Shown here piece after piece: positions 1 through 64,000 of a stretch of 64,000 nt of DNA. Position 1 is the first letter of the stretch. Every line of letters begins with the position of its first letter. Origin of the DNA: Lepisosteus oculatus (Eukaryota; Chordata; Actinopteri; Semionotiformes; Lepisosteidae); the NCBI RefSeq assembly GCF_040954835.1, contig NC_090704.1, positions 44,458,979 through 44,522,978 on the forward strand. Direction: 5' to 3'. The position numbers and the translations under genes are program-made. The notes below the pieces were generated by a model, which made no database searches, was not told the origin of the DNA, and saw nothing but the letters and a program-made list of their open reading frames with translations.

Positions 1-2974
1 AATTCCGGTTTCGGTTCTTGATCGTGGTTGAGAATTGGACATGCTGAGATTGTCCCAGGGGGAAGTGTTGGTCTCCCAACCTTACCTACAGTTATGCAAA
101 AACCTGTTCCTCTGCTGCTGTCACGATGCACAGTTCGCTATCACGCCCTGTTGTCCACATTGCAATACGACGGGTCTTGCGTGACCCGCTGTCGCGATGC
201 GGCGTTACTATCGTGACACTGACATTTATAGCACACTGCCGGTATCGCGACACGCCATTACTGTTGTGACTCCCTGTTTTAGTCCGCTTGATATCGTGAC
301 ACCTATCGTGATATCGCAATCCGTCTCGCTGCATACTTGAGAAGGGAAAGAGCGAACTCCGTATAGCAACATGAATTATTAACTGATCGCCGATCGCACC
401 TGTCACACTATTGTGAACACCAGGAAATAAAAGATTTTAGTTTTCTTCCGATTTCAGAGGGGTTTCTATCTTTTATTAAAATTACTTGCTTGACGAGCTC
501 CTGCACCTTCCTGATGTATCAGTAGTTTTCGCTCTTTATGGTATTGTATTGCTTCAGAATAAACGGTTTTAAGACTAATATCATACTTTACAATAGACGG
601 ATTGAATTCTTGGGTGAGTGAACCGTCAGCTCCATTCAGCTGCTGCCTGTTACTGGGAAATAACCTTTCCCCTAAATACATGCACATACACGCACCATTT
701 TCACCGTTCACGATTAAGAGGCTAGTTTATTCCTTGCTTTTTTTTATAAGGATTTTGATCCCAAATACTCCTGCACACATTCTGTAATAAAATCCAGCTC
801 GTCCATTGGCAGCAGCGTGTGCAGAATATTCCAATGGAACCTGCCGGGAGACACGAGAGAGATGAGCGCTTGACAGGGGAAAACTATCTTTTTTATGATC
901 AGTATTTTTATTGAACCATCTATATGCAACTTAGGGCGCAACATCCAAACGTGAACATTAATTTAAAAAGCAAAACAGGTAACTCGCGGGCAAAATGTAA
1001 AACCACGACATGGATTTTATTGCTAGACTTTGTTTTTCAATACAGTAAAAACAATTTCAGCTGGGTTTTCAGACTTTGCACTATTTTCCATTAGAATAGA
1101 TTCATTCGGGAGTTAAAAACCTTATTGACATTTAAAAAAATAGCATTTTTAAATAGCTTACATTTTATATGAAAACAGGAATAAAACAAATTGATGTGGT
1201 GTTGTTGTTTTTAGATCACCCAGTTTTAAGACTGACGGGGTTTTGAAAGAAACACACCTATCTGGCAAAACCTGACAAACGTATCATTGATTTAAAGAAG
1301 ATTTTCCTATACAGAACAGCATTCTTCCGGTCACATGAATTATCTTTCTCATACAGTACAAGACCACAGCAACTCTCTGCGGTTCCTGTTTTGGCGCAGA
1401 GCTATTAGTCTTCTGAGCAAATTTAGCTGTCTGATTAGTCACCCTGTAAGTACCCAGTTGAGAATCTCCACACCGCCCGGGGAGCCCCGATCGTTCAAAC
1501 GTGATCTCCATTCCTCGTGTACAGACAAGTTACCCCAGGGCCCATTTGGGAATGAAACAAGTCGGAGAACCTGCAGGTCTGGGGTCTCAGTCAGCACAGA
1601 CTGGGGTGACTGGGGGGAAGGGGATGGGGACTCATGAGGGGAGCTTGTTTCGGAACACCTCAGGGCACCAGGGTGTAAATTAGATCATTTATGTGCCCCC
1701 CCTCACCCCCAGAATCCCTTGGGGTGGAATCTCAGCCCATGATTGTCACAGTGCTGGAACACTTAAATACGAAATAAAAATTATAGCATACTGGGTTATT
1801 TAAAAAAAAAACGATAAAAAATTATACAGTAGAATATTGAGCCATTTAGAATTGGAAAGAAAACAAATGCATTGTCACACATACTGCTGCTTCGTGATGT
1901 TTTATTACGCCATTGGGAATCTGCTCTGGTTGGATCCGAAGTCATGTGACATTCAGTGGCGAAAGCCTGGTGGGTTTCTCTGAAATGAAATTCCTGTTTC
2001 AGTTCTCTCAGTTCACCCTTCGCATCTGCTGAGATGGCAGGGAGAGCTGTGCTGGTCTGCGGCCCGCTGGGCTCTGGTATGACCCGGAAAGGTACGTACA
2101 AGAACCTTACCGATGGTACTGCAAAAAGGCTGTGTGGGAGTCGCAGAACTCATAAGAACAGCAATAAAGAAAACAACATCTATTTTGAGCATAGATGGGA
2201 AACCTGTCACATGCATTGTTGGTTTAAGAAATGGAAATATTTTCCCAGACGGAACAGCATAGTTCTCAGTTCTTATCCGTTCTCTTTCTTATCCCAGACT
2301 GTATAATTCAATGATTTACAGTGGAAACCCAACAAATCAAGCAGTCTGAGCAACTCTGCTTCACCAAAAATAACCAGAAGAAAAAGGTGTTACATTTCAC
2401 TTTATAAGAAATCATCTTAATATGACAAAATATTTTAGGTGGCTAAAAGGATGTTCATTAATTTTCACTGTCAATCATCAGATGCCCAATACTGGGCTCC
2501 ACAGTTAGCAAGTGCTCTTTCCTTATGAAATTATTGTGTTGGTGTTAATGTAATTGTGCTGTGGTTTAATTGTTTTGTAAACCCATCTGCTTTTACACTG
2601 TAAGTCTGGCAGCTGTCTGCTAAGCAATTAAATAATAAACTATAAATTTGATGAAGACACAGGAAAGAAATTGGGATCAGATGAAGAGCGTGGCTAATAA
2701 TGGAAAAGCCAAGGCAATAAACCACAAAGGGCTATTGCCACAGTGACAACTTAAAAAAAATCTCCAAAATGTTTAAGATTGAAATATCTCTACAAAACTT
2801 CGCTGTCTATCTGAACTTCATCATATTATCGATGAAATCCAAGAACATGCTGTAAATGATACACAGAAGACAATAATCTAGTTCTTGTTTTTGCTGTAAT
2901 TATTAGTAGGAGGAGCATCTGGAATGTTAGATGGGTCTATTGATTTGTAAAAACCGATCAGTTGTATTGAAGGG
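1..2974. other. Gene-free stretch upstream of the CD7-like pseudogene
   Basis: I see no coding exon here. The open frames are short, start and stop at random and carry no recognisable motif. The only structure I can point to is a degenerate motif array at 118-320. The rest is AT-rich unique-looking sequence with a G/C-rich patch around 1470-1720. Confidence 0.6.
118..320. repeat. Degenerate array of TATCGTGACA-like motifs
   Basis: About ten variants of one ten-base motif lie within 203 bp: at 118 (ctgtcacgat), 138 (ctatcacgcc), 189 (ctgtcgcgat), 208 (ctatcgtgac), 242 (gtatcgcgac), 261 (ctgttgtgac), 291 (atatcgtgac), 303 (ctatcgtgat) and 311 (atatcgcaat), with a weaker one near 177. Spacing is irregular (8-50 bp), so it is either an old decayed tandem repeat or a cluster of binding sites. 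CpG is well above the surrounding level. Confidence 0.45.
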
Positions 2975-4112
2975 GTGGCTGTGTTTGTAGGTTGGTGTTC
3001 CCTCTTTCTCGTCACCTTCCTGACAGCACCTCTCTGTGCTGCAGATGGGATTTCATCACATGGTAAGTGTCGTTTAGCAACATGTTGCTCTCATCGTTAC
3101 TGCCAGTAAGGAAGTACATTCCACATCCACGAAACAAAGGGTGAAGGAGGTCAAGAACGCACTTCTGTCAGTGTCTATTAATTGTATTTGGAATAGGTTT
3201 CAAGTCCAGAACTAAATCAGACTAGTACATTAGAGTTTTTACTGGCATTGCAGCTCATCCATAATCAATTTCTGTCATAACTATTTTTTAAAAAGTAAAA
3301 CAAAAAGTGGTATATGTGCTACAAGAAAATACTGCAATTCATCCCTTTAGAAAATGTTGTTTGTGCATGAAACTTTAGATGTACCTTTAGGCAGATGATA
3401 TAAAAAAGAATCACCCTGCCTGTGCTGTCTGCGATGCTTGAGTCTTACCCGTCTGATCCACAGCCACCCAGAGGCCTCCATACACAGAGGCGAGGCCGGG
3501 GGAGTCTGTGAGCTTCTCCTGCTCTGTCTCAGTGCCAGGTCTAGACGGCCTGTATGTGAGAAGGACGTTCACCCAGGAGGGTGAAGTGCTGTTTGTGAAC
3601 AAAGACGGAATATTGACAGTACAGCCTGGGTACACTGACAGACTGATCACTACAGGAAAGCTGGAGGATGTCCATACTGGAGCTGCTACACGCAGTATCT
3701 CCCAGGCTGGGGGCCGCACGGTGCTGGACGAAGTTTATCCTTTGATTTATGCTTCGCGATTCTTCGAGCCCAAAAAAGTTCTTAGTAAATAAACTAACGA
3801 TGACAACAGAATTGTAGGTATAGAATCTCACAGTCTCTGTTGGCTGAGCTTTGAGATGACGCCTGCTACTGTGTATTTACAAGTGTAACGCGTGGTATAT
3901 CTGGATGACGGGGGGGTTGTGCTGGGGAGTCCCTGGATCCGTGATGCTCGTCTGATATAAAGGCCTGTCAGTGACGAGCTCAGAAAACAGCCAGGTCACA
4001 TGGAGAAGGAATATCCCCACGGTGCTTACTGTTCTTTCCTGTTTTTCAGCTCCCTAACTCACGTGCCAGGAAGAGATCTCAGGTTCAAAGTGAGATGCGT
4101 GAGAAACTCTAG
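2975..4112 (+). pseudogene. Decayed CD7-like Ig-V receptor paralogue
   Basis: Three pieces align in order with the intact CD7-like gene at 8200. Exon 1 (2975-3062) encodes a hydrophobic leader ending ISSH and keeps its phase-1 donor (G|gtaagt), but the ATG is replaced by GTG at 2975, and no in-frame ATG lies between it and the TAA at 2948. Exon 2 (3464-3672) starts after an intact acceptor and matches the functional V exon at 201 of 209 bases without indels. It then stops matching after GKLEDV, so the strand holding DSGVYVC, including the second disulphide cysteine, is lost. A tail exon (4050-4112) follows a pyrimidine-rich acceptor and shares RSQ, the MRxx end and the bases after the stop (TAGAATGAGG), but lacks YEDM. 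No membrane exon was found. The gene should be dead as a receptor. A short secreted product from another promoter is not excluded. Confidence 0.85.
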
Positions 4113-5159
4113 AATGAGGAGGGGTGACGAGCAGCAGGGGACAGGCACTTGGATCAGGCCACAGCTGGCCACCAAAACCTTCAGATTAAAATAAATCGAC
4201 AGACTGTGATGTCATATTATAAGAAGGGGTGTTACCGATTTAAAAATGTTGAGTCACGGCCATCTGTTTTACATGTCTCTTAATACTAACATACTCATGT
4301 AATAATACTTTAATACATGACCATCCATAAAATGGGTGGTCATCAAATGTTCAATGGGCTTATACTGTACACTCCTTATTTAGTGATAGACAGCCAATCA
4401 CCAAGAGTCCTGCTGACCCCTTGACCTCACCGAGACCACGTGTGAACAAGGGAGCAAGATGCAATCCACCAGATTTGAAATCTACCACAATAAATGCCTT
4501 AAGAATCCTGCATAGTGACTTGTGCTGTGTAGTAGTAATATTCGGCTTTAAGACCTTATCAGCTGTGTAAGAGCTCTTTAAAAAGCGCCCAGGCTTCAGC
4601 AGGCTCGGATATGGTCAGGTAAACAGCAGTCCGGCTGTTATCTCCTTACCTGGGGAGCTGTCTTTCCAGCCAGGAAGTGGTAGAATAGAAAAGGCACGTT
4701 TGCCCGGAGACCGGTGATGCACAAGCACATTATTTTTGCATAGGAGCAGTGGGAACGCCCCCCCCCCAAAAAAACTCGGCGGGTTCAAAGGTTAGCGTGC
4801 TTAAGAGGAAATTAAGAAAATCAATGTGTGTGTGTTACTGCCGTCTTGCGCCCTCTGCTTCTGTCACTCCGAGGTGCAGGGAGGCTGGGGAAGTGGCTGG
4901 ACAGAGTGAACAGATCGCACACAGCTATGTGAACGCTGATAATATGCACACCCCTGTCTTATCGACTGATTTCAATAATAATCTGAGTTTTGTTTAAGAA
5001 AGCCATATACCTACAGTCAATTCCGAGTGAGGCAAAAATGGCGTAAATTTAACAGAACGTATTTTGCCTTCCCGACCTATAAAATCGACCGGGTTATAAA
5101 CATCTGCTTCAGTGGTCACAATTTTCAAGGAAGACTGAAAACCCGGCTTTTGTAGATAG

Positions 5160-5460
5160 CTGTGAGCTGTGGTCTTCCGGCAATGGTGTACCAGTTCGGC
5201 GGTGACCAGTACGCAGGACTCTGGGACGCGGTGCGTGGAAGGGAGGAGGTTCACGCAGCGCTCCCGCAGGCCCCGCGTGGACAGAGACGGACCACATCTG
5301 CACGGAACCTCTTGAGCCCCCGCGCGCCTCGGCCAGATGTGCAGCCGGGGGACGTGCCAATCCGCCCGCGAGGGAGGCGGTGACGCGTGTTTTTGCTGTG
5401 CCCGTGGGTGCACTGCACTGTCCCGCCGGCCAGCTCGTTTCTTTCCACACATTCCGGCTG
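5160..5460. promoter_or_regulatory. CpG-dense patch (candidate CpG island)
   Basis: I count 31 CpG dinucleotides in 5161-5460, roughly one in ten bases, while the AT-rich flanks have almost none. This looks like an unmethylated CpG island, and such islands usually mark promoters. No convincing first exon could be attached. A 173-residue frame on the minus strand spans it but has no recognisable features and is probably open only because GC-rich sequence has few stops. Confidence 0.5.
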
Positions 5461-6197
5461 TTATTTCGACACTGTTGTTACTGGACCACAGCCACGGATA
5501 CGAGAAGGCACACAAATAATCACTTTAAAAAATAAAGAGTTTTTAAATTATCTTTAAGGTACTCTTACAATTCCCAACACAAAGTATTCTCTGTCCCCCT
5601 AAATCCCACAAATCCGTGTTTTCCCCCGAGAAACACAAGTGTAGAGTCCCATTGCAATAAAAAACACATCTAATTAACAGCCAGATGTGACAGATCACAT
5701 TTAAGACTTACACCTAATTTGAATACGTATTTACTTAATTTCAGTTCTCTTTAATCCCGAGGATATCTGAAATTCCCTTTCGCATACTAAAACCTCTAAG
5801 TGCATTAGATGTAATAACAGCTACTAATAAATATAGACATTAAACTTCGTTATTAATACATTACACTTTTATTAATAAAACACGTATTAATAAACTTCAC
5901 TATGAATAATTGTGGGGTAACTGTATAGCAATTTGTAGTTAAATATGACAATACTTTTCAAACGACGGATGAATTAATGCATTACTAAGTAACAATAGTA
6001 ATACCACTATATTCAGGAACGTTATATAAAGTTATAGGAATCTCTAGAGGGCAGCAGCTGCTGCTTTGGGTTCGTTGCATTTGGTTTTAAGGTGGCGGAC
6101 TGTTTTAGCACGAAGCTGCGTCCTGGCCACGGGTAGAATTCCAGTTAGTTCGCTGCTTTTCAGTTCTATGCAATTGACCCTGTAATGACTAATGTTA

Positions 6198-6424
6198 AGA
6201 AACAATAGGTTTTTTTCCATGCTGAAAAAAGAAGAAAGAAAACACAACGTTTCGGCCGTGGTGCGTTCTTCAAATGTTAAAACTGATGTTCATAAATTCC
6301 TCTTACACCTGAAGAAGGCTCCACGGCCGAAACGTTGTGTTTTCTTTCTTCTTTTTTTCAGCATGGAATAAACCTGTTACTTGTTCCTTTGCAGCCTACG
6401 CGTGCTGACGCAGCTACCCACCTG
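6198..6424 (+). mobile_element. Palindromic retroposon, copy 1, with 14-bp target duplication
   Basis: Two arms of about 48 bp face each other: ccatgctgaaaaaagaag... to ggccgtgg at about 6217-6260, and ccacggcc... to cagcatgg at about 6320-6365, with a ~60 bp spacer. Only the right arm continues into a further ~55 bp ending agctacccacctg. The insertion is bracketed by aatgactaatgtta (6184-6197) and aatgactaatatta (6425-6438), 13 of 14 identical, a length typical of LINE-driven insertion. The same structure recurs at 24279-24545. Confidence 0.75.
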
Positions 6425-7072
6425 AATGACTAATATTATGCGATTTACGGTGAGTATAGGTTGTGCAGCAGACATTTCACTGCAGAATTGTTTCAACGTG
6501 AACTGCGTGCAAAGTAAACAAGTCGGATTTGTCGTCAAAGCCGTCTCGAACTCCAGAGCAATAAATCTACTGGATTTAAAAGAGAAGTTTTCCCGACCCT
6601 GCTTATTTGCCCGTGTAATAATGCTGCATTACGTCACCGGAAGTTTTGTTGTCTAGTTCTAAACCACAGAACGTGGCCCTGCACCTGCCTGCGAATTTAA
6701 TCTATTTTTTGATGTCAGTTGGAGGCTTTGCACGTTACTGTGTATTTTCATTGTGGTTTGAAATGCACATTTTTCGAAGCCCGGTTCTTTCTAACCCCAA
6801 AATATAAAAATAGCCGACAACTGCCACGCACTTAGTTATTTCCGAGTATGTGTCAATGATGATGCTCACATGAATAAAAATAATACATTTAATTTCTGTC
6901 CACAAGAGGGAAGTGTCGGTTTGTAGGTCTGACGAAAACGTTCTCGAATTATCGACTAATCCTATTCTCAGATTGGGATTCATGAAATATAAACTCTTTG
7001 AGACGCTGTCTAATATATCCAATACAAGTAATTTTTAAAAAAGGGGTGTTATTTATGACATTGCAACAATTT

Positions 7073-7140
7073 AAACGTGTTTAATATTTTAGAATTTACA
7101 AAATTACTCTAAGCGAATTTTAAAAATATTAAACACGTTT
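7073..7140. repeat. 18-bp perfect inverted repeat
   Basis: aaacgtgtttaatatttt at 7073-7090 is the exact reverse complement of 7123-7140, with a 32-bp AT-rich loop between. It could form a hairpin or be the core of an old palindromic insertion. No flanking duplication was seen. Confidence 0.7.
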
Positions 7141-7644
7141 TCAAAGGACAATCTTTTCTTTCAGACTGAGTTTAAGGCATTTTAGTAACGCTTAGTACTC
7201 CCCGAAGCTAATCATCAGACATCTGAATATGTGTGATTGCTCTCTACGAAGACTCATCAAGTCTAATAAAACGACGTTTTGGACACGTATTTATGGGGTT
7301 ATTATTACAGTCCAACAAATTCTTGTGAAAACCGAGTTAGCGACTTCTGATTTCATAGCATTTTACACTGCATAAAAATAAGCATCCTGTAAAATCCCAA
7401 GTTTTTGTCTTTGGCGTCAAAGAAACTTTCCGTTCGAATAGAAACATTTTGGTGAAAAAAAATACAATAACGCCGGTAATAAACACACAGAAAAGTGTCC
7501 TTCACCCCGAGTTTCAGAAGTTAGCAATGTCCCTGATGTTCCCAACTATCCCAGCATGCTCTCCTGGGGCTGACCTCTCCAGCCCCACTGCTGGTCTTCT
7601 CGGCATTACAATACACTTGTGTTTTCTTCAGTTGCAGGTTTTGG

Positions 7645-7658
7645 CCACAAGAGGGCAG
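7645..7658 (+). promoter_or_regulatory. CTCF-like site between pseudogene and gene
   Basis: ccacaagagggcag matches 13 of 14 positions of the vertebrate CTCF core CCASYAGRKGGCRS. It lies about 550 bp upstream of the CD7-like start codon. A motif of this length occurs by chance, so binding is unproven. Confidence 0.3.
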
Positions 7659-8199
7659 TATGATCACGAAAATAGGGCCGTAGACCATACCTTTTCAGTC
7701 CATTGACAAAAACATCACTATTTCACCTTTGATCAAACAGAAACATTCACTTAATGTTTTGTTTCAGTGCCCAAAGTTTAAAGAATTATGCAACCATGTC
7801 ACAAATAAGCTCCTGTTTAGTGTTGCATTAAATTTAAAGGAAATTAATGTACCCGAAAGAGATACCCCAAAGGTGTTTGGATATTTTGATGTTCACATTT
7901 CTTACTTCTCTCAGGCAGAAAAGTGCTGTTTCTAAATTATTTCGTTTTTTTAAACCTATCCCGACTTTGAGCGCTTTCCTCACCAATTCTGTAAACCAAC
8001 ATTTAAATAAAAAAGGGTCATAGGCCTATACATACATTTAAAAAAAACATATTCGCACCCTGCTGTTTTTTTTGGAGGGGGATAGAGTTGGCGAGCAAAC
8101 TGACGCGACTCGAGTGTGGGTTATATTTCCTGGGCTTTGAACCGTGAAGCAGAAGGGTAACTGAAGAGTCAGCGAAGACACATCCGTCACACTGCAGGG

Positions 8200-8290
8200 A
8201 TGGCCGTGCTTACAGCCTGGCGTATCCCGCTCCTCACCGCCTTCCTGATTCTACCTGTCTGGACTTTAGACTCAGCTATTTCATCAACTG
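8200..8290 (+). CDS. CD7-like exon 1: signal peptide
   Basis: Encodes MAVLTAWRIPLLTAFLILPV and ten further residues. A positively charged residue (Arg8) precedes a hydrophobic core and a small-residue region around LDSA, where cleavage is likely. The context gcagggATGG is a fair vertebrate start. The exon ends in phase 1 (ACT G|gtaagc), the usual phase before an Ig domain exon. The homologous exon of the upstream pseudogene has GTG at the start codon. Confidence 0.85.
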
Positions 8291-11200
8291 GTAAGCTCCG
8301 TTTAATCCGCGCCACCTTCATTATCGCTTTTCCGGTTTATTGTTTAGTATAGTGTTTCTCGGACACACTCGCAAAACACTTGAAGGTAATAATAATAATA
8401 ATACAAGCTTTATTTTATATAGCACTTTTAAAGGTGGCTTCTCAAAGCTTTACAGAACGACAAAAACAACAATAACAAATACACAAGATATGCACAATGA
8501 GAATACACAACGAGAGGAGACAGCTGATGAAGGGGACTGAATACACAGCAGGAGCAGAAGGGTAAAGAACAGAACCAGTTAAATAAAGTAAAAAAGACCG
8601 TTTTGAGTCTAGGTGTGAGGGAGACTCTCTGATATCCTTAACACGTCCCTGTTCTTGAAAGTGTCCTCCCTGTGGAGAAATCGCTCAGTGTAAGAGAGTT
8701 ACAAAATTGAAAGCCTGTCAGTAAATGCAGTGGTCAGTGTTAAGTGAGTTTGCTGTCAATAACAGGACCTCTATCTCTAACCTCAAGCCATTCCAAAGGC
8801 TGTGTTAGATACAGTGTAAAGGAATGAAGGGAAAGCTGAGACCAGGACTGAAGCCTCAGTGTAGGGTGAAGCACTGATGTAACACAGAGCTCTCTGTGGA
8901 TCGTTCGTCTTTCACATTTCTATAAACGGTCTAGATTCGGGTGTCGTTTTTGATTTTGAAATTTTGGGTGTAGTTAGTGAACCACAGATCCCAAAATACA
9001 AACGAAAATGCAAATTCAATCTTAAAAAAGATTCAGATAAAATTCAAAAACTGCCAACGCCTGGGAAAAGGGCATTTACTGCAGACAACATTAGGATGTT
9101 ACATGTAGATAACAAAGACTATCAATATACACTGGGCAAAAATGAACTTTAGGAACACAAGACAGAGTGCAGAGGACAGGAATGCAAACAGCCCATCTGA
9201 CCTGCTTAGGAGGCTGTGGCGAATCCATCTAAAGATCTCAGCAACATGGCTCCCACAACCCTTAGTGTAACAAAGTGCCTCTTGTTCTCAATTTTAAATG
9301 AACATCCACTTGATGTTCGCAGGATAGATGAAATTCGTATATCAATCAGCTACTAAATACCAAACAGGCTAGGTGGGTTTTTAGTCTCCTTTCACTTGTC
9401 ACCGTACTTATGTCTCTTTTTGTAAATTCACAGCTTTGTTGCAGTGATTGCAGTTCATTATTTTGCTTAGGATCTGTTTTCAACTCTCTGGTACCACTAC
9501 ATACGGCTCTGCCTCAATCTGAAGGTTTTTCTGTCTGATCCACAGCCACCCAGAGGCCTCCTTACACAGAGGCGAGGCCGGGGGAGTCTGTGAGCTTCTC
9601 CTGCTCTGTCTCAGTGCTCGATCTAGACGGCCTGTATGTGAGAAGGAAGTTCACCCAGGAGGGTGATGTGCTGTTTGTGAACAAAGACGGAATATTGACA
9701 GTAAAGCCCGGGTACACTGACAGACTGATCACTACAGGAAAGCTGGAGGATGTCAAAGTCACATTCAAAGCACTGACAGAGGGGGACTCTGGGGTGTATG
9801 TGTGTGAGTACATCGCTCTCGATATGGATACAGCTTCGATGAAGAAACATGAAACTTCTGGTACCCTGCTTCTGGTCCGAGGTATGTGTGTGTCAGCTCT
9901 GTTTTCAGCAGTAGTAACGGCGAATAATGGCTTTGGTAGGACTGTTTTGCCCCGTGGTGTACTGGAGATAGCTAGATATTAGTTTTAATGATCTTGAAGA
10001 AATCAACATACCTGATGGCTTCACTAGCAGACACATGCTAGTAAAGATCAGTCTATTTCTTTTTAATATGGAGGTGAAAAAGGTGTGATTAAATTGTTAT
10101 TGAAGTCGGTTCATAGCACTGGGGGAATTTCACACCCACAGACAACTTTACGCTTGACATTCAGATCTGAAATGCAGAAGAAAAGGCAGTCAGAAAACCA
10201 AGCCAAATAAGAAAAAAAGTGGATGTCTTGATATTAACAGTCTATTAAGTTAGATTGATCAGTCTCATATGCAAGAGTATGTTACAGGTCTCACCAATGA
10301 TCCCGTTTTTATTCACCTGTACCTGATCTTTCTTACCTGGTCAGAGTTAGGACTCACTGGCACTTTAGTTCACCACAAAGGAAGAGTTTATCTCACTGAT
10401 CAGTTCAACAGAGGAATAAGATTCAATATTTTAGCATGCTGCAAAAGGGTCAGATTATAGCTCATAAGCAAGATTGAACACTTATATATAATCTAGGGAG
10501 AAATAGCAACACCCCCAGTTTTGTCATATTCATTTCATGCATACATTCATACAGGATCCTTGTTACTGAGCCCAGCGAAATAAGGCCTAGCCAATCCTGG
10601 CTGCAGATTCATTGAGACCAGAAGTCATAGGTGATCCACTCGAACATGCTCCAAACTGCCATGTTGCCACCATGATTATCAGACATCTACTTGTGTCTGG
10701 GTAGTGGGGGCTGCCACACTTTCTGTCCACTAAACAAAAGTGAAAAGCACAGAAACATTTTCACTTCTGACATTATTGCATAATATGGTTATGACTATTC
10801 CCGTAGGCTGCTCTGTGCCCTCTCGGGCTGCTGTGCATGCAGCGTGCACCTGTTCACTCTGCCTGTACTGGGCCTGTGCTGAAGAGCTGTCTGTCTTGGC
10901 CAGGAGAGAGACTGCAGCAGCAGCAGCAGCCCTGCGACAAGGACGAGGCCCTGAAGTTGACCCCCACCCTGATGCTGATCACAGCGATGTCCGCCGGCTC
11001 CGTGCTCCTGCTGTGTGTGATGGGCTTCATCATCTGGCAGTGGCCCAGGGTGAGTACCCCCACACCGCCCGGGGGCCCCGGCAGTGAGGCTTAAATGTTG
11101 CCCTTGTCTTTTGCACAATTGGGCCTGGATGTTCAGAGAGCAGGTTTGCTGGGATCTGTTTGTTTAGCCTTTACCAAAAGTTCAGCTAAGATACAATAAA

Positions 11201-13085
11201 GTGACTTGCTTTAGCAGCTCCAGTCACTTACACTACATAACCAAAGACAGGACCAACACCCATAAGGAGGACACCACAGATCAATGCCCCCTTCTTATCA
11301 AAGGACAGGACTTGGAGCAGTTTGATTTATGCTATATATCAAAGGACAGAGCAAATAGCCATAACAAACCTGTGAAACCAAACTTCTTTCTGAGCCCATG
11401 CCGTATATAAGGATTGAAAACTCTTTGCAGGGTGTCTTTTCTGCGAGTCAGACCCAGCATGCATTGCTGCCCTTATTGAGGCTCAATAAAACTGATTCTG
11501 CACAAGACTGTGCCCTCCTCCTCCTCTGATGAAGAATTTCCCACAACAACACACCCCTTATTACATCTTTAGATGTATCACCCTCACAAACATTCTCTCA
11601 CGCGTTTCAGGTGCACTCAAGGTGCACGTGGAGGGGAGGGCTGTGTGGTGACACGCTTTGGCTGACAAGAGGCTGACCAGACATGTTGTTTTTTTTATGT
11701 GGGCCTTCAAGAAGGAGTCACGTACACCATGCATCATGAACTCCTCAGGCCCAGATTCATTTTTTCGGAGCTGGAAGGCTCTGGCTCTGCATGGTTTTGG
11801 TCCCGCCTCCTCTCTGAACAACCTAATTGAGCTTAAACAGGACCAGTGGGACGCTTTCTGAAGGTCTTCAGCTGTTGGCAATTTACAAAGATCTAGGAAA
11901 AAACAACTTTTAGGTTCTGTGCTCAAGGACCAAGGGGAAAGCTTGTGCACCTGTACTCTCTTCCCAGTGTCATCTAGTCCTGGTTCTGAAAGGCTACGGC
12001 CAGCTGTGTCTACAGGACGTCTCGGATTCCAGCATCCAAGGTTGTTAAATTAGTCCAGTTAAACCAACAATGGGCTGATGTGGCTGGTTAAGAGAGCTGA
12101 CATGGACTGAAAACCTTCAGACACTGGCCCACCGGAGCCAGGATGGGACATCCAAGCTTTACGTTCTAACTGGTAAAGATAGATTAAAGACACGATGAAT
12201 TTCTCTTAGGACAGCATGGTGCACAGTGGCTTGTACTGCTGCCTCATGGTCTATCAGCACTGGGGCCCTGGGTTCAATTCCAGACCTGGGGTGCTGTCTG
12301 CATGGCGTTTGTGTGTTCTCTCCACGTTGGCATGAGTTTTGGTCCTCTGTGCGGCTGCTCTGGTTGCCTACCACAGTCCATTGGGAAGATGAACATACAG
12401 GTTAATTATTAGGTTACTTTGGGGAAAATTGGCCCCGATATGAGACTGTGCACTGGCATAGACTGGCGTCCGGGTGTAACCTGCCTTGTGCCTGTTGCTT
12501 ACTGGGATAGACTCTGTCTCCCTTTCGACCCTGTACTAGATAAAGCAGTTAGGAAGTGGGTGAACTGATAAATGGATGGATGGATTTCTCTTCAAATCAC
12601 CACCATTAGACTTGACAACTTCTTCATATTCTTCAGCTCCCTATCAACAACAGAGCAGCTGGTCAGCTTTTTAATACAAATTTGTAAGACTGAACGAGAA
12701 GTTATCTTCTTTAATCTGGCGAAACAAACATTACATCAATTCTGGTAAAGCGCTCTTTGAAAATAGATAAGACAGCATATTCAGAGAAATGTGATGCAAA
12801 GCCTGATAAGGCAAAAAGCTTCCATTCTGCACAGATTGTAATGTCTGTGGGCACATTTGTGCAAGGAAGCAGATTTATGTCAACGCTGATAAAAAGTTCA
12901 CTTCCGACGCTCAGACGAAAAGTATTTTCACATTATGTGTTTTGTGGGTAACAGCTGCAAAAATCAAAATAATTAATATTGTTTTGTTTTGTTTTTTCTT
13001 TCAGTTAAAGAAGTTCTTTGCGAAGCAGAGATCTCAGAGCCGACGACAAAATGATACAGTGTATGAGGACATGCGCAAGCATTAG
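8200..13085 (+). CDS. CD7-like single-Ig-V transmembrane receptor (four exons)
   Basis: Joining 8200-8290, 9546-9881, 10904-11049 and 13005-13085 gives an open frame of 217 residues with consistent phases (1, 1, 0) and GT/AG at every junction. Order: signal peptide (about 1-24), one V-set Ig domain (about 31-142, Cys50 and Cys117), a short stalk, one membrane segment (about 163-187) and a 30-residue cytoplasmic tail. Mammalian CD7 (240 residues in human) has the same plan. Three details point to CD7: YVRR where other V domains have a tryptophan (CD7 has YLRQ), a single V domain on a stalk, and VYEDM in the tail. In CD7, YEDM is reported to recruit PI3-kinase after tyrosine phosphorylation in T and NK cells. 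Such a role here is inferred. The start is the first in-frame ATG before a good signal peptide. Another small Ig-V receptor family is the main alternative. Confidence 0.85.
8375..8880. repeat. L2-like retroposon debris in CD7-like intron 1
   Basis: Begins with (aat)n and a reversed L2-type tail (acaagctttattttatatagcactttt), the end shared by many fish L2-related SINEs, followed by about 400 bases of degenerate sequence with no coding frame. The boundary on the right is uncertain. Confidence 0.45.
9190..9335 (+). repeat. Dispersed repeat (tcccacaaccctttgtgtaa family), intron 1
   Basis: The block gctcccacaacccttagtgt...cctcttgttctcaattttaaa recurs at 17690, 27760, 38440 and 48560, and in reverse at 40940, 46600 and 48170. 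It is an abundant interspersed repeat, probably the 3' part of a non-LTR element or SINE. It is degenerate and has no open frame. Confidence 0.55.
9546..9881 (+). CDS. CD7-like exon 2: V-set Ig domain
   Basis: A symmetrical phase 1-1 exon of 336 bases preceded by gatccacag and followed by G|gtatgt. It encodes one V-set domain: Cys50 in SVSFSCSVS on strand B, LYVRRKF on strand C (no Trp, as in CD7), the DGILTVKPGYTDRL turn around C'' to D, and EGDSGVYVCEY on strand F with Cys117, the classic DxGxYxC motif. The domain ends TLLLVRG, a normal G strand. The first 209 bases are 96% identical to the pseudogene exon at 3464, so duplication or gene conversion was recent there. Confidence 0.9.
10904..11049 (+). 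CDS. CD7-like exon 3: stalk and membrane segment
   Basis: The acceptor cttggccag|GA restores phase 1 and the frame reads GERLQQQQQPCDKDEALK, then a ~25-residue hydrophobic stretch (LMLITAMSAGSVLLLCVMGF and onwards) ending IIWQWPR, with a phase-0 donor AGG|gtgagt. A (CAG)5 run codes five glutamines in the stalk. Other AG dinucleotides upstream (near 10806 and 10845) would put the membrane segment out of frame with exon 2, so 10904 is preferred. Human CD7 has a longer, proline-rich stalk. Confidence 0.8.
12213..12587 (+). mobile_element. tRNA-headed SINE in CD7-like intron 3
   Basis: Starts with a tRNA-like part (cagtggcttgtactgctgcc, then a B-box-like gggttcaattccag), continues through the block ending actggcgtccgg, and finishes with taaagcagttaggaagtggg and a (ggat)n tail. 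This is a fish SINE type. Related copies lie at 29340, 49335, 51085 and 54355. It is old and has many substitutions. Confidence 0.7.
13005..13085 (+). CDS. CD7-like exon 4: cytoplasmic tail with YEDM
   Basis: After a strong acceptor (ttttttctttcag) the phase-0 frame reads LKKFFAKQRSQSRRQNDTVY, then EDMRKH and TAG. Basic residues sit just inside the membrane, as expected for a type I protein. Tyr211-Met214 (YEDM) fits the YxxM consensus for the SH2 domains of PI3-kinase p85 and matches the human CD7 tail (VVYEDMS). The tail is shorter than human CD7's and ends three residues after the motif. Confidence 0.85.
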   Translation, partial: LKKFFAKQRSQSRRQNDTVYEDMRKH

Positions 13086-14190
13086 AATGAGGGCAGTCTG
13101 GTTGTTGTTTTTCTTTCAAAAACAATACTTTTTGGTCAGCAGTGGTCCTTCTATTTATGTACAACATTTATAGGCTGTAATAACAAAAATGTTATTGTTT
13201 ATAGAGTAATGGCTTAAGAATGCTAAAAGCATTCTATGTTAAAGTTACCTCAGTAGCATGAATTGCTCTGCAGTTTTTCCATTGTGTACCATAGGCAAAC
13301 CTGTTCTCCTCTCGACTTGTTTCCTGACGCACAGATATAACAAGATCGTAGAAATTAATTCCAAGCACAATTTATCCTTGCCATTTTTTAAATGTGTGAA
13401 TTTATCATTTTTGAATATTTCAAAAACAGCACACTGTTTATTTTTGTACGTACCAAGGGGGAGATGTGGTTTGTGATAAGGCTGGTGGAAATACATCTAA
13501 GACCGTAAGAGTCTTGTTTTAGTGTTATATGTATAGCTTCCTGCCCATTGAAAAGGGGTATCTTTATTTTGTGTATTTATGTAGACTGAGGCACCACGCT
13601 TCACAGCACTGACAGGACGCTGTGGTTTTAAAACTGGCAGGGTTCCAGTCTATCCTTGCTGCTCAGATTGTAAGGCTTGGCATATAGATCCTGTATATTT
13701 GCAGCTGTGAGGAATGTGTTTTATTGGTTAATGAGTTGTCGCTTAGCTCGCTCCTTCTGTGTCCAGTTCATCTGTAGCTCTGACCTGCTGGACGTAACTC
13801 CGGTCAAAACTAACACGGAACACGTGTGCCGGGAGACCCGGAGGTCACCCGGTGACCCACAAGGGGAATGAGGTTTAGTGAGTCTTTACAGCCTCGCGGG
13901 CAGCACGTCGAAAAGCAAAAGACAAATGCTTGTGAACGAGCCGGTGTCTTATGTACCTCCTGGCTACAGATCATGCCCACACCTCTGCAATGAGCCACAG
14001 AACATTACAATGAGTTGTCTGAAACAAGTCCCATCAGTTCTGCTTATCGCAGCACCTACCTCTTTCACTACCCCACTGACATGTCTGCTGGTAAGGAGGA
14101 GCAGCACTGGCTCAGTCCTTTGTAACATTTTTGATTACAATAAAAAGGTTTTCATTCGTGACTGTGACTTAAAAATAAACATTCTTCACA
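13086..14190 (+). other. Probable 3' UTR and poly(A) signals of the CD7-like gene
   Basis: The sequence after the stop codon is AT-rich and free of recognised repeats. The first AATAAA hexamers that I see are at 14139-14144 and 14174-14179, 35 bases apart, so a 3' UTR of about 1.1 kb is plausible. Transcript ends would be needed to confirm it. Confidence 0.4.
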
Positions 14191-14800
14191 TTTAAGGTTA
14201 CATCACCAAGAGGGCTTTTGCTAAGTATTGCTCAGTTTTGTAAGCTAAATTAAATATGTTTTAATACAAGTTTAATTGAAAAAAAATAATGTTTAATAAA
14301 AACAATGTTAAAAATGTTCATGTTTCGTGTTTTTTTTTCTGAGTCAGCGGGTTTAAACGTATATTTTCTTTGCAAGAAAACAGCTAAAAACTTGACAAGA
14401 TAAATGTGGGAGCCACATCCTCCAGAAATTTACTTTTGTGATTCTCCCTCAGTTAAAAGTGATGACTGCTTATGTGGTAAATCTGGAAATTTAAAGCCAC
14501 TAACGTTTCCTTCCTTTCGCTGCTGAGTTGCCCTATCTTGTGGAAAAAAACTACTTTTTATCATTTTCTGAAGTGCTTTATAGGAAAATTTACGCATTTT
14601 GGTTCTTAAAATAGTTCACTCGAACATTCTCACATTAGAAGTTAGCAATAGTTCTCTTCTAAAGACTCGTTTTTCTTTAACCAGGTTTTTCATCAGTACA
14701 ATGAGCAGATCTTCGGGTTTCTGAACATAACTTACAGTAAACAGCAGTTTTCTACGTACATTTCACCTCTGAAGGTTTCTTTTGGAGACCTTTATGCGAA

Positions 14801-14903
14801 ATGATGTCATTTTTCTCATTGTTTTTCATTTTTATTCTGTTTTACCGGAATGTATGTGGGATGAGTCAATTAAAGCTTGTTTTTTTTACACCTCCTTCTG
14901 AAG
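14801..14903 (+). other. Signal-peptide-like open stretch with a phase-1 donor (unassigned)
   Basis: ATG at 14801 opens MMSFFSLFFIFILFYRNVCG, a strongly hydrophobic N-terminus like a signal peptide, and the frame reaches TCTGAAG|gtaaag in phase 1, the usual form of an Ig-receptor leader exon. No matching Ig exon was found downstream. AT-rich sequence readily encodes Phe, Leu and Ile runs by chance, so this is only a candidate. Confidence 0.2.
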
Positions 14904-15139
14904 GTAAAGATCTCATTCGTACAAACAAAAATCACAGCTTAGACAGTACTGTGGGCAGCAGCCTTCTTGGTTTTACACAGTGGAAACTTTGAAGACAGTG
15001 AAAATAACCATCCCCGAAAATAAAGAAAAATAATGGAGAAAGTTCCGTTTCCTGGAGCGGGGGAGAAAGGGTTTAAATGTTTTTGATTAGGTCTTTGCTG
15101 AACGATCACTTACCAAAGTGGCATCGGTTACAATTACGT

Positions 15140-15185
15140 TGTTTCTTTTTGTCTCTTTTCAGCATGGAATAACCCTTTTACTTGA
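15140..15185 (+). repeat. Partial arm of the palindromic retroposon family
   Basis: tctcttttcagcatggaata followed by acccttttacttg matches the outer part of the right arm of the elements at 6198 and 24279. Only one arm is visible, so it is a fragment. Confidence 0.5.
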
Positions 15186-15248
15186 TCGTATCCATATAGT
15201 TCTCTACCTCTGATTTATTTCCAAATTAATCTTCAATGATATACTCTT

Positions 15249-15280
15249 GTGGACGGCGGGTTGTGGACGGCGGGTTGTGG
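15249..15280. repeat. 14-bp tandem duplication
   Basis: gtggacggcgggtt is repeated twice head to tail (15249-15262, 15263-15276) and followed by a partial third unit (gtgg). Confidence 0.8.
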
Positions 15281-15837
15281 CATAGTGTATCTTGTTGAGC
15301 TAGTTCACCGATTTATTTATTCTGTGTTTCCTGCATGGAAGACGCAATACACATCGAGAGCTACTTCTAATCGAATTTATTAAGGCCCGTAAACTAGTGT
15401 GCAGGGTATCGGCGAAACCGTGTGTCAGGTGTATGTGTACAAATATCTCAGAAATGTGAGGTACATATTCTATAACCGGACCAGAAAAAGAAAGATCATT
15501 CTGCTCTCAGATGTCTGCAGCTTGGTGTATGTGGCTGGGGGTGTATTTTATTGTCCCCAAGGGAAATAGCAAGCAAGACCTGAGGGATCCAACGCAGATA
15601 AGCTTAGACATGCAGTATGACTAGATTGGGTTGCTTGTTGTTTTTCTATTCAGGGGACATTGCATGAGTTTGCCGATCTGCACTCCGTGGGCTTTGCGGA
15701 GGTCTCAGGAGAAACAAGAGCGGACCAGGTTGCTTGAGCGAGAAATTGCGTACACTTCCTGTGCGTGCAGCGATAAAGATTTAAAACCATACAGATGTCT
15801 GGACCCCCATTGCGAGGCTGAATCCCTTTAGAACGGC

Positions 15838-16345
15838 CAACTTGAACTTGAACTTGAACTTTATTGCCATATGTTACCGGTACTGGTACAATGGAATTCT
15901 TACTTACAGAAAGTCTCTCGATTGTAAAACAAGTGTAAAACACAAGACAAAAAGCAAACAGTGCATCAAGACAATGTACAAACAAACAATAGACATGTGC
16001 AAGTAAACATGTAGACCGTTTGAATGTAAACAATACAGACGTGTAAACAATGACTGGAGATGTGCAACAGATCAGAAATCATAAAGAGGTAGATGGTGAT
16101 GGTGTAGGTGTGGTCCGAGAGGGATGGCTAAATGTGTTCGCCAGTCTCACTGCTTGTGGATAGAAGCTATTGAGGAATCTAGTGGTCATTTATGAGAGGC
16201 TTGAGAAGTGCCAAGTGCGCTTCTCAAGGCTAAAAGCACATGTGAAGGGCAGATGACACAGGGAGGGAGGAGGGGTGCTGTAACCACACCCAGGCTCTTG
16301 CCTGGCCACCCGCCAAACCTGTAGTGTTTCAGCGGTGTTCACTCT
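15838..16345 (-). mobile_element. Rex1-type LINE 3' end
   Basis: Read on the minus strand, it ends with a caataaag and (ttcaag)n tail. Upstream is the conserved block with caatagcttctatccacaag, resembling the end of the reverse-transcriptase ORF and 3' UTR of fish Rex1/Babar-like LINEs. The + copy at 22688-23080 carries the same tail (aataaacttgaacttgaattg). No intact coding frame remains. Confidence 0.55.
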
Positions 16346-17689
16346 GCTTTAACCACAGTAAATCACTCTGCACTTCATTAGCCAGAGATCCCCAATCCTG
16401 ATCATGGAGGGCCAGTGTGTCTGCTGGGCTCTTCACCACCTCTGCCAGCTCACTGACACTGTTTAATAAGGAAGTTGTTCACTGCGGCCGGGGAGGGACA
16501 GCAACATGACAACATGAACACCATCATCACCAAACAGGCTACATGACCTGAGCTCAAAGGCCTCCTTTCACGCTCACCTCACCCTGCCCCTGGGTCCACT
16601 CCTCTCTGACTGGGGTTCGAGGCTCCTCGCCCTGTGGCCAGGAGGCTGCCCGTTAACCAAGAGGGTTGAGCCCCACTTTTCTCCCCAGGTATGTATTCCA
16701 AGCATTCACAAAGCGTTCAGCCCTTGGGCGTTGCTGTCCTCAGTGAACTGATGTTAATGACCAGAGCAGGTGAGAGGGGGTGTCCAGATGAAGGGAGAGA
16801 AGAGTGGAAATCTGAAACCTGCAAAGGAATGAGGGGCTTGTAAAAAAATCGCTCTGTTGTTGAGAGCAAGGGGGAAGGTGTGATCCAAGTTTCAGGGTAA
16901 TCTTGGCTCCTGATATCTTTCTGAAGAGCTTTGGGGATGTCTTTCAGGGTCTTTGCAGTTTGGCCAATGTCAATGATAAAATGTCACCTGGATACATACA
17001 CTCGCTGCTCTCTGCTCTTGAAATGGCCAGGGGGGTCTGTGCATATGTGGGAGAACCCTGCAGCTTCTGTGGCCTGCTGTGGATGGTGACTATGGGCAGT
17101 AAAGGGAACATACTATTTCTGGACTTGTTTTGTGGGGTTCCCCTCATTTTTCCTATAATTCCAACATGCTTGCTCAGTTTTTATTTTACCACAGTGGGCT
17201 TCAAGGAAGTGATAGGGTGCTACAGCAGATGTTTCGTATACCAGCTAATGCAACATGCTGATTTTATCATCATGGTATTCCTGAGGTCCAGTAAAGAACA
17301 GTGGGGTCATGTTAAGGTCATGGCAGGGGTCATCGGCCTTGTAAAAGTGTACAGACTCACAGCCAGCTCCACGTGGACAGCGTTCCCTTAGGGCCGGCCC
17401 GAGGAGCTTGCACAGCTCATCTGTTTGGCTGGGAGGTTTTAATGCACTCTTGAAACCTGCTGTATTGTTTATTGTGGTTTTTGAAGAACCTCAAAGTTAG
17501 CAAGTTTGCTTCTCAAGACACGAACGCTGCTGGGGGCTGAGGAGGAAACGGAAGTCATTTTAAAAGGTCAAGACTGTTCCGTGCTGCTGACACAAAGGTT
17601 GTGTCTGCTGCTGAGCCTGAAAAGAGCATAATGGTTAGGAATGAGAGGAGTAGGAGGACGAACGATGGCCCACCTCACTCGTAGTAAAT

Positions 17690-17995
17690 AGTTGGGAGTT
17701 AGTAGCTCATCAATCCAAGGATCCTGTCCTTGAAGAAAGCCTCCCACACTCCCACAACTCTTTGTGTAAAGTAGTGCCTGCTGTTCTCGGTTTTTAAAGC
17801 ACTAGTTTCTTACTACTTGTGTCCTCTAGTTTGAGTTTCGATGTTGTTGACGTCCATGTACAGTAGTTGACGGTTTCAGGGCTTTTAAGGATTCTGAGCA
17901 CTTGAATCAGGTTCCTCAGTAGTCTTTGCTCTTGGCAGTGCTGTGTCACCGTACTGTTCCCAGTGTAGACACAGCACCTGGAGTGAGTCACTGTA
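17690..17995 (+). repeat. Dispersed repeat (tcccacaaccctttgtgtaa family)
   Basis: Contains ttagtagctcatcaatccaa, actcccacaactctttgtgt and gttctcggtttttaaagc in the same order as the copies at 27760 and 48560. It is one of the longer copies. Confidence 0.55.
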
Positions 17996-18510
17996 ATACA
18001 ATGAGATATTCTGAACATTTAAAATAGGATCAATAATCACTAAAGCTTCTGGATCATTTGTACCTTTTTCAGCCCCGTCTTGTATTTTGTATGTGCAGAA
18101 CCGTGGAAACCATTCACAAAAAGGCTTTACACCTTGATGTGGGACAAAACCTGGTTTCAGATTGTCACAAATTATCAATCATCCTCTAGTTTTCACACTT
18201 TTGGAAGAGCAAAAAAACAACATCTTGGGATTTTGGTCTAATGTCGCAAATCCACACTGAACAGAATGTCAAGCAAACCAGGGCAGTAAATGTTTACAGA
18301 TTGAACACATCTGTGGTTTTTTAAAAAAGCACAGTTCCTTCCTTTTTTGGCTTTTTACTGTATGTTTGTACTGCTCAGTCAGACGGTGGTTTTAATGTTT
18401 CCCATGTAGTGTCGGGAAGGCACTGTGGCACCTATATCAAAATCCTAGTCAGATACAGCCTTGAAGGCACATTTCAAATCTAGGGATGTATCTCCCATCC
18501 ATAATAATGG

Positions 18511-18922
18511 TGTCATGATTGTAGTCCCTCCCCCTTAAGGGCGCTCCAGCTCGTTCACTTTTGAGTTGATTTTGTGCACCTGCTCCCTGTTCCTGCCTCC
18601 CTACAAAAGCCAGACGCTCACACTGTTCTGGGCTCTGCATTGGTTTCCCGGCCGAGTCCGGGACCTGGAGCGCCTGGTTCTGTTCCCCCCCGACCCCTCA
18701 CCGGATCCCGCTCCGGCTTTTAACTTCGTCTTGTTTGCCTTTGATCACTCGGCTCTGGACATCTGCCTCCCCATGGATTTCCCTTTGGACTCCCTTTGGA
18801 CTGTTCGCCCTGGACCCCCCCCCGTTCCTCCTCCAGCCCAGTTCCTTGTCTCCCCCCTGTGTGTGTTCACTCCCTTCCGGATTGTGTCGTCTGCACAGGG
18901 TCCTGAAAGACACTTCGTGACA
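18511..18922 (+). mobile_element. Solo LTR with 5-bp target-site duplication
   Basis: A 412-bp element starts tgtcatgatt and ends cttcgtgaca, giving TG...CA ends with short imperfect inverted repeats, and is flanked on both sides by aatgg (18506-18510 and 18923-18927). TG/CA ends with a 5-bp duplication are the signature of an LTR-retrotransposon LTR. No internal gag/pol or second LTR is present, so it is a solo LTR left after recombination. The interior is C-rich with no coding potential. Strand is arbitrary. Confidence 0.7.
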
Positions 18923-19185
18923 AATGGCTTTAGACACCCGTAACAATTGCTACTGTCTATAAATTAAGTTTTATCTCCATTTAAATATTTACATAATTTC
19001 TAAATATTCACTGAAATAATATAATTGTGAAACAGTAGTTTTGTGTTGTTTCATGTAAAACTGGTTCACATTTTTAGACTTAAAAAAAAACATGTATTGC
19101 TTCAAAGTCATGCCAACACTATAAAATATTTTTCAATATTTCGAATTATTCCAAAGTTCATATGTAGAGTTTCTTTGTATTTCAG

Positions 19186-19367
19186 GCACCCAGAGCAACT
19201 GCTATAACTACCTTTTGAAAATGTCTATCCTCTTCCTTGTTATAATTACTGGGATTATTATAATTCTCCTGTTTTGGGGGGGATTATTTATATGGAGTCT
19301 TGTACTGTGTATCAGTAAGATTTGCAGTATAAGACATGGTGTCATGAATCTTATTGAACTGGTATAG
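19186..19367 (+). other. Candidate transmembrane exon of an unassigned receptor
   Basis: An acceptor-like ttctttgtatttcag is followed by an open frame read from phase 1: (G)TQSNCYNYLLKMSILFLVI and then ITGIIIILLFWGGLFIWSLV, LCISKICSIRHGVMNLIELV and TAG at 19365. The ~27-residue hydrophobic run followed by a short tail with Lys, Arg and His is what a last exon of a type I membrane protein looks like. The same start phase is used by the CD7-like membrane exon 8 kb upstream. No Ig or leader exon can be joined to it with confidence. It may be a fossil of another tandem receptor copy, or chance in AT-rich DNA. Confidence 0.35.
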
Positions 19368-20663
19368 CAGATGGCAACACCGGAGCTATTTCTTAAAAAA
19401 TACTTTCACAAAAGCCCATGTGATGTGTTCACTAAAAGCTGCATTATTATAGATGTCTGTGACAGCAGTGAATCTGAAGGTTATTAGGCCAACTCAATTA
19501 CATGACTGGGATTTCTGAGCTATCCAGTCTGGCAGTTCATTAGAAACATTAGGATGCACTTATATAGTTTGTTATTTCTCAGCTCATTATTGTGCATTTG
19601 GCAGATTGCACAGCTAGATCATTGACTAATTTCAGAGCTTTACACTCAGTTTGTTATGAGGATATATACTGCTTATGCACTGTGTTTTTTCTGTTCAAAT
19701 GCCATTGTGATAATGGACCAAAAGTGACTGACATGTCAGTGTTTAACCAGCCAGGCAACATGCTGATTTGTAATGACAGCGGCTGCAGAATTACAGATGG
19801 AGCACAGGACAATGAGATCCACATACGACAAACACTCTTGTAACTGCACTGCTGTGGGCGCGTAGTGACACAGCTTTTTATTTTCTTTGCTGCTCAAAAC
19901 AGTTCCAGACAAATGCTTTTGGATAATATAGCACCTCCTACTACAAGAGCAGACGTAACAGTGCAAAGCAGCCTGTTATAGTACAGACAGCGCTGCGTCA
20001 AGCAGGACATGTTATGTAACTGAGATAAACATCACCCTAATGGGGCAAATTATAACTTAAAAAAAACATAATTGCAAGTCCTGCCAGATGTTTTTCTAAA
20101 CTTTTTTACAACAACAAATGTTTGCTGTAACTTCGCATTTGGCTGCTGAAAAGATACTGGACTGTCTTCTGCGGTTTCGAGGTGTTGTTTGTTAGACACT
20201 AACACCTTTTTGTGCTGCTGTCTTTCTCTGGCGGAGCCACCGTGGAGTGGATATTCAGGTTAGGGCTTTGCTGAAAGGCGATAATTTCACATCCACAACC
20301 TGTGAACAGCAGTTGCAGCTTCTTTACACCTTCTAACATCTTGGTCGTTCTAAATGTTTTGCCATTTGCTAAAGATAAACAAGGATTTAAACAAAACGCA
20401 ACTTCTACATGTCCACTAGCACAGAAATTAAAGGGCTGTGTTTGTGTTTTTTAGTATTAAAATGAAAAGTAAACTGAAAACACTGATTTAGATTCACCAA
20501 AGCTGACGGATGAACCAATGCCTGGGCTTCAAATCTGACAGGAGGGCTCGGCTTACTTTACTTCTTTGGTCGAACGTCTTTAGGGAATCTCTGTGTAAAT
20601 ATTATATGCCAATTACAGGGTTTTTTCCCAGTGATGTCTATTAATGATTAATGAATAAGCAAA

Positions 20664-20683
20664 TCATTGATTGATTGATTGAT
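20664..20683. repeat. (ATTG)n microsatellite
   Basis: About four to five copies of the tetranucleotide attg in a row. Confidence 0.7.
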
Positions 20684-21124
20684 TCATTAATTGGATTACC
20701 ACTTTTCATCCCCACGTATTGTAAGAGAGGGGGCTGACTTTGTACATCACTGAAGTGCAGCCCCACCTGGTGAGACACTGCAGCCATTCTGCAACAGCAG
20801 AGCAGGTGGAGGAGAGAAGAACAATTCAGCAATTCAGCGAAGGGGGAACTCCTAGGCAGGTGAGGCCGTGCAAGCCCAAATACCACTTCTACATTGTATC
20901 CAAAGGACGACACCTCCTACAGCACAGGGCCCCCAGTCTCAGCACCACCCGTTGGCCCACCTACCCCACCGACAGCAGTGAGCTGGAGTTCTCCCAGGGA
21001 CCTGGAATCAGCTTCTGGCGGCTGACAGCAGAAGGCTCCAAAGAGTTTGCGCAGCTGTTGAATTCATAGCTCAGTCACTGCGAAAACTTCTTCAAAATGC
21101 TTTCATTTGATTAAGTACATGTTC

Positions 21125-21160
21125 GCATATAGACTCACGCTTGCATATAGACTCACGCTC
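21125..21160. repeat. 18-bp tandem duplication
   Basis: gcatatagactcacgctt is repeated twice head to tail with one difference at the last base. Confidence 0.85.
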
Positions 21161-22014
21161 CATGCATTCTTATTTTATAAATACATTTATTTTAAAACGC
21201 ATTTATTTATACACATTTATTTATGAATTCATGAGCACACCTCCATGCAACTCCCATGAGATTCTGCAACGACACTAAAAAAGAACCCCAGTTTTAATAG
21301 GTTGTATGTTGTTTTTTTGTGGTTATTTCTACATGCTGGTTTTACACAGGTCACGTCCTTAACTTTACCGCTGTAAAACTCTGTGAGGGATATTTGTTTT
21401 CAGGTTTTACCACAACATCTGCACAACAGGCATTGGTTGAAACATTTCTCTGAAAAGTTAAAATAAATTGGTTAACTGACACAAGAGAAATATAGTAATA
21501 CTTCAGACATATCTGTTTCCAAGAATGATAAAACAGCACACGTGTTCATTACAGCTGAACTTTAGTTTTGCTTTGAACGAACTCTTCTCTAAAGAACGGC
21601 CTTAGGCAAAGATGACACAAATAAGACGTAATACCAGCAATTACCACAGGAGGGTATCTAAACACTATTAATACAGTACTGCTGTATTCCCTCAATATTC
21701 AATACATATAGGTTTTTATCATTTTTAAATTTTATGCATAATTTTCATATTTTATTTATTCGCTGGGTGTTTTAAGCAAATACTATTTTACATTTTTTTA
21801 TCAATTTACCTCATCCTCCTCCAAAACTATGAAACGAGTTCACTAAGCTCCTACATGTGTGCAAAATATCCATCGCATTCACATTATGAAACACTGGATA
21901 ACATTGTAAACTGTAAACAAAACACTAGATTAAACCTTTCCGATCACTGCCTCACCTCTTGGCGTGGTGGCCTTTACCAAAAAAACAAAGAAAAAGGATG
22001 TTTACACGGACAAA

Positions 22015-22130
22015 GCCTTCTTGGCTCCACAGTCGAAAGGTTGTGTTTTCTTTCTTCTCTTTTCAGCAGGGAATAAACCTGTTACTTGTTCCTTTGCTGA
22101 CGCGGGTACCCACCTGAACTGCTTCTATAG
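22015..22130 (+). repeat. Single arm of the palindromic retroposon family
   Basis: Matches only the right half of the elements at 6198 and 24279: gctccacagtcgaaaggttg, the pyrimidine run, cagggaataaacctgttact and gtacccacctgaa. There is no inverted partner upstream, so this family also exists in non-palindromic form. Confidence 0.65.
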
Positions 22131-22189
22131 AGCCATGTCGCCTTGGGCTGCACACAGAGGAGACAATTAAAAAAGCACAGAAGACTGTG

Positions 22190-22470
22190 GGAAAGACAGA
22201 GCGGAGACGTTTTCACCGGGGGCAAAAGATGCAAAGCAGCAGAGCAGGGCTGTCAAGCGCTGGCGTGGCGAGAACACGGGCTTCCCCGGCCCCGACCCTG
22301 GTGCTCGGAACAGGGCGCAGCGGGTGTCCTTGCTCAGCGGCTGTAGGCCAGGGCCGGGGGCGCCTGAAATTCTGAGGGGGGCGGCGATATTTCGGTTGAA
22401 ACGGAGCCGTTGCAACTACCCAAGTGAAATCTCGCAGCCATGCCGCTGATGGGTGCTTCATGACAGAAGA
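22190..22470. promoter_or_regulatory. CpG-rich patch
   Basis: About 24 CpGs in 280 bases, against a CpG-poor background. It could be a CpG-island promoter. No first exon can be assigned. Confidence 0.35.
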
Positions 22471-22687
22471 TAGCGACGAGCCATCTGGTATTTAGCGATG
22501 AAGTACAGTTTCCAGTTCATCAGCAATCTCGCGATTATTAGTGCCTGGAGCGACAAAATTTCATAGGCGCTCACTTTTGCAGCTATATCGACAGTAACGA
22601 GGTTCTGAATCGTTAAGAAAAAAAAAACAGTTTTAAAACAAACAGAAAGCACTAACTTCTATCACCACAATCCTAGTTATATAACGA

Positions 22688-23080
22688 TTCAGACTCAGAG
22701 TTTTTACCCCCGCACTATCAAACTATTAAACTCCCAGCCTCTCTCACCTACGATCTGAACCCTCACAGTGCCTTCTCTCTTCATCAAATCCCAAACACAC
22801 ATTGAAATCTACCTCTACCTCACATGTCAAGAAGTTCACTCCCCATAATTTTCTATCCTTTATTTCATTCTGTTGATGTATGGTTTTGCACACCTGTTGT
22901 TGTTTTGCACATTGCCTGTTGGTGTTTTGCACACTGCCTGTTGTCTCTGTCTTTCTTTTCTTATACAATTGTATTGTTGTTTTATTTGGACTACTTATCG
23001 TCTGAGAGCTAGCTAAATAGCATTTCGTTATACCATATACCTGAGTATGAGTATAATGAAAATAAACTTGAACTTGAATT
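22688..23080 (+). mobile_element. Rex1-type LINE 3' end
   Basis: Starts with a decayed end of a reverse-transcriptase ORF (RVFTPALSNY then a stop), followed by a 3' UTR with three copies of gttttgcacactgcctgttg-like units (22885-22945), and ends gagtataatgaaaataaact with tgaacttgaattg. The tail matches the minus-strand copy at 15838. Confidence 0.6.
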
Positions 23081-23329
23081 GCAAGTATAAGGATAAACTT
23101 CTGCAAGGAATCGGTCCACCTGAGCAAACAAGATCGTAATAATGTCGACACCCACTAACAACGACACTATGTAATAGGTGCCGTTCCTGGACGGATAGCC
23201 CATCAGACAGGCCGATGCAGTAACTGTGAATGCGCGGTTAGTGTAGTTATCTGACCGTTGACAAAGTACAACTGTTTTTTAGGGCGCAAGTTAAGGAAGC
23301 GAAAGTGTTCAAAAATCCTGTTGTCCAAA

Positions 23330-23495
23330 ACCGAGGGGGGGACAGTTCAGTTGAGGGGGCGACGCCCCCTTCAGCCCCCCCGTGGCGCCGGGTCTGGTCC
23401 GGGCTCCCTGCGACCGGGCTGAGGCGCGGTGCTGGTTCTGAGCGGGCCGGAGTCCACTGGCTTGCCGGTGCTGGTTCCGCGGCTGCTCAGGTATC
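23330..23495. promoter_or_regulatory. CpG-rich patch ending at a possible splice donor
   Basis: About 16 CpGs in 165 bases, then gctgctcag|gtatct, which could be the donor of a non-coding first exon. It lies 3.4 kb upstream of the SEPTIN9 v1-type start, so it could be an additional SEPTIN9 promoter, but nothing in the sequence links the two. Confidence 0.3.
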
Positions 23496-24278
23496 TGCTG
23501 CTGTTTTGTTTTGTTTTTTACCTCATGATTTTCAAATTGGACTTCCTTGAATTCGCTTTCGGCTCCAACTACCATTGACAGGAGATGTTTAAAGGTTAGC
23601 AAGTGCAGTGGCAATGGCGACATTTTAGAAGCTGAAAGCAGTTAAAGTAGGTGTATCCAAGCATATAATTAGACCTGTTAAAGGCTCGGTTAAGCAAGCA
23701 AGTGTGCAGATTAAAGGGTGCCGACACTGGGGTCAACGGGTGAACAGAACTGGGGCGCTCTCAGTTTGCGTGACAGTAGTCGAGGGCAGGGAACATTTTA
23801 CAATGATTCTAATTGTCCCCTTCTTTTGATTCCCACTGCAAAAAATTCCTTCTTAAAGATCACCATGGTAGATTTGTGTTTTACTGTCCTGTGGTTTTGC
23901 AGCGCTCACATTGCATTTAAGCTTAGTGTTGCCTGGTCTTCCTTAGTTAGCGAAGGGCTTTGCAGCGCCTCTCTCTGCTTTACCACACTTTTACCAGCAG
24001 ACATTCAAGCGAGAACAACTGCAGAGAGTCGCCCGTCACGTCCTGTGGATGCAGCGCCCGGCGATGAAAGACGTCAAGAGCTCTAAAGAGCTGGTGTTAG
24101 CTGCAGCTTTTAAGAGCCTGCAGCGCTTGGGGGAGGGGAGGAGGTGTTCTGGGGGGGGGGACAGTTCTTGGGGAAAGGGGGAGAGGCCATGAACAACTCT
24201 GCACATCAGCACTATGATCATTGTGCAGCATAATTGATATATTTGTAATATATATGTAACTGATATATATCAGCAGCA

Positions 24279-24545
24279 AAGGAACAAGTAACAGGTTTAT
24301 TCCATGCTGAAAAAAAGAAGAAAGAGAACACAACGTTTCGGCCGTGGAGCCTTCTTCAGGTGTGAGCCAGAAAAAAATAGGTTGAAAAAGTCAGAACACA
24401 CCTGACCTCACACAGGTAGCTCACACCTGAAGAAGGCTCCACGGCCGAAACGTTGTGCTCTCTTTCTTCTTTTTTTCAGCATGGAATAAACCTATTACTT
24501 GTTCCTTTGCAGCCTACGCATGCTGACGCAGCTACCCACCTGAAC
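24279..24545 (+). mobile_element. Palindromic retroposon, copy 2, with 13-bp target duplication
   Basis: A left arm (aaggaacaagtaacagg through ggccgtggagccttcttc and aggtgtgag) is followed by a ~60 bp spacer and the inverted arm (ctcacacctgaagaaggctc through cagcatggaataaacc). The right side alone extends into gcagcctacgcatgctgacg and cagctacccacctgaac. The insertion is flanked by perfect copies of tatatcagcagca (24266-24278 and 24546-24558), so the palindrome inserted as one unit. It sits at the 5' edge of the 5S-SINE that follows. Confidence 0.8.
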
Positions 24546-24549
24546 TATA

Positions 24550-25103
24550 TCAGCAGCAGCCATATCACCCTGCAACTCCCAGTTAGCAGCCTACTGAAGG
24601 TGTGAGCCTGGCCAGTACCTGGATGGGAGACTCCTGGGAAAAAATAAAGTTGCTCCTGGAAGGGGTGTTAGTGTGGCCAGCAGGGGGTGCTCACCCTGAG
24701 GTCCATGTGGGTCCTAATGCCCCACTATAGTGACAGGGATGCTATACTGTAAAAAGGTGCTGTTCTTTGGATGGGACATAAAATTGAGGTCCTGACTCAC
24801 AGGGTGTTTCTCGAGAGGAGTAGGGGCGTTCTGACCTTTTCAACCTATTTTTTTCTGGTCCTTACCAATCATGGCCTCCTAATACTCCCCATCTCTGAAC
24901 TGGCTTCATCACTCTGCTCTCCTCCCCACTGAGAGCTGATGTGTGGTGAGCGTTCTGGCACACTATGGCTGCCATCGCATCATCCAGGTGGGGCTGCACA
25001 CTGGTGGTGGTGGAGGGGAGTCCCCATTACCTGTAAAGCGCTTTGAGTGGAGTCTCCAGAAAAGCGCTATGTAAATGTACGCAACTATTATTATTATTAA
25101 TGA
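24550..25103 (+). mobile_element. 5S-rRNA-headed SINE with L2-like tail
   Basis: The head (catatcaccctgcaactccc ... gtacctggatgggagact) is derived from 5S rRNA including the internal promoter region. The central body contains cagcagggggtgctcaccct, and the tail (cctgtaaagcgctttgagtg ... gcgctatgtaaatgta) is L2-like and ends in (att)n. This architecture is that of SINE3/Deu-type fish SINEs. The copy is nearly full length but diverged. Confidence 0.8.
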
Positions 25104-26887
25104 TAATTTCTCATAAATGTGATGCAGGGTGAGAAAAGAGGAAGGAGAGGAACCTCAATGAATCCGGGGAACGTGACCACCAGTTCGCCTGTCTCAGCTC
25201 TGCACTCGACACTGACAGGGCTTTCCAGGCAGAAGGCTCATGGTCGATACAGGGGATCACGACCTCAAAACCTTCTTGCGCAGCGTTTCTGCAGCTGCGT
25301 GTGACCTTTGATGCAGCGCTTTCCCAGCGCCGAAGAGAGCGTGCCTGAGTTTGCGTGCCTGCTGTGGTACAGATGGCGTGGGCATCCGTGAGCGTTCGTC
25401 AGTCGCTGTGCTGGACCAGCACTGCAGAGCTCCCCGTCAGACTTAGTCAGAGGCCGCCGGCTTTGAGTCGGCGAACTCCTTTGTAAGGCATGAGCACCGC
25501 CGCAGCAGACTCTTTTTAAGTGGCTCTTTATGCAATTGCTGAGGACAGGAAATGTCTTCTAACTGTAAGCCCCTGCTACTGCAGACCCCAGCCTCCTGCG
25601 AGATAGGTCTTTAAACTTTCCACTGCGCTAGGGTTGTCATGTAGGCATCTGATATGCAATTTCATTTCCCAGTGATGAATGAAACCCTTAAAAAGTTTTC
25701 CACATTCACGTTCCTTCTGAAACGTGAATGCAGACTCACGCAGAGAGCTGAATTCAAATGTTCCAGAAATCAGTTTTTTGGGGTATTGCACTTTAACTGG
25801 ATGAAGTCTTTACAATTTGAATTGTCCCAATTTTGAATTTGTACTAATCCCAACATCTTTTTGGTAAGGTCATAGTCCCATAAACTGTGGTATATATGAA
25901 TTATATCAGGTAGGGATACCATTCTGTTCCAAGCTTTGACACTTATGAAAGAAAACGAAACTGTGTACCTTTTGTGGTTGTGTACTTAATCATAATATCA
26001 ATGAACTATGTTATCAAGTACCTTTAAAAAACAATGATCTCAAAACTTTTTACAAGACATAGAAAGTACATATCTCAGTACACAGCAGATGTAGAAGATA
26101 AAACTATCACCACAAATAGTTTCTGAATATTTTCATGGTAGTTTTTTATAAGCGGTCGATGTGGCCGGGAGACCCCGATTTATGGGGGGATGGTGTTCCA
26201 GGGTTTCGAGGTGCAGCAACAACGGGCCCTGTCAACCACGCAGCGTAGTTGCGTGTGAACACACATTTTAAAGAGTCCAGTCTCCGCAGAAGGCAGAACA
26301 GACAGTCGGATCGTTACAGAAGAGGTCGCGCATTCAAACGTACAGTACGTGAAGTCTGGAATGTTTTCCAAGCAGCAACATTCTTCCAGACGAGTGTGTG
26401 TACAGCCCCAAAGCCCAAGCGTGTATCTGCTGAGGTGTGGTCCGTTTGTTTGAATGGCAGCTTCGTGAAGAGGAAAATAAGTCAATGATTAATCAAGCTT
26501 TTTCCTCTTTACAGAAGTGAAGGAGTGTACCTGCAGGGCAGCTAGCGTGGCATAGCGCCTTGATTCCATAAGGAGCGTGATTGTATAGGAACAGCCCACG
26601 CTGGAAAAAACTGTGGGACCTGCAGGTGCTCCTAATGAGAGTGAAAGGAAACAGTGACGAGGATAAGGAATAGCAGCAGCTCCTGCAGGAACAGCGATCG
26701 ACTTCAGGGAGCGGTCTGTGTGAAATTATTAACATCCACGATCTACCTGTATGGGAATGACGCCGAAGTCGAGCTGGTAGTCTCGAAGGATTTTAACTGG
26801 AGCTTTTTAACGGCAGAGGAGAGGGGGGAAAGTCGACTTAGTGGGCTACCTCCGTTTTCCAGTCTTCCCGTAAAAAACAGAGGAAAA

Positions 26888-26909
26888 ATGAGGCGAACGG
26901 GATATTCAG
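26888..26909 (+). CDS. SEPTIN9: SEPTIN9 v1-type leader, exon 1
   Basis: Encodes MRRTGYS plus the first base of a Gly codon, then TCAG|gtatgt. Human v1 begins MKKSYSG. The basic pair after Met, the YSG and the start context aaaaATGa fit. Alone it would be too short to call. It is supported by the exon at 41250, which continues the human v1 sequence in the correct phase, and by lying upstream of the v3- and v2-type starts. The v1 N-terminus is reported to matter for nuclear import. Confidence 0.75.
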
Positions 26910-29900
26910 GTATGTCGGATTTTTTTATTGCAACTTTCCCATAAAATCGTTTAACTCTTGGTTGACTTCTGAGAGAGGTAGGAGAGACAAGCTACATGTT
27001 TTTTTTAAAGACGAGTGCTGTACGAACACCAATAATTAGATTTGCTTACCTAATCTACCGTACCAAGCAAATGCAAAAACTCTCCCCCCCTCGCTTCTTC
27101 AGGTGAGTATAAACGGAGGGAAGCCCTACTGTGTGGACACAGTATAAAAATATTGAACAGTTTTGTTAAAACCATTTCTCAACTACAGTTTTCATTAAGT
27201 GTTTTTTGACTGTGATAGTCACAGCACTCTTTACTTTGTGCGTGGAGTTTGGAGGTCTCCTGCCCAGTCCGGTGGAAAAGGGGGTTAATATTTACAGAGA
27301 GGCGCGGACTTCAGCCTTGGAGTAAAATCAGGCGAGTTAAAGTTATCTGACCGTGTGCGGTCTGGTTTCGCACCTCCTGAAGAAATATATAATAAATGTT
27401 TACTATTTTTAGACGGTTAAGTAGCACATACACTGGAACAGAAAGGTAGCGTGTGTATTTTAACGCGAAAGCCACGAACTGAGTCGGAAACTGGGCTTTT
27501 CTTCATGTGGTGTTAGTATTCACAAATGGTTTAACACAAGCACGCCATCAGCGCCACCTTCTTTTCTGCAAAGAATGAAGTACTGTACAGCTGAAAAATG
27601 TAACAGGTCTAAGCATGTTCGACTTATTTTGCTGTTGCTGTGCCTAAGTCATTGTTCGTTAATTTTACGGTTTATGCGGTAGCTTAAGGAACAAACGAAA
27701 GATTTACAAAGTAGAGGAGGCCCGTTTATCCCGTTTGGTAGTTAGTAGCGAATTGATGCAAGAATCATATCCACCCATTTCATGAAAGAATCGAGGGCTC
27801 CAAGGACATGTTTGGGCATATTGTTCCAGACTCCCACAACCCTTTGTGTAAAGAAAGGCCTCCTGTTTTCATTTTTAAAGCGCTTCCACGTAGCTGTAAA
27901 TTAAAAGCCCAATAAAAGGTGATCAGGTAACATTGAAATTGTGGAGACAGTTTTTTAAAGAATAAAGGCCACTGTGTTAAACAGTCTTCTGATCAAAACG
28001 ACAAGGTGTGAAATGTTTCAAAGCCTCTAGTAACAGCAAAACCTGCTGTAAGTGATTTATAGCACTGTTGACAATTTGTTGTAGCAGCAGTTTGCCAGAA
28101 TTTGTGAAATAAGTTGACAAACAAGTTGTCCGGGTTGGAAAGTTCCCTTAATAGTGTGCAGTTTAAAAAAAAAAGTGCAATTATATTCCTATTTTTTTCC
28201 TCTTTGTACAGACCTGTAGTAAAGAACTTCACTGTTTATCTTTAGAAAATCTGAGGTCAACACATCACAGCTCACAAGTGGTCACGCCTGGGCTAACAGA
28301 CTAACACCCAGACTGATACAGTATAAAAATACACACTCGCAGTGCTAAATAATGTTGGGTTAGTGGGTAAAATATCACCTTAAATTATTACAATGATAAA
28401 CACTTTATAGAAATGAGCAAATGTGAACTGTGTTTGGGGTTACCAATAAGTTTTAATATGCAGAAATATTGCCCCCTAAGACACTGATTTATTATTATAC
28501 TGTATTTTTATTGCATGATTGTTTATTAGTTTTTTTTCAATGCTCTGGCCTGGATTGTTCCATTGGAAAAGTGTTACACACAGAGCTGAGCAGTATCTCT
28601 GCTCTGCAGACACACGGTCCTGATTTCCACATTACAGGATACCCATCTATTCTCCTTAAAACAAGGACTAGATTGGCACTGCAGATCGTCCACACGCAGG
28701 GGTTAAACAGATTATGTAGGCCGTTCACCTACCTCATATATGTTTACTTGTAATATATTATTAGTGTATACATGTTTTAATTTCCTCCTGGTTGTTTTTT
28801 CTGCGGTAGGATCTATGTGGTCTGTCTCTCTGCCCAATCCATGATTCTACTGGTTTCTTTTGCATTGCCTGCTCTGCGACTGCATGCACAGGGTGCCATC
28901 TGACAAGTTAAAGAAAGTCACACCGCAGCTATTTCCTGCTCTTCTGAGCAGCAGAGAAGCACCAAAGAGCCTCACTCCAGGGACTATGACTTCTAATCTG
29001 TGGCCATTGTACTAGGTTAACGGTGCGCTTAACAGTGTCCTGCTTGCCGCACGATTGAGCAACCAGGCTGCGGCCGCCTGTGCCCTGCTTCACTGTACAG
29101 CCCTGGCCTTGCCCGAGTCCCCACTGGTCGTGATCCGCGTTTGTCGCCTGTCTGTTTTTCCTCAAAACAAGTTGCAACTCAAAGACGCAGCGCCTGAAGC
29201 CACACTCTTTCTACTCCCCAGTCGATACAGGCTTAACTCCGAGCTTCACAGCAAGGGAGGAAGATCGCCTTCGGTTCTCTCCACATACCGTCGCCACGTG
29301 CCGCTTTCAGACCCATCCAATGTTTTGGAAGCTGCCCCATGTTTGGGCTGGCGTCCTACCCAGGGTGTACCCCACCTTGCGGCCGTTGCTTGCCGGGACA
29401 GGCGCTGGCTCCCCGGTGACCCCAGATTAGAGGTTAGAAAATGGAAGGATAGTTTATCCCAAAGGAATCTAGAGCGTTGCCACCACTGAAGGCCACCACC
29501 CATCCGGGCACTGCGGACCAGCTGGAGGAAGACACTGCTCTTCCTGGACTTTAGGGAGGCCAGATTGTACCAGCCCAGAGGCAGTCAGTCCTTTGAGGTC
29601 ACACACCTGCTGTGATAATCATCTTTATTGATCACGTAGTCAGGACCTCAGTTCAACATCCCTGGGACCATTAAACAAGGTTTATCAGTATCCCTGGTCT
29701 CCACACTGAGGCAGGAGCTTGGAGTTCCAATGCCACCTACTAACAAGCTGGTTCTGCTTAGAGGTGTCCTATCCCAGTACTGCGTGACCTGTGCTGAGCT
29801 TCTGAGTGTGTTGCAACACTGGATGAGCTCAGGAGAAGTTAATTCTCTTAACGTCATTTATTAAAATAAGGCAGATGTTTGCATATTTGCATTCTATTTC

Positions 29901-32900
29901 TCAATGTGTGCATTTTCTTCAGAATTTTACACTGTTCCTATTGTCATGTGATTTGTTTACAGCTTTTTAATCTTATGCAAGCATCTTCCAGAAAATATGT
30001 CTATGGTTTGTGGTTTCAACCTAACTATTTACACTGTCAACCATCAATGAATTAGTGTACAGTATATTTCCCATCCTTTGCTTTCTAGCTGTAGAAAGTG
30101 GTAACTTTCCTAGAGGTTCTTGCTGCAAAACCTTTGATATTGTGCCTCATCTGGTACTGCAGACTCAGCCTTCTTGCTTTCTTCCCTGTAAACCATTACT
30201 TTTTGTAAGTCAATGGTTAACTCACCAAAGAGATAAGTAAACAGGAGGAAAGAGCCTGACCTCACAGGTAGGAGAGATCAAAAGGTATTTATAGATTCTT
30301 TTTGCCTTGCTCAAACCTCTAAAAGCTAACTGCCCAGCTGCTTGGTAAATAAAGTATTTAATAACTAAGGGCACAGACATCTGATTCCCCTGCACTGCAT
30401 GGTATAAACAGCCAATAATAAAATGTCCCCAATGTACAGCACAGTGAAATTGTCATTTTCTCCAGCGCAGGTGTTCTTTTCCTTCCTTCATGCATTAAGG
30501 ACGCTCTTATGCTCAAAGGAGAATTCTCAGCTCCAGCCTTTGGGTGTTCTTTATCAGAAGAAATGGCTTGGATTCCCTTATCGTCCTGATCCCTTTTGGT
30601 TTGCTTTGCTGTGTTTCTGCAGGCAGCCAGCTTGAATTGACCTAAATTTCTGCATAGTCTGTGTTGGAAGCAGAAAACTCCCGTCAGGAGTCACAGGAGA
30701 TTGAGCTGCATTCCCACTTCTTCTTAGTATGATCCAGCAGTTTTTAATGTTGGAATGATTGCGGCAGCTGGTTCTGAGGCGTTTGCCGTTGTGGGAAAGA
30801 GAGTTGAGAGTAGTATAATCCTGGCCTTTTCTTATTCATCATGTTCCTCATGTGGTGTTAAAATGGCCTGTTCCTTTCTTTATGTTTTGATAAAGACCTG
30901 TCTGCTGATATCTGTCCAGCAGACCTGGAAGTGACTGAGGTTTGTGACCCCAGGAGGTTGCAACACTTTCGGCCAACCCCAGCTCTGTTAGAAGAACTGC
31001 GGTTTTGGAGGCGGAGGTCAGACGCATACCTGAGCTCTGTGGTTCATGGGAAAGCAGTACTTGTCAGACCATTCTGTGTAGAGCGTGTTATCAGAAGACC
31101 CCTCTGGAATGCACTGATAATAACCATTTCTGAGAGGTGTGAAGTAATACAGAACTCTTCTACTTGAGGAAAGAAAAATGTTGACATTATCCTAGCAGGG
31201 TCCACACAGGCAGGGGGTATAATTTTACAGACGGTGGAATGAAAGGTCAAGTTTGCCCAATAGTTATTTTTAGTTGTTCCTTTACCAAACCTACTTTTAA
31301 AATTGAAAACCACCCCACCCAGCTCTGAAGAAGGGAAAAACCTATCCCATTCCCGTCTTGGCACCAGTAACAGAAAAAACAAATGAATTTTCTAACGCGT
31401 GTCTTGAGTAAAGCCTCTTCTCTTGAAGGGAGCAATCAGGGTCTTGAGGAGTGACCTGGGATCTGTGATCTGCTCTTGGATAATTGCGCATTGCTGCACA
31501 TGCTTGATCAAAAACCACATAAAACTGGAGTAATTAGTAACTGATTGGCTAATTACCATTATCCTGCTCATAATCGATTGCAGCTGAATGGTTATCCTCA
31601 TCAAGTTTTAACAACTCTTCACCACAAAAAACTAACTTTGGCTACAATGGCCAAATACAGTGCCTGTTCACTTTTCAGATGTTATGGTATTAATTAACTC
31701 CATACAAGGTTTGCACTATCTGGCATCTGATGCAGTGAAAAACATCACTTTAAAAACATAAATGATGAAGGACTAAAGAGCACTGTTTCATACTTATTAT
31801 TAAAACGTCCTTGACAGTTATTTACTTTTGCGGTTGCACTAATTGTTGACTTTCTGTATAGCTATGAGTCAGGAAGGAGACTGTCAGGTATGGTCTTAAT
31901 AATAATAATTAATAATAATTGCTTACACTTATATAGCGCTTTTCTGGACACTCCACTCAAAGCGCTTTACAGGTAATGGGGACTCCCCTCCACCACCACC
32001 AATGTGTAGCATCCACCTGGATGATGCGACAGCAGCCATAGTGCGCCAGAACGCTCCCCACACATCAGCTATCAGTGGGGAGGAGAGCAGAGTGAGGAAG
32101 CCAGTTCATAGAGGGGGATTGTTAGGAGGCCATGATTAGTAAGGGCCAATTGGAAATTTGGCCAGGACACCGGGGTTACACCCCTACTCTTTTCGAGAAG
32201 CGCCCTGGGATTTTTAATGACCACAGAGAGTCAGGACCTCGGTTTTACGTCTCATCCGAAGGACGGCGCCTGTTTACAGTACAGTGTCCCTGTCACTCTA
32301 CTGGGGCATTAGGACCCACACGGACCGCAGGTTGAGCGCCCCCTGCTGGCCCCACTAACACCTCTTCCAGCAGCAGCCTTAGTTTTTCCCAGGAGGTCTC
32401 CCATCCAGGTACTGACCAGGCTCACACCTGCTTAGCTTCTTGTCAGTAGGGAATGCACATCTATAAATCTAGGAGTGACCTCCTGCCATTCAGTTTTTGA
32501 CTGCCCTTTCACAATAATTCACGGCAATGCTGTTAAATTCTCAACTGTAATGAGTCTAATAAAACACGATTGTCTTGATGAATGTAGGGGAAGGGTGATC
32601 TCTTCACTCACAGCCCTGCCCTGCTACTTAAACAGAGATCAGCCTGTCAGGCAAACAAGACTGGGTTAAGTGGGTGAAGAGAAGGGCACTGCTAAGCTTC
32701 CTCTGACTTTATTTGTTCTGCTCAGTCATACAGAATAAATCACACATGCTGTGAAAGGAGTAGGTTTGTTCTCCAATTCAGAAGAGCTTAGTGTTCAACA
32801 GGTTTGTAATGAGGAAGCCTCAGTGAGAAACCAGGCAAGATGGCTTTTTTTTTTTAAGCATTCATTCACGAAGATTGCTATTTCTGCAACAGAGTGTAGA

Positions 32901-35900
32901 CAATGCACTTGGAACATGGTTGTTTTGATAAGGTGTGGATGTCAGTGAGGCTCCCTTGTCCCTGTTAAACCTACATCATGTTCTTCCTGTTAGCCTATGC
33001 AATGCTGTAAGAGCTGGAACCAAATCATTCAACTGATTCAATGTAGACATGGTCACATTTCAGCAGCTGAGATGGAGCTTCAGACTCTTAACAGCAATGA
33101 GGTTCTTCAGGCCTCTAGTTTTGTCAACTGTCTCTGAGAGCAAATGCCAGCAGCTATATCACCCTGCAACACGGAACTGGCAGCCCACTGAAGCTCAGCA
33201 GGTGTGAGCCTATATGGGAGACCTCCTGGGAAAAACTTAAGGTTGCTGCTGGAAGAGGTGTTAGTGGGACCAGTCGAGAATGTTCACCCTGTGGTGTGTT
33301 TGAGTCCTAAGGCCCCAGTATAGTAATGGGGACACTGTAGTGCAATTTCTTCAAAACAGGGGTGATGGTGTGTCCTGGCCGAATTTCCCCCTGGCCTTTA
33401 CCAATAATGGCCTCCTAATAATCCCAGTCTCTGAACTGGCTTCATCACTCTGCTCTCCTCCCCACTGAGAGCTGGTGTGTGGCGTGCAGACTGGTGCACT
33501 ATGGCTGCCGTCGCATCATCCAGGTGGGGCTGCACACTGGTGGTGGTGGAGGGGATCCCCATGACCTGTAAAGCGCTTTGAGTGGAGTGTCCAGAAATAC
33601 TATATGCTATATAAGAGTAAGGAATATAATTATAATAAACGTTTTGTTTCATTGTAAGCCGCCCTGTTTTTCTGCAGCAGTAATCATACTATTTTACCCT
33701 GTTTTGAGAGATCTGGGGCCAGATAAGCGTATCGGATCCAATCGGGGCGAGCGGCTGACTGGACCGTAAGGCCTCTGCCGGGCCCTGAGTGACCGCAGCA
33801 GCAGAGGAACAGATTGAGGTCATTGCTCACACAGCCTTGACGCTGCCTTGCCTGGTTTGCACTGTGCTCAAAGGTGTCACTCGCTAAAGAAGCGGGAAAG
33901 GAAAAAAGAGTACCATTGCCCAAAGCAAACATGTGAATCAGAAATTACCCGTAAAACTGTGTTATTTTCACAGCTGCTTCGTGGACCATTCTTAGAGTGT
34001 GACGTATTTTTTTGCTCTCTTCATGGGATCTTCTGAACTTCTTTTGGACTTCCGTTTGAGTATTTCTTGATACGCGCGGTAGTTCTTCAGAGTACTTCAG
34101 AATATTGTGGACCTCTCCCGTATTTGCAGCCTCTGATGTGCTGAAAGTAAATAGAACTTCTTATGTCTTTGCTGAAGCTGTGTACTCCCACACAGTGATA
34201 ACTGCTGGGATACATCTTGCACTGAAATACCCGAGTAATCAAGACGTTCAGTGCCATCTCCCTGTGTCCCTCTTGTCCGAACAGCAGTGAAGGGAATGAG
34301 AAGGAAGCAGCACTCCTCTTTGCAGACAAGTTTTGAACAATCCATGATTAGACAGGAAAAATCAGATCCTTTTCATATTCTTAATTCTGAATATCTTCTC
34401 TCTAATGTTTTAGGTTTCCCAAACGTAGATCAAATCGATATAAATATTCTTATTTTCCTTATTTGTTAAAACAGTTAAAACAAATAAATGGCAAGGGTAA
34501 ATGCAGTTGTGTCAGTATAAACCAATTATGCTGTAACAAACTATGTATGTGTAATGTGTCATGACTATGTTGTAACAAGTTATGTATGTGCAATGTATTT
34601 AGATGTACAGAAGCACTGTGTCTCCAAAAATTTTCCCCTAGGGGATAATAAAAGTTTAAGTTATCTTATCTTTGCTTCTGATCTTTGTATTTTTGTCAGA
34701 TGTGACCAGTCAAGAAAGGTAACTCTCAGATTTTTAGTGTTAGTGTGTTGAACTCACTGATCCCTTGAAGCAAAGTGCAGGGCAGGCCTAAAAAAATAGT
34801 GGGATACAATTTAGGGCAGCATGAGAGTAAACAATACACCATTCAGCTCATCTGCTGCAGTCATGCCAGTCACACCACGCCCCTGCCACGCCCACTCCCA
34901 CATGGTCCTGCTTCTTTCTTTTTACAGCCCTGGGCTCTGCTACTGTGACAGGGTGGGACTCTCTTCACCTGATCGCATCTAGCCCCTCTCCTCTCTGTCC
35001 AGTGTATCAGTAACAACAGCCTTGAGTCCTTGAAATCTGCAGACTGCTATTAACACCTGTGTTGAAAAAAGCCCGTTCTTAGTAATGACAATCCTTTTTC
35101 ATAAAATATGTTCTTTTATTGCTAAAATTCTGGAATGGATGGTTGCAGCTCAGTTGCAGTTTCATCTTTATCTGAGCCGTTATAATCGCGGTCTGGACAA
35201 GGATGGTGTTGAAACCATCCTTACCACCCTTAGTACTTTTGTCTCTATGTGACTTAATATTCATTTCTATCTGGTCTATAGTACAACTTGTGATATTGTT
35301 ATGCCTATACATGTGTTGGAAAATTGTTTTGGTGTCACTGGTTTTTTGCTTCATTGGTCTGGCTCCTGTGTGGGTAAATCACAGTAAAATCATAGTAAGA
35401 GCATTGTTGATGGCAGACAGGCATTGTTTTAAAAGTGGTACACTGTACCAACTGCAGAACAGCAGTAGAGCAAAGTTAAATGGAACACTTTAAGCTCTTT
35501 GCAAATGCAGGGCTAGTTTACATGCCAAGGCAAGTGCAAAAGACCACTTCTCTGAACTGCCTCTTCTGAGTACACACCTTTTTAAGAAGAACACTAAGGT
35601 GGGTTACTGTAGCCCAGGCGTCTGGAAGTCTTGAGGGGCTGGGCAACTACACCTTTCTCCCCTCTGACCTGCGTAGGTGCAGGCTCAGGAATGCTTTGCC
35701 CAGCCTCCCGGTGTCGCTGAGCTCCTTCCTGTGTGTCCTGTGCTCTGCAGTCTTTGTGTGTGAGCTCAGCTCCCTGGTCTGTGGCTGAGCCTCTCTGTAG
35801 GGATGACTCACGCTGTAATCTCCTGAGAGAAGGACAAGCACATTGCTAATTGAAGGGGGGATCTTCTTAAACAAATATACAGAACAAAACCTTTCAAAAA

Positions 35901-38900
35901 AGCAGTGACAGGAACCATTTATGAGATCACACTCTCCCGCCCCCTCTGCTTCTCAAGAAAAACACTCCTGCTGTGGCTCATTTCTTTTCGGTTACCGCAC
36001 ACAGACCTACCTACTTGAACAAACTCAGCCTGCATCTCCAGCTCTCCTGGTTTCAAAATAGATTGCACTAATTGTACGTTTTCTTAGTTTTTATAGTGTT
36101 TAAAATTCGTAAGATAGTCTGTTTATACTACTTTTGACTTTTGTCAGGGAACGTGCCCTCCTATATAAAAAAAAATGGACTGAGCTTTACGGTTTAGCTT
36201 TGCTCCGTATAATCTATCCCGTGTTTTGTAAACATTCATTCTCTCCTGGATGGAAGAGAAGTGTCGCTCATGGCCTCAGAAGCAGCGCCTGAGCTTCCAG
36301 CTGACCAGTGCATATCTGCAGCGGATCAGCTGTGTAAATGGGACACAAGAATATGATACTGTAGGTGTGGCTTCCGTTCATAAAGGAGAGGAAACAGTTG
36401 ATTAAAACCTGTTACCCCTGATGTTTACCTCTAAACAGTCAAGACAGCGGCGTGGCACTTTTCCAGGCTTGTGTTTGTTTTGCCAACTGTTATAAACACA
36501 GAGGGCTGCTCAGGATGACACGCTTTGTAATGTGTGAACTAGCCACGTCTGTTTGGAACTCCAAGCAGCCTACGGTAAGCCTCTTTTGTTAATCATGTAA
36601 CAGAATAAATATTCATATTGTGTTTTCTTCAATCCAGCTAAAGCCTAAAGTATTAAATCAAAATTTTGGCCTTCCCAGTGATCACAAATAGCTCAAGGTT
36701 CTTCCTTGGTCAGAGGCTTCTGATTTATCGTTTGTTTAAAACCTGGTTGATGTGGATCTCAGTAATTCTGCTGTCACCACATTGCTGTTTCGTACCGAAG
36801 CACGTAAACTCTTCTTTGCCTGTAGAGCGATGTTTGATGAGCCTTACAAAGGTGAAGATATTCATTTCAGTGAAATGTGGTTTTTCGTAAAACTGGTTCT
36901 CTCTGATGGGTACTGAAAAGGGCCTTAGAGCTTCTAGGCTTCCAGGAGCGCCAAACCTTTCTCTCAGCCACTCTCTCGGATCAAAGAGACAGGCCTGACT
37001 CCGGCCTTGTCACCACACATTCCCATGAAGGGGAAAGAAATCAGGACTGGTGGCACCGTTTTCTAAATAAAATAATATTAATCAGCTAAGCCCTCCGAAA
37101 ATGAATGGAACAGCAGTGCTGTCAAGTCTTAGACCAGCAGGAAGACGGCGAAGCCTTGTAGGCTAGCGCACGCGGCCTCGCGTCACCATGGCAACAGGGG
37201 TCAGCCCATGGTGAGCGGCAGGCCCCGGGGGCGGGCCTAGCCGAGATTGACAGGAGCGGGGAGTGACTCACTCAGGCTGTCGTGTCAAGTCTGCCGTGCA
37301 GGCTGGGGGTGTTTGGCCTCTGTCTGGCCTGGCAGCCGGGCTGGAAAATGTGCGTTTGGGCCTTTAAGAAGCCTCCGTGTGGCTCTGCAGCTATGCGCTC
37401 CTCACCACAGAGTGAATTCCAGCACAGCGGCTGTTGTCGGGAGCCAATCGCTTTCTTGCAGTTCCCTCTGGGCAGCGGTACAACACATGGGGCTCCAGAG
37501 CTCAGATACCTGGGGTGTGATTCATGCCTCTGCAGGCCGGCAGCTCACTGTGGACTCACTTCCTTTCATCTGCTCGTCAGGCCCAGAAGACACATGACAC
37601 GTACGACACCGCACAAACATTTCTTTCATGATCTTGGTCTCGCTTCAGCGTCTCGGGGCAGACGAGGGGAGAAACGACAAAAGCACCTAATCAGAATGGG
37701 CACCCACCTCGTGACCCCTAAAATGTGGAAGAAAGAGACGGAGATGAATTCATCCTGAGGCTTCCAGGACTTCTACATTAGCAATGTGCACAGTTTTTTC
37801 AAGAGTTCAAACATTGTGCTGTGTGATGTCGTCTGTAGTGAGCCCGCTTTTGTTTATTTATATTTTTTGTTGTACATTTTAGGTTTAGTTGGAGTACTTT
37901 TTTTTTTGGGGGGGGTGAAATATTTATCTTTTTCTCATTGTCTGTGTGTGGGCCGTCAGTGGATGAAGGAGCAGCCCGCGGTGCGTGTGCTGTGAAGGCA
38001 GTGTTTGGGAGCATCCTTCTGTGTGATGTAGGTCAGGTGTGGCCTTCGCTGTAGGCCAGGAGTGGCCTAGCCCCTTTCCTCTGCTGATGCAAGGCAGGAG
38101 GTTGTTTTTTTAGGTCACCCTGGCAATCTGCTTTGAATTAACAAGTGTATTAAATTATTTTTTATTTAGTACATTCTATGGCGGTTGGAATGAGTGCCTA
38201 AACGTGCTTCAGTCCTTGAGGACCAGTGCCAACCGTTTCTCACTCCACTGAATGTTCCCAAGTTAAAAGAGCCAAAATAACGGCCTTTCTTCTAGAAACA
38301 GAGGATTTAAACAGGATCAATGAATCCTGTTGGATCATGCCTTTTCACCAATGGAAACGTCTGTTCCAGCCTTTTGTGCTAAAAACATCTTATGAATATT
38401 GCAAAGGTTACCGATGAGAAGAAGCCATTGGTCCCATCTAGCTCTGTTGGTTGCCTGCAGGCATTTGAGCTGTGGATTTTGTCTAGCCACTCCTTGGAAG
38501 AAGCCCGATTTATCATAAAAAATATGGCTATATCCTGTAAGTAGTGTTCCATACTCCCTCAACCCTTTGTGCTCAGTGGTGCCAGCCTTTGAAGTTACTC
38601 TGAGGTCCTGCTTTGTCCACTGTTCAAAGCTGAGAAAGATTTAGCTCAATTCACCTGTCAGTGTAGGGTAGACATTGCATCCATTTTGTGTTGCGTTTTG
38701 CTTTCTGTTTAGTCTCATAGGATCAGCAGGGTTTGTGTGGGACGGACTGCACCCGCACTGTATAAAACTCATGAGTCCGTATTCTAAAGCCTAGCCGCAG
38801 TATGCATAGATCTTTGATTTCCCCCTGGTGGGTGTTCAATAGAAAGCAATCAAAGATTCTGGCTTGGCGGGGAGTTCTGCCCAAGAACCTTAGTGTTTGG

Positions 38901-41900
38901 TTCATATTGGTTGCTTTCTGCAAAAATCAGTTTTACGTTTTGTGGGGTTTTGGAGGAATCAGCTGGAATACATTCAGTAGTGGGAAGCCCCTCCCCCCAT
39001 ACAGTTTTGTAGTAATCATTCAATCAGAAAGTCTAAATCTCCTGTGTTTTACTCCCCCAGAAATGAATTTGGCTAATGAACGTTTGTCCATTCTCTCTGC
39101 TGGAGCAGTACATGTGTGGAATGTCTGGAAACATTAGTCACCATCACCAGATAAATTATAGGTTGCGTTAGCATACTTACACTGGTATCTTTCTTTTCAT
39201 CTTTCTTTCAATTATGTACTTTAAAAAAGGAGAACTTCCTAGTTTTTTCTGGCTTAGTGTCCTCTTTCCTGAAGTCACAAGGTTTTATTCTTTCTCTGTG
39301 GTTGGAAATGAAATATGACTCAGCCTACAATTTAGACACGTAGCCTATTAAAGATTTAACTTGCACTCCTCTGGTTCTCTATTAGCCTCTGCCTGATGTG
39401 TGTGATATCTGAGAGCTACTTATTACAGTGCCATCAGTGCCAATCATGTGGCAATTGAGGAACAGAAATGTTGACACATCAAGAAACATCTATATCCTCT
39501 TAAATTCACATACCCTTCAGTGAAAAATGGTTAGCACTTAAGAGGGAAAAAAAGGAAGTCTAAAGCTCCTGCCATCATAGAAATTATTTCGAAAACTAAA
39601 CTGACAGCCCTAAAGATGGACTGAAAGCAGAAGAGATTTAGCTAAGTGTGAGAATGTAACTTACACAGATGATTTGTGATGCAAATTAGTCTTGGTGTTA
39701 ACACAGAACAAAGGCTGCTTCTCTTTTTTCTGTTATAAAACATTATCTGTGTCGTAGATAACGAGGCATTGGCTTTGATGCGACATTGCAAGATACAAGA
39801 AAAAAAAAGTTGCAAATTGTAGTTTTGTAGCTGAAAAAAGAAGTCGCGTGCTGCCTTTTAACCACAGTCATGTCCTGCTCAGATGTGTTCACCCCGAACT
39901 GGGGGGCTTATCACCCTCGGTCCACATGTCCTCCGGATGGCAGAACACACACGTCTTTGGAATTGCGGGGCCCAGGATCCGCGGGTGGCTCTGTGGTTCA
40001 GGATCTGCGCCTGTGACTGGAAGGTTGCCGGTTCAAATCCCGTGGCCGGCAGAGGAATCCTACTCCGTTGGGCCCCTGAGCAAGGCCCTTAACCCCAGCT
40101 GCTCCAGGGGCGCCGTATTAAAGGCTGACCCTGTGCTCTGACCCCCAGCTTCTCTCCCTTTCTGTGTGTCTGTGCCTCATGGAGAAAAGCTGGGGTATGC
40201 GAAAAGACGAATTCCTAATGCAAGAAATTGTACAGGGCTAATAAAGAAACATTCACCAAGCGTCCCGTGTCCCTCTGGGAGGTGGCAATGAGCTCGCCTG
40301 CCCGAGCTGGACCTCTGGCCCAGACTGTGCTCCACTCCAGAACAGGGGTGTACTTCCACATCGGCAAGTCATCCGTCAGCGCTGGAGCCCGAAGAGCAGG
40401 GGGTTTCCAAAGCGAGGCGTGTCGTTCTGTTTCGGATGTCTTGTCCTCCTGTCTTCGAGAGGAGAGGAACAAGAGGCAGGGGGGTGGAGAAAGCGTGGAG
40501 GTCTTGCGAAATGTGGTCAGTGTGCTCTTAGGGCTGGATGAAGTAGACTGGAGCTAGAAATGGGAACTGCACCTTAGCTAGAGAGTGAGAAGAAAGGCAC
40601 GATGTGATGCAGAGGGTATCCCACTTGACTGACTCCGCTGTAAGCTTCCTCAGCTGTAATGGGGACCTTATGGTGAGGAAAGATCTAACTACACCTCTGT
40701 GGTCTAGCTGCTAATTAGGAACCTGGAGCCGAAGCAGAGCTGTGCAGTGAGCTACACTGTGGAACAAAGCAAAAAAAGCCTGATCACATTACTTTTAAGT
40801 TTTACTGGGGTTTTCTTTTAATCAGCCTTTCCTTGAAATAAACAAAACAAGACTCTCGGCAGGCTTAGCTGGGGAGATGCCATTCGGAGTGCAGATAGAA
40901 CTCCGCAGTCCAGACGCTGCCAGCACGAGTCTGTCCAACACGACCCACAGGCCAGGGGTGGAAACTGCAGGGAAGTGCCTTTACTCCAGGAGACTGCTTC
41001 CTTGTGAAGGAAGGGTTGTGGGAGTCTGGGACAAGCTACCCACACTGCTTTCAGGGGTCGTCTGGATGCTGTGCATTGAATTGATTAATGTACGCATAAG
41101 CAGGCAAGCCAGATAGGCCAATGTAGTGCAGGTACTGGCAACTGAAGAGTCTGTTGGCTCCATGCTGCAGCTGTCTGCTTTGAAAGCCACAATGTGCTAC
41201 GCACTGGGTGCCAAGATAATATTTGATCTTTCTTCCTTTGAAATTTCAGGAATTGCCAGGACACCAAGCGGAAGGCTCAGGAAAGTGTCGGATCCCACAA
41301 GCCCAAGTAAGTCCTGATTCGACGTCGGCTGAGGTTTTTGTCTTTTGGGGAAATGGCAGAAAAAAAGCAGCACATAGAGCTGTGGTGCTTCACGATACGC
41401 ATCACAGAAGACTGGGGCAAAGCGTGGTAAATGTGCAGTAATAAGCATGGGAAGAGGTAGCGGGGAAAGTAACAGGGCAGATAAAAATCCAGCGCGCTGC
41501 CGGTGTGTGATTTATCCAGGACGGAATTCATCCATCATTCCTTGGGAGGCAGCTGGTGGCAGTGCTTTAAGAATAGCAAAGCCAGCCCAGGCTGGACTCG
41601 TGCACGGATGGGGTGGAATGCTGGCACGAGGCTGCCGTCCGCGGTCACAGCGCACTGCGGAGGCATGCCTTCTGGGGTGGGAAGAGCAAACGTCTTCCTG
41701 CACCATCAGCAGTTCTGTCAGCGAGGCGGGGCGGGGAGTCACGAGCTGGGGCTGTCCAGATGTGAAGCCTGCCCTCCTTTCCCCTTTTCCGTGCACTCAC
41801 ATCTGAAAGACGGACGTCTCCAGCACCGTGTGTCTCGGGCAGTGGTTGGGAACACGCATCCTGTCCCAATCCCACCACGTCTTTAAATAAAGCATTCCGT

Positions 41901-44900
41901 CTTGTGCAGAACGCTAGACCTCCTGCCAACATAAAGTCATCCCTCAAGAGGAGAATTTGCTTCGGTGCGGAGGCTAATTGTTCCCCAGCCTTTAGGCGTT
42001 TCGGCTCCTTTTGCCCTTTGTAATGTACCTGTCTGTTATTATGAGGGCTTGCGTGTTCTTGCCAGTGTAATGTGGTTGTGTAACTAGCATGTTCCCAGCT
42101 GGGGTGTCATTAAGTTGGGCAGAGTGTGCGGCGGTCTCTACAGCCAGCAGCTTCCACTGGAGGGAGGTGTTGACAGGTACAGTATGTGCGAGGGCTACAT
42201 CGTGTCGATAAAGACCGAGGCCGATCCTCCAGTATCTCCAACCACACCATCCCTGGAATGTCAGCCCCGTTCAAGAGGAGGGTGGGGCCAAGATTCCTCA
42301 TGACAGGATAGCGCAGAAGCCCCCTCTGGCAAAGCACCGGAAAACCACATGCTTACCGGTTAAAGAGTAAGAAGTGCTGTTACTATTTCAGATGTGTGGA
42401 CTTGGATCAGACAGATTTTGCTTTCCCTTCTAAGCTCCGGTGACTCTGTGGGGTCATTGTCACTGACCCACATCAAAACATTTTAAAGGTTTTTTTTGTT
42501 GTTGCTTTGGCCGGTGGCCACATTTACAGTAGGTAGCTGCCCTTGTTCTCACGTGTTAACAGTATGAGACCAAAATCATTAGAAGAGCTTCCTCCTGTTC
42601 TCGGGTTTTGTGCCGCGCAAGAGCAGCCTTTTCTCCTCCTGTTGGTGGTTTAAGTGCAGCCTTTCTCTGGATTCTGAAATAAATACGTTCGTATTTTGGA
42701 AACCTTGAATGAAAACCTGAAAAAAAAATTAAAAAAAGAAAAGAGTCTGATTGTGTCATTAAAAATAGTCGTGCAGTTGAGAAGTACCGTGTTCATAATT
42801 TGGGAGGAGTTTAATAGCAGGTGAGGTTTATGGACCCCCTGGGTACATTTTAGAATAAGGTCAGAAGGAAATCCAAGATTTATTTATTTCTGGGGAGGGT
42901 GTGAGTCACCTGCAAGGAGTTCCATGTGCCACAGAGCATCACCCACCTTGTTAATCAATAATTGCAGCCCAGTGGCAGGCCTGCTGGATAGTCATGGACA
43001 CTGTGTCTGGCCCAGCTGAGAACCATTCAGTAACCCCTCACACACATAAAATAAACATGCTGTCTTCTGTGGGAGAGCGGGGTTATCTGTTTCGTGCATT
43101 TTAAAATAAACCATTTGCTCTGTCAGCTTGAACACATCACACTCTGGTACCATTTTCTGGTTGTTTTGATCGTTTGAACAGCAGTTTTTCCAGAATGTTT
43201 TCCAGAGAGAGAGGGAGAGAGAGAGAGTAAGTCTGAGCACAGCGCAATTTTTGTCTTAAACAATTAGAGTGATGGAGAGAAGCCTGTATGTAAACAGTAT
43301 AGGCTGCCTCATTTGATTTGGTTTGTGGATTGGCCATGATTCAGACACGATAAGAAGGTAGTAAACTCTACCTCTCTTGATAGAAATCCTCATCAGTGAA
43401 ACACATATTTGAGAAGATGACCCTGATCAAATGGATAACACACCACAGTTACACTAAACAGGCTTCAGTATGTCCAGAGTGCACTAGCGTGTGTACTTAT
43501 TTAAAACACATAACTCCAATCCCCTATAGATTGCACTGGCTCCTAGTGCAATTCAGAGCATTTAGAGATTTATTTTAAGGTTCTTCTGCTATTGCATTAC
43601 TATAGTCCCGCAGTTCACCTTCAATCTTCTGTTTCAAGTCTTCGACTCTACCAGGGATCAGACTCCACACCGCGGGGGAGTGTGTTTTTAACTGCAGTGC
43701 CATAACTGGACCTCTACGACTGTTACTAGGATCTATATTTGAAAACTAAAGTGTGCATGTGTGATTTAAAATCTTTTTGCCTCTGATATTTATCCTGTGT
43801 TCTATTATACAGAGAGGGCGTTTATTATTAAAATGTATCAGTCTTATTATGGGAAGAGTTCTTCAAGAGATTTAGGAGTTAGGAAGATGCTCAGGAGGAT
43901 ATCATCCCATTCATACCTGTTACTCAAGAGTGACACATACAGCATTGGGGACGTGGTGCGATTAACAGACAGCTGATCTTTTCTGAAAACCATTTTGGAG
44001 CAATTTTGTTTTTATTTTAGAATAAGAAAAACAGAAAAATGCAGAACTGTGCCACACCTTGTCTCCCCCCAAATCTGTCGGTACCGATCTACGAGGTCTG
44101 TACCCCAGGACCCTGAAAATGAAGTCAGATGATAGACGTAGTGTCCAGAAAGAACTTGGCCATCCGATCCAGGCCAGCCTCGCTGCAGTCGTCCTCCCTG
44201 CAGAGAGCGGTAGAGAGCTCCTTAAAAATAATCCCAAGAGAGCAGGATCCACTGAAATCTGGGGAAGATCAAGTCTTCTAAACTGATCATTTCTGGTTTG
44301 GCTGTGTCTTAAGCCCCTTAGTGAGTCACAGTCTCATTATGTGATCTTTAACCTGTGTGAAATGTAATGGCCACATCAGAGGGGTCAGAGTGCATAACCT
44401 CTTGCCTGAATAATAACACTATTTCAATAGCACTTATCTGTGCAGTTCAGATAACCTTGCTGCACTTCTGTCTGTTCCTGATGCAACACTTCAGAGGAGC
44501 TGGCGCTTAGCTGTTTAGCTGTGCCTTGGTTAAAAACTTCTCCTAGCGAGTAGGCTTGCAAACCGTCCCTCACATGAGCGCGGTGTGTATCGAGTGGCTT
44601 TGTCTCAGCCCTGTTATTGCAGGCTGTTAGTAGCCCCGAGCTCCGGAGAAATCAAACAGGAGACGTTTTGAATTTTCTTAGCCCTCTGGCGATGAGTGGA
44701 GTGGGTTATTTTGGGCTGGGGAGTTCAAGTCACATGGCCTCGGTTTTCCATTTCAAAGACACAATGCTGCTTCAGTGTCAAGGCAGAAAAGAAAGAGACG
44801 CAAAAACTCCATATGATCAGCACATGGCAATGTGGTAATTTTGGATGCATTCATTATCGCAACAGATTGAAGAAATTAGACTGAGAAAGAGAGAGAGAGT

Positions 44901-47900
44901 GAACAAGTGAGCGAGAGAAGGCAGAGAGAGCGAAAGGGGAAGTCTCCAAAAAAAAATTTGAGGGGAAAAAAAGGCAGACATTACATGTGGCTTCTGGAGG
45001 GTGTGAACTAGTTATGGAGGGAGACAAAATTGCAGGTAGGTTTGTGGAAATTCTTCTTTTCTGAACCTGAGTGGCTGCTTTTCAGGGTTGACGTTTTCTC
45101 TGCTTTATTTTGTCCTTGAGTAATCTGCAGTGGGCAGAGTTCAGCCGCTGCCTGTGTCTCAGACCAGCACACAGTCAGTCTGCATTTTATTTGGCTGCAG
45201 TGTTCAGGCAGACACCAAGCTAACGCACCCTGCCTGCCTGCCTGCCTCTGAACAGCCAGAGAGACTCCCAGGGATTGTTCATTGATCGAGTTTTTACCGG
45301 AGTTTCACACTGAAGCAATTCACGTATTTGGTGACTCCGGGCAGTGTCTGAATTGTACTTAATGGAGTTTTCTTTAACTTCTGCATTGAGTTCAAATAGC
45401 AACGCTGAGTAGGCAGGAAGAGGGCGGCTGTCACATACAGCAGTCTATACATTCCTTTTTTGTATGCCAGTGCATGCTGGTGCACTGTTCATTACTGGCA
45501 TGAAAAAAATTATTTGTAGAAAAGGAGTTGCAGATGAATTTGGTGTTCTGAACTTGCACAGTTGTTTATCGTTGTTATTCATATATATTAGATTGTTTCC
45601 TCTAGTGTTTGAAAGGACAGATTAACTCTACAGCTGTATATGCTTTGTTACACACTTTGGTATACATTTGGTGTAGTTACGCACTGTTGCAAATGTGTAT
45701 ATAAACTGGACTTAATTGGTCATTGTTGGGTTTATGAGAAGAACATTCCACTGCTGCTCAGTGGTTTGAACGCATATGTGCATAGCTGTAAGGCATGCTT
45801 TACTGTAATTGTATGAGTGGTAATAAGTATGTAATGTCCTTTCAAGTCTATGCCACACCTACACTCATTGTTTAATGAAGGATGTGCAGTTCCAAGCAGA
45901 GCAAGCAGCACCAGGTACAATTCAGTCCCCAGTGATCTGGTGCTTCAACAGGGGAAATCAGAAGACAGCCTGTAATCATGGGTGTCCATCCCTGGTTCTG
46001 GAGAACCAGTGTGTCTGCAGGTTTTCTAAGTCTCCGTAAGAGACCTTAATTGGTCAGTCATGAGCTGGTTACGCTTGTGGAGTGCCGATCCACACTAATA
46101 TGAGTGGACCTGAACTGGACATCCCTGCTGTTTCTCTTGGACGGACAGCTGATCGGCCCCCTGCATCAGGACTGTAGTTCAATCCCATCGGACATGGTGG
46201 GATTTCTGACTCATGCTCCTCTTTATTCGTGACTTCCCCTGCAGAGGTTTGGTACTCATGAAGGAGTGACGTGGTGATAACGCTCAGGAGGAGCTGGAAA
46301 GCTGGAAAGATGAAAAATATATTAGTCATGATCAGACGATGCTTAAAAAACGCAGGATAACAAGGGCTAAGGTTTGGTGCAAGAACCATTTTTAATCCTT
46401 TTGGTCACCATGTTGCAAAAAAGGGTGTTGAAGCAGTCACTCCAAAGAAGATCCACTGAATATTTTCCCAGGCTTACAGGAATGTCCTTCACGAAAAGAA
46501 CTGAATCTTCTCGGTGCTCAACAAAGAAGACTGTGAGGGGAACCGATCTAAATGTCCAAAATCCTCTAAGGAATTAACCAAGTCGACTCAATAGACCTTT
46601 TCAGAAAGAACAACCAATCAGGAACCAGAGGGCACAAATGGAAGTGACAGAGAAATGCGTTAAAAACCCAGACCAGGAAGCATTTCTCGACGCAAAGAGT
46701 TGTGGGAGTCTGTGCCAAGCCACCCAGCCATGGTGTTGATGTTGACACCTGGGCGTCTTTCAAGAAGTAGCTTCTGCAGATTGATTCATGGATTATTGAA
46801 GTACTTGTAACCAACAGAGCAAGCAGGGCCAAGCAGCCTTCTCCTTTCTAACACTGTTAAAAGGAATTGAAATTGTGGGGCAGACGTGTAGAGAGAATGC
46901 AAAGAATGTGACTGGAAAAAGGTATAAATCTCTGCACTTCTTGTGTGGGTCTTCCTGTTGTTGTACTGCATTCCCAGCTGTCCTCTGTGACTATAATGGA
47001 TGCCGCTTGTAGCTTTCAGAGACTGGTCTCTGCCTTAAAGCCTTGTGGATATACAGTATCACAGACATTCAATATTACTGTATGGTCATGCCATCCATTA
47101 GAAGTTTATTTCTTTGCTTTTTAATCTTGTTATTATAATGAATAAATGCTAATATCCTAGTCTCTCAGTTCTTAAAGATCTAAAGAACAAAACTATAAAC
47201 TGCTTTTAGTTCTGCATTGGTTTTGTAATTGGTCAAATACAGTAAATTAATGTTCACTCATGCCAGTATTATCAACATTTTCAATACACAGCATGAGAGC
47301 TTCATTACAGTTTACTTATATATTATCGATTTATACCGTTGCCGTCAGCACAGGTTCAAAACAGGTCCCAGTATGAAACCTAATCTCTGAAGAACATGAG
47401 GAGAGGAATGTCAGTAGATTTGTTGGGTTTGTGGCTGTTCTCTTAAGGTGTTCGTTCAGTGCAGAGCATGTATACCTGTTAGACAACAGCAGTGCCTTTT
47501 CTTTGAGTATGTAGTGCAGTGAATTAGTCACAAGGTGCTGCTGTGTGCAGAGACTGACAAGAAAATGGCCTTACTTTGTAAGTCAGTCTTGCCACATCAC
47601 TCTCATTGTCACACACACAATGACTGGCTTATTGCAGTTCTTTCCACATGAGGCCGCCCAACAAGCATAAACTGACTCGTTGCTTTCCTCTGAAATGTTC
47701 ATATCTGTTCTGCACTTTCTCAATGCTAATAGAAGCGACAGATAGGTACCTTTCGATCAGCGGGCTCCGGGTTTCTCTTCCAGCCCACTTCTCATCAGTC
47801 CTTAACAACCTCAGTCACCTCAATACTGGCGTAGTTTTCCCAATTCCAGCGGCTTGTTCCAGCTCGTCAGGTGCTGATGCTTTAAAGAGACCCCAACAAG

Positions 47901-50900
47901 TGGCAGTCGATCGTTCTCCCAAGCTTACGCCACAGAATGTGTTTGCTCTGTCTTAGCTGCACACAGGTGATGTCGTGGTTCAGCTACAGTACGTGCTTCA
48001 TCACCATTCCCCTGAAGTTCACACGACTCTCTCTTTACCGCGGTGTTGCGCAGCAGATGTTTTTAAGGGTGCATGCTTGCAGACAGTGACAAGGTTTGCA
48101 GACCAGAGCCACAGCCCCAAGATTTTCTCAGAGCCAGATACAAAATGAAACAAGCAAAAAGATTTTGGGTTATGTCCAGATTTATGAATTTCCAGAGGAC
48201 GCAAATGGAATCTACGTGGAAGGGTGTTTAAAACTGAGAACAGGAGGCACTTCTTTACGCCAAGCAGTGTGGGAGTGTGGAACAAGCTGCCCATCCATGT
48301 AGTAGAAGCCTTCACTCTGGCTTGTTTTCAGGAAACAGCTGGATGAGATCCTCCCGTGACTGACCCGTGCTTGGATCAATTAGCTACTACAGTAACTACC
48401 AAATGGACAAAATATGGCGATTGCCAACCTATGATGCAGCTGAATTAACAAGCGTTAACCAGGCGCTTACCACTGCAGGAGCTATAAACCTGAGAAAAAA
48501 AACGTTACAGGCAAGAGAGGCTCAATTGACTCCTCTTGCCTGATTGGTTTCTAGGAGCTCTGTGGATCATGAACATCATTTAGCCGTTTCTTGACCAGCA
48601 CCCAGGGAATCTGTTTCATCATCGTGATTGGGGCAGCTCGTCGCAGACCCCTGCAACCCTTGGTGTAAAGACGTGGCTCCTGTTTTCGGTCCTCAGCGTG
48701 CATCCTCTTAATTTCCATGTGTGTCCTCGGATCCTTCTCCCCATAGCGCTTCGAACTCCATATGCAAGTGCGCGTTACAACAGGCCACCGCTGGGTGGCA
48801 GCATTAACCAGCCGTTTCTTCCGTTTGACGCGGGCCTTGCTGCTCTCCTGCTGGCATTGGAAGTAGAGCGTGTGTTTGACCGTCACTGAGCCGGCATTGT
48901 TTGTGTTTTGACAAATCCCCTCCAGCAAGAGAGCCTCCGTGATTTTTTCTAGGACCGTTCCAAAGCTGCTGTAGGGATTGTCTGCCTCCGGAGCGCAGGG
49001 CCGACACAGGGAAACTGTAGGCAGCAGCAGCAGCACGTCCCGGTCCTGCTTTTGCTTTGCGTGGGTTACCAAGGTTACGTGATCACAATTCAGGAAAGCA
49101 CGGAAAGAAACGCGGGCCACAGGTCCTGAAGCGGAGAACTAAATGTTTTGTTTTTTTTTTCTACTCGGCGCTGGGGCTGCTCCTCTGCTATATCTATAAA
49201 CGTTTTCGCCTGCTGTCCTGTAGAAATATGATTCTGCTGTCTTAAGACAGAATTAAATCAGGAAGGGCCAGGAAGCGATTTCTCAGCGTAACTACATGAC
49301 CAGGAAGGGTGATTCATTATCCTATATCCTACTTTCATCCATCCACCTCTTTCTCTAACCTCTTCTTCCAATTCAGGGGGGGGGCAGTTTGTCCCAGAAC
49401 TCAATCAACCTACTTGTATGTCTTTGGGCTGTGGGGGGAAACTGGATCACTCGGACGAAAACCCATGTGAGCACAGGGGAGAACATGCAGACTCCGCACA
49501 GACAGCACCCCGGGGTCAGACCTGAACCGCTGGTCCCCGCGCTGCGAGGCAGCAAAGCAAACCGCTGCGCCACTGTGTCCCCTCCTCATCTCATACATAT
49601 TGCGTATCATCACGGCATAGCCAGCGATGCAGTCGCGATGTTTGATCATCTACGCCGGATTTCTGCCTGTTGACCCAGAGTGTATCGCAGTATGGTAGAA
49701 ACTGGGATAACATTGGCAGGGGCTGGGCGCCGTCTCTTGAGCTGTCACAAAGGCCGGTTTGCCCTTCTCGTGGACAAAAATGAATATTCCCTGCGTGCAC
49801 GACGGCAAAGCTTGGCAGCTGCAGGAATCTGCCTCTTAACTGTGCTTCATAAGGAAAACGCCAGGTCCCCATCTCTGTGTCAGAGGCGCAGAAATCTGTG
49901 TAGCTGCACGTTTGTAGCCAGTCTGTCTACGCTCTGGCACGTCTTTCTGTTATACAGATGAAATATTTTCTCCCAGAGAGGATCGAAGAGATACAACATC
50001 TGCTTTTTTTGAAAAAGAGGAAGCTGGCACAAGACTGTGGTAGGCGATGTTTCGGTGACTCACAGGATCTATAAAAATTTCACGTGGATCCTAAAATCTG
50101 TTGTCTTATCGTTTATTACCCCCCCACCCCCTTGCACTTTTATTTTATTTTTCCTTTCGAGAGACATTATACTGTAGGTCATTTTCATCAGCTGCAAATA
50201 CAGTTCGATGTCTAAAGTAAGTGAATGAAAGGATGATCCCATATAATACATTCCGTCACCACAGGGATACACTAAACTCCTGCAGCTCTTGGATTTGCAG
50301 GAAATTGGACTGCCATCCATTTTCCATAAAGATGCCCTGTATGGGATTTCCTCTGTGAGTCATACTTTACGTTTTTTTTATCCCGGCGGCTATTTTTTTT
50401 AAAATAAGGTTTCCAGGCAGATGAAAAAGACTTCAGAAATGGCTGACGTTTCGCAGGAAACCCAGTTCTTGAAAAAGCTCTGGGGCTCTGGCGCAGAATG
50501 TGGGTTTCAGAGGGAGGCACAGGTAAATTGTGCATCACCTGGCCAGCGCAGACTGTTGTGGATACGCCTGCCTAGATACGGCTCGTTAAGCGCTGGACAC
50601 GCATCAGGGCTGTTGGGCTTGAAATCATGTTTCGGTGTTTGATGGCTTTCCAGTCTTTTGAAGCACACGCTTCAGAAAAGCGGCACATGCTGGGTTTATT
50701 AAAAAATAAGAGGCCGGATGTTTACGGTTTTTATAGACAGCCTGTTTTAACGTAAGTGGCTTTTTAAAAAGATTTTTTTTGTGTGTCCATCTCGTGGCCA
50801 CTTCTTCCGCAGGCCTGTGACACGCCAGGGAGCGTGAGCAGCAAGGTGTGGCGAAGGAGAGAGGTCAGGCCATGGCAGGGTTTCATTATTTATCTTGATA

Positions 50901-50905
50901 GATTC

Positions 50906-50938
<33 letters not shown>

Positions 50939-53900
50939 TGGGCCAATGACGAAGCAGGTGCTTGACAAAAGATTGGTAAAAACTAGGGGGAAATGAGAAA
51001 GCGCTGTACAGATTTCCTGGGGTTAACCCTTCTGGTGGGTGTGTCACAGCCCATCGTGCTCCTGAGCCTTTGCAGAAATGAATCGGATGGCACTGTGGTG
51101 TGTTGGGTAGCACTGCTGCCCCGCAGCTGGAAGGTCCTGGGTCTGATGCTGGGCTCGGATGCCTGTCTGTAAGGAGCCTGCGGAGTTTTCCCTGTGTTCA
51201 TGCAGCTTCGCTCCAGCATCTGTTACCTCGGTGCCTCAGGACGGCTTGTCCTAAACGGGTGTCAGTGAGGAGTACAGGGAGGCCGATCCTGTAACTGTGT
51301 GAGGCCCAGGAGTGGGGCAGGTGGTGTGCCAGAAGCTCCGCCCGTGAGGTTATCGCCAGGCTGAAGAGCTCCTCCACCTGGGCCCTGGACCCTCCAGGGA
51401 CAGGCGCCGGTGCTGTCCGTGTCCTGCGCCGAGCGGGCGGGAGAAGTCAACTCCACCGCGCCTGGAGAGCTGCGTGTGAGGTTGTGCTGCAGGGAGGGAG
51501 GGAGGGTGAGTCACCAGCAGCATGCAGTAGCTCAGTGCCAAGAATCGTATTTATTGCAGTTAACCTTCCCCCAGGTGCCGGCTCCTTGGCCAGGGCTTCG
51601 TTGCCACGATGTGATAAATGTGCCGTAATGTTTTCCTAGTGCTCTGCAGTTATTATTTTAGGTGTATCTTGTTTTGTCCCTCTCTGAGATTCAATAATGT
51701 GGTCATTTCAGGGCATGATTATTATTGTGCCTGGTCTATTTCTGGAAGATCTCTCCAGATGTTGTTTTGGAAAGGGATTACAAACTCAACCCTGAGAGAC
51801 TGCGCTAATCCAAACTGGTGCAGCATGAGTCCTATAAATAAGGAATTGTGGGTTTGAAGGAATTAATGTGGTGATTTTCAATGGGCCAGTTTTCCGCATG
51901 GCTTATAATGTTAAGAAAATGTTGCAAAGAAAAGACCCTTCATGCTGGGACACTGAACTCTTGAAGACGTTGCTCAGGTGATCAACACCTTCTGACTCAC
52001 CGAAGACTGTTCAGCTTCCCTTCTTGACTTCTTTGACAGGTGCTGAACTGACACACAGCTGCTCAACAGTCTTGGACGTCTCAGGCACGATCAGCACCGT
52101 TTCAGGAGACGGCACTGCTAGTCCTACCATTATAACAGCTGTGACTGTTATTAGCACAGCTTAGCTTGGGTGCGAAGAAACAAAGCCTGTCATTTAGTGA
52201 TCTTTCTTTCCCATCGATCAGGATCTTCACAGACCCGATCACAGCAGCTCCGGGTGAGCTGCACATGATCCATCGATGCAAAATGGGTGGCCGTAGTTCC
52301 TTTGACCCACTGACCCAGCAGGTCGAATGGACTCGCTGTCAGGTGTTCCTTTGGAACAGAATCTTTCTAAACACACACAGCGATTTAGCACCTAAGCAGG
52401 TCACTTGTTCAGCGAAGCCCTTTCAGTGGGTTTCTGCAGGCGAACGCCTTGCTTGCAGACAGAGCAGAAATGCGAGACACAGGCGTTTGCTTGTTTGATC
52501 AGAAGACAAGTTAGGAGGGTTTCTAAACTTTTTTATTTTCTAATAAAGGGCTGTGAAAGCGCTTGAAAAGCTGTTTCGTGACCCGTCCCTCCTGCTGGAC
52601 GAGGCTCTCCGGCCTCAGGGCCAGCGCGGGCTGGCGCTGACTGGCGCAGCGAGTGTTGATGCCCACTGCCACTCGTGGACTGCCACTCTGGACTCTCACC
52701 TGCTTCACAGAAGCCCTCACTCCACTTGTCCTCTCGGTTACAGCTGCCATGAGTTTGCCTCGACGTTACCAAGGTCCCCCGATATCACCTGCCAGACCCC
52801 AGTGTTATATTTTGCGATCAGACGTGCAGTTTTATTGGATCGGCCTTGCTGATGTCCGGAGATCGCGGGTGAAATGATTTCAGGATGGCAGTGGGGGCAG
52901 TGACTTTGAAAGACGAGTCTTATCTGACCTTTGATAATGCACAATGCAAGGTGTTTAATAGTGTGCAGTTCTATACACTGTAAAAGCATGGCAGGACTAA
53001 AAAATAAACTCTCGGTGGTGCATGAGTCTTCCGTACGCAGAGCAGACCCATAAACAAGAACATTTAAACATGGTTACAACACAGGCTTGTGATGTGTGAT
53101 GGAGGAGCTGGTCTGCAGAATGACAACTTTACATGTTTTCGTTACTGCTGCTCAGTAAAACAGAATGAATGTGCTATTGAAAGTTTTTTTTGGGTTCTTT
53201 GCATATGGATTCAGCCCATAGAAAACTAAGGGAAAACGGGTAACAAGCGCTGGAGTGAACTTCCACTTTTGGCTTCCTCTGTGTTGTTATTGTAGGACCG
53301 AGGTTTGGAGGAACTGATTCAGCTAAAAGAGAAACAGAAATGGAGGGGCACTTCTGAAGTTCCAAAAGGCAGCATGACGAGCTTTTGTGAAAGAGCGGAG
53401 GGGGGGCGCTCTGAATGTTCGTCCTGTTTGAGGTTCAGATTGAGCCCCCTGAGATCAAGCTCGGTTAACATGCTTTTTTTCAAGGTCATGAACGAACTCT
53501 TTCGCTGCTCGCTGGCCTCGTTAAGTGCGGGGTGTTTAAAAGCTCGCAAGCAAGATGGGCCACATGGCCTGCACTCCTTTCCTATGTCTCAGACGTTCAC
53601 AGTGTCCTCTCTCTCATTCTTAAGTCCTGGAGATATACTATAGCAACTCTCCTTCACCTGCAGCAGTTCTCTTTCACATATTTCTGAAGGACTTGGATTT
53701 TCCCATTTGTCTGCAAATGGAAGCAGGGACTGAGTTCAGAGACCTAATTAGAACTATGCATCTGTAGCTGTATTAAAGACTGCATTTATTTATTATGACT
53801 AATATTCATTCATTCTTTTAGATGTATGATGTTCTTTAATTTAGTGTTAAATGTTAATTCATATATATATATAATGAGTTAAAGATCCCTTAATGATGGG

Positions 53901-56900
53901 CTTTGTTACTTTGCACCCAAGCTAAGCTGTGCTAATAATAGTCACAGCTGTTATAATAGTAAAACTAGCAGTGGAATTTTCTAAACCAGTTCTGTTTGTG
54001 CCCGAGATGTCTAAGCCTGGTGAGCAGCCGTTTGTGTGTTAAGAATTTAAAGAAGAGAAGCTGAACGGGCTTCAGTGAAGGAGCAAATGTATTCCTTGAT
54101 ATGATGATTTGAAATCGGATCTGATAATCATGTCTGGAACGAGAGACAGATTAAATACTGGCTGCGAATGCATGTGTCATGATAGTGAAAATAGTGTACA
54201 ATTTAGCGGAAGGTCACTTGTTCCGGGTGAGATTTGTGACAGTCTGAAGCCCATCTTAGAAGCAGCTGGGCCAATCAGAACGGCAGCCTTGCTGGGGCAC
54301 CAGTTAGGGTTCAGAGCCCACAAATATGCACGCAGGGACAATCTAGAGACAGCAATTCATGTTTCCAGTATGTCTTTGGAAGGTGGGAGGACACCCCCAC
54401 ACAGGGTGAGGGGGAGCAGACGGCACACAGAACCAAACCCAGGACCCGAGAGCTGTGAGCCAGAAGCAGTCCTGCCAGGCCATCATGCCACCCCCTCTTG
54501 GGTCGAACACTCTGTAACAACAGCAAGACTGTCTCATCTGTATTACACGTACAGCATAATATAAGAAAGGGGGAATTGTTTTGACTTACAAACAAGCATG
54601 AGTTAGTAATTATACCTTCATAAAACTGTCTTTGCCTTGAAGTATGGGACAAGTAGATGCCCTGCAGTTTAGTTTGCAGTGCTTTGTTTTTTTTTCTACA
54701 TTTGTGCTACACCTAAAGGAATTCTTGGATTTCATTCCTGTGAACTAACTGCCAAGCCATAATGAAATCTCTGCGCAGTTGTGGGCTGAAGAAACAAGTG
54801 CAGAGCATATGGAGCACAAAATATTAGCCAACGTATTGCAGAAACAACTTGCGAGATCCCAACACATTATCTTACGGAATATGGAGCATTTGCTGGACTC
54901 CCAACATTTTCTTTTCTTATTCCAAAATGAGGGTTTGCACAGTTCTGTGATGCACTCTTGGTGTACACATCAATGGATGTCTCTGCACGAGGCAGGATTA
55001 CTGCACCTCACCAAGTTTATTTACTCAACTTTTATCTCCTTCCCCTCTCTCTCTGTGTCAGAGCTAAGGTCTATTTTGCTGACCGGCTTGCTATTGGGTG
55101 TGATGGGAAAACACTGACTTTTTCCACACCTCAGAGCTCAGCCTGTTCGGGTTCGATTTGGCGTGGAGGTCTGGGACTAATAGCTGTTTCTGACCCCTAG
55201 CAGATGAATCACTGGGCGCCGACACCCGTGGCTGAAACACCAGGTCAAGGAAGCCCAGTTGTTGGCTTCATGCCCTTGGCAATTTCCGAGAAGAACATTT
55301 GGCACCAGTACCAGGCGGGTCCACTGACCCTGTGATGTGAATCTGAAGGCACATACAGTAGGAGGAACATAGGAAAATGGGACTTGAGCCTATTTTTTTC
55401 AGTAAATAGAAGAGATTAAGTGTCTTTGCAGGTTAACACATGCTGAACTGAACTGAAGTATCTACAAGTTGACCCTTTAAAAGGTTTATTATGTTTTGGA
55501 CATTTTTTTTGTTTTAAATTTGCATATACTATATATATATATGTCTGTACAGTATATGTTGGCACTTAATTGCACCTAATTGTGTATTTGTTTTGTTAAA
55601 AAGTCCTGATTACAGTGTACAGGAGCTGATTCTTTTCACTCTTAAAATCCCTAGAGGAAAAAAAAAGTTGGAAAATGCGATCTCGTCCAGAGACGGTGTG
55701 CTGTTTCTGTGAAGCTGTCTGGGCCAGCTCTACGGCGGGTCTGTGGTTAGTCTATGAGGGGTGCTTGATGTGCTCCCCTTGCTTTGAAGACGAGCACGCT
55801 GTGTGTCTCATTTCTGCTTTTCGACAGGATACCCGTTTTTAGCTCTGTCAGTATTGCAACCACACAACCACAGAAAACAGGAAGAAAGAACAACACATTA
55901 AACTGTGTATACGCAGCACTAATTCCTGCCTTTGATATTATCATTTTTTAAACTGTGGTGACTGTGCAAATGTAGGGACATGTTTGTTTTGAGGTTCTGT
56001 GTTGCTTGATAATACCAGGGTTATTTATTTACTCCTTATGGGTGCCCATGTGTGGGGAATACATGCTGCTGTGTCTAAGAGCCTTTGCTGGCTGTGTTGC
56101 CAGGGTCCAGGGTTACTAAGAGGAATTGTTGTGCTGAAGAGGCTCTTCCAATGTTTTTAGCTTCCTGTTATTCCCAGGACAACAGGCGCACTGTGCTGTA
56201 TTTTACTGCTTGTAGAGTAAGGGCACTTTAGGATGTTTTAATAGGAAAAAAATGTAAACACGCAGGATTGCACAACAGAGTATCTTAGGTGAGAAAGCCT
56301 GTGTGAAAACTTATGTTCTTGCAGTTCAGTTTATAAAAGGAAGTCTTTCCTAATTCGCTTTGCCTTCTTCACGTTTTTTGAACCTTATCATGCTGCATTA
56401 TCAAGATCTGTCTTAACCAGGATTGTGTATTCAGTCTGTACTTTCCTTTCTATTTCTGAAGCGTTGATGTGCTGGGGAAAAGCTGACAATAATTATGTGT
56501 GGGCTTTGGCGACCCCTGGTGGTTGACAGAGTAATGTTCATTCGCATTGCTCTCCTAGCGGCAGGTTTAAAATACTCTGTTGCAAAGAACTGTAAAACAT
56601 TGCTTTATACAGCAACAGACGAAGAACAGACGGGTCCTTTATCAACAGGCCCACCAAGCCCAGATTTTTAAGTATGAGCAATGCGTGCTTGTTTGTGTGT
56701 ATGCATTGCACACCCACTCAATTCACCCTGCTTATTGTGTACTGTTCCCTCCCAGCTCTTAAATAGGGAACGGCACATTTACAAAAACACTGAAATCTCT
56801 GAGCTGCACAGTGTATGCGGGGGGTTGTTTTCCCTGCAGGAATGACTCAGTGGTACAGAGTCCCCTGGGGTCCTGTGCTGACAGGAAGCTCATTATAATC

Positions 56901-59900
56901 CGTGGAGGTCGCAGGCCAGGGGGAGAGAGCATGAGGCTCTGCATTTCTGACCTACAGACCTACAGCATGAGATACGCACACACCCTTCCAGAAAGAGAAA
57001 ACAGCACAGCGAACAGCTCTGGAACCCACTGTCTTTCCAAGACGAGCGCAGGGCTCGGGAAGGGTGACTTTATTAGCTTCTCAGTCACAGAAGAAGAGGC
57101 TTCCGAAAACCAGTTTTCCCTTTGATGAGAAGTCCGTTTCCATAAAATCCCTACTTCTTCCCTACGAACAGTTACAGTTACGTCACGCCACGAAAGTCGA
57201 TGATTCTTTTCAAGTCGGGGTATTATGCTTCATCCTCAATCGAGTTGCATCCTAGTTCTTGGAAGGCAGCTGTCTTAAAATAATTCTGCATGGCTCCTTG
57301 CTACTTTAAAAATCACATTCACGTCAAGCTACATATTTCCACAGTGCGTGTTGGTTTCCTTTAGATTGAAACTTAAGGAGGCATTTAGGGGTTACTGTTT
57401 TCTCTCCTGCCAAACACTGCAAGCTAGTCTTAACCATCGTGCTGTGGCTAATATATATATTTACTGTTTTTCTCATGTGACATCAAAGCTCGCAGACCGC
57501 GGTGGGTTTCAGTGCCAGCCTGTCTGCGATAGCGCCTGCTTGTGTTTTCAAGGGAGCACGGCGTGGTGCCACACCTGCCCACTGCGAGTGGCTGAGCCGG
57601 CTGCCTCAGCAGTCGTCATGCCCTCTCTTTTCTGTGCTCCTTATTTCGGACTCGCCAGCTGTGCCACGGCCTGCTCACCGCCTGGGGAAGACTGGACATG
57701 CCCGCCGGTCGGAGTCCTGTGCCGTGGGTGTGCTGTCCGCCTGGTGGACCCCACCCGGGGCTCGGACACGCGTGTGGCACCACAGGGGCAAGTCTTCCTG
57801 CCACCAGCGGCTGAATTTTACCCATTTTGAACTGTGGAGGGCAGATGGTTCCTTAGCGGTTTCCAAGGACAACGTGCAGAGGCAGAGGCAGTAGCTCAAC
57901 AGGGGGCGCTTTGCTTTCAGGGACTGGGGGAAGCAGGTTTTTCAGGTGTCTCTGTCTGCTTCGGTCTAACTGAGGATATAGCAGTCAGTCTTCCTAATTG
58001 TCTGGGAGCCTGAAAACAAGTTGCTATGAAGGCAGGCTGCCTCTTGATGGAAGGTTGCCATGATAAACCAAGGCAAGAGCACTGTAGCGCTGCAGAGCAG
58101 AATAAAATCATCAGAAAAAACATTGAAAGATGTGTCCGACCTTGATAAAACGCACTTCAGTGTGTGGTACATGTAAGGTGAAAACCACAGGAAAAACTGC
58201 AGCATTTCCTGGAAATGCAACATGGTGAAACGTAACGACTTTTAAAGCTGCAATCAGCAGCAGTGAAGAATTTCTTCCTTCAAGTACGGTGGCTGAGCAG
58301 GTGTCCTCTGTGAGACACTGTTACAAGGTGATCATCAGTTAAGGTCACCTCTTCAGTAAATGGTAGCTCAGGATGGGAATGCCTGGACAGTAACTAGCAG
58401 CATGACTATGTGACTTGCCTCCATTACATTTTTTTGGCATGGCCTTGCGATGTAGGCAGCATTATCAACGTCCTCTTGTTCACACCTACCATGAGCTTAA
58501 GATACGCGCTTAACTTTCAGGAAGTCCCCAGGACGTGCGCTTTTACCCTGTACTCTTTTAAAGAAAACTCAGCACCTTAGATGGCGAATTACAGAATACC
58601 GGAGGCTCACTCAGCATCACCCAGATACAGTCCACAGGCCAATGGAAAAGCTGCTGTGTTTATTGTGTCTTGTAATTGTTGATTGTTACCCCATTGTTAA
58701 TGGTGTCGGACTGGTCTGAAGCTCCATGTCTCAAAAAAGAGTCAGTTAAATAAAACCAGTAGCAGTGTTCAGTTGCGAGAACGTCTTGAAAGTCGCTGAA
58801 CTATTACTGTATCGTCTCTAACTCTCTCTGCCAGAACAGGCAGTGCGCTGTCATGTACCCAGAGTGTGTACACACATCTTAAGAGTGGCACTACCTGTAT
58901 ATTTGTCAGCGCCTGCAATTTATGCAATGCCTCGACTGGTCTTTTCTGCTGACATACCAATGGGGACTGTTATCAATACAGCTTAGTTTGGATGAGAAGA
59001 AACCATGTGTGTCATTTAGTGCTGTTGAGTCATGAATTTACATTTCACATTGAACAGAATCGTTAATTCACTACCAGCGCGGGTACTGCAACTCAAGTTA
59101 AACTGTATGTGAGCAGGCAATATGACACATTGCAATGCTAACCCATCACATCCATCTGTCAAATCCAGATGACTCATTGCCAGGTGTTTCTCACCGCTAA
59201 CTTCCTTAGTTCACCTCTACACATCCCTAAAACTAAAACCCTGCTTTTTGTACAATGAAAATATATCTAGACTGACGATCTTTTAGCTTCAATCAAAGGG
59301 AAAGGGAGACCAGGCTGCTGCAGTAAGTGGGATTGGTGGAGCTACTACAGGAGGTGGAGCTCTTCCTTCTGGAGCCGAACTTTTCACAATCGGTGTCCTA
59401 GTATGGTGACGTGGGACACTGTGCCACTGCAGGTCAGATCCTCTGGATGAGGATGTTAAACTGAGCTCCGGTCTACTTGGTGATTAACGATCTTGTTCGT
59501 AGGTAAAGACAGCTCTCCAGCAGTGTAGGGGCTGTTAACCCTGATGTCCTGGCTAAATTCCTGCCCGGTCTTGTACAGCCTGGCCTCCCTGATGTTCCCC
59601 CTTAATTCAACTGGTGAAGCAAGTTCACTCATCTCTACAGTGAAGAGAAGCTGTCAGTGATAGATTACGTAGATCCCTTCATACTGTATATCAGAGGTTC
59701 ATTGGGATCCTTGGAGATTAAAAGTGCTATGCAGATGTAAGCAAATAATATCCAATTGTTCACATCAGGTCTAACTTTGTCTCAATTTCTTTAAACTCCT
59801 TCTTTAAGCTCAAAGTGCTATTTGCTAAACTCATAATGACTCAGTACACCTTCAGTGCACTCGTTCACACACACACTTCCTGTCTTCACCACCTCTAATA

Positions 59901-62900
59901 ATACACACAGCTGATCTCTTTAAGTCTGTTTTCGTAGTTATGATGGGGGAAACAATTACTCCTGCGGTGGTTGAAGAAGGTACGTAAAGCGCTTTGGGAT
60001 GAAAACTGCAAATTACAGCAAATGCACGGAATGAGCATTATTCCTACTGGTCTGAAAAGCAGATCGCTTGGCCGGGACAGGGCACCAGCTGGCCCATTCA
60101 TTCCCAGCGTGAATCTGTGTGCACTGGGCGGGGAGGAGGGGGGTGGGAGAGAGTGTGGCCGTTCCTGCGGGCGTGTGTGTGTGCGCGCGTGTGTGTGTGT
60201 GAGAGAGGAGAGTGGGTGTGATAGAGTTAGAGGGCTTGAAGAGCTGGAGTGCTCTCTGGGACAGTCTGTCCTGTGAAGGGGAGTGAGAGAGGGCGAGAGA
60301 AGGAGGGGGAGGCTGGCGTCTCTCTCCGATTCTGAACTCTCAGAGGCTGCAACGTGAAAAGTGAGAGAGGAAGTGAGAAAACCAGTTGGTCCTTTAAGAA
60401 ACTTCTGTGGGCTTGGATTCTGTAAACCACTACGTGCTTTTTTTGCGTTCGCTCCTAATTTGGGATTTGTTTAAAACCCGGAGGGCTGCGCTGAAACTTT
60501 ACCTTGATTGGGAAGGGATTTCATTACGTACACATTAAAACAAAAGATGTCCGATTCCACTGTGAATGCCCACCTGGAAGGAATTATATCAGACTTTGAA
60601 GGTTGGTCTCTCTTTTCTCCCTTTTTTTACTGTGCTCGTATTTTTTCCTTTACCTTTTTTACCGAATCTGCCTACTTTAGCAAGTTTGGAAGCAAAGCCA
60701 AGCAGTATACTGTACAAGATCACAAAATGGGGAAGTGAACCAGTGAGAGACACTGCAGGCAGATCACGTTTGGGTAGTTCTGAATGAGCCTATTTCATTT
60801 GACTGTTTAACTCTTTTAGCAGCATAACCAAGTGAATTCCCTTCTAATGAAATGTGCTTTTGATTTCTTTTGTCTTTATAACCTGTGTGCTGTCTTTCTG
60901 TTTGCCTTCTGTCCCTGTGGTTTTACAGTAGAATGGGCTACAGACTTCTGAGGTCAGACTCGGACTGGGACTGTAGAGTGAGGCAGGAAATCTCTGTGCA
61001 CAGAGACATGAGACTCTTTTAAAGGGTAAAGCTGCTGACTAAGTTGCAGGCAATGGCTTATCATTTCACTTCCTTCGCTCCTCAGATTTAGTTTTGCTTT
61101 GTTTCAACTTCAGCAGTTTTGTTTTGGCCATCTCCTCTCACACCCTTACTTATCTCTCTGTGGCTAGTGACAGTTGCAGGCACCTCTCTTATAATACTTC
61201 CAGGGCAGTTCTTCTACTGAAGACCTCTTATTTTGAATAACTCGTTTCGTCCGACCATGTTGAATTTGTCAAGTGTGTTCCATTATGTGTTAACGGTCTT
61301 TAATGATGATTTCAATGTCATCGTTAATTGTTTGTTAATAGGCACCAAGCAGCGGCTTGAATATTGAATGGAGGGATTTATTTATTATAAACCGATTTAA
61401 GATGTGGGTTCTGCTGCGGTTCATGGAAGGTGTTGATCTTTCTCCCCACTATGTAACAGGCACAGGCTTCATATAAAAAATAAAATGGGCCGTATCAGAG
61501 GCCAAATCACTCTTACTTGTGAAATAACAAGGAGACAGTGCGCACATTCATGTATGCTGTGTATGTAGGATAGGCTGCAGGAACCCGTGCACGTCCTTTG
61601 AGTGAACCTCTTCTGGTGTTTAAAGAAAAGGGCGCAGTGAAAAAAGTCCGGTTTGCAATAGCAAAGGATGGGACCTGCTTCTGTTCATCCAGAAAGCACG
61701 CGAGGCCCTTTGAAGGCCCACACTAGTATAACACAAACCCCTACATATGTATAAAGTAGTTTGGGCATTCATTTAATTTTTCACCAGTTGCACTTAGAAG
61801 TAATATGAGGATGACTTTACTAGCTGCATCAAACTCCTCCAATGTTGTCTGTTGGAAACCGATAGGAACAGTTCTAAAGAAGTGATGGAAACGTGTCCCA
61901 GCCCAGCAGGACTGTGAGCGTTACTGTGATGGAGCAAAGGTATCTAGATGTCTGGAGCCTGGAAGTAAGCCAGTGAGTGCTGTCATTTCACTCCTGCAGT
62001 CCAGCGGCTGCATTCATTTTTTATATCCACTCTTACTTTATATTTTAATAGGGACGCTGTGCTGTTCTGGCTGAGAGAAGCCGTGTGCATTTCAAAAGGT
62101 TCCGCTAATTTCTTTTGTCAACTCATATTTCTTTAAAATATTGGTAGTTGGCCGCACTGTTCTGGGCCGATGCAGAGAAGCAGAGGCTGAGACACTGCAG
62201 CTTTCAAATGAGACGAGGGCGTTTGGGCTGGAAAAAGGAAATTCCAGGGAAAGCACAAATTCTGCGGGTGCAGAAAATGTCTGGGTAGACAGATCGCGCG
62301 TTTCACTGCCTGGCCTCTTTTAAAGCACTCGTAGAAGAAGCAGGCCCCTGTCAGTTAACTCCCTCTGTGACAGGGTCACCAGCTCTGTTTAGCATAGGTC
62401 TTTTCGAAGGCTTCCCTGCATCACTTCGACAGCTGGGAAAGACAGTTTTCACAAAACAAAGAAGGGAACTGCATGTGGAAACAGTTTGGAGTTTGTTTGG
62501 GGATTAGAGGCAGCTGCAGTTGTGCCTCAGATACTATTAAGAAGATTTGTTTGCAGTGTTTGTGTGCTGTAGTTTTAAAGTATGTTGTTATCTGTAAAAT
62601 ATCTTTATGTCATATATAGTATGTATCTAGATTTCATACCTAAGAGTCAGTAATTTGCATCATAGACAAAGACAGATAGAAATACAATAAGAGTTTTATC
62701 GATTTTGCATCAGGTATTATATGCTTTGAATATGAAAACATGTTCTTTTCAGAGACTCAGTAATACCGCAGGATATTTACTGGAGCAATCTGTGCTGCCG
62801 GTCTTAGGTGACTATCCATTGTTCTACAATGCTGCCAGCAACCCCATTAATCCAGAATAATACCTTTATAGTTTAATGGCAGCTGTGTGTGTGTAGCAGC

Positions 62901-64000
62901 TACAACAAGAGGGGTGCTAATAAGACTCAAATGACCTTTGACCTACTGGCCATGCCTTCCAGCTGCTTGGGGCGTGCCCCTGTTTCAGCATGCCCAGCTC
63001 ATTTCTGTTGCATTCGGACTGGCGCCCCGGCAGCCTCTACGCCTCTACTACTGCTGCTGAGAAGTGTGTGCTTTGTGTGACTTAGTAGACCTGGGCATCG
63101 GGCGTCCACTGAGTGTGCTGGGATAGCAGAGATGACGAGTGGTGGAACTGACGACAGGAGCACTGTCTCCCCATTCTCAGTGAGAAAGGGCAAAGGGTCA
63201 GGCTTCCTGTTGCGCAGAGCTGAATGACGTTCTGAGGAGTTAAAAATGCACTCATCCCCGTGTGTGCATTTACTGTAGAAAGAACGTCTTTTGGATGTGG
63301 CCTCTTGAAGCCAAACTTCACAAGCCCAGACCAGATCAGTATGAACTGCAAGGATTAGCAATAATAGAACCTACATAATGATACTGTGGAAAAGCCACTT
63401 TCTGCTGGCCTGCGTGGGCTTCTTATCCCGCAGGGGCTTTGGTCTGAAAGCTCAGAAAAGCTGGCATGAGCTTTAAAACTCAAAACTATTTAAGTGCAAA
63501 GCTGGTCTTGGTTATTAAGCTTGAAGAAACATCTAATGTGGAGAGAGCAATTCAGTGTACTTTCTCTGTGGTAGTCCGCAATCTACAGTAGGTTTGGGGA
63601 AAAAAATGGATATATTTAAAAGTGTGACCTGTTATAAGAAACAAGATGATCTTTCCATTCATCTAGTTTGTCTGGTCAGCAGTGCAAAAAGAGTCACCTG
63701 TCAGCCAGAGTGGACTGTGATTGGCTACTATCAAAGACCAGCTAAGGTTAATTTTTAGAGTTGAATTTTTTAATGCTCACAATAGAACTGTGTTCCATGG
63801 TCACTTTTACCACCCATGAGAATTAAACATCATTTTTGTACTTACATTGACAGATCACTCTGCATGCCGTATGTTTTAATATTGGATAAAAAACAGAACT
63901 GGCATTTCATGCGAAGGATGCTTTGAAGATTTTGTTAGTTTCCTTAACCTAATTTCTTTCATGTTTAAAAGAACAGACCATCCTCCTTGTCTGTAAATGC
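26888..64000 (+). CDS. SEPTIN9: SEPTIN9, 5' region with three alternative first exons (3' part outside window)
   Basis: Septin 9 is a GTP-binding cytoskeletal protein that caps septin octamers and binds microtubules and actin; its isoforms differ at the N-terminus through alternative promoters. Four short coding exons are recognised: 26888-26909 and 41250-41306 (v1-type leader), 45014-45035 (v3-type) and 60547-60601 (v2-type). Each has an ATG or acceptor in the right place, a GT donor and a phase-1 end, which lets all join the same shared exon (human G|CC, ALKRSFEV). The 18-residue v2 leader matches human MSDPAVNAQLDGIISDFE at 14 positions, and the 7-residue v3 leader matches MERDRIS in length and pattern. 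The shared exons and GTPase domain must lie beyond 64000. Everything else here is intron or promoter. Confidence 0.85.
27750..27900 (+). repeat. Dispersed repeat (tcccacaaccctttgtgtaa family)
   Basis: actcccacaaccctttgtgt, aaagaaaggcctcctgtttt and catttttaaagcgc are in the same order as the other copies. It lies in SEPTIN9 intron. Confidence 0.6.
29340..29448 (+). repeat. 3' half of a tRNA-headed SINE
   Basis: ggctggcgtcctacccaggg, then tgccgggacaggcgctggct and aggttagaaaatggaagg correspond to the 3' half of the SINE seen at 12213. The tRNA-like head is missing. Confidence 0.65.
31896..32448 (-). mobile_element. 5S-rRNA-headed SINE with L2-like tail
   Basis: Minus-strand copy of the SINE at 24550. 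It begins on the + strand with (aat)n and the reversed tail acttatatagcgcttttctg, and ends with the reversed 5S-like head (aggtctcccatccaggtact). It is the best preserved of the three. The body contains a perfect CTCF-type core, listed separately. Confidence 0.8.
32336..32349 (-). promoter_or_regulatory. CTCF-like core inside a SINE
   Basis: On the minus strand the sequence is ccagcagggggcgc, a full match to CCASYAGRKGGCRS. The equivalent positions are ccagcagggggtgc in the SINE at 24677-24690 (one mismatch) and ccagtcgagaatgt in the SINE near 33272 (lost). Binding is a prediction. Confidence 0.35.
33147..33640 (+). mobile_element. 5S-rRNA-headed SINE with internal deletion
   Basis: Head gctatatcaccctgcaacac, body and tail (cctgtaaagcgctttgagtg, gctatataagag) are in the same order as the copy at 24550, but about 50-60 bases are missing in the middle. 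Confidence 0.75.
34470..34675 (+). mobile_element. LINE 3' end with internal duplication
   Basis: Contains two imperfect copies of ctgtaacaaactatgtatgt with gtaatg (34531 and 34571), and ends attttcccctaggggataat then aaaagtttaagttatcttatctt, the kind of 3' terminus shared by fish non-LTR elements (Rex/Maui type). Confidence 0.5.
35060..35245 (+). mobile_element. Reverse-transcriptase fragment of a LINE
   Basis: The frame reads KPVLSNDNPFS, a stop, then FFIAKILEWMVAAQLQFHL and later SRYNRGLDKDGVETILTTL. This follows the RPVSNLPFLSKILEKVVAxQL region of L2-type reverse transcriptases, with stops and substitutions. It is a dead fragment in SEPTIN9 intron. Confidence 0.6.
37130..37260. promoter_or_regulatory. 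Short CpG-rich patch
   Basis: About 12 CpGs in 120 bases around gcgcacgcggcctcgcgtcacc, with a GC-box-like gggggcgggcc near 37228-37238. It lies between the two v1-type SEPTIN9 exons and might be a further promoter. An ATG in good context (caccATGgc, 37188) is followed by a possible donor (ATG|gtgagc) in phase 2, which does not fit the phase-1 SEPTIN9 exons. Confidence 0.25.
38400..38640 (+). repeat. Dispersed repeat (tcccacaaccctttgtgtaa family)
   Basis: Contains agaagaagccattggtccca, ctagctctgttggttg and tactccctcaaccctttgtg, matching the start and middle of the family. Confidence 0.5.
39981..40252 (+). mobile_element. tRNA-headed SINE, well preserved
   Basis: A tRNA-like head has an A-box-like tggctctgtggttcag and a clear B box (ggttcaaatcc at about 40030). 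The body (ggaatcctactccgttgggc ... ccttaaccccagctgctcca) is typical of a fish SINE and the tail ends gctaataaagaaac. It is less diverged than its neighbours. Confidence 0.75.
40940..41135 (-). repeat. Dispersed repeat (tcccacaaccctttgtgtaa family), reverse copy
   Basis: aagggttgtgggagtctggg and acaagctacccacactgctt are the reverse complement of the family core. It lies just upstream of the SEPTIN9 exon at 41250. Confidence 0.55.
41250..41306 (+). CDS. SEPTIN9: SEPTIN9 v1-type leader, exon 2
   Basis: After ctttgaaatttcag, the frame completes the Gly codon opened at 26909 and reads IARTPSGRLRKVSDPTSP, then A|gtaagt in phase 1. Human v1 continues GTRTSSGRLRRLGDSSGP before the shared exon, so length (18 codons) and the RTxSGRLR core agree. 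The joined fish leader is 26 residues against 25 in human. The last base is A, not G, so the junction codon would be Thr rather than Ala if the shared exon starts CC. Confidence 0.85.
43396..43710 (+). mobile_element. C-terminal reverse-transcriptase fragment of an L2-type LINE
   Basis: The frame includes SVCPECTSVCTYLKHITPIP followed by YRLHWLLVQFRAFRDLF, matching the HITPIL..LHWLPVQFRI signature near the end of L2-type reverse transcriptases. It continues in a shifted frame with SPAVHLQSSVSSLRLYQGSD. Degenerate. Confidence 0.7.
44880..45013 (+). promoter_or_regulatory. GA-rich 5' region of the SEPTIN9 v3-type start
   Basis: A purine-rich run (gagaaagagagagagagtga and on to about 44935) and an A-rich segment precede the v3-type ATG at 45014. 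Such GA tracts are common in 5' UTRs near vertebrate promoters. The transcription start cannot be placed. Confidence 0.35.
45014..45035 (+). CDS. SEPTIN9: SEPTIN9 v3-type first coding exon
   Basis: ATG at 45014 encodes MEGDKIA and ends GCA G|gtaggt in phase 1. Human v3 begins MERDRIS before the shared ALKRSFEV exon: the same seven codons, with Met, Glu, Asp and Ile identical, Arg/Lys conserved and the same phase. The exon is too short for a statistical call by itself, but its position between v1- and v2-type exons agrees with the human order. This isoform lacks the v1 leader. Confidence 0.8.
45228..45246. repeat. (CCTG)n microsatellite
   Basis: Four to five copies of cctg in a row, in SEPTIN9 intron. 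Confidence 0.75.
46600..46860 (-). repeat. Dispersed repeat (tcccacaaccctttgtgtaa family), reverse copy
   Basis: gacgcaaagagttgtgggag, ccaagccacccagccatggt and ctttcaagaagtagcttctg follow the reverse complement of the family. Confidence 0.6.
48170..48415 (-). repeat. Dispersed repeat (tcccacaaccctttgtgtaa family), reverse copy
   Basis: ggcacttctttacgccaagc, agtgtgggagtgtggaacaa and gatcaattagctactac mark a fairly complete reverse copy, only about 150 bases from a forward copy at 48555. Confidence 0.65.
48555..48745 (+). repeat. Dispersed repeat (tcccacaaccctttgtgtaa family)
   Basis: ccctgcaacccttggtgtaa and agacgtggctcctgttttcg match the family core. It overlaps the C-terminal half of a 189-residue minus-strand open frame (48551-49120), which weakens that frame as a gene. 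Confidence 0.6.
49335..49582 (-). mobile_element. tRNA-headed SINE, reverse copy
   Basis: Reads on the minus strand from ggggacacagtggcgcagcg through the B-box-like region to the (ggat)n tail. It is the same family as 12213 and keeps most of its length. Confidence 0.7.
50908..50940. repeat. (ATT)n microsatellite
   Basis: About ten att units with one interruption (agt). Confidence 0.85.
51085..51215 (+). mobile_element. 5' part of a tRNA-headed SINE
   Basis: ggatggcactgtggtgtgtt, gcactgctgccccgcagct and gtcctgggtctgatgctggg are the head of the family seen at 12213. The 3' half is lost. Confidence 0.6.
53300..53590 (-). repeat. Possible old copy of the dispersed repeat family
   Basis: The end gatgggccacatggcctgca with ctcctttccta resembles the gggccgaatggcctcctctc-type end of this repeat class in fishes. 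The rest is too diverged to align by eye. Confidence 0.3.
54355..54497 (-). repeat. Partial tRNA-headed SINE, reverse copy
   Basis: tgtctttggaaggtgggagg, cagaaccaaacccaggaccc and gagccagaagcagtcctgcc are the reverse of the SINE head region seen at 49335. Confidence 0.55.
56509..56522 (-). promoter_or_regulatory. CTCF-like site in SEPTIN9 intron
   Basis: On the minus strand ccaccaggggtcgc matches CCASYAGRKGGCRS at 13 of 14 positions. It lies about 4 kb upstream of the v2-type start, outside any recognised repeat. Binding is a prediction. Confidence 0.3.
59300..59755 (+). mobile_element. Old SINE related to the 5S-SINE body
   Basis: Contains gtcctagtatggtgacgtgg, tctggatgaggatgttaaac and tgatgtcctggctaaattcc in the order of the 5S-SINE body, and an L2-like end (aagtgctatgcagatgtaag). 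It is much more diverged than the other copies. Confidence 0.45.
60100..60546 (+). promoter_or_regulatory. Candidate promoter and 5' UTR of the SEPTIN9 v2-type start
   Basis: A GT-rich run (gcgtgtgtgtgtgcgcgcgt, about 60169-60205) and a GA-rich tract (60275-60320) precede the v2-type ATG at 60547. GC and CpG content rise here relative to the surrounding intron. The human v2 promoter lies in a CpG island whose methylation is used as a colorectal cancer marker. Here the CpG density is only moderate. The start site cannot be placed. Confidence 0.4.
60547..60601 (+). CDS. SEPTIN9: SEPTIN9 v2-type first coding exon
   Basis: ATG at 60547 opens MSDSTVNAHLEGIISDFE, then G|gttggt in phase 1. Human v2 begins MSDPAVNAQLDGIISDFE and continues into ALKRSFEV, so the 18-residue length is identical and 14 residues match. 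The upstream context aaaagATGt is acceptable. The donor GTTGGT is weaker than the usual GTRAGT. Reading through it would give GWSLFSPFFYC, unlike any septin, so splicing here is expected. This is the clearest SEPTIN9 exon in the window. Confidence 0.92.
60602..64000 (+). other. SEPTIN9 intron after the v2-type exon (runs off the window)
   Basis: No exon starting with an ALKRSFEV-like sequence is seen, so the shared exon lies beyond 64000. The stretch is mostly unique-looking sequence with short random frames. No clear repeat copy was identified. Confidence 0.6.

Follow-up and report, generated by a model that had tools for sequence, protein, structure and literature searches.

Three SEPTIN9-type N-terminal leaders at a spotted gar septin 9 locus

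The locus analysed here raises the question of whether a few very short open stretches, spread over one strand of the Lepisosteus oculatus contig NC_090704.1, provide alternative N-termini for a septin 9 gene. Human SEPT9 (17q25) encodes three long isoforms whose N-termini differ through the use of alternative first exons (PMC5364497), and Landsverk et al. 2010 described, for zebrafish sept9a, homologues of the human transcripts v1, v2 and v3, which likewise use alternate 5' exons (PMC2873287). The three-leader feature is hence already known in zebrafish and mammals, and leader conservation from fish to mammals was published in 2010 (PMC2873287). Literature searches found no article on sept9 in spotted gar, and none combining septin, SEPT9, isoform, teleost and orthologs.

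Three leaders on one strand

The window, which is the whole 64,000-nt stretch of DNA that was analysed, carries v1-, v3- and v2-type SEPTIN9 leaders on its forward strand, located to the exact base as follows.

26888..26909, forward strand: coding part of v1 leader exon 1, MRRTGYS plus one nucleotide, donor GTATGT
41250..41306, forward strand: v1 leader exon 2, (G)IARTPSGRLRKVSDPTSP plus one nucleotide, acceptor TTTCAG, donor GTAAGT
45014..45035, forward strand: v3 leader, seven codons, MEGDKIA plus one nucleotide, donor GTAGGT
60547..60601, forward strand: v2 leader, 18 codons, MSDSTVNAHLEGIISDFE plus one nucleotide, donor GTTGGT
60602..64000, forward strand: start of the predicted intron between the v2 donor and the common exon, the latter lying outside the window at window-equivalent 70945-71607

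The sequence-only reading had proposed that each leader ends in phase 1, with donors at 26909, 41306, 45035 and 60601. All four donors are correct to the base and the phase is borne out, with a GT donor following each leader. Joined across its intron, the v1 leader reads MRRTGYS + G|IARTPSGRLRKVSDPTSP and amounts to 26 residues of basic character; the 18-residue v2 leader is acidic. In-frame stops lie upstream of v1 exon 1 (at 26642), of the v3 leader (at 44900) and of the v2 leader (at 60505), and in the first two cases no in-frame ATG intervenes. Among the 4007 GTs of the window, the donors of v1 exon 1, v1 exon 2 and v3 rank in the top 0.3%, 0.32% and 0.15%, respectively, and the v2 donor is weaker (top 4.7%).

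These observations indicate, with high confidence, that the window encompasses the 5' half of a fish SEPTIN9 gene with three starts, each with its own short leader that would be joined in phase 1 to a single shared exon. The locus establishes the leaders with their phase, their order and their splice signals, as well as the septin body and the open frames; three separate promoters would stand behind the three leaders, and a role for each tag in gar may be proposed by analogy.

The septin body downstream

No convincing septin body match was detected inside the window (best E 2.8), and the whole window returned no Rfam matches at gathering scores. The sequence-only reading had predicted a common exon with an ALKRSFEV-like beginning beyond position 64000, and held that the proposal would fall if a septin 9 body were missing downstream on the same strand. 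The body is present on that strand, and the ALKRSFEV exon was found 6.9 kb past the window end, at window-equivalent 70945-71607, with a phase-1 CAG acceptor that fits all the leaders. This exon matches human SEPT9 with an E-value of 1.1e-54; we take the human common exon to begin likewise with ALKRSFEV. In a hand-built model guided by similarity and splice signals, the gar exon is followed by nine further exons, and in this model the exon-4 acceptor may lie three bases earlier.

Joining each leader to the body yields one open frame, of 592 aa (v1), 573 aa (v3) and 584 aa (v2), in which 407/592, 400/573 and 410/584 residues are identical to human SEPT9. The human Met at position 165, presumably the start of the 422-aa form, is not kept in the gar frames. 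Septin-profile matches above the family cut-off lie downstream on the same contig and strand; in a control with 14 genomes, septin profiles matched in six of them, and in none above the cut-off. The GTPase part matches the Pfam Septin family (1.2e-112), and its top three PDB sequences are all Septin-9 (542.7-550 bits), as against 487.3 bits for septin-3 and at most 429.4 for septin-12. By these sequence comparisons, the downstream gene appears to be nearer to septin 9 than to other septins, septins 3 and 12 included. Of 13 septin loci examined in the gar genome, it is the one identified as septin 9. Compared with solved structures, the leader peptides matched no SEPT9 chain and gave a single unrelated, weak match (E 0.94). 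Their identity as septin 9 leaders holds through their translations and the downstream body.

Chance resemblance and relic leaders

The four pieces could be chance look-alikes, short open stretches preceding a GT in long introns and unrelated to septin 9. Chance was gauged by comparing the human leaders with one strand of the 64 kb window after each of 300 dinucleotide-preserving shuffles. Taken on its own letters, v1 exon 1 is weak, because shuffles reach its scores so often: a score of at least 16 (its own score is 16, with one inserted residue allowed) turns up 0.74 times on average in each shuffled strand, and its ungapped score of 5 is reached on average nine times per shuffle (60 shuffles). 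It was also not among the best matches listed in a free six-frame scan that demanded neither ATG nor donor. The v3 heptamer came second on the forward strand in that scan (21 versus an unrelated 23), and with an ATG and an in-phase GT demanded its score of 21 was matched or exceeded three times in 300 shuffles. In contrast to v1 exon 1, the other two pieces lie far beyond the shuffles: the v2 leader scores 69, with no shuffled match at 40 or more, and v1 exon 2 scores 45 between AG and GT, with one shuffled match at 25 or more. The four pieces also occur in the right order and on the same strand as a septin 9 body that continues each frame and offers an acceptor in the common phase, and an origin by chance is therefore considered extremely improbable. 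The three human leader strings were not found in literature text.

A listing of candidates with an ATG, 5-40 codons and a phase-1 donor scoring at least 5, with a purine at -3, returned seven rows on the forward strand and one on the reverse strand in 26501-70944. The forward rows include v1 exon 1, v3 and v1 exon 2 as translated from an ATG further upstream, together with 50498 (MWVSEGGT), 56252, which contains a stop and so does not qualify, and the mutually overlapping 59940 and 59943. The v2 leader is missing from the listing because its donor scores 1.41.

A second alternative is that some leaders, above all the seven-codon v3, are septin-9-derived relics that have been kept by chance and no longer serve as first exons. 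Just four of the seven v3 residues agree with the human leader, and the sequence around v3 is poor in CpG, as might be expected of a relic, but the v3 leader retains its length, its phase and a donor among the strongest of the window, and a seven-residue tv3 is transcribed in zebrafish (PMC2873287). We hence regard decayed leaders as very unlikely, and functional first exons as the preferred reading.

Against the human leaders, the v2 leader is the best conserved of the three, with 14 of 18 residues identical, and of the 26 aligned columns of v1, 12 are identical. The codon at the v1 junction, ACA in gar, encodes Thr, as opposed to Ala in human. It had been proposed that such conservation implies long-term selection on promoter choice. 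Retention of the leaders is clear and shows selection on the peptides; by itself it does not show selection on the choice of promoter, which may nonetheless have been selected. The suggestion that annotation misses exons this short (22 bp) is overstated, since 22 bp is the coding part only and first exons must also carry 5' UTR.

Start choice in gar, human and zebrafish

In the proposed mechanism, transcription would begin at three sites, with spacings of 18 and 15.5 kb, and each site would supply one leader, to be spliced in phase 1 onto the common ALKRSFEV exon. The choice of start would then set the N-terminal tag of an otherwise identical protein, basic for v1, nearly absent for v3 and acidic for v2, and these tags might steer septin filaments by analogy with human SEPT9 i1, i3 and i2. 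Human i1 associates with microtubules and actin, i3 with actin, and i2 disturbs actin-associated filaments (PMC5364497). The first ~25 residues of human SEPT9 are said to hold microtubule-binding motifs (PMC13174562), and the gar v1 leader aligns there.

The leaders had also been proposed to follow the human order. Wasserkort et al. 2013 assign amplicon 2 to the v1 start, within CGI2. They locate the tv-3 region of Connolly et al. upstream of amplicon 3, at a distance of ~3 kb, and amplicons 4 to 6 in CGI3, the site of the tv-2 start (PMC3837632). If the amplicons are numbered along the gene, the human order would be v1-v3-v2, in agreement with gar, where all three leaders likewise precede the common exon.

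CpG density shows a clear rise around v1, a slight and local one on the upstream side of v2, and none at v3. At v1 exon 1, observed/expected values range over 0.66-1.07 (400-base bins, -800 to +800). The window reaches its CpG maxima within the first 8 kb, away from all of the leaders. As a promoter sign, the CpG profile is thus suggestive at v1 only. This differs from human SEPT9, where the first exons of v1 and v2 lie in CpG islands and that of v3 in CpG-enriched sequence (PMC5364497); the human tv-3 region has also been called CpG-poor (PMC3837632). Methylation of the CpG island at the human v2 start serves as a marker of colorectal cancer (PMC3837632), and mutations in SEPT9 give rise to hereditary neuralgic amyotrophy (PMC2873287). 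The locus extends the N-terminal switch to a further fish, in which septin 9 appears to be a single gene, and, if this is true, a single-copy fish gene with three leaders would offer a clean reference for ancestral promoters and tags.

Zebrafish has a second septin-9 gene, sept9b, and sept9a has a fourth, 10-residue leader, tv-alpha (PMC2873287). No tv-alpha-like 10-codon candidate with a donor of at least 3 and a purine at -3 was found in 26501-70944, a cut-off that the v2 donor itself fails. It is an even call whether a single gar gene with all three leaders, set beside zebrafish long isoforms from sept9a only, reflects a layout that predates the teleost duplication, with sept9b losing its leaders by division of labour and the v2 tag acting as an ancient binding signal rather than as the mere absence of the v1 tag.

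The zebrafish sept9a leaders comprise 32 (tv1), 18 (tv2) and seven (tv3) residues (PMC2873287); v2 and v3 are equal in length to their gar counterparts, whereas the v1 leader is six residues shorter in gar. The start of zebrafish tv1 exon 2, as given by morpholino MO2, agrees with gar exon 2 in five of the first eight bases, with the same phase and G-I-A in both, and all three differences fall on third codon positions. Similarly, the exon start given by morpholino MO5 agrees with gar exon 5 in six of seven bases, with the same G-Q residues and the same phase (PMC2873287).

Septin-9 leaders in the window

The sequence-only reading had placed three alternative N-terminal leaders of septin-9 (v1, v3 and v2) on the forward strand, each ending in phase 1. 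Coordinates and translations agree with this, with one base over at the end of every leader. The observation of the three leaders is confirmed, and their reading as septin-9 alternative N-termini is supported.

Septin-9 leader exons, read and translated
26888-26909 (+): v1 leader exon 1, MRRTGYS plus one nucleotide, donor GTATGT
41250-41306 (+): v1 leader exon 2, acceptor TTTCAG, split Gly followed by IARTPSGRLRKVSDPTSP, donor GTAAGT
45014-45035 (+): v3 leader, MEGDKIA plus one nucleotide, donor GTAGGT
60547-60601 (+): v2 leader, MSDSTVNAHLEGIISDFE plus one nucleotide, donor GTTGGT

All three leader ATGs have an in-frame stop on their 5' side, with no intervening in-frame ATG. Ranked among 4007 GTs, the donors of v1 exon 1, v1 exon 2 and v3 fall in the top 0.3%, 0.32% and 0.15%, respectively, and that of v2 in the top 4.7%. 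A further run of 13 codons that begins with ATG (MMGETITPAVVEE) and ends at a strong phase-1 donor lies at 59940-59979 (+), 607 bases 5' of the v2 leader.

Human leaders were compared with the window and, as a chance control, with 300 dinucleotide shuffles of it on one strand. Against the human letters, 14 of 18 residues are kept in v2, 4 of 7 in v3 and 12 of 26 columns in v1, with SGRLR intact, a pattern consistent with v3 as a near-empty tag. The v2 leader scores 69, and no shuffle reaches at least 40; v1 exon 2 scores 45 between AG and GT, with a single shuffle match of at least 25. When an ATG and an in-phase GT are required, v3 scores 21, with three shuffle matches of at least 21, and in a free scan requiring neither ATG nor donor the heptamer ranks second on the forward strand; v3 therefore rests on length, phase, donor and letters combined. 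For v1 exon 1, the score is 16 with one inserted residue allowed (0.74 matches per shuffle at that score) and only 5 ungapped (about 9 per shuffle, 60 shuffles), and the exon is absent among the best matches listed in the free scan, so that it rests on context.

In PMC3837632, the v1 start of human SEPT9 falls at amplicon 2, within CGI2; amplicon 3 has the tv-3 region described by Connolly et al. some 3 kb on its upstream side, and CGI3, the site of the tv-2 start, is covered by amplicons 4 to 6. If amplicon numbering follows the gene, the human order is v1, v3, v2, and the proposal that the leaders stand in human order holds on that basis. Other sources describe different N-termini from alternative first exons in the three long human isoforms (PMC5364497), mouse Sept9 promoters 1a-1d (PMC5898269) and microtubule-binding motifs within the first ~25 SEPT9 residues (PMC13174562). 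The fish leaders may work like the human tags.

CpG observed/expected is 0.66-1.07 around v1 (-800 to +800, 400-base bins), 0.72 in the bin directly upstream of v2 and 0.26-0.56 around v3; the window averages 0.49 (standard deviation 0.19, 1-kb windows), with the highest values, up to 1.2, in its first 8 kb, away from the leaders. The profile fits raised CpG at the v1 start and offers nothing firm for v2 and v3. The human v3 region is CpG-enriched according to PMC5364497 and CpG-poor according to PMC3837632.

A common septin-9 body downstream

A septin-profile search of the gar genome (1.2 Gb, 813 contigs; window at C9:44458979-44522978, forward strand) returned matches above cut-off on the forward strand of C9 at 44567467-44576289, the first ~44.5 kb beyond the window end; control genomes presented matches in 6 of 14, above cut-off in 0 of 14. 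The sequence examined was extended by 70 kb past the window end and by 20 kb before its start. In window numbering extended past 64000 (window-equivalent), a human SEPT9 query matches from 70944 (ALKRSFEVEEVDSSTHSSVPPRR..., 51% identity over 232 columns, E 1.1e-54), and further SEPT9-like pieces run on to ~120208.

Exon predicted to join all leaders
70945-71607, window-equivalent (+): common exon, preceded by TTTTTCAG, first two bases CA

The CA fills the split codon, giving GCA (Ala) with v2 and v3 and ACA (Thr) with v1. The shared septin-9 body, predicted to follow past the window end, was located; its common exon lies on the same strand and completes each leader frame. A hand-drawn model of the common exon plus nine more exons predicts open frames of 592 (v1), 584 (v2) and 573 (v3) residues with the terminal stop only, identical to human SEPT9 at 407/592, 410/584 and 400/573 positions. 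A possible alternative exon 4 acceptor three bases earlier (CAG vs TAG) would give one extra residue. Among solved structures, the GTPase part matches Septin-9 best (550 bits), followed by septin-3 (487.3) and septin-12 (429.4).

In exon 4 (window-equivalent 102975-103166), MADPSRDAG stands where human has MADTPRDAG, so that the internal Met belonging to the human 335-aa form is kept. The Met starting the human 422-aa form is not kept in the gar model, and the same pattern is reported for zebrafish (PMC2873287).

Zebrafish comparison and copy number

According to Landsverk et al. 2010 (PMC2873287), alternate 5' exons give zebrafish sept9a homologues of the human isoform 1, 2 and 3 transcripts, whose unique N-termini are 32, 18 and 7 residues long, respectively; a further form, tv-alpha, has a leader of 10 residues. 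The phenomenon has been in print since 2010, and the present instance adds no more than a further orthologue. Morpholino MO2 targets the exon 2 acceptor in that study, implying an exon 2 start of GCATCGCA in zebrafish vs GAATTGCC here (5/8 bases equal); the three differences are all at third codon positions, with G-I-A in both. The exon 5 start implied by MO5 is GTCAGAG, vs GACAGAG here (6/7 bases, same phase, both G-Q). Since both starts match, exon numbering agrees too.

PMC2873287 gives zebrafish two sept9 genes. In the gar genome, 83 septin-profile matches were grouped by eye into 13 loci, leaving out those on contigs C2 and C14, and ~10 kb was read at each of the other 12 loci (20 kb at C12), some being partly covered. 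No second septin-9 GTPase was found among these 12, some seen in part, the nearest to the septin-9 GTPase being those on C12, at 67% across 270 residues, and on C19, at 71% across 188. Septin-9 is likely single copy in this genome. On C14, 14 septin-profile matches at 35.26-36.96 Mb are confined to the first 75 profile positions; they occur on both strands, and the open frames that hold them run from 266 to 1287 residues. They probably belong to other GTPases, GIMAP-like, whose family has expanded.

Neighbouring features

An immunoglobulin V-set domain at 9539-9979 (+; Pfam V-set, 1.1e-6), accompanied by a hydrophobic stretch seen by eye near 10807-11091, has T-cell antigen CD7 as its best solved match (E 1.4e-6). 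A receptor gene resembling CD7 is the probable source of this domain, placed upstream of septin 9; the human CD7 gene likewise lies at 17q25. At 3451-3672 (+), a 222-base copy with 96% identity is a partial duplication of this V domain, perhaps a pseudogene, and the open stretch 3457-3789 presented no Pfam family match. Two dispersed repeat pairs, 24855-25024 / 33391-33560 (90% identity) and 6302-6426 / 24420-24544 (96%), are perhaps mobile elements.
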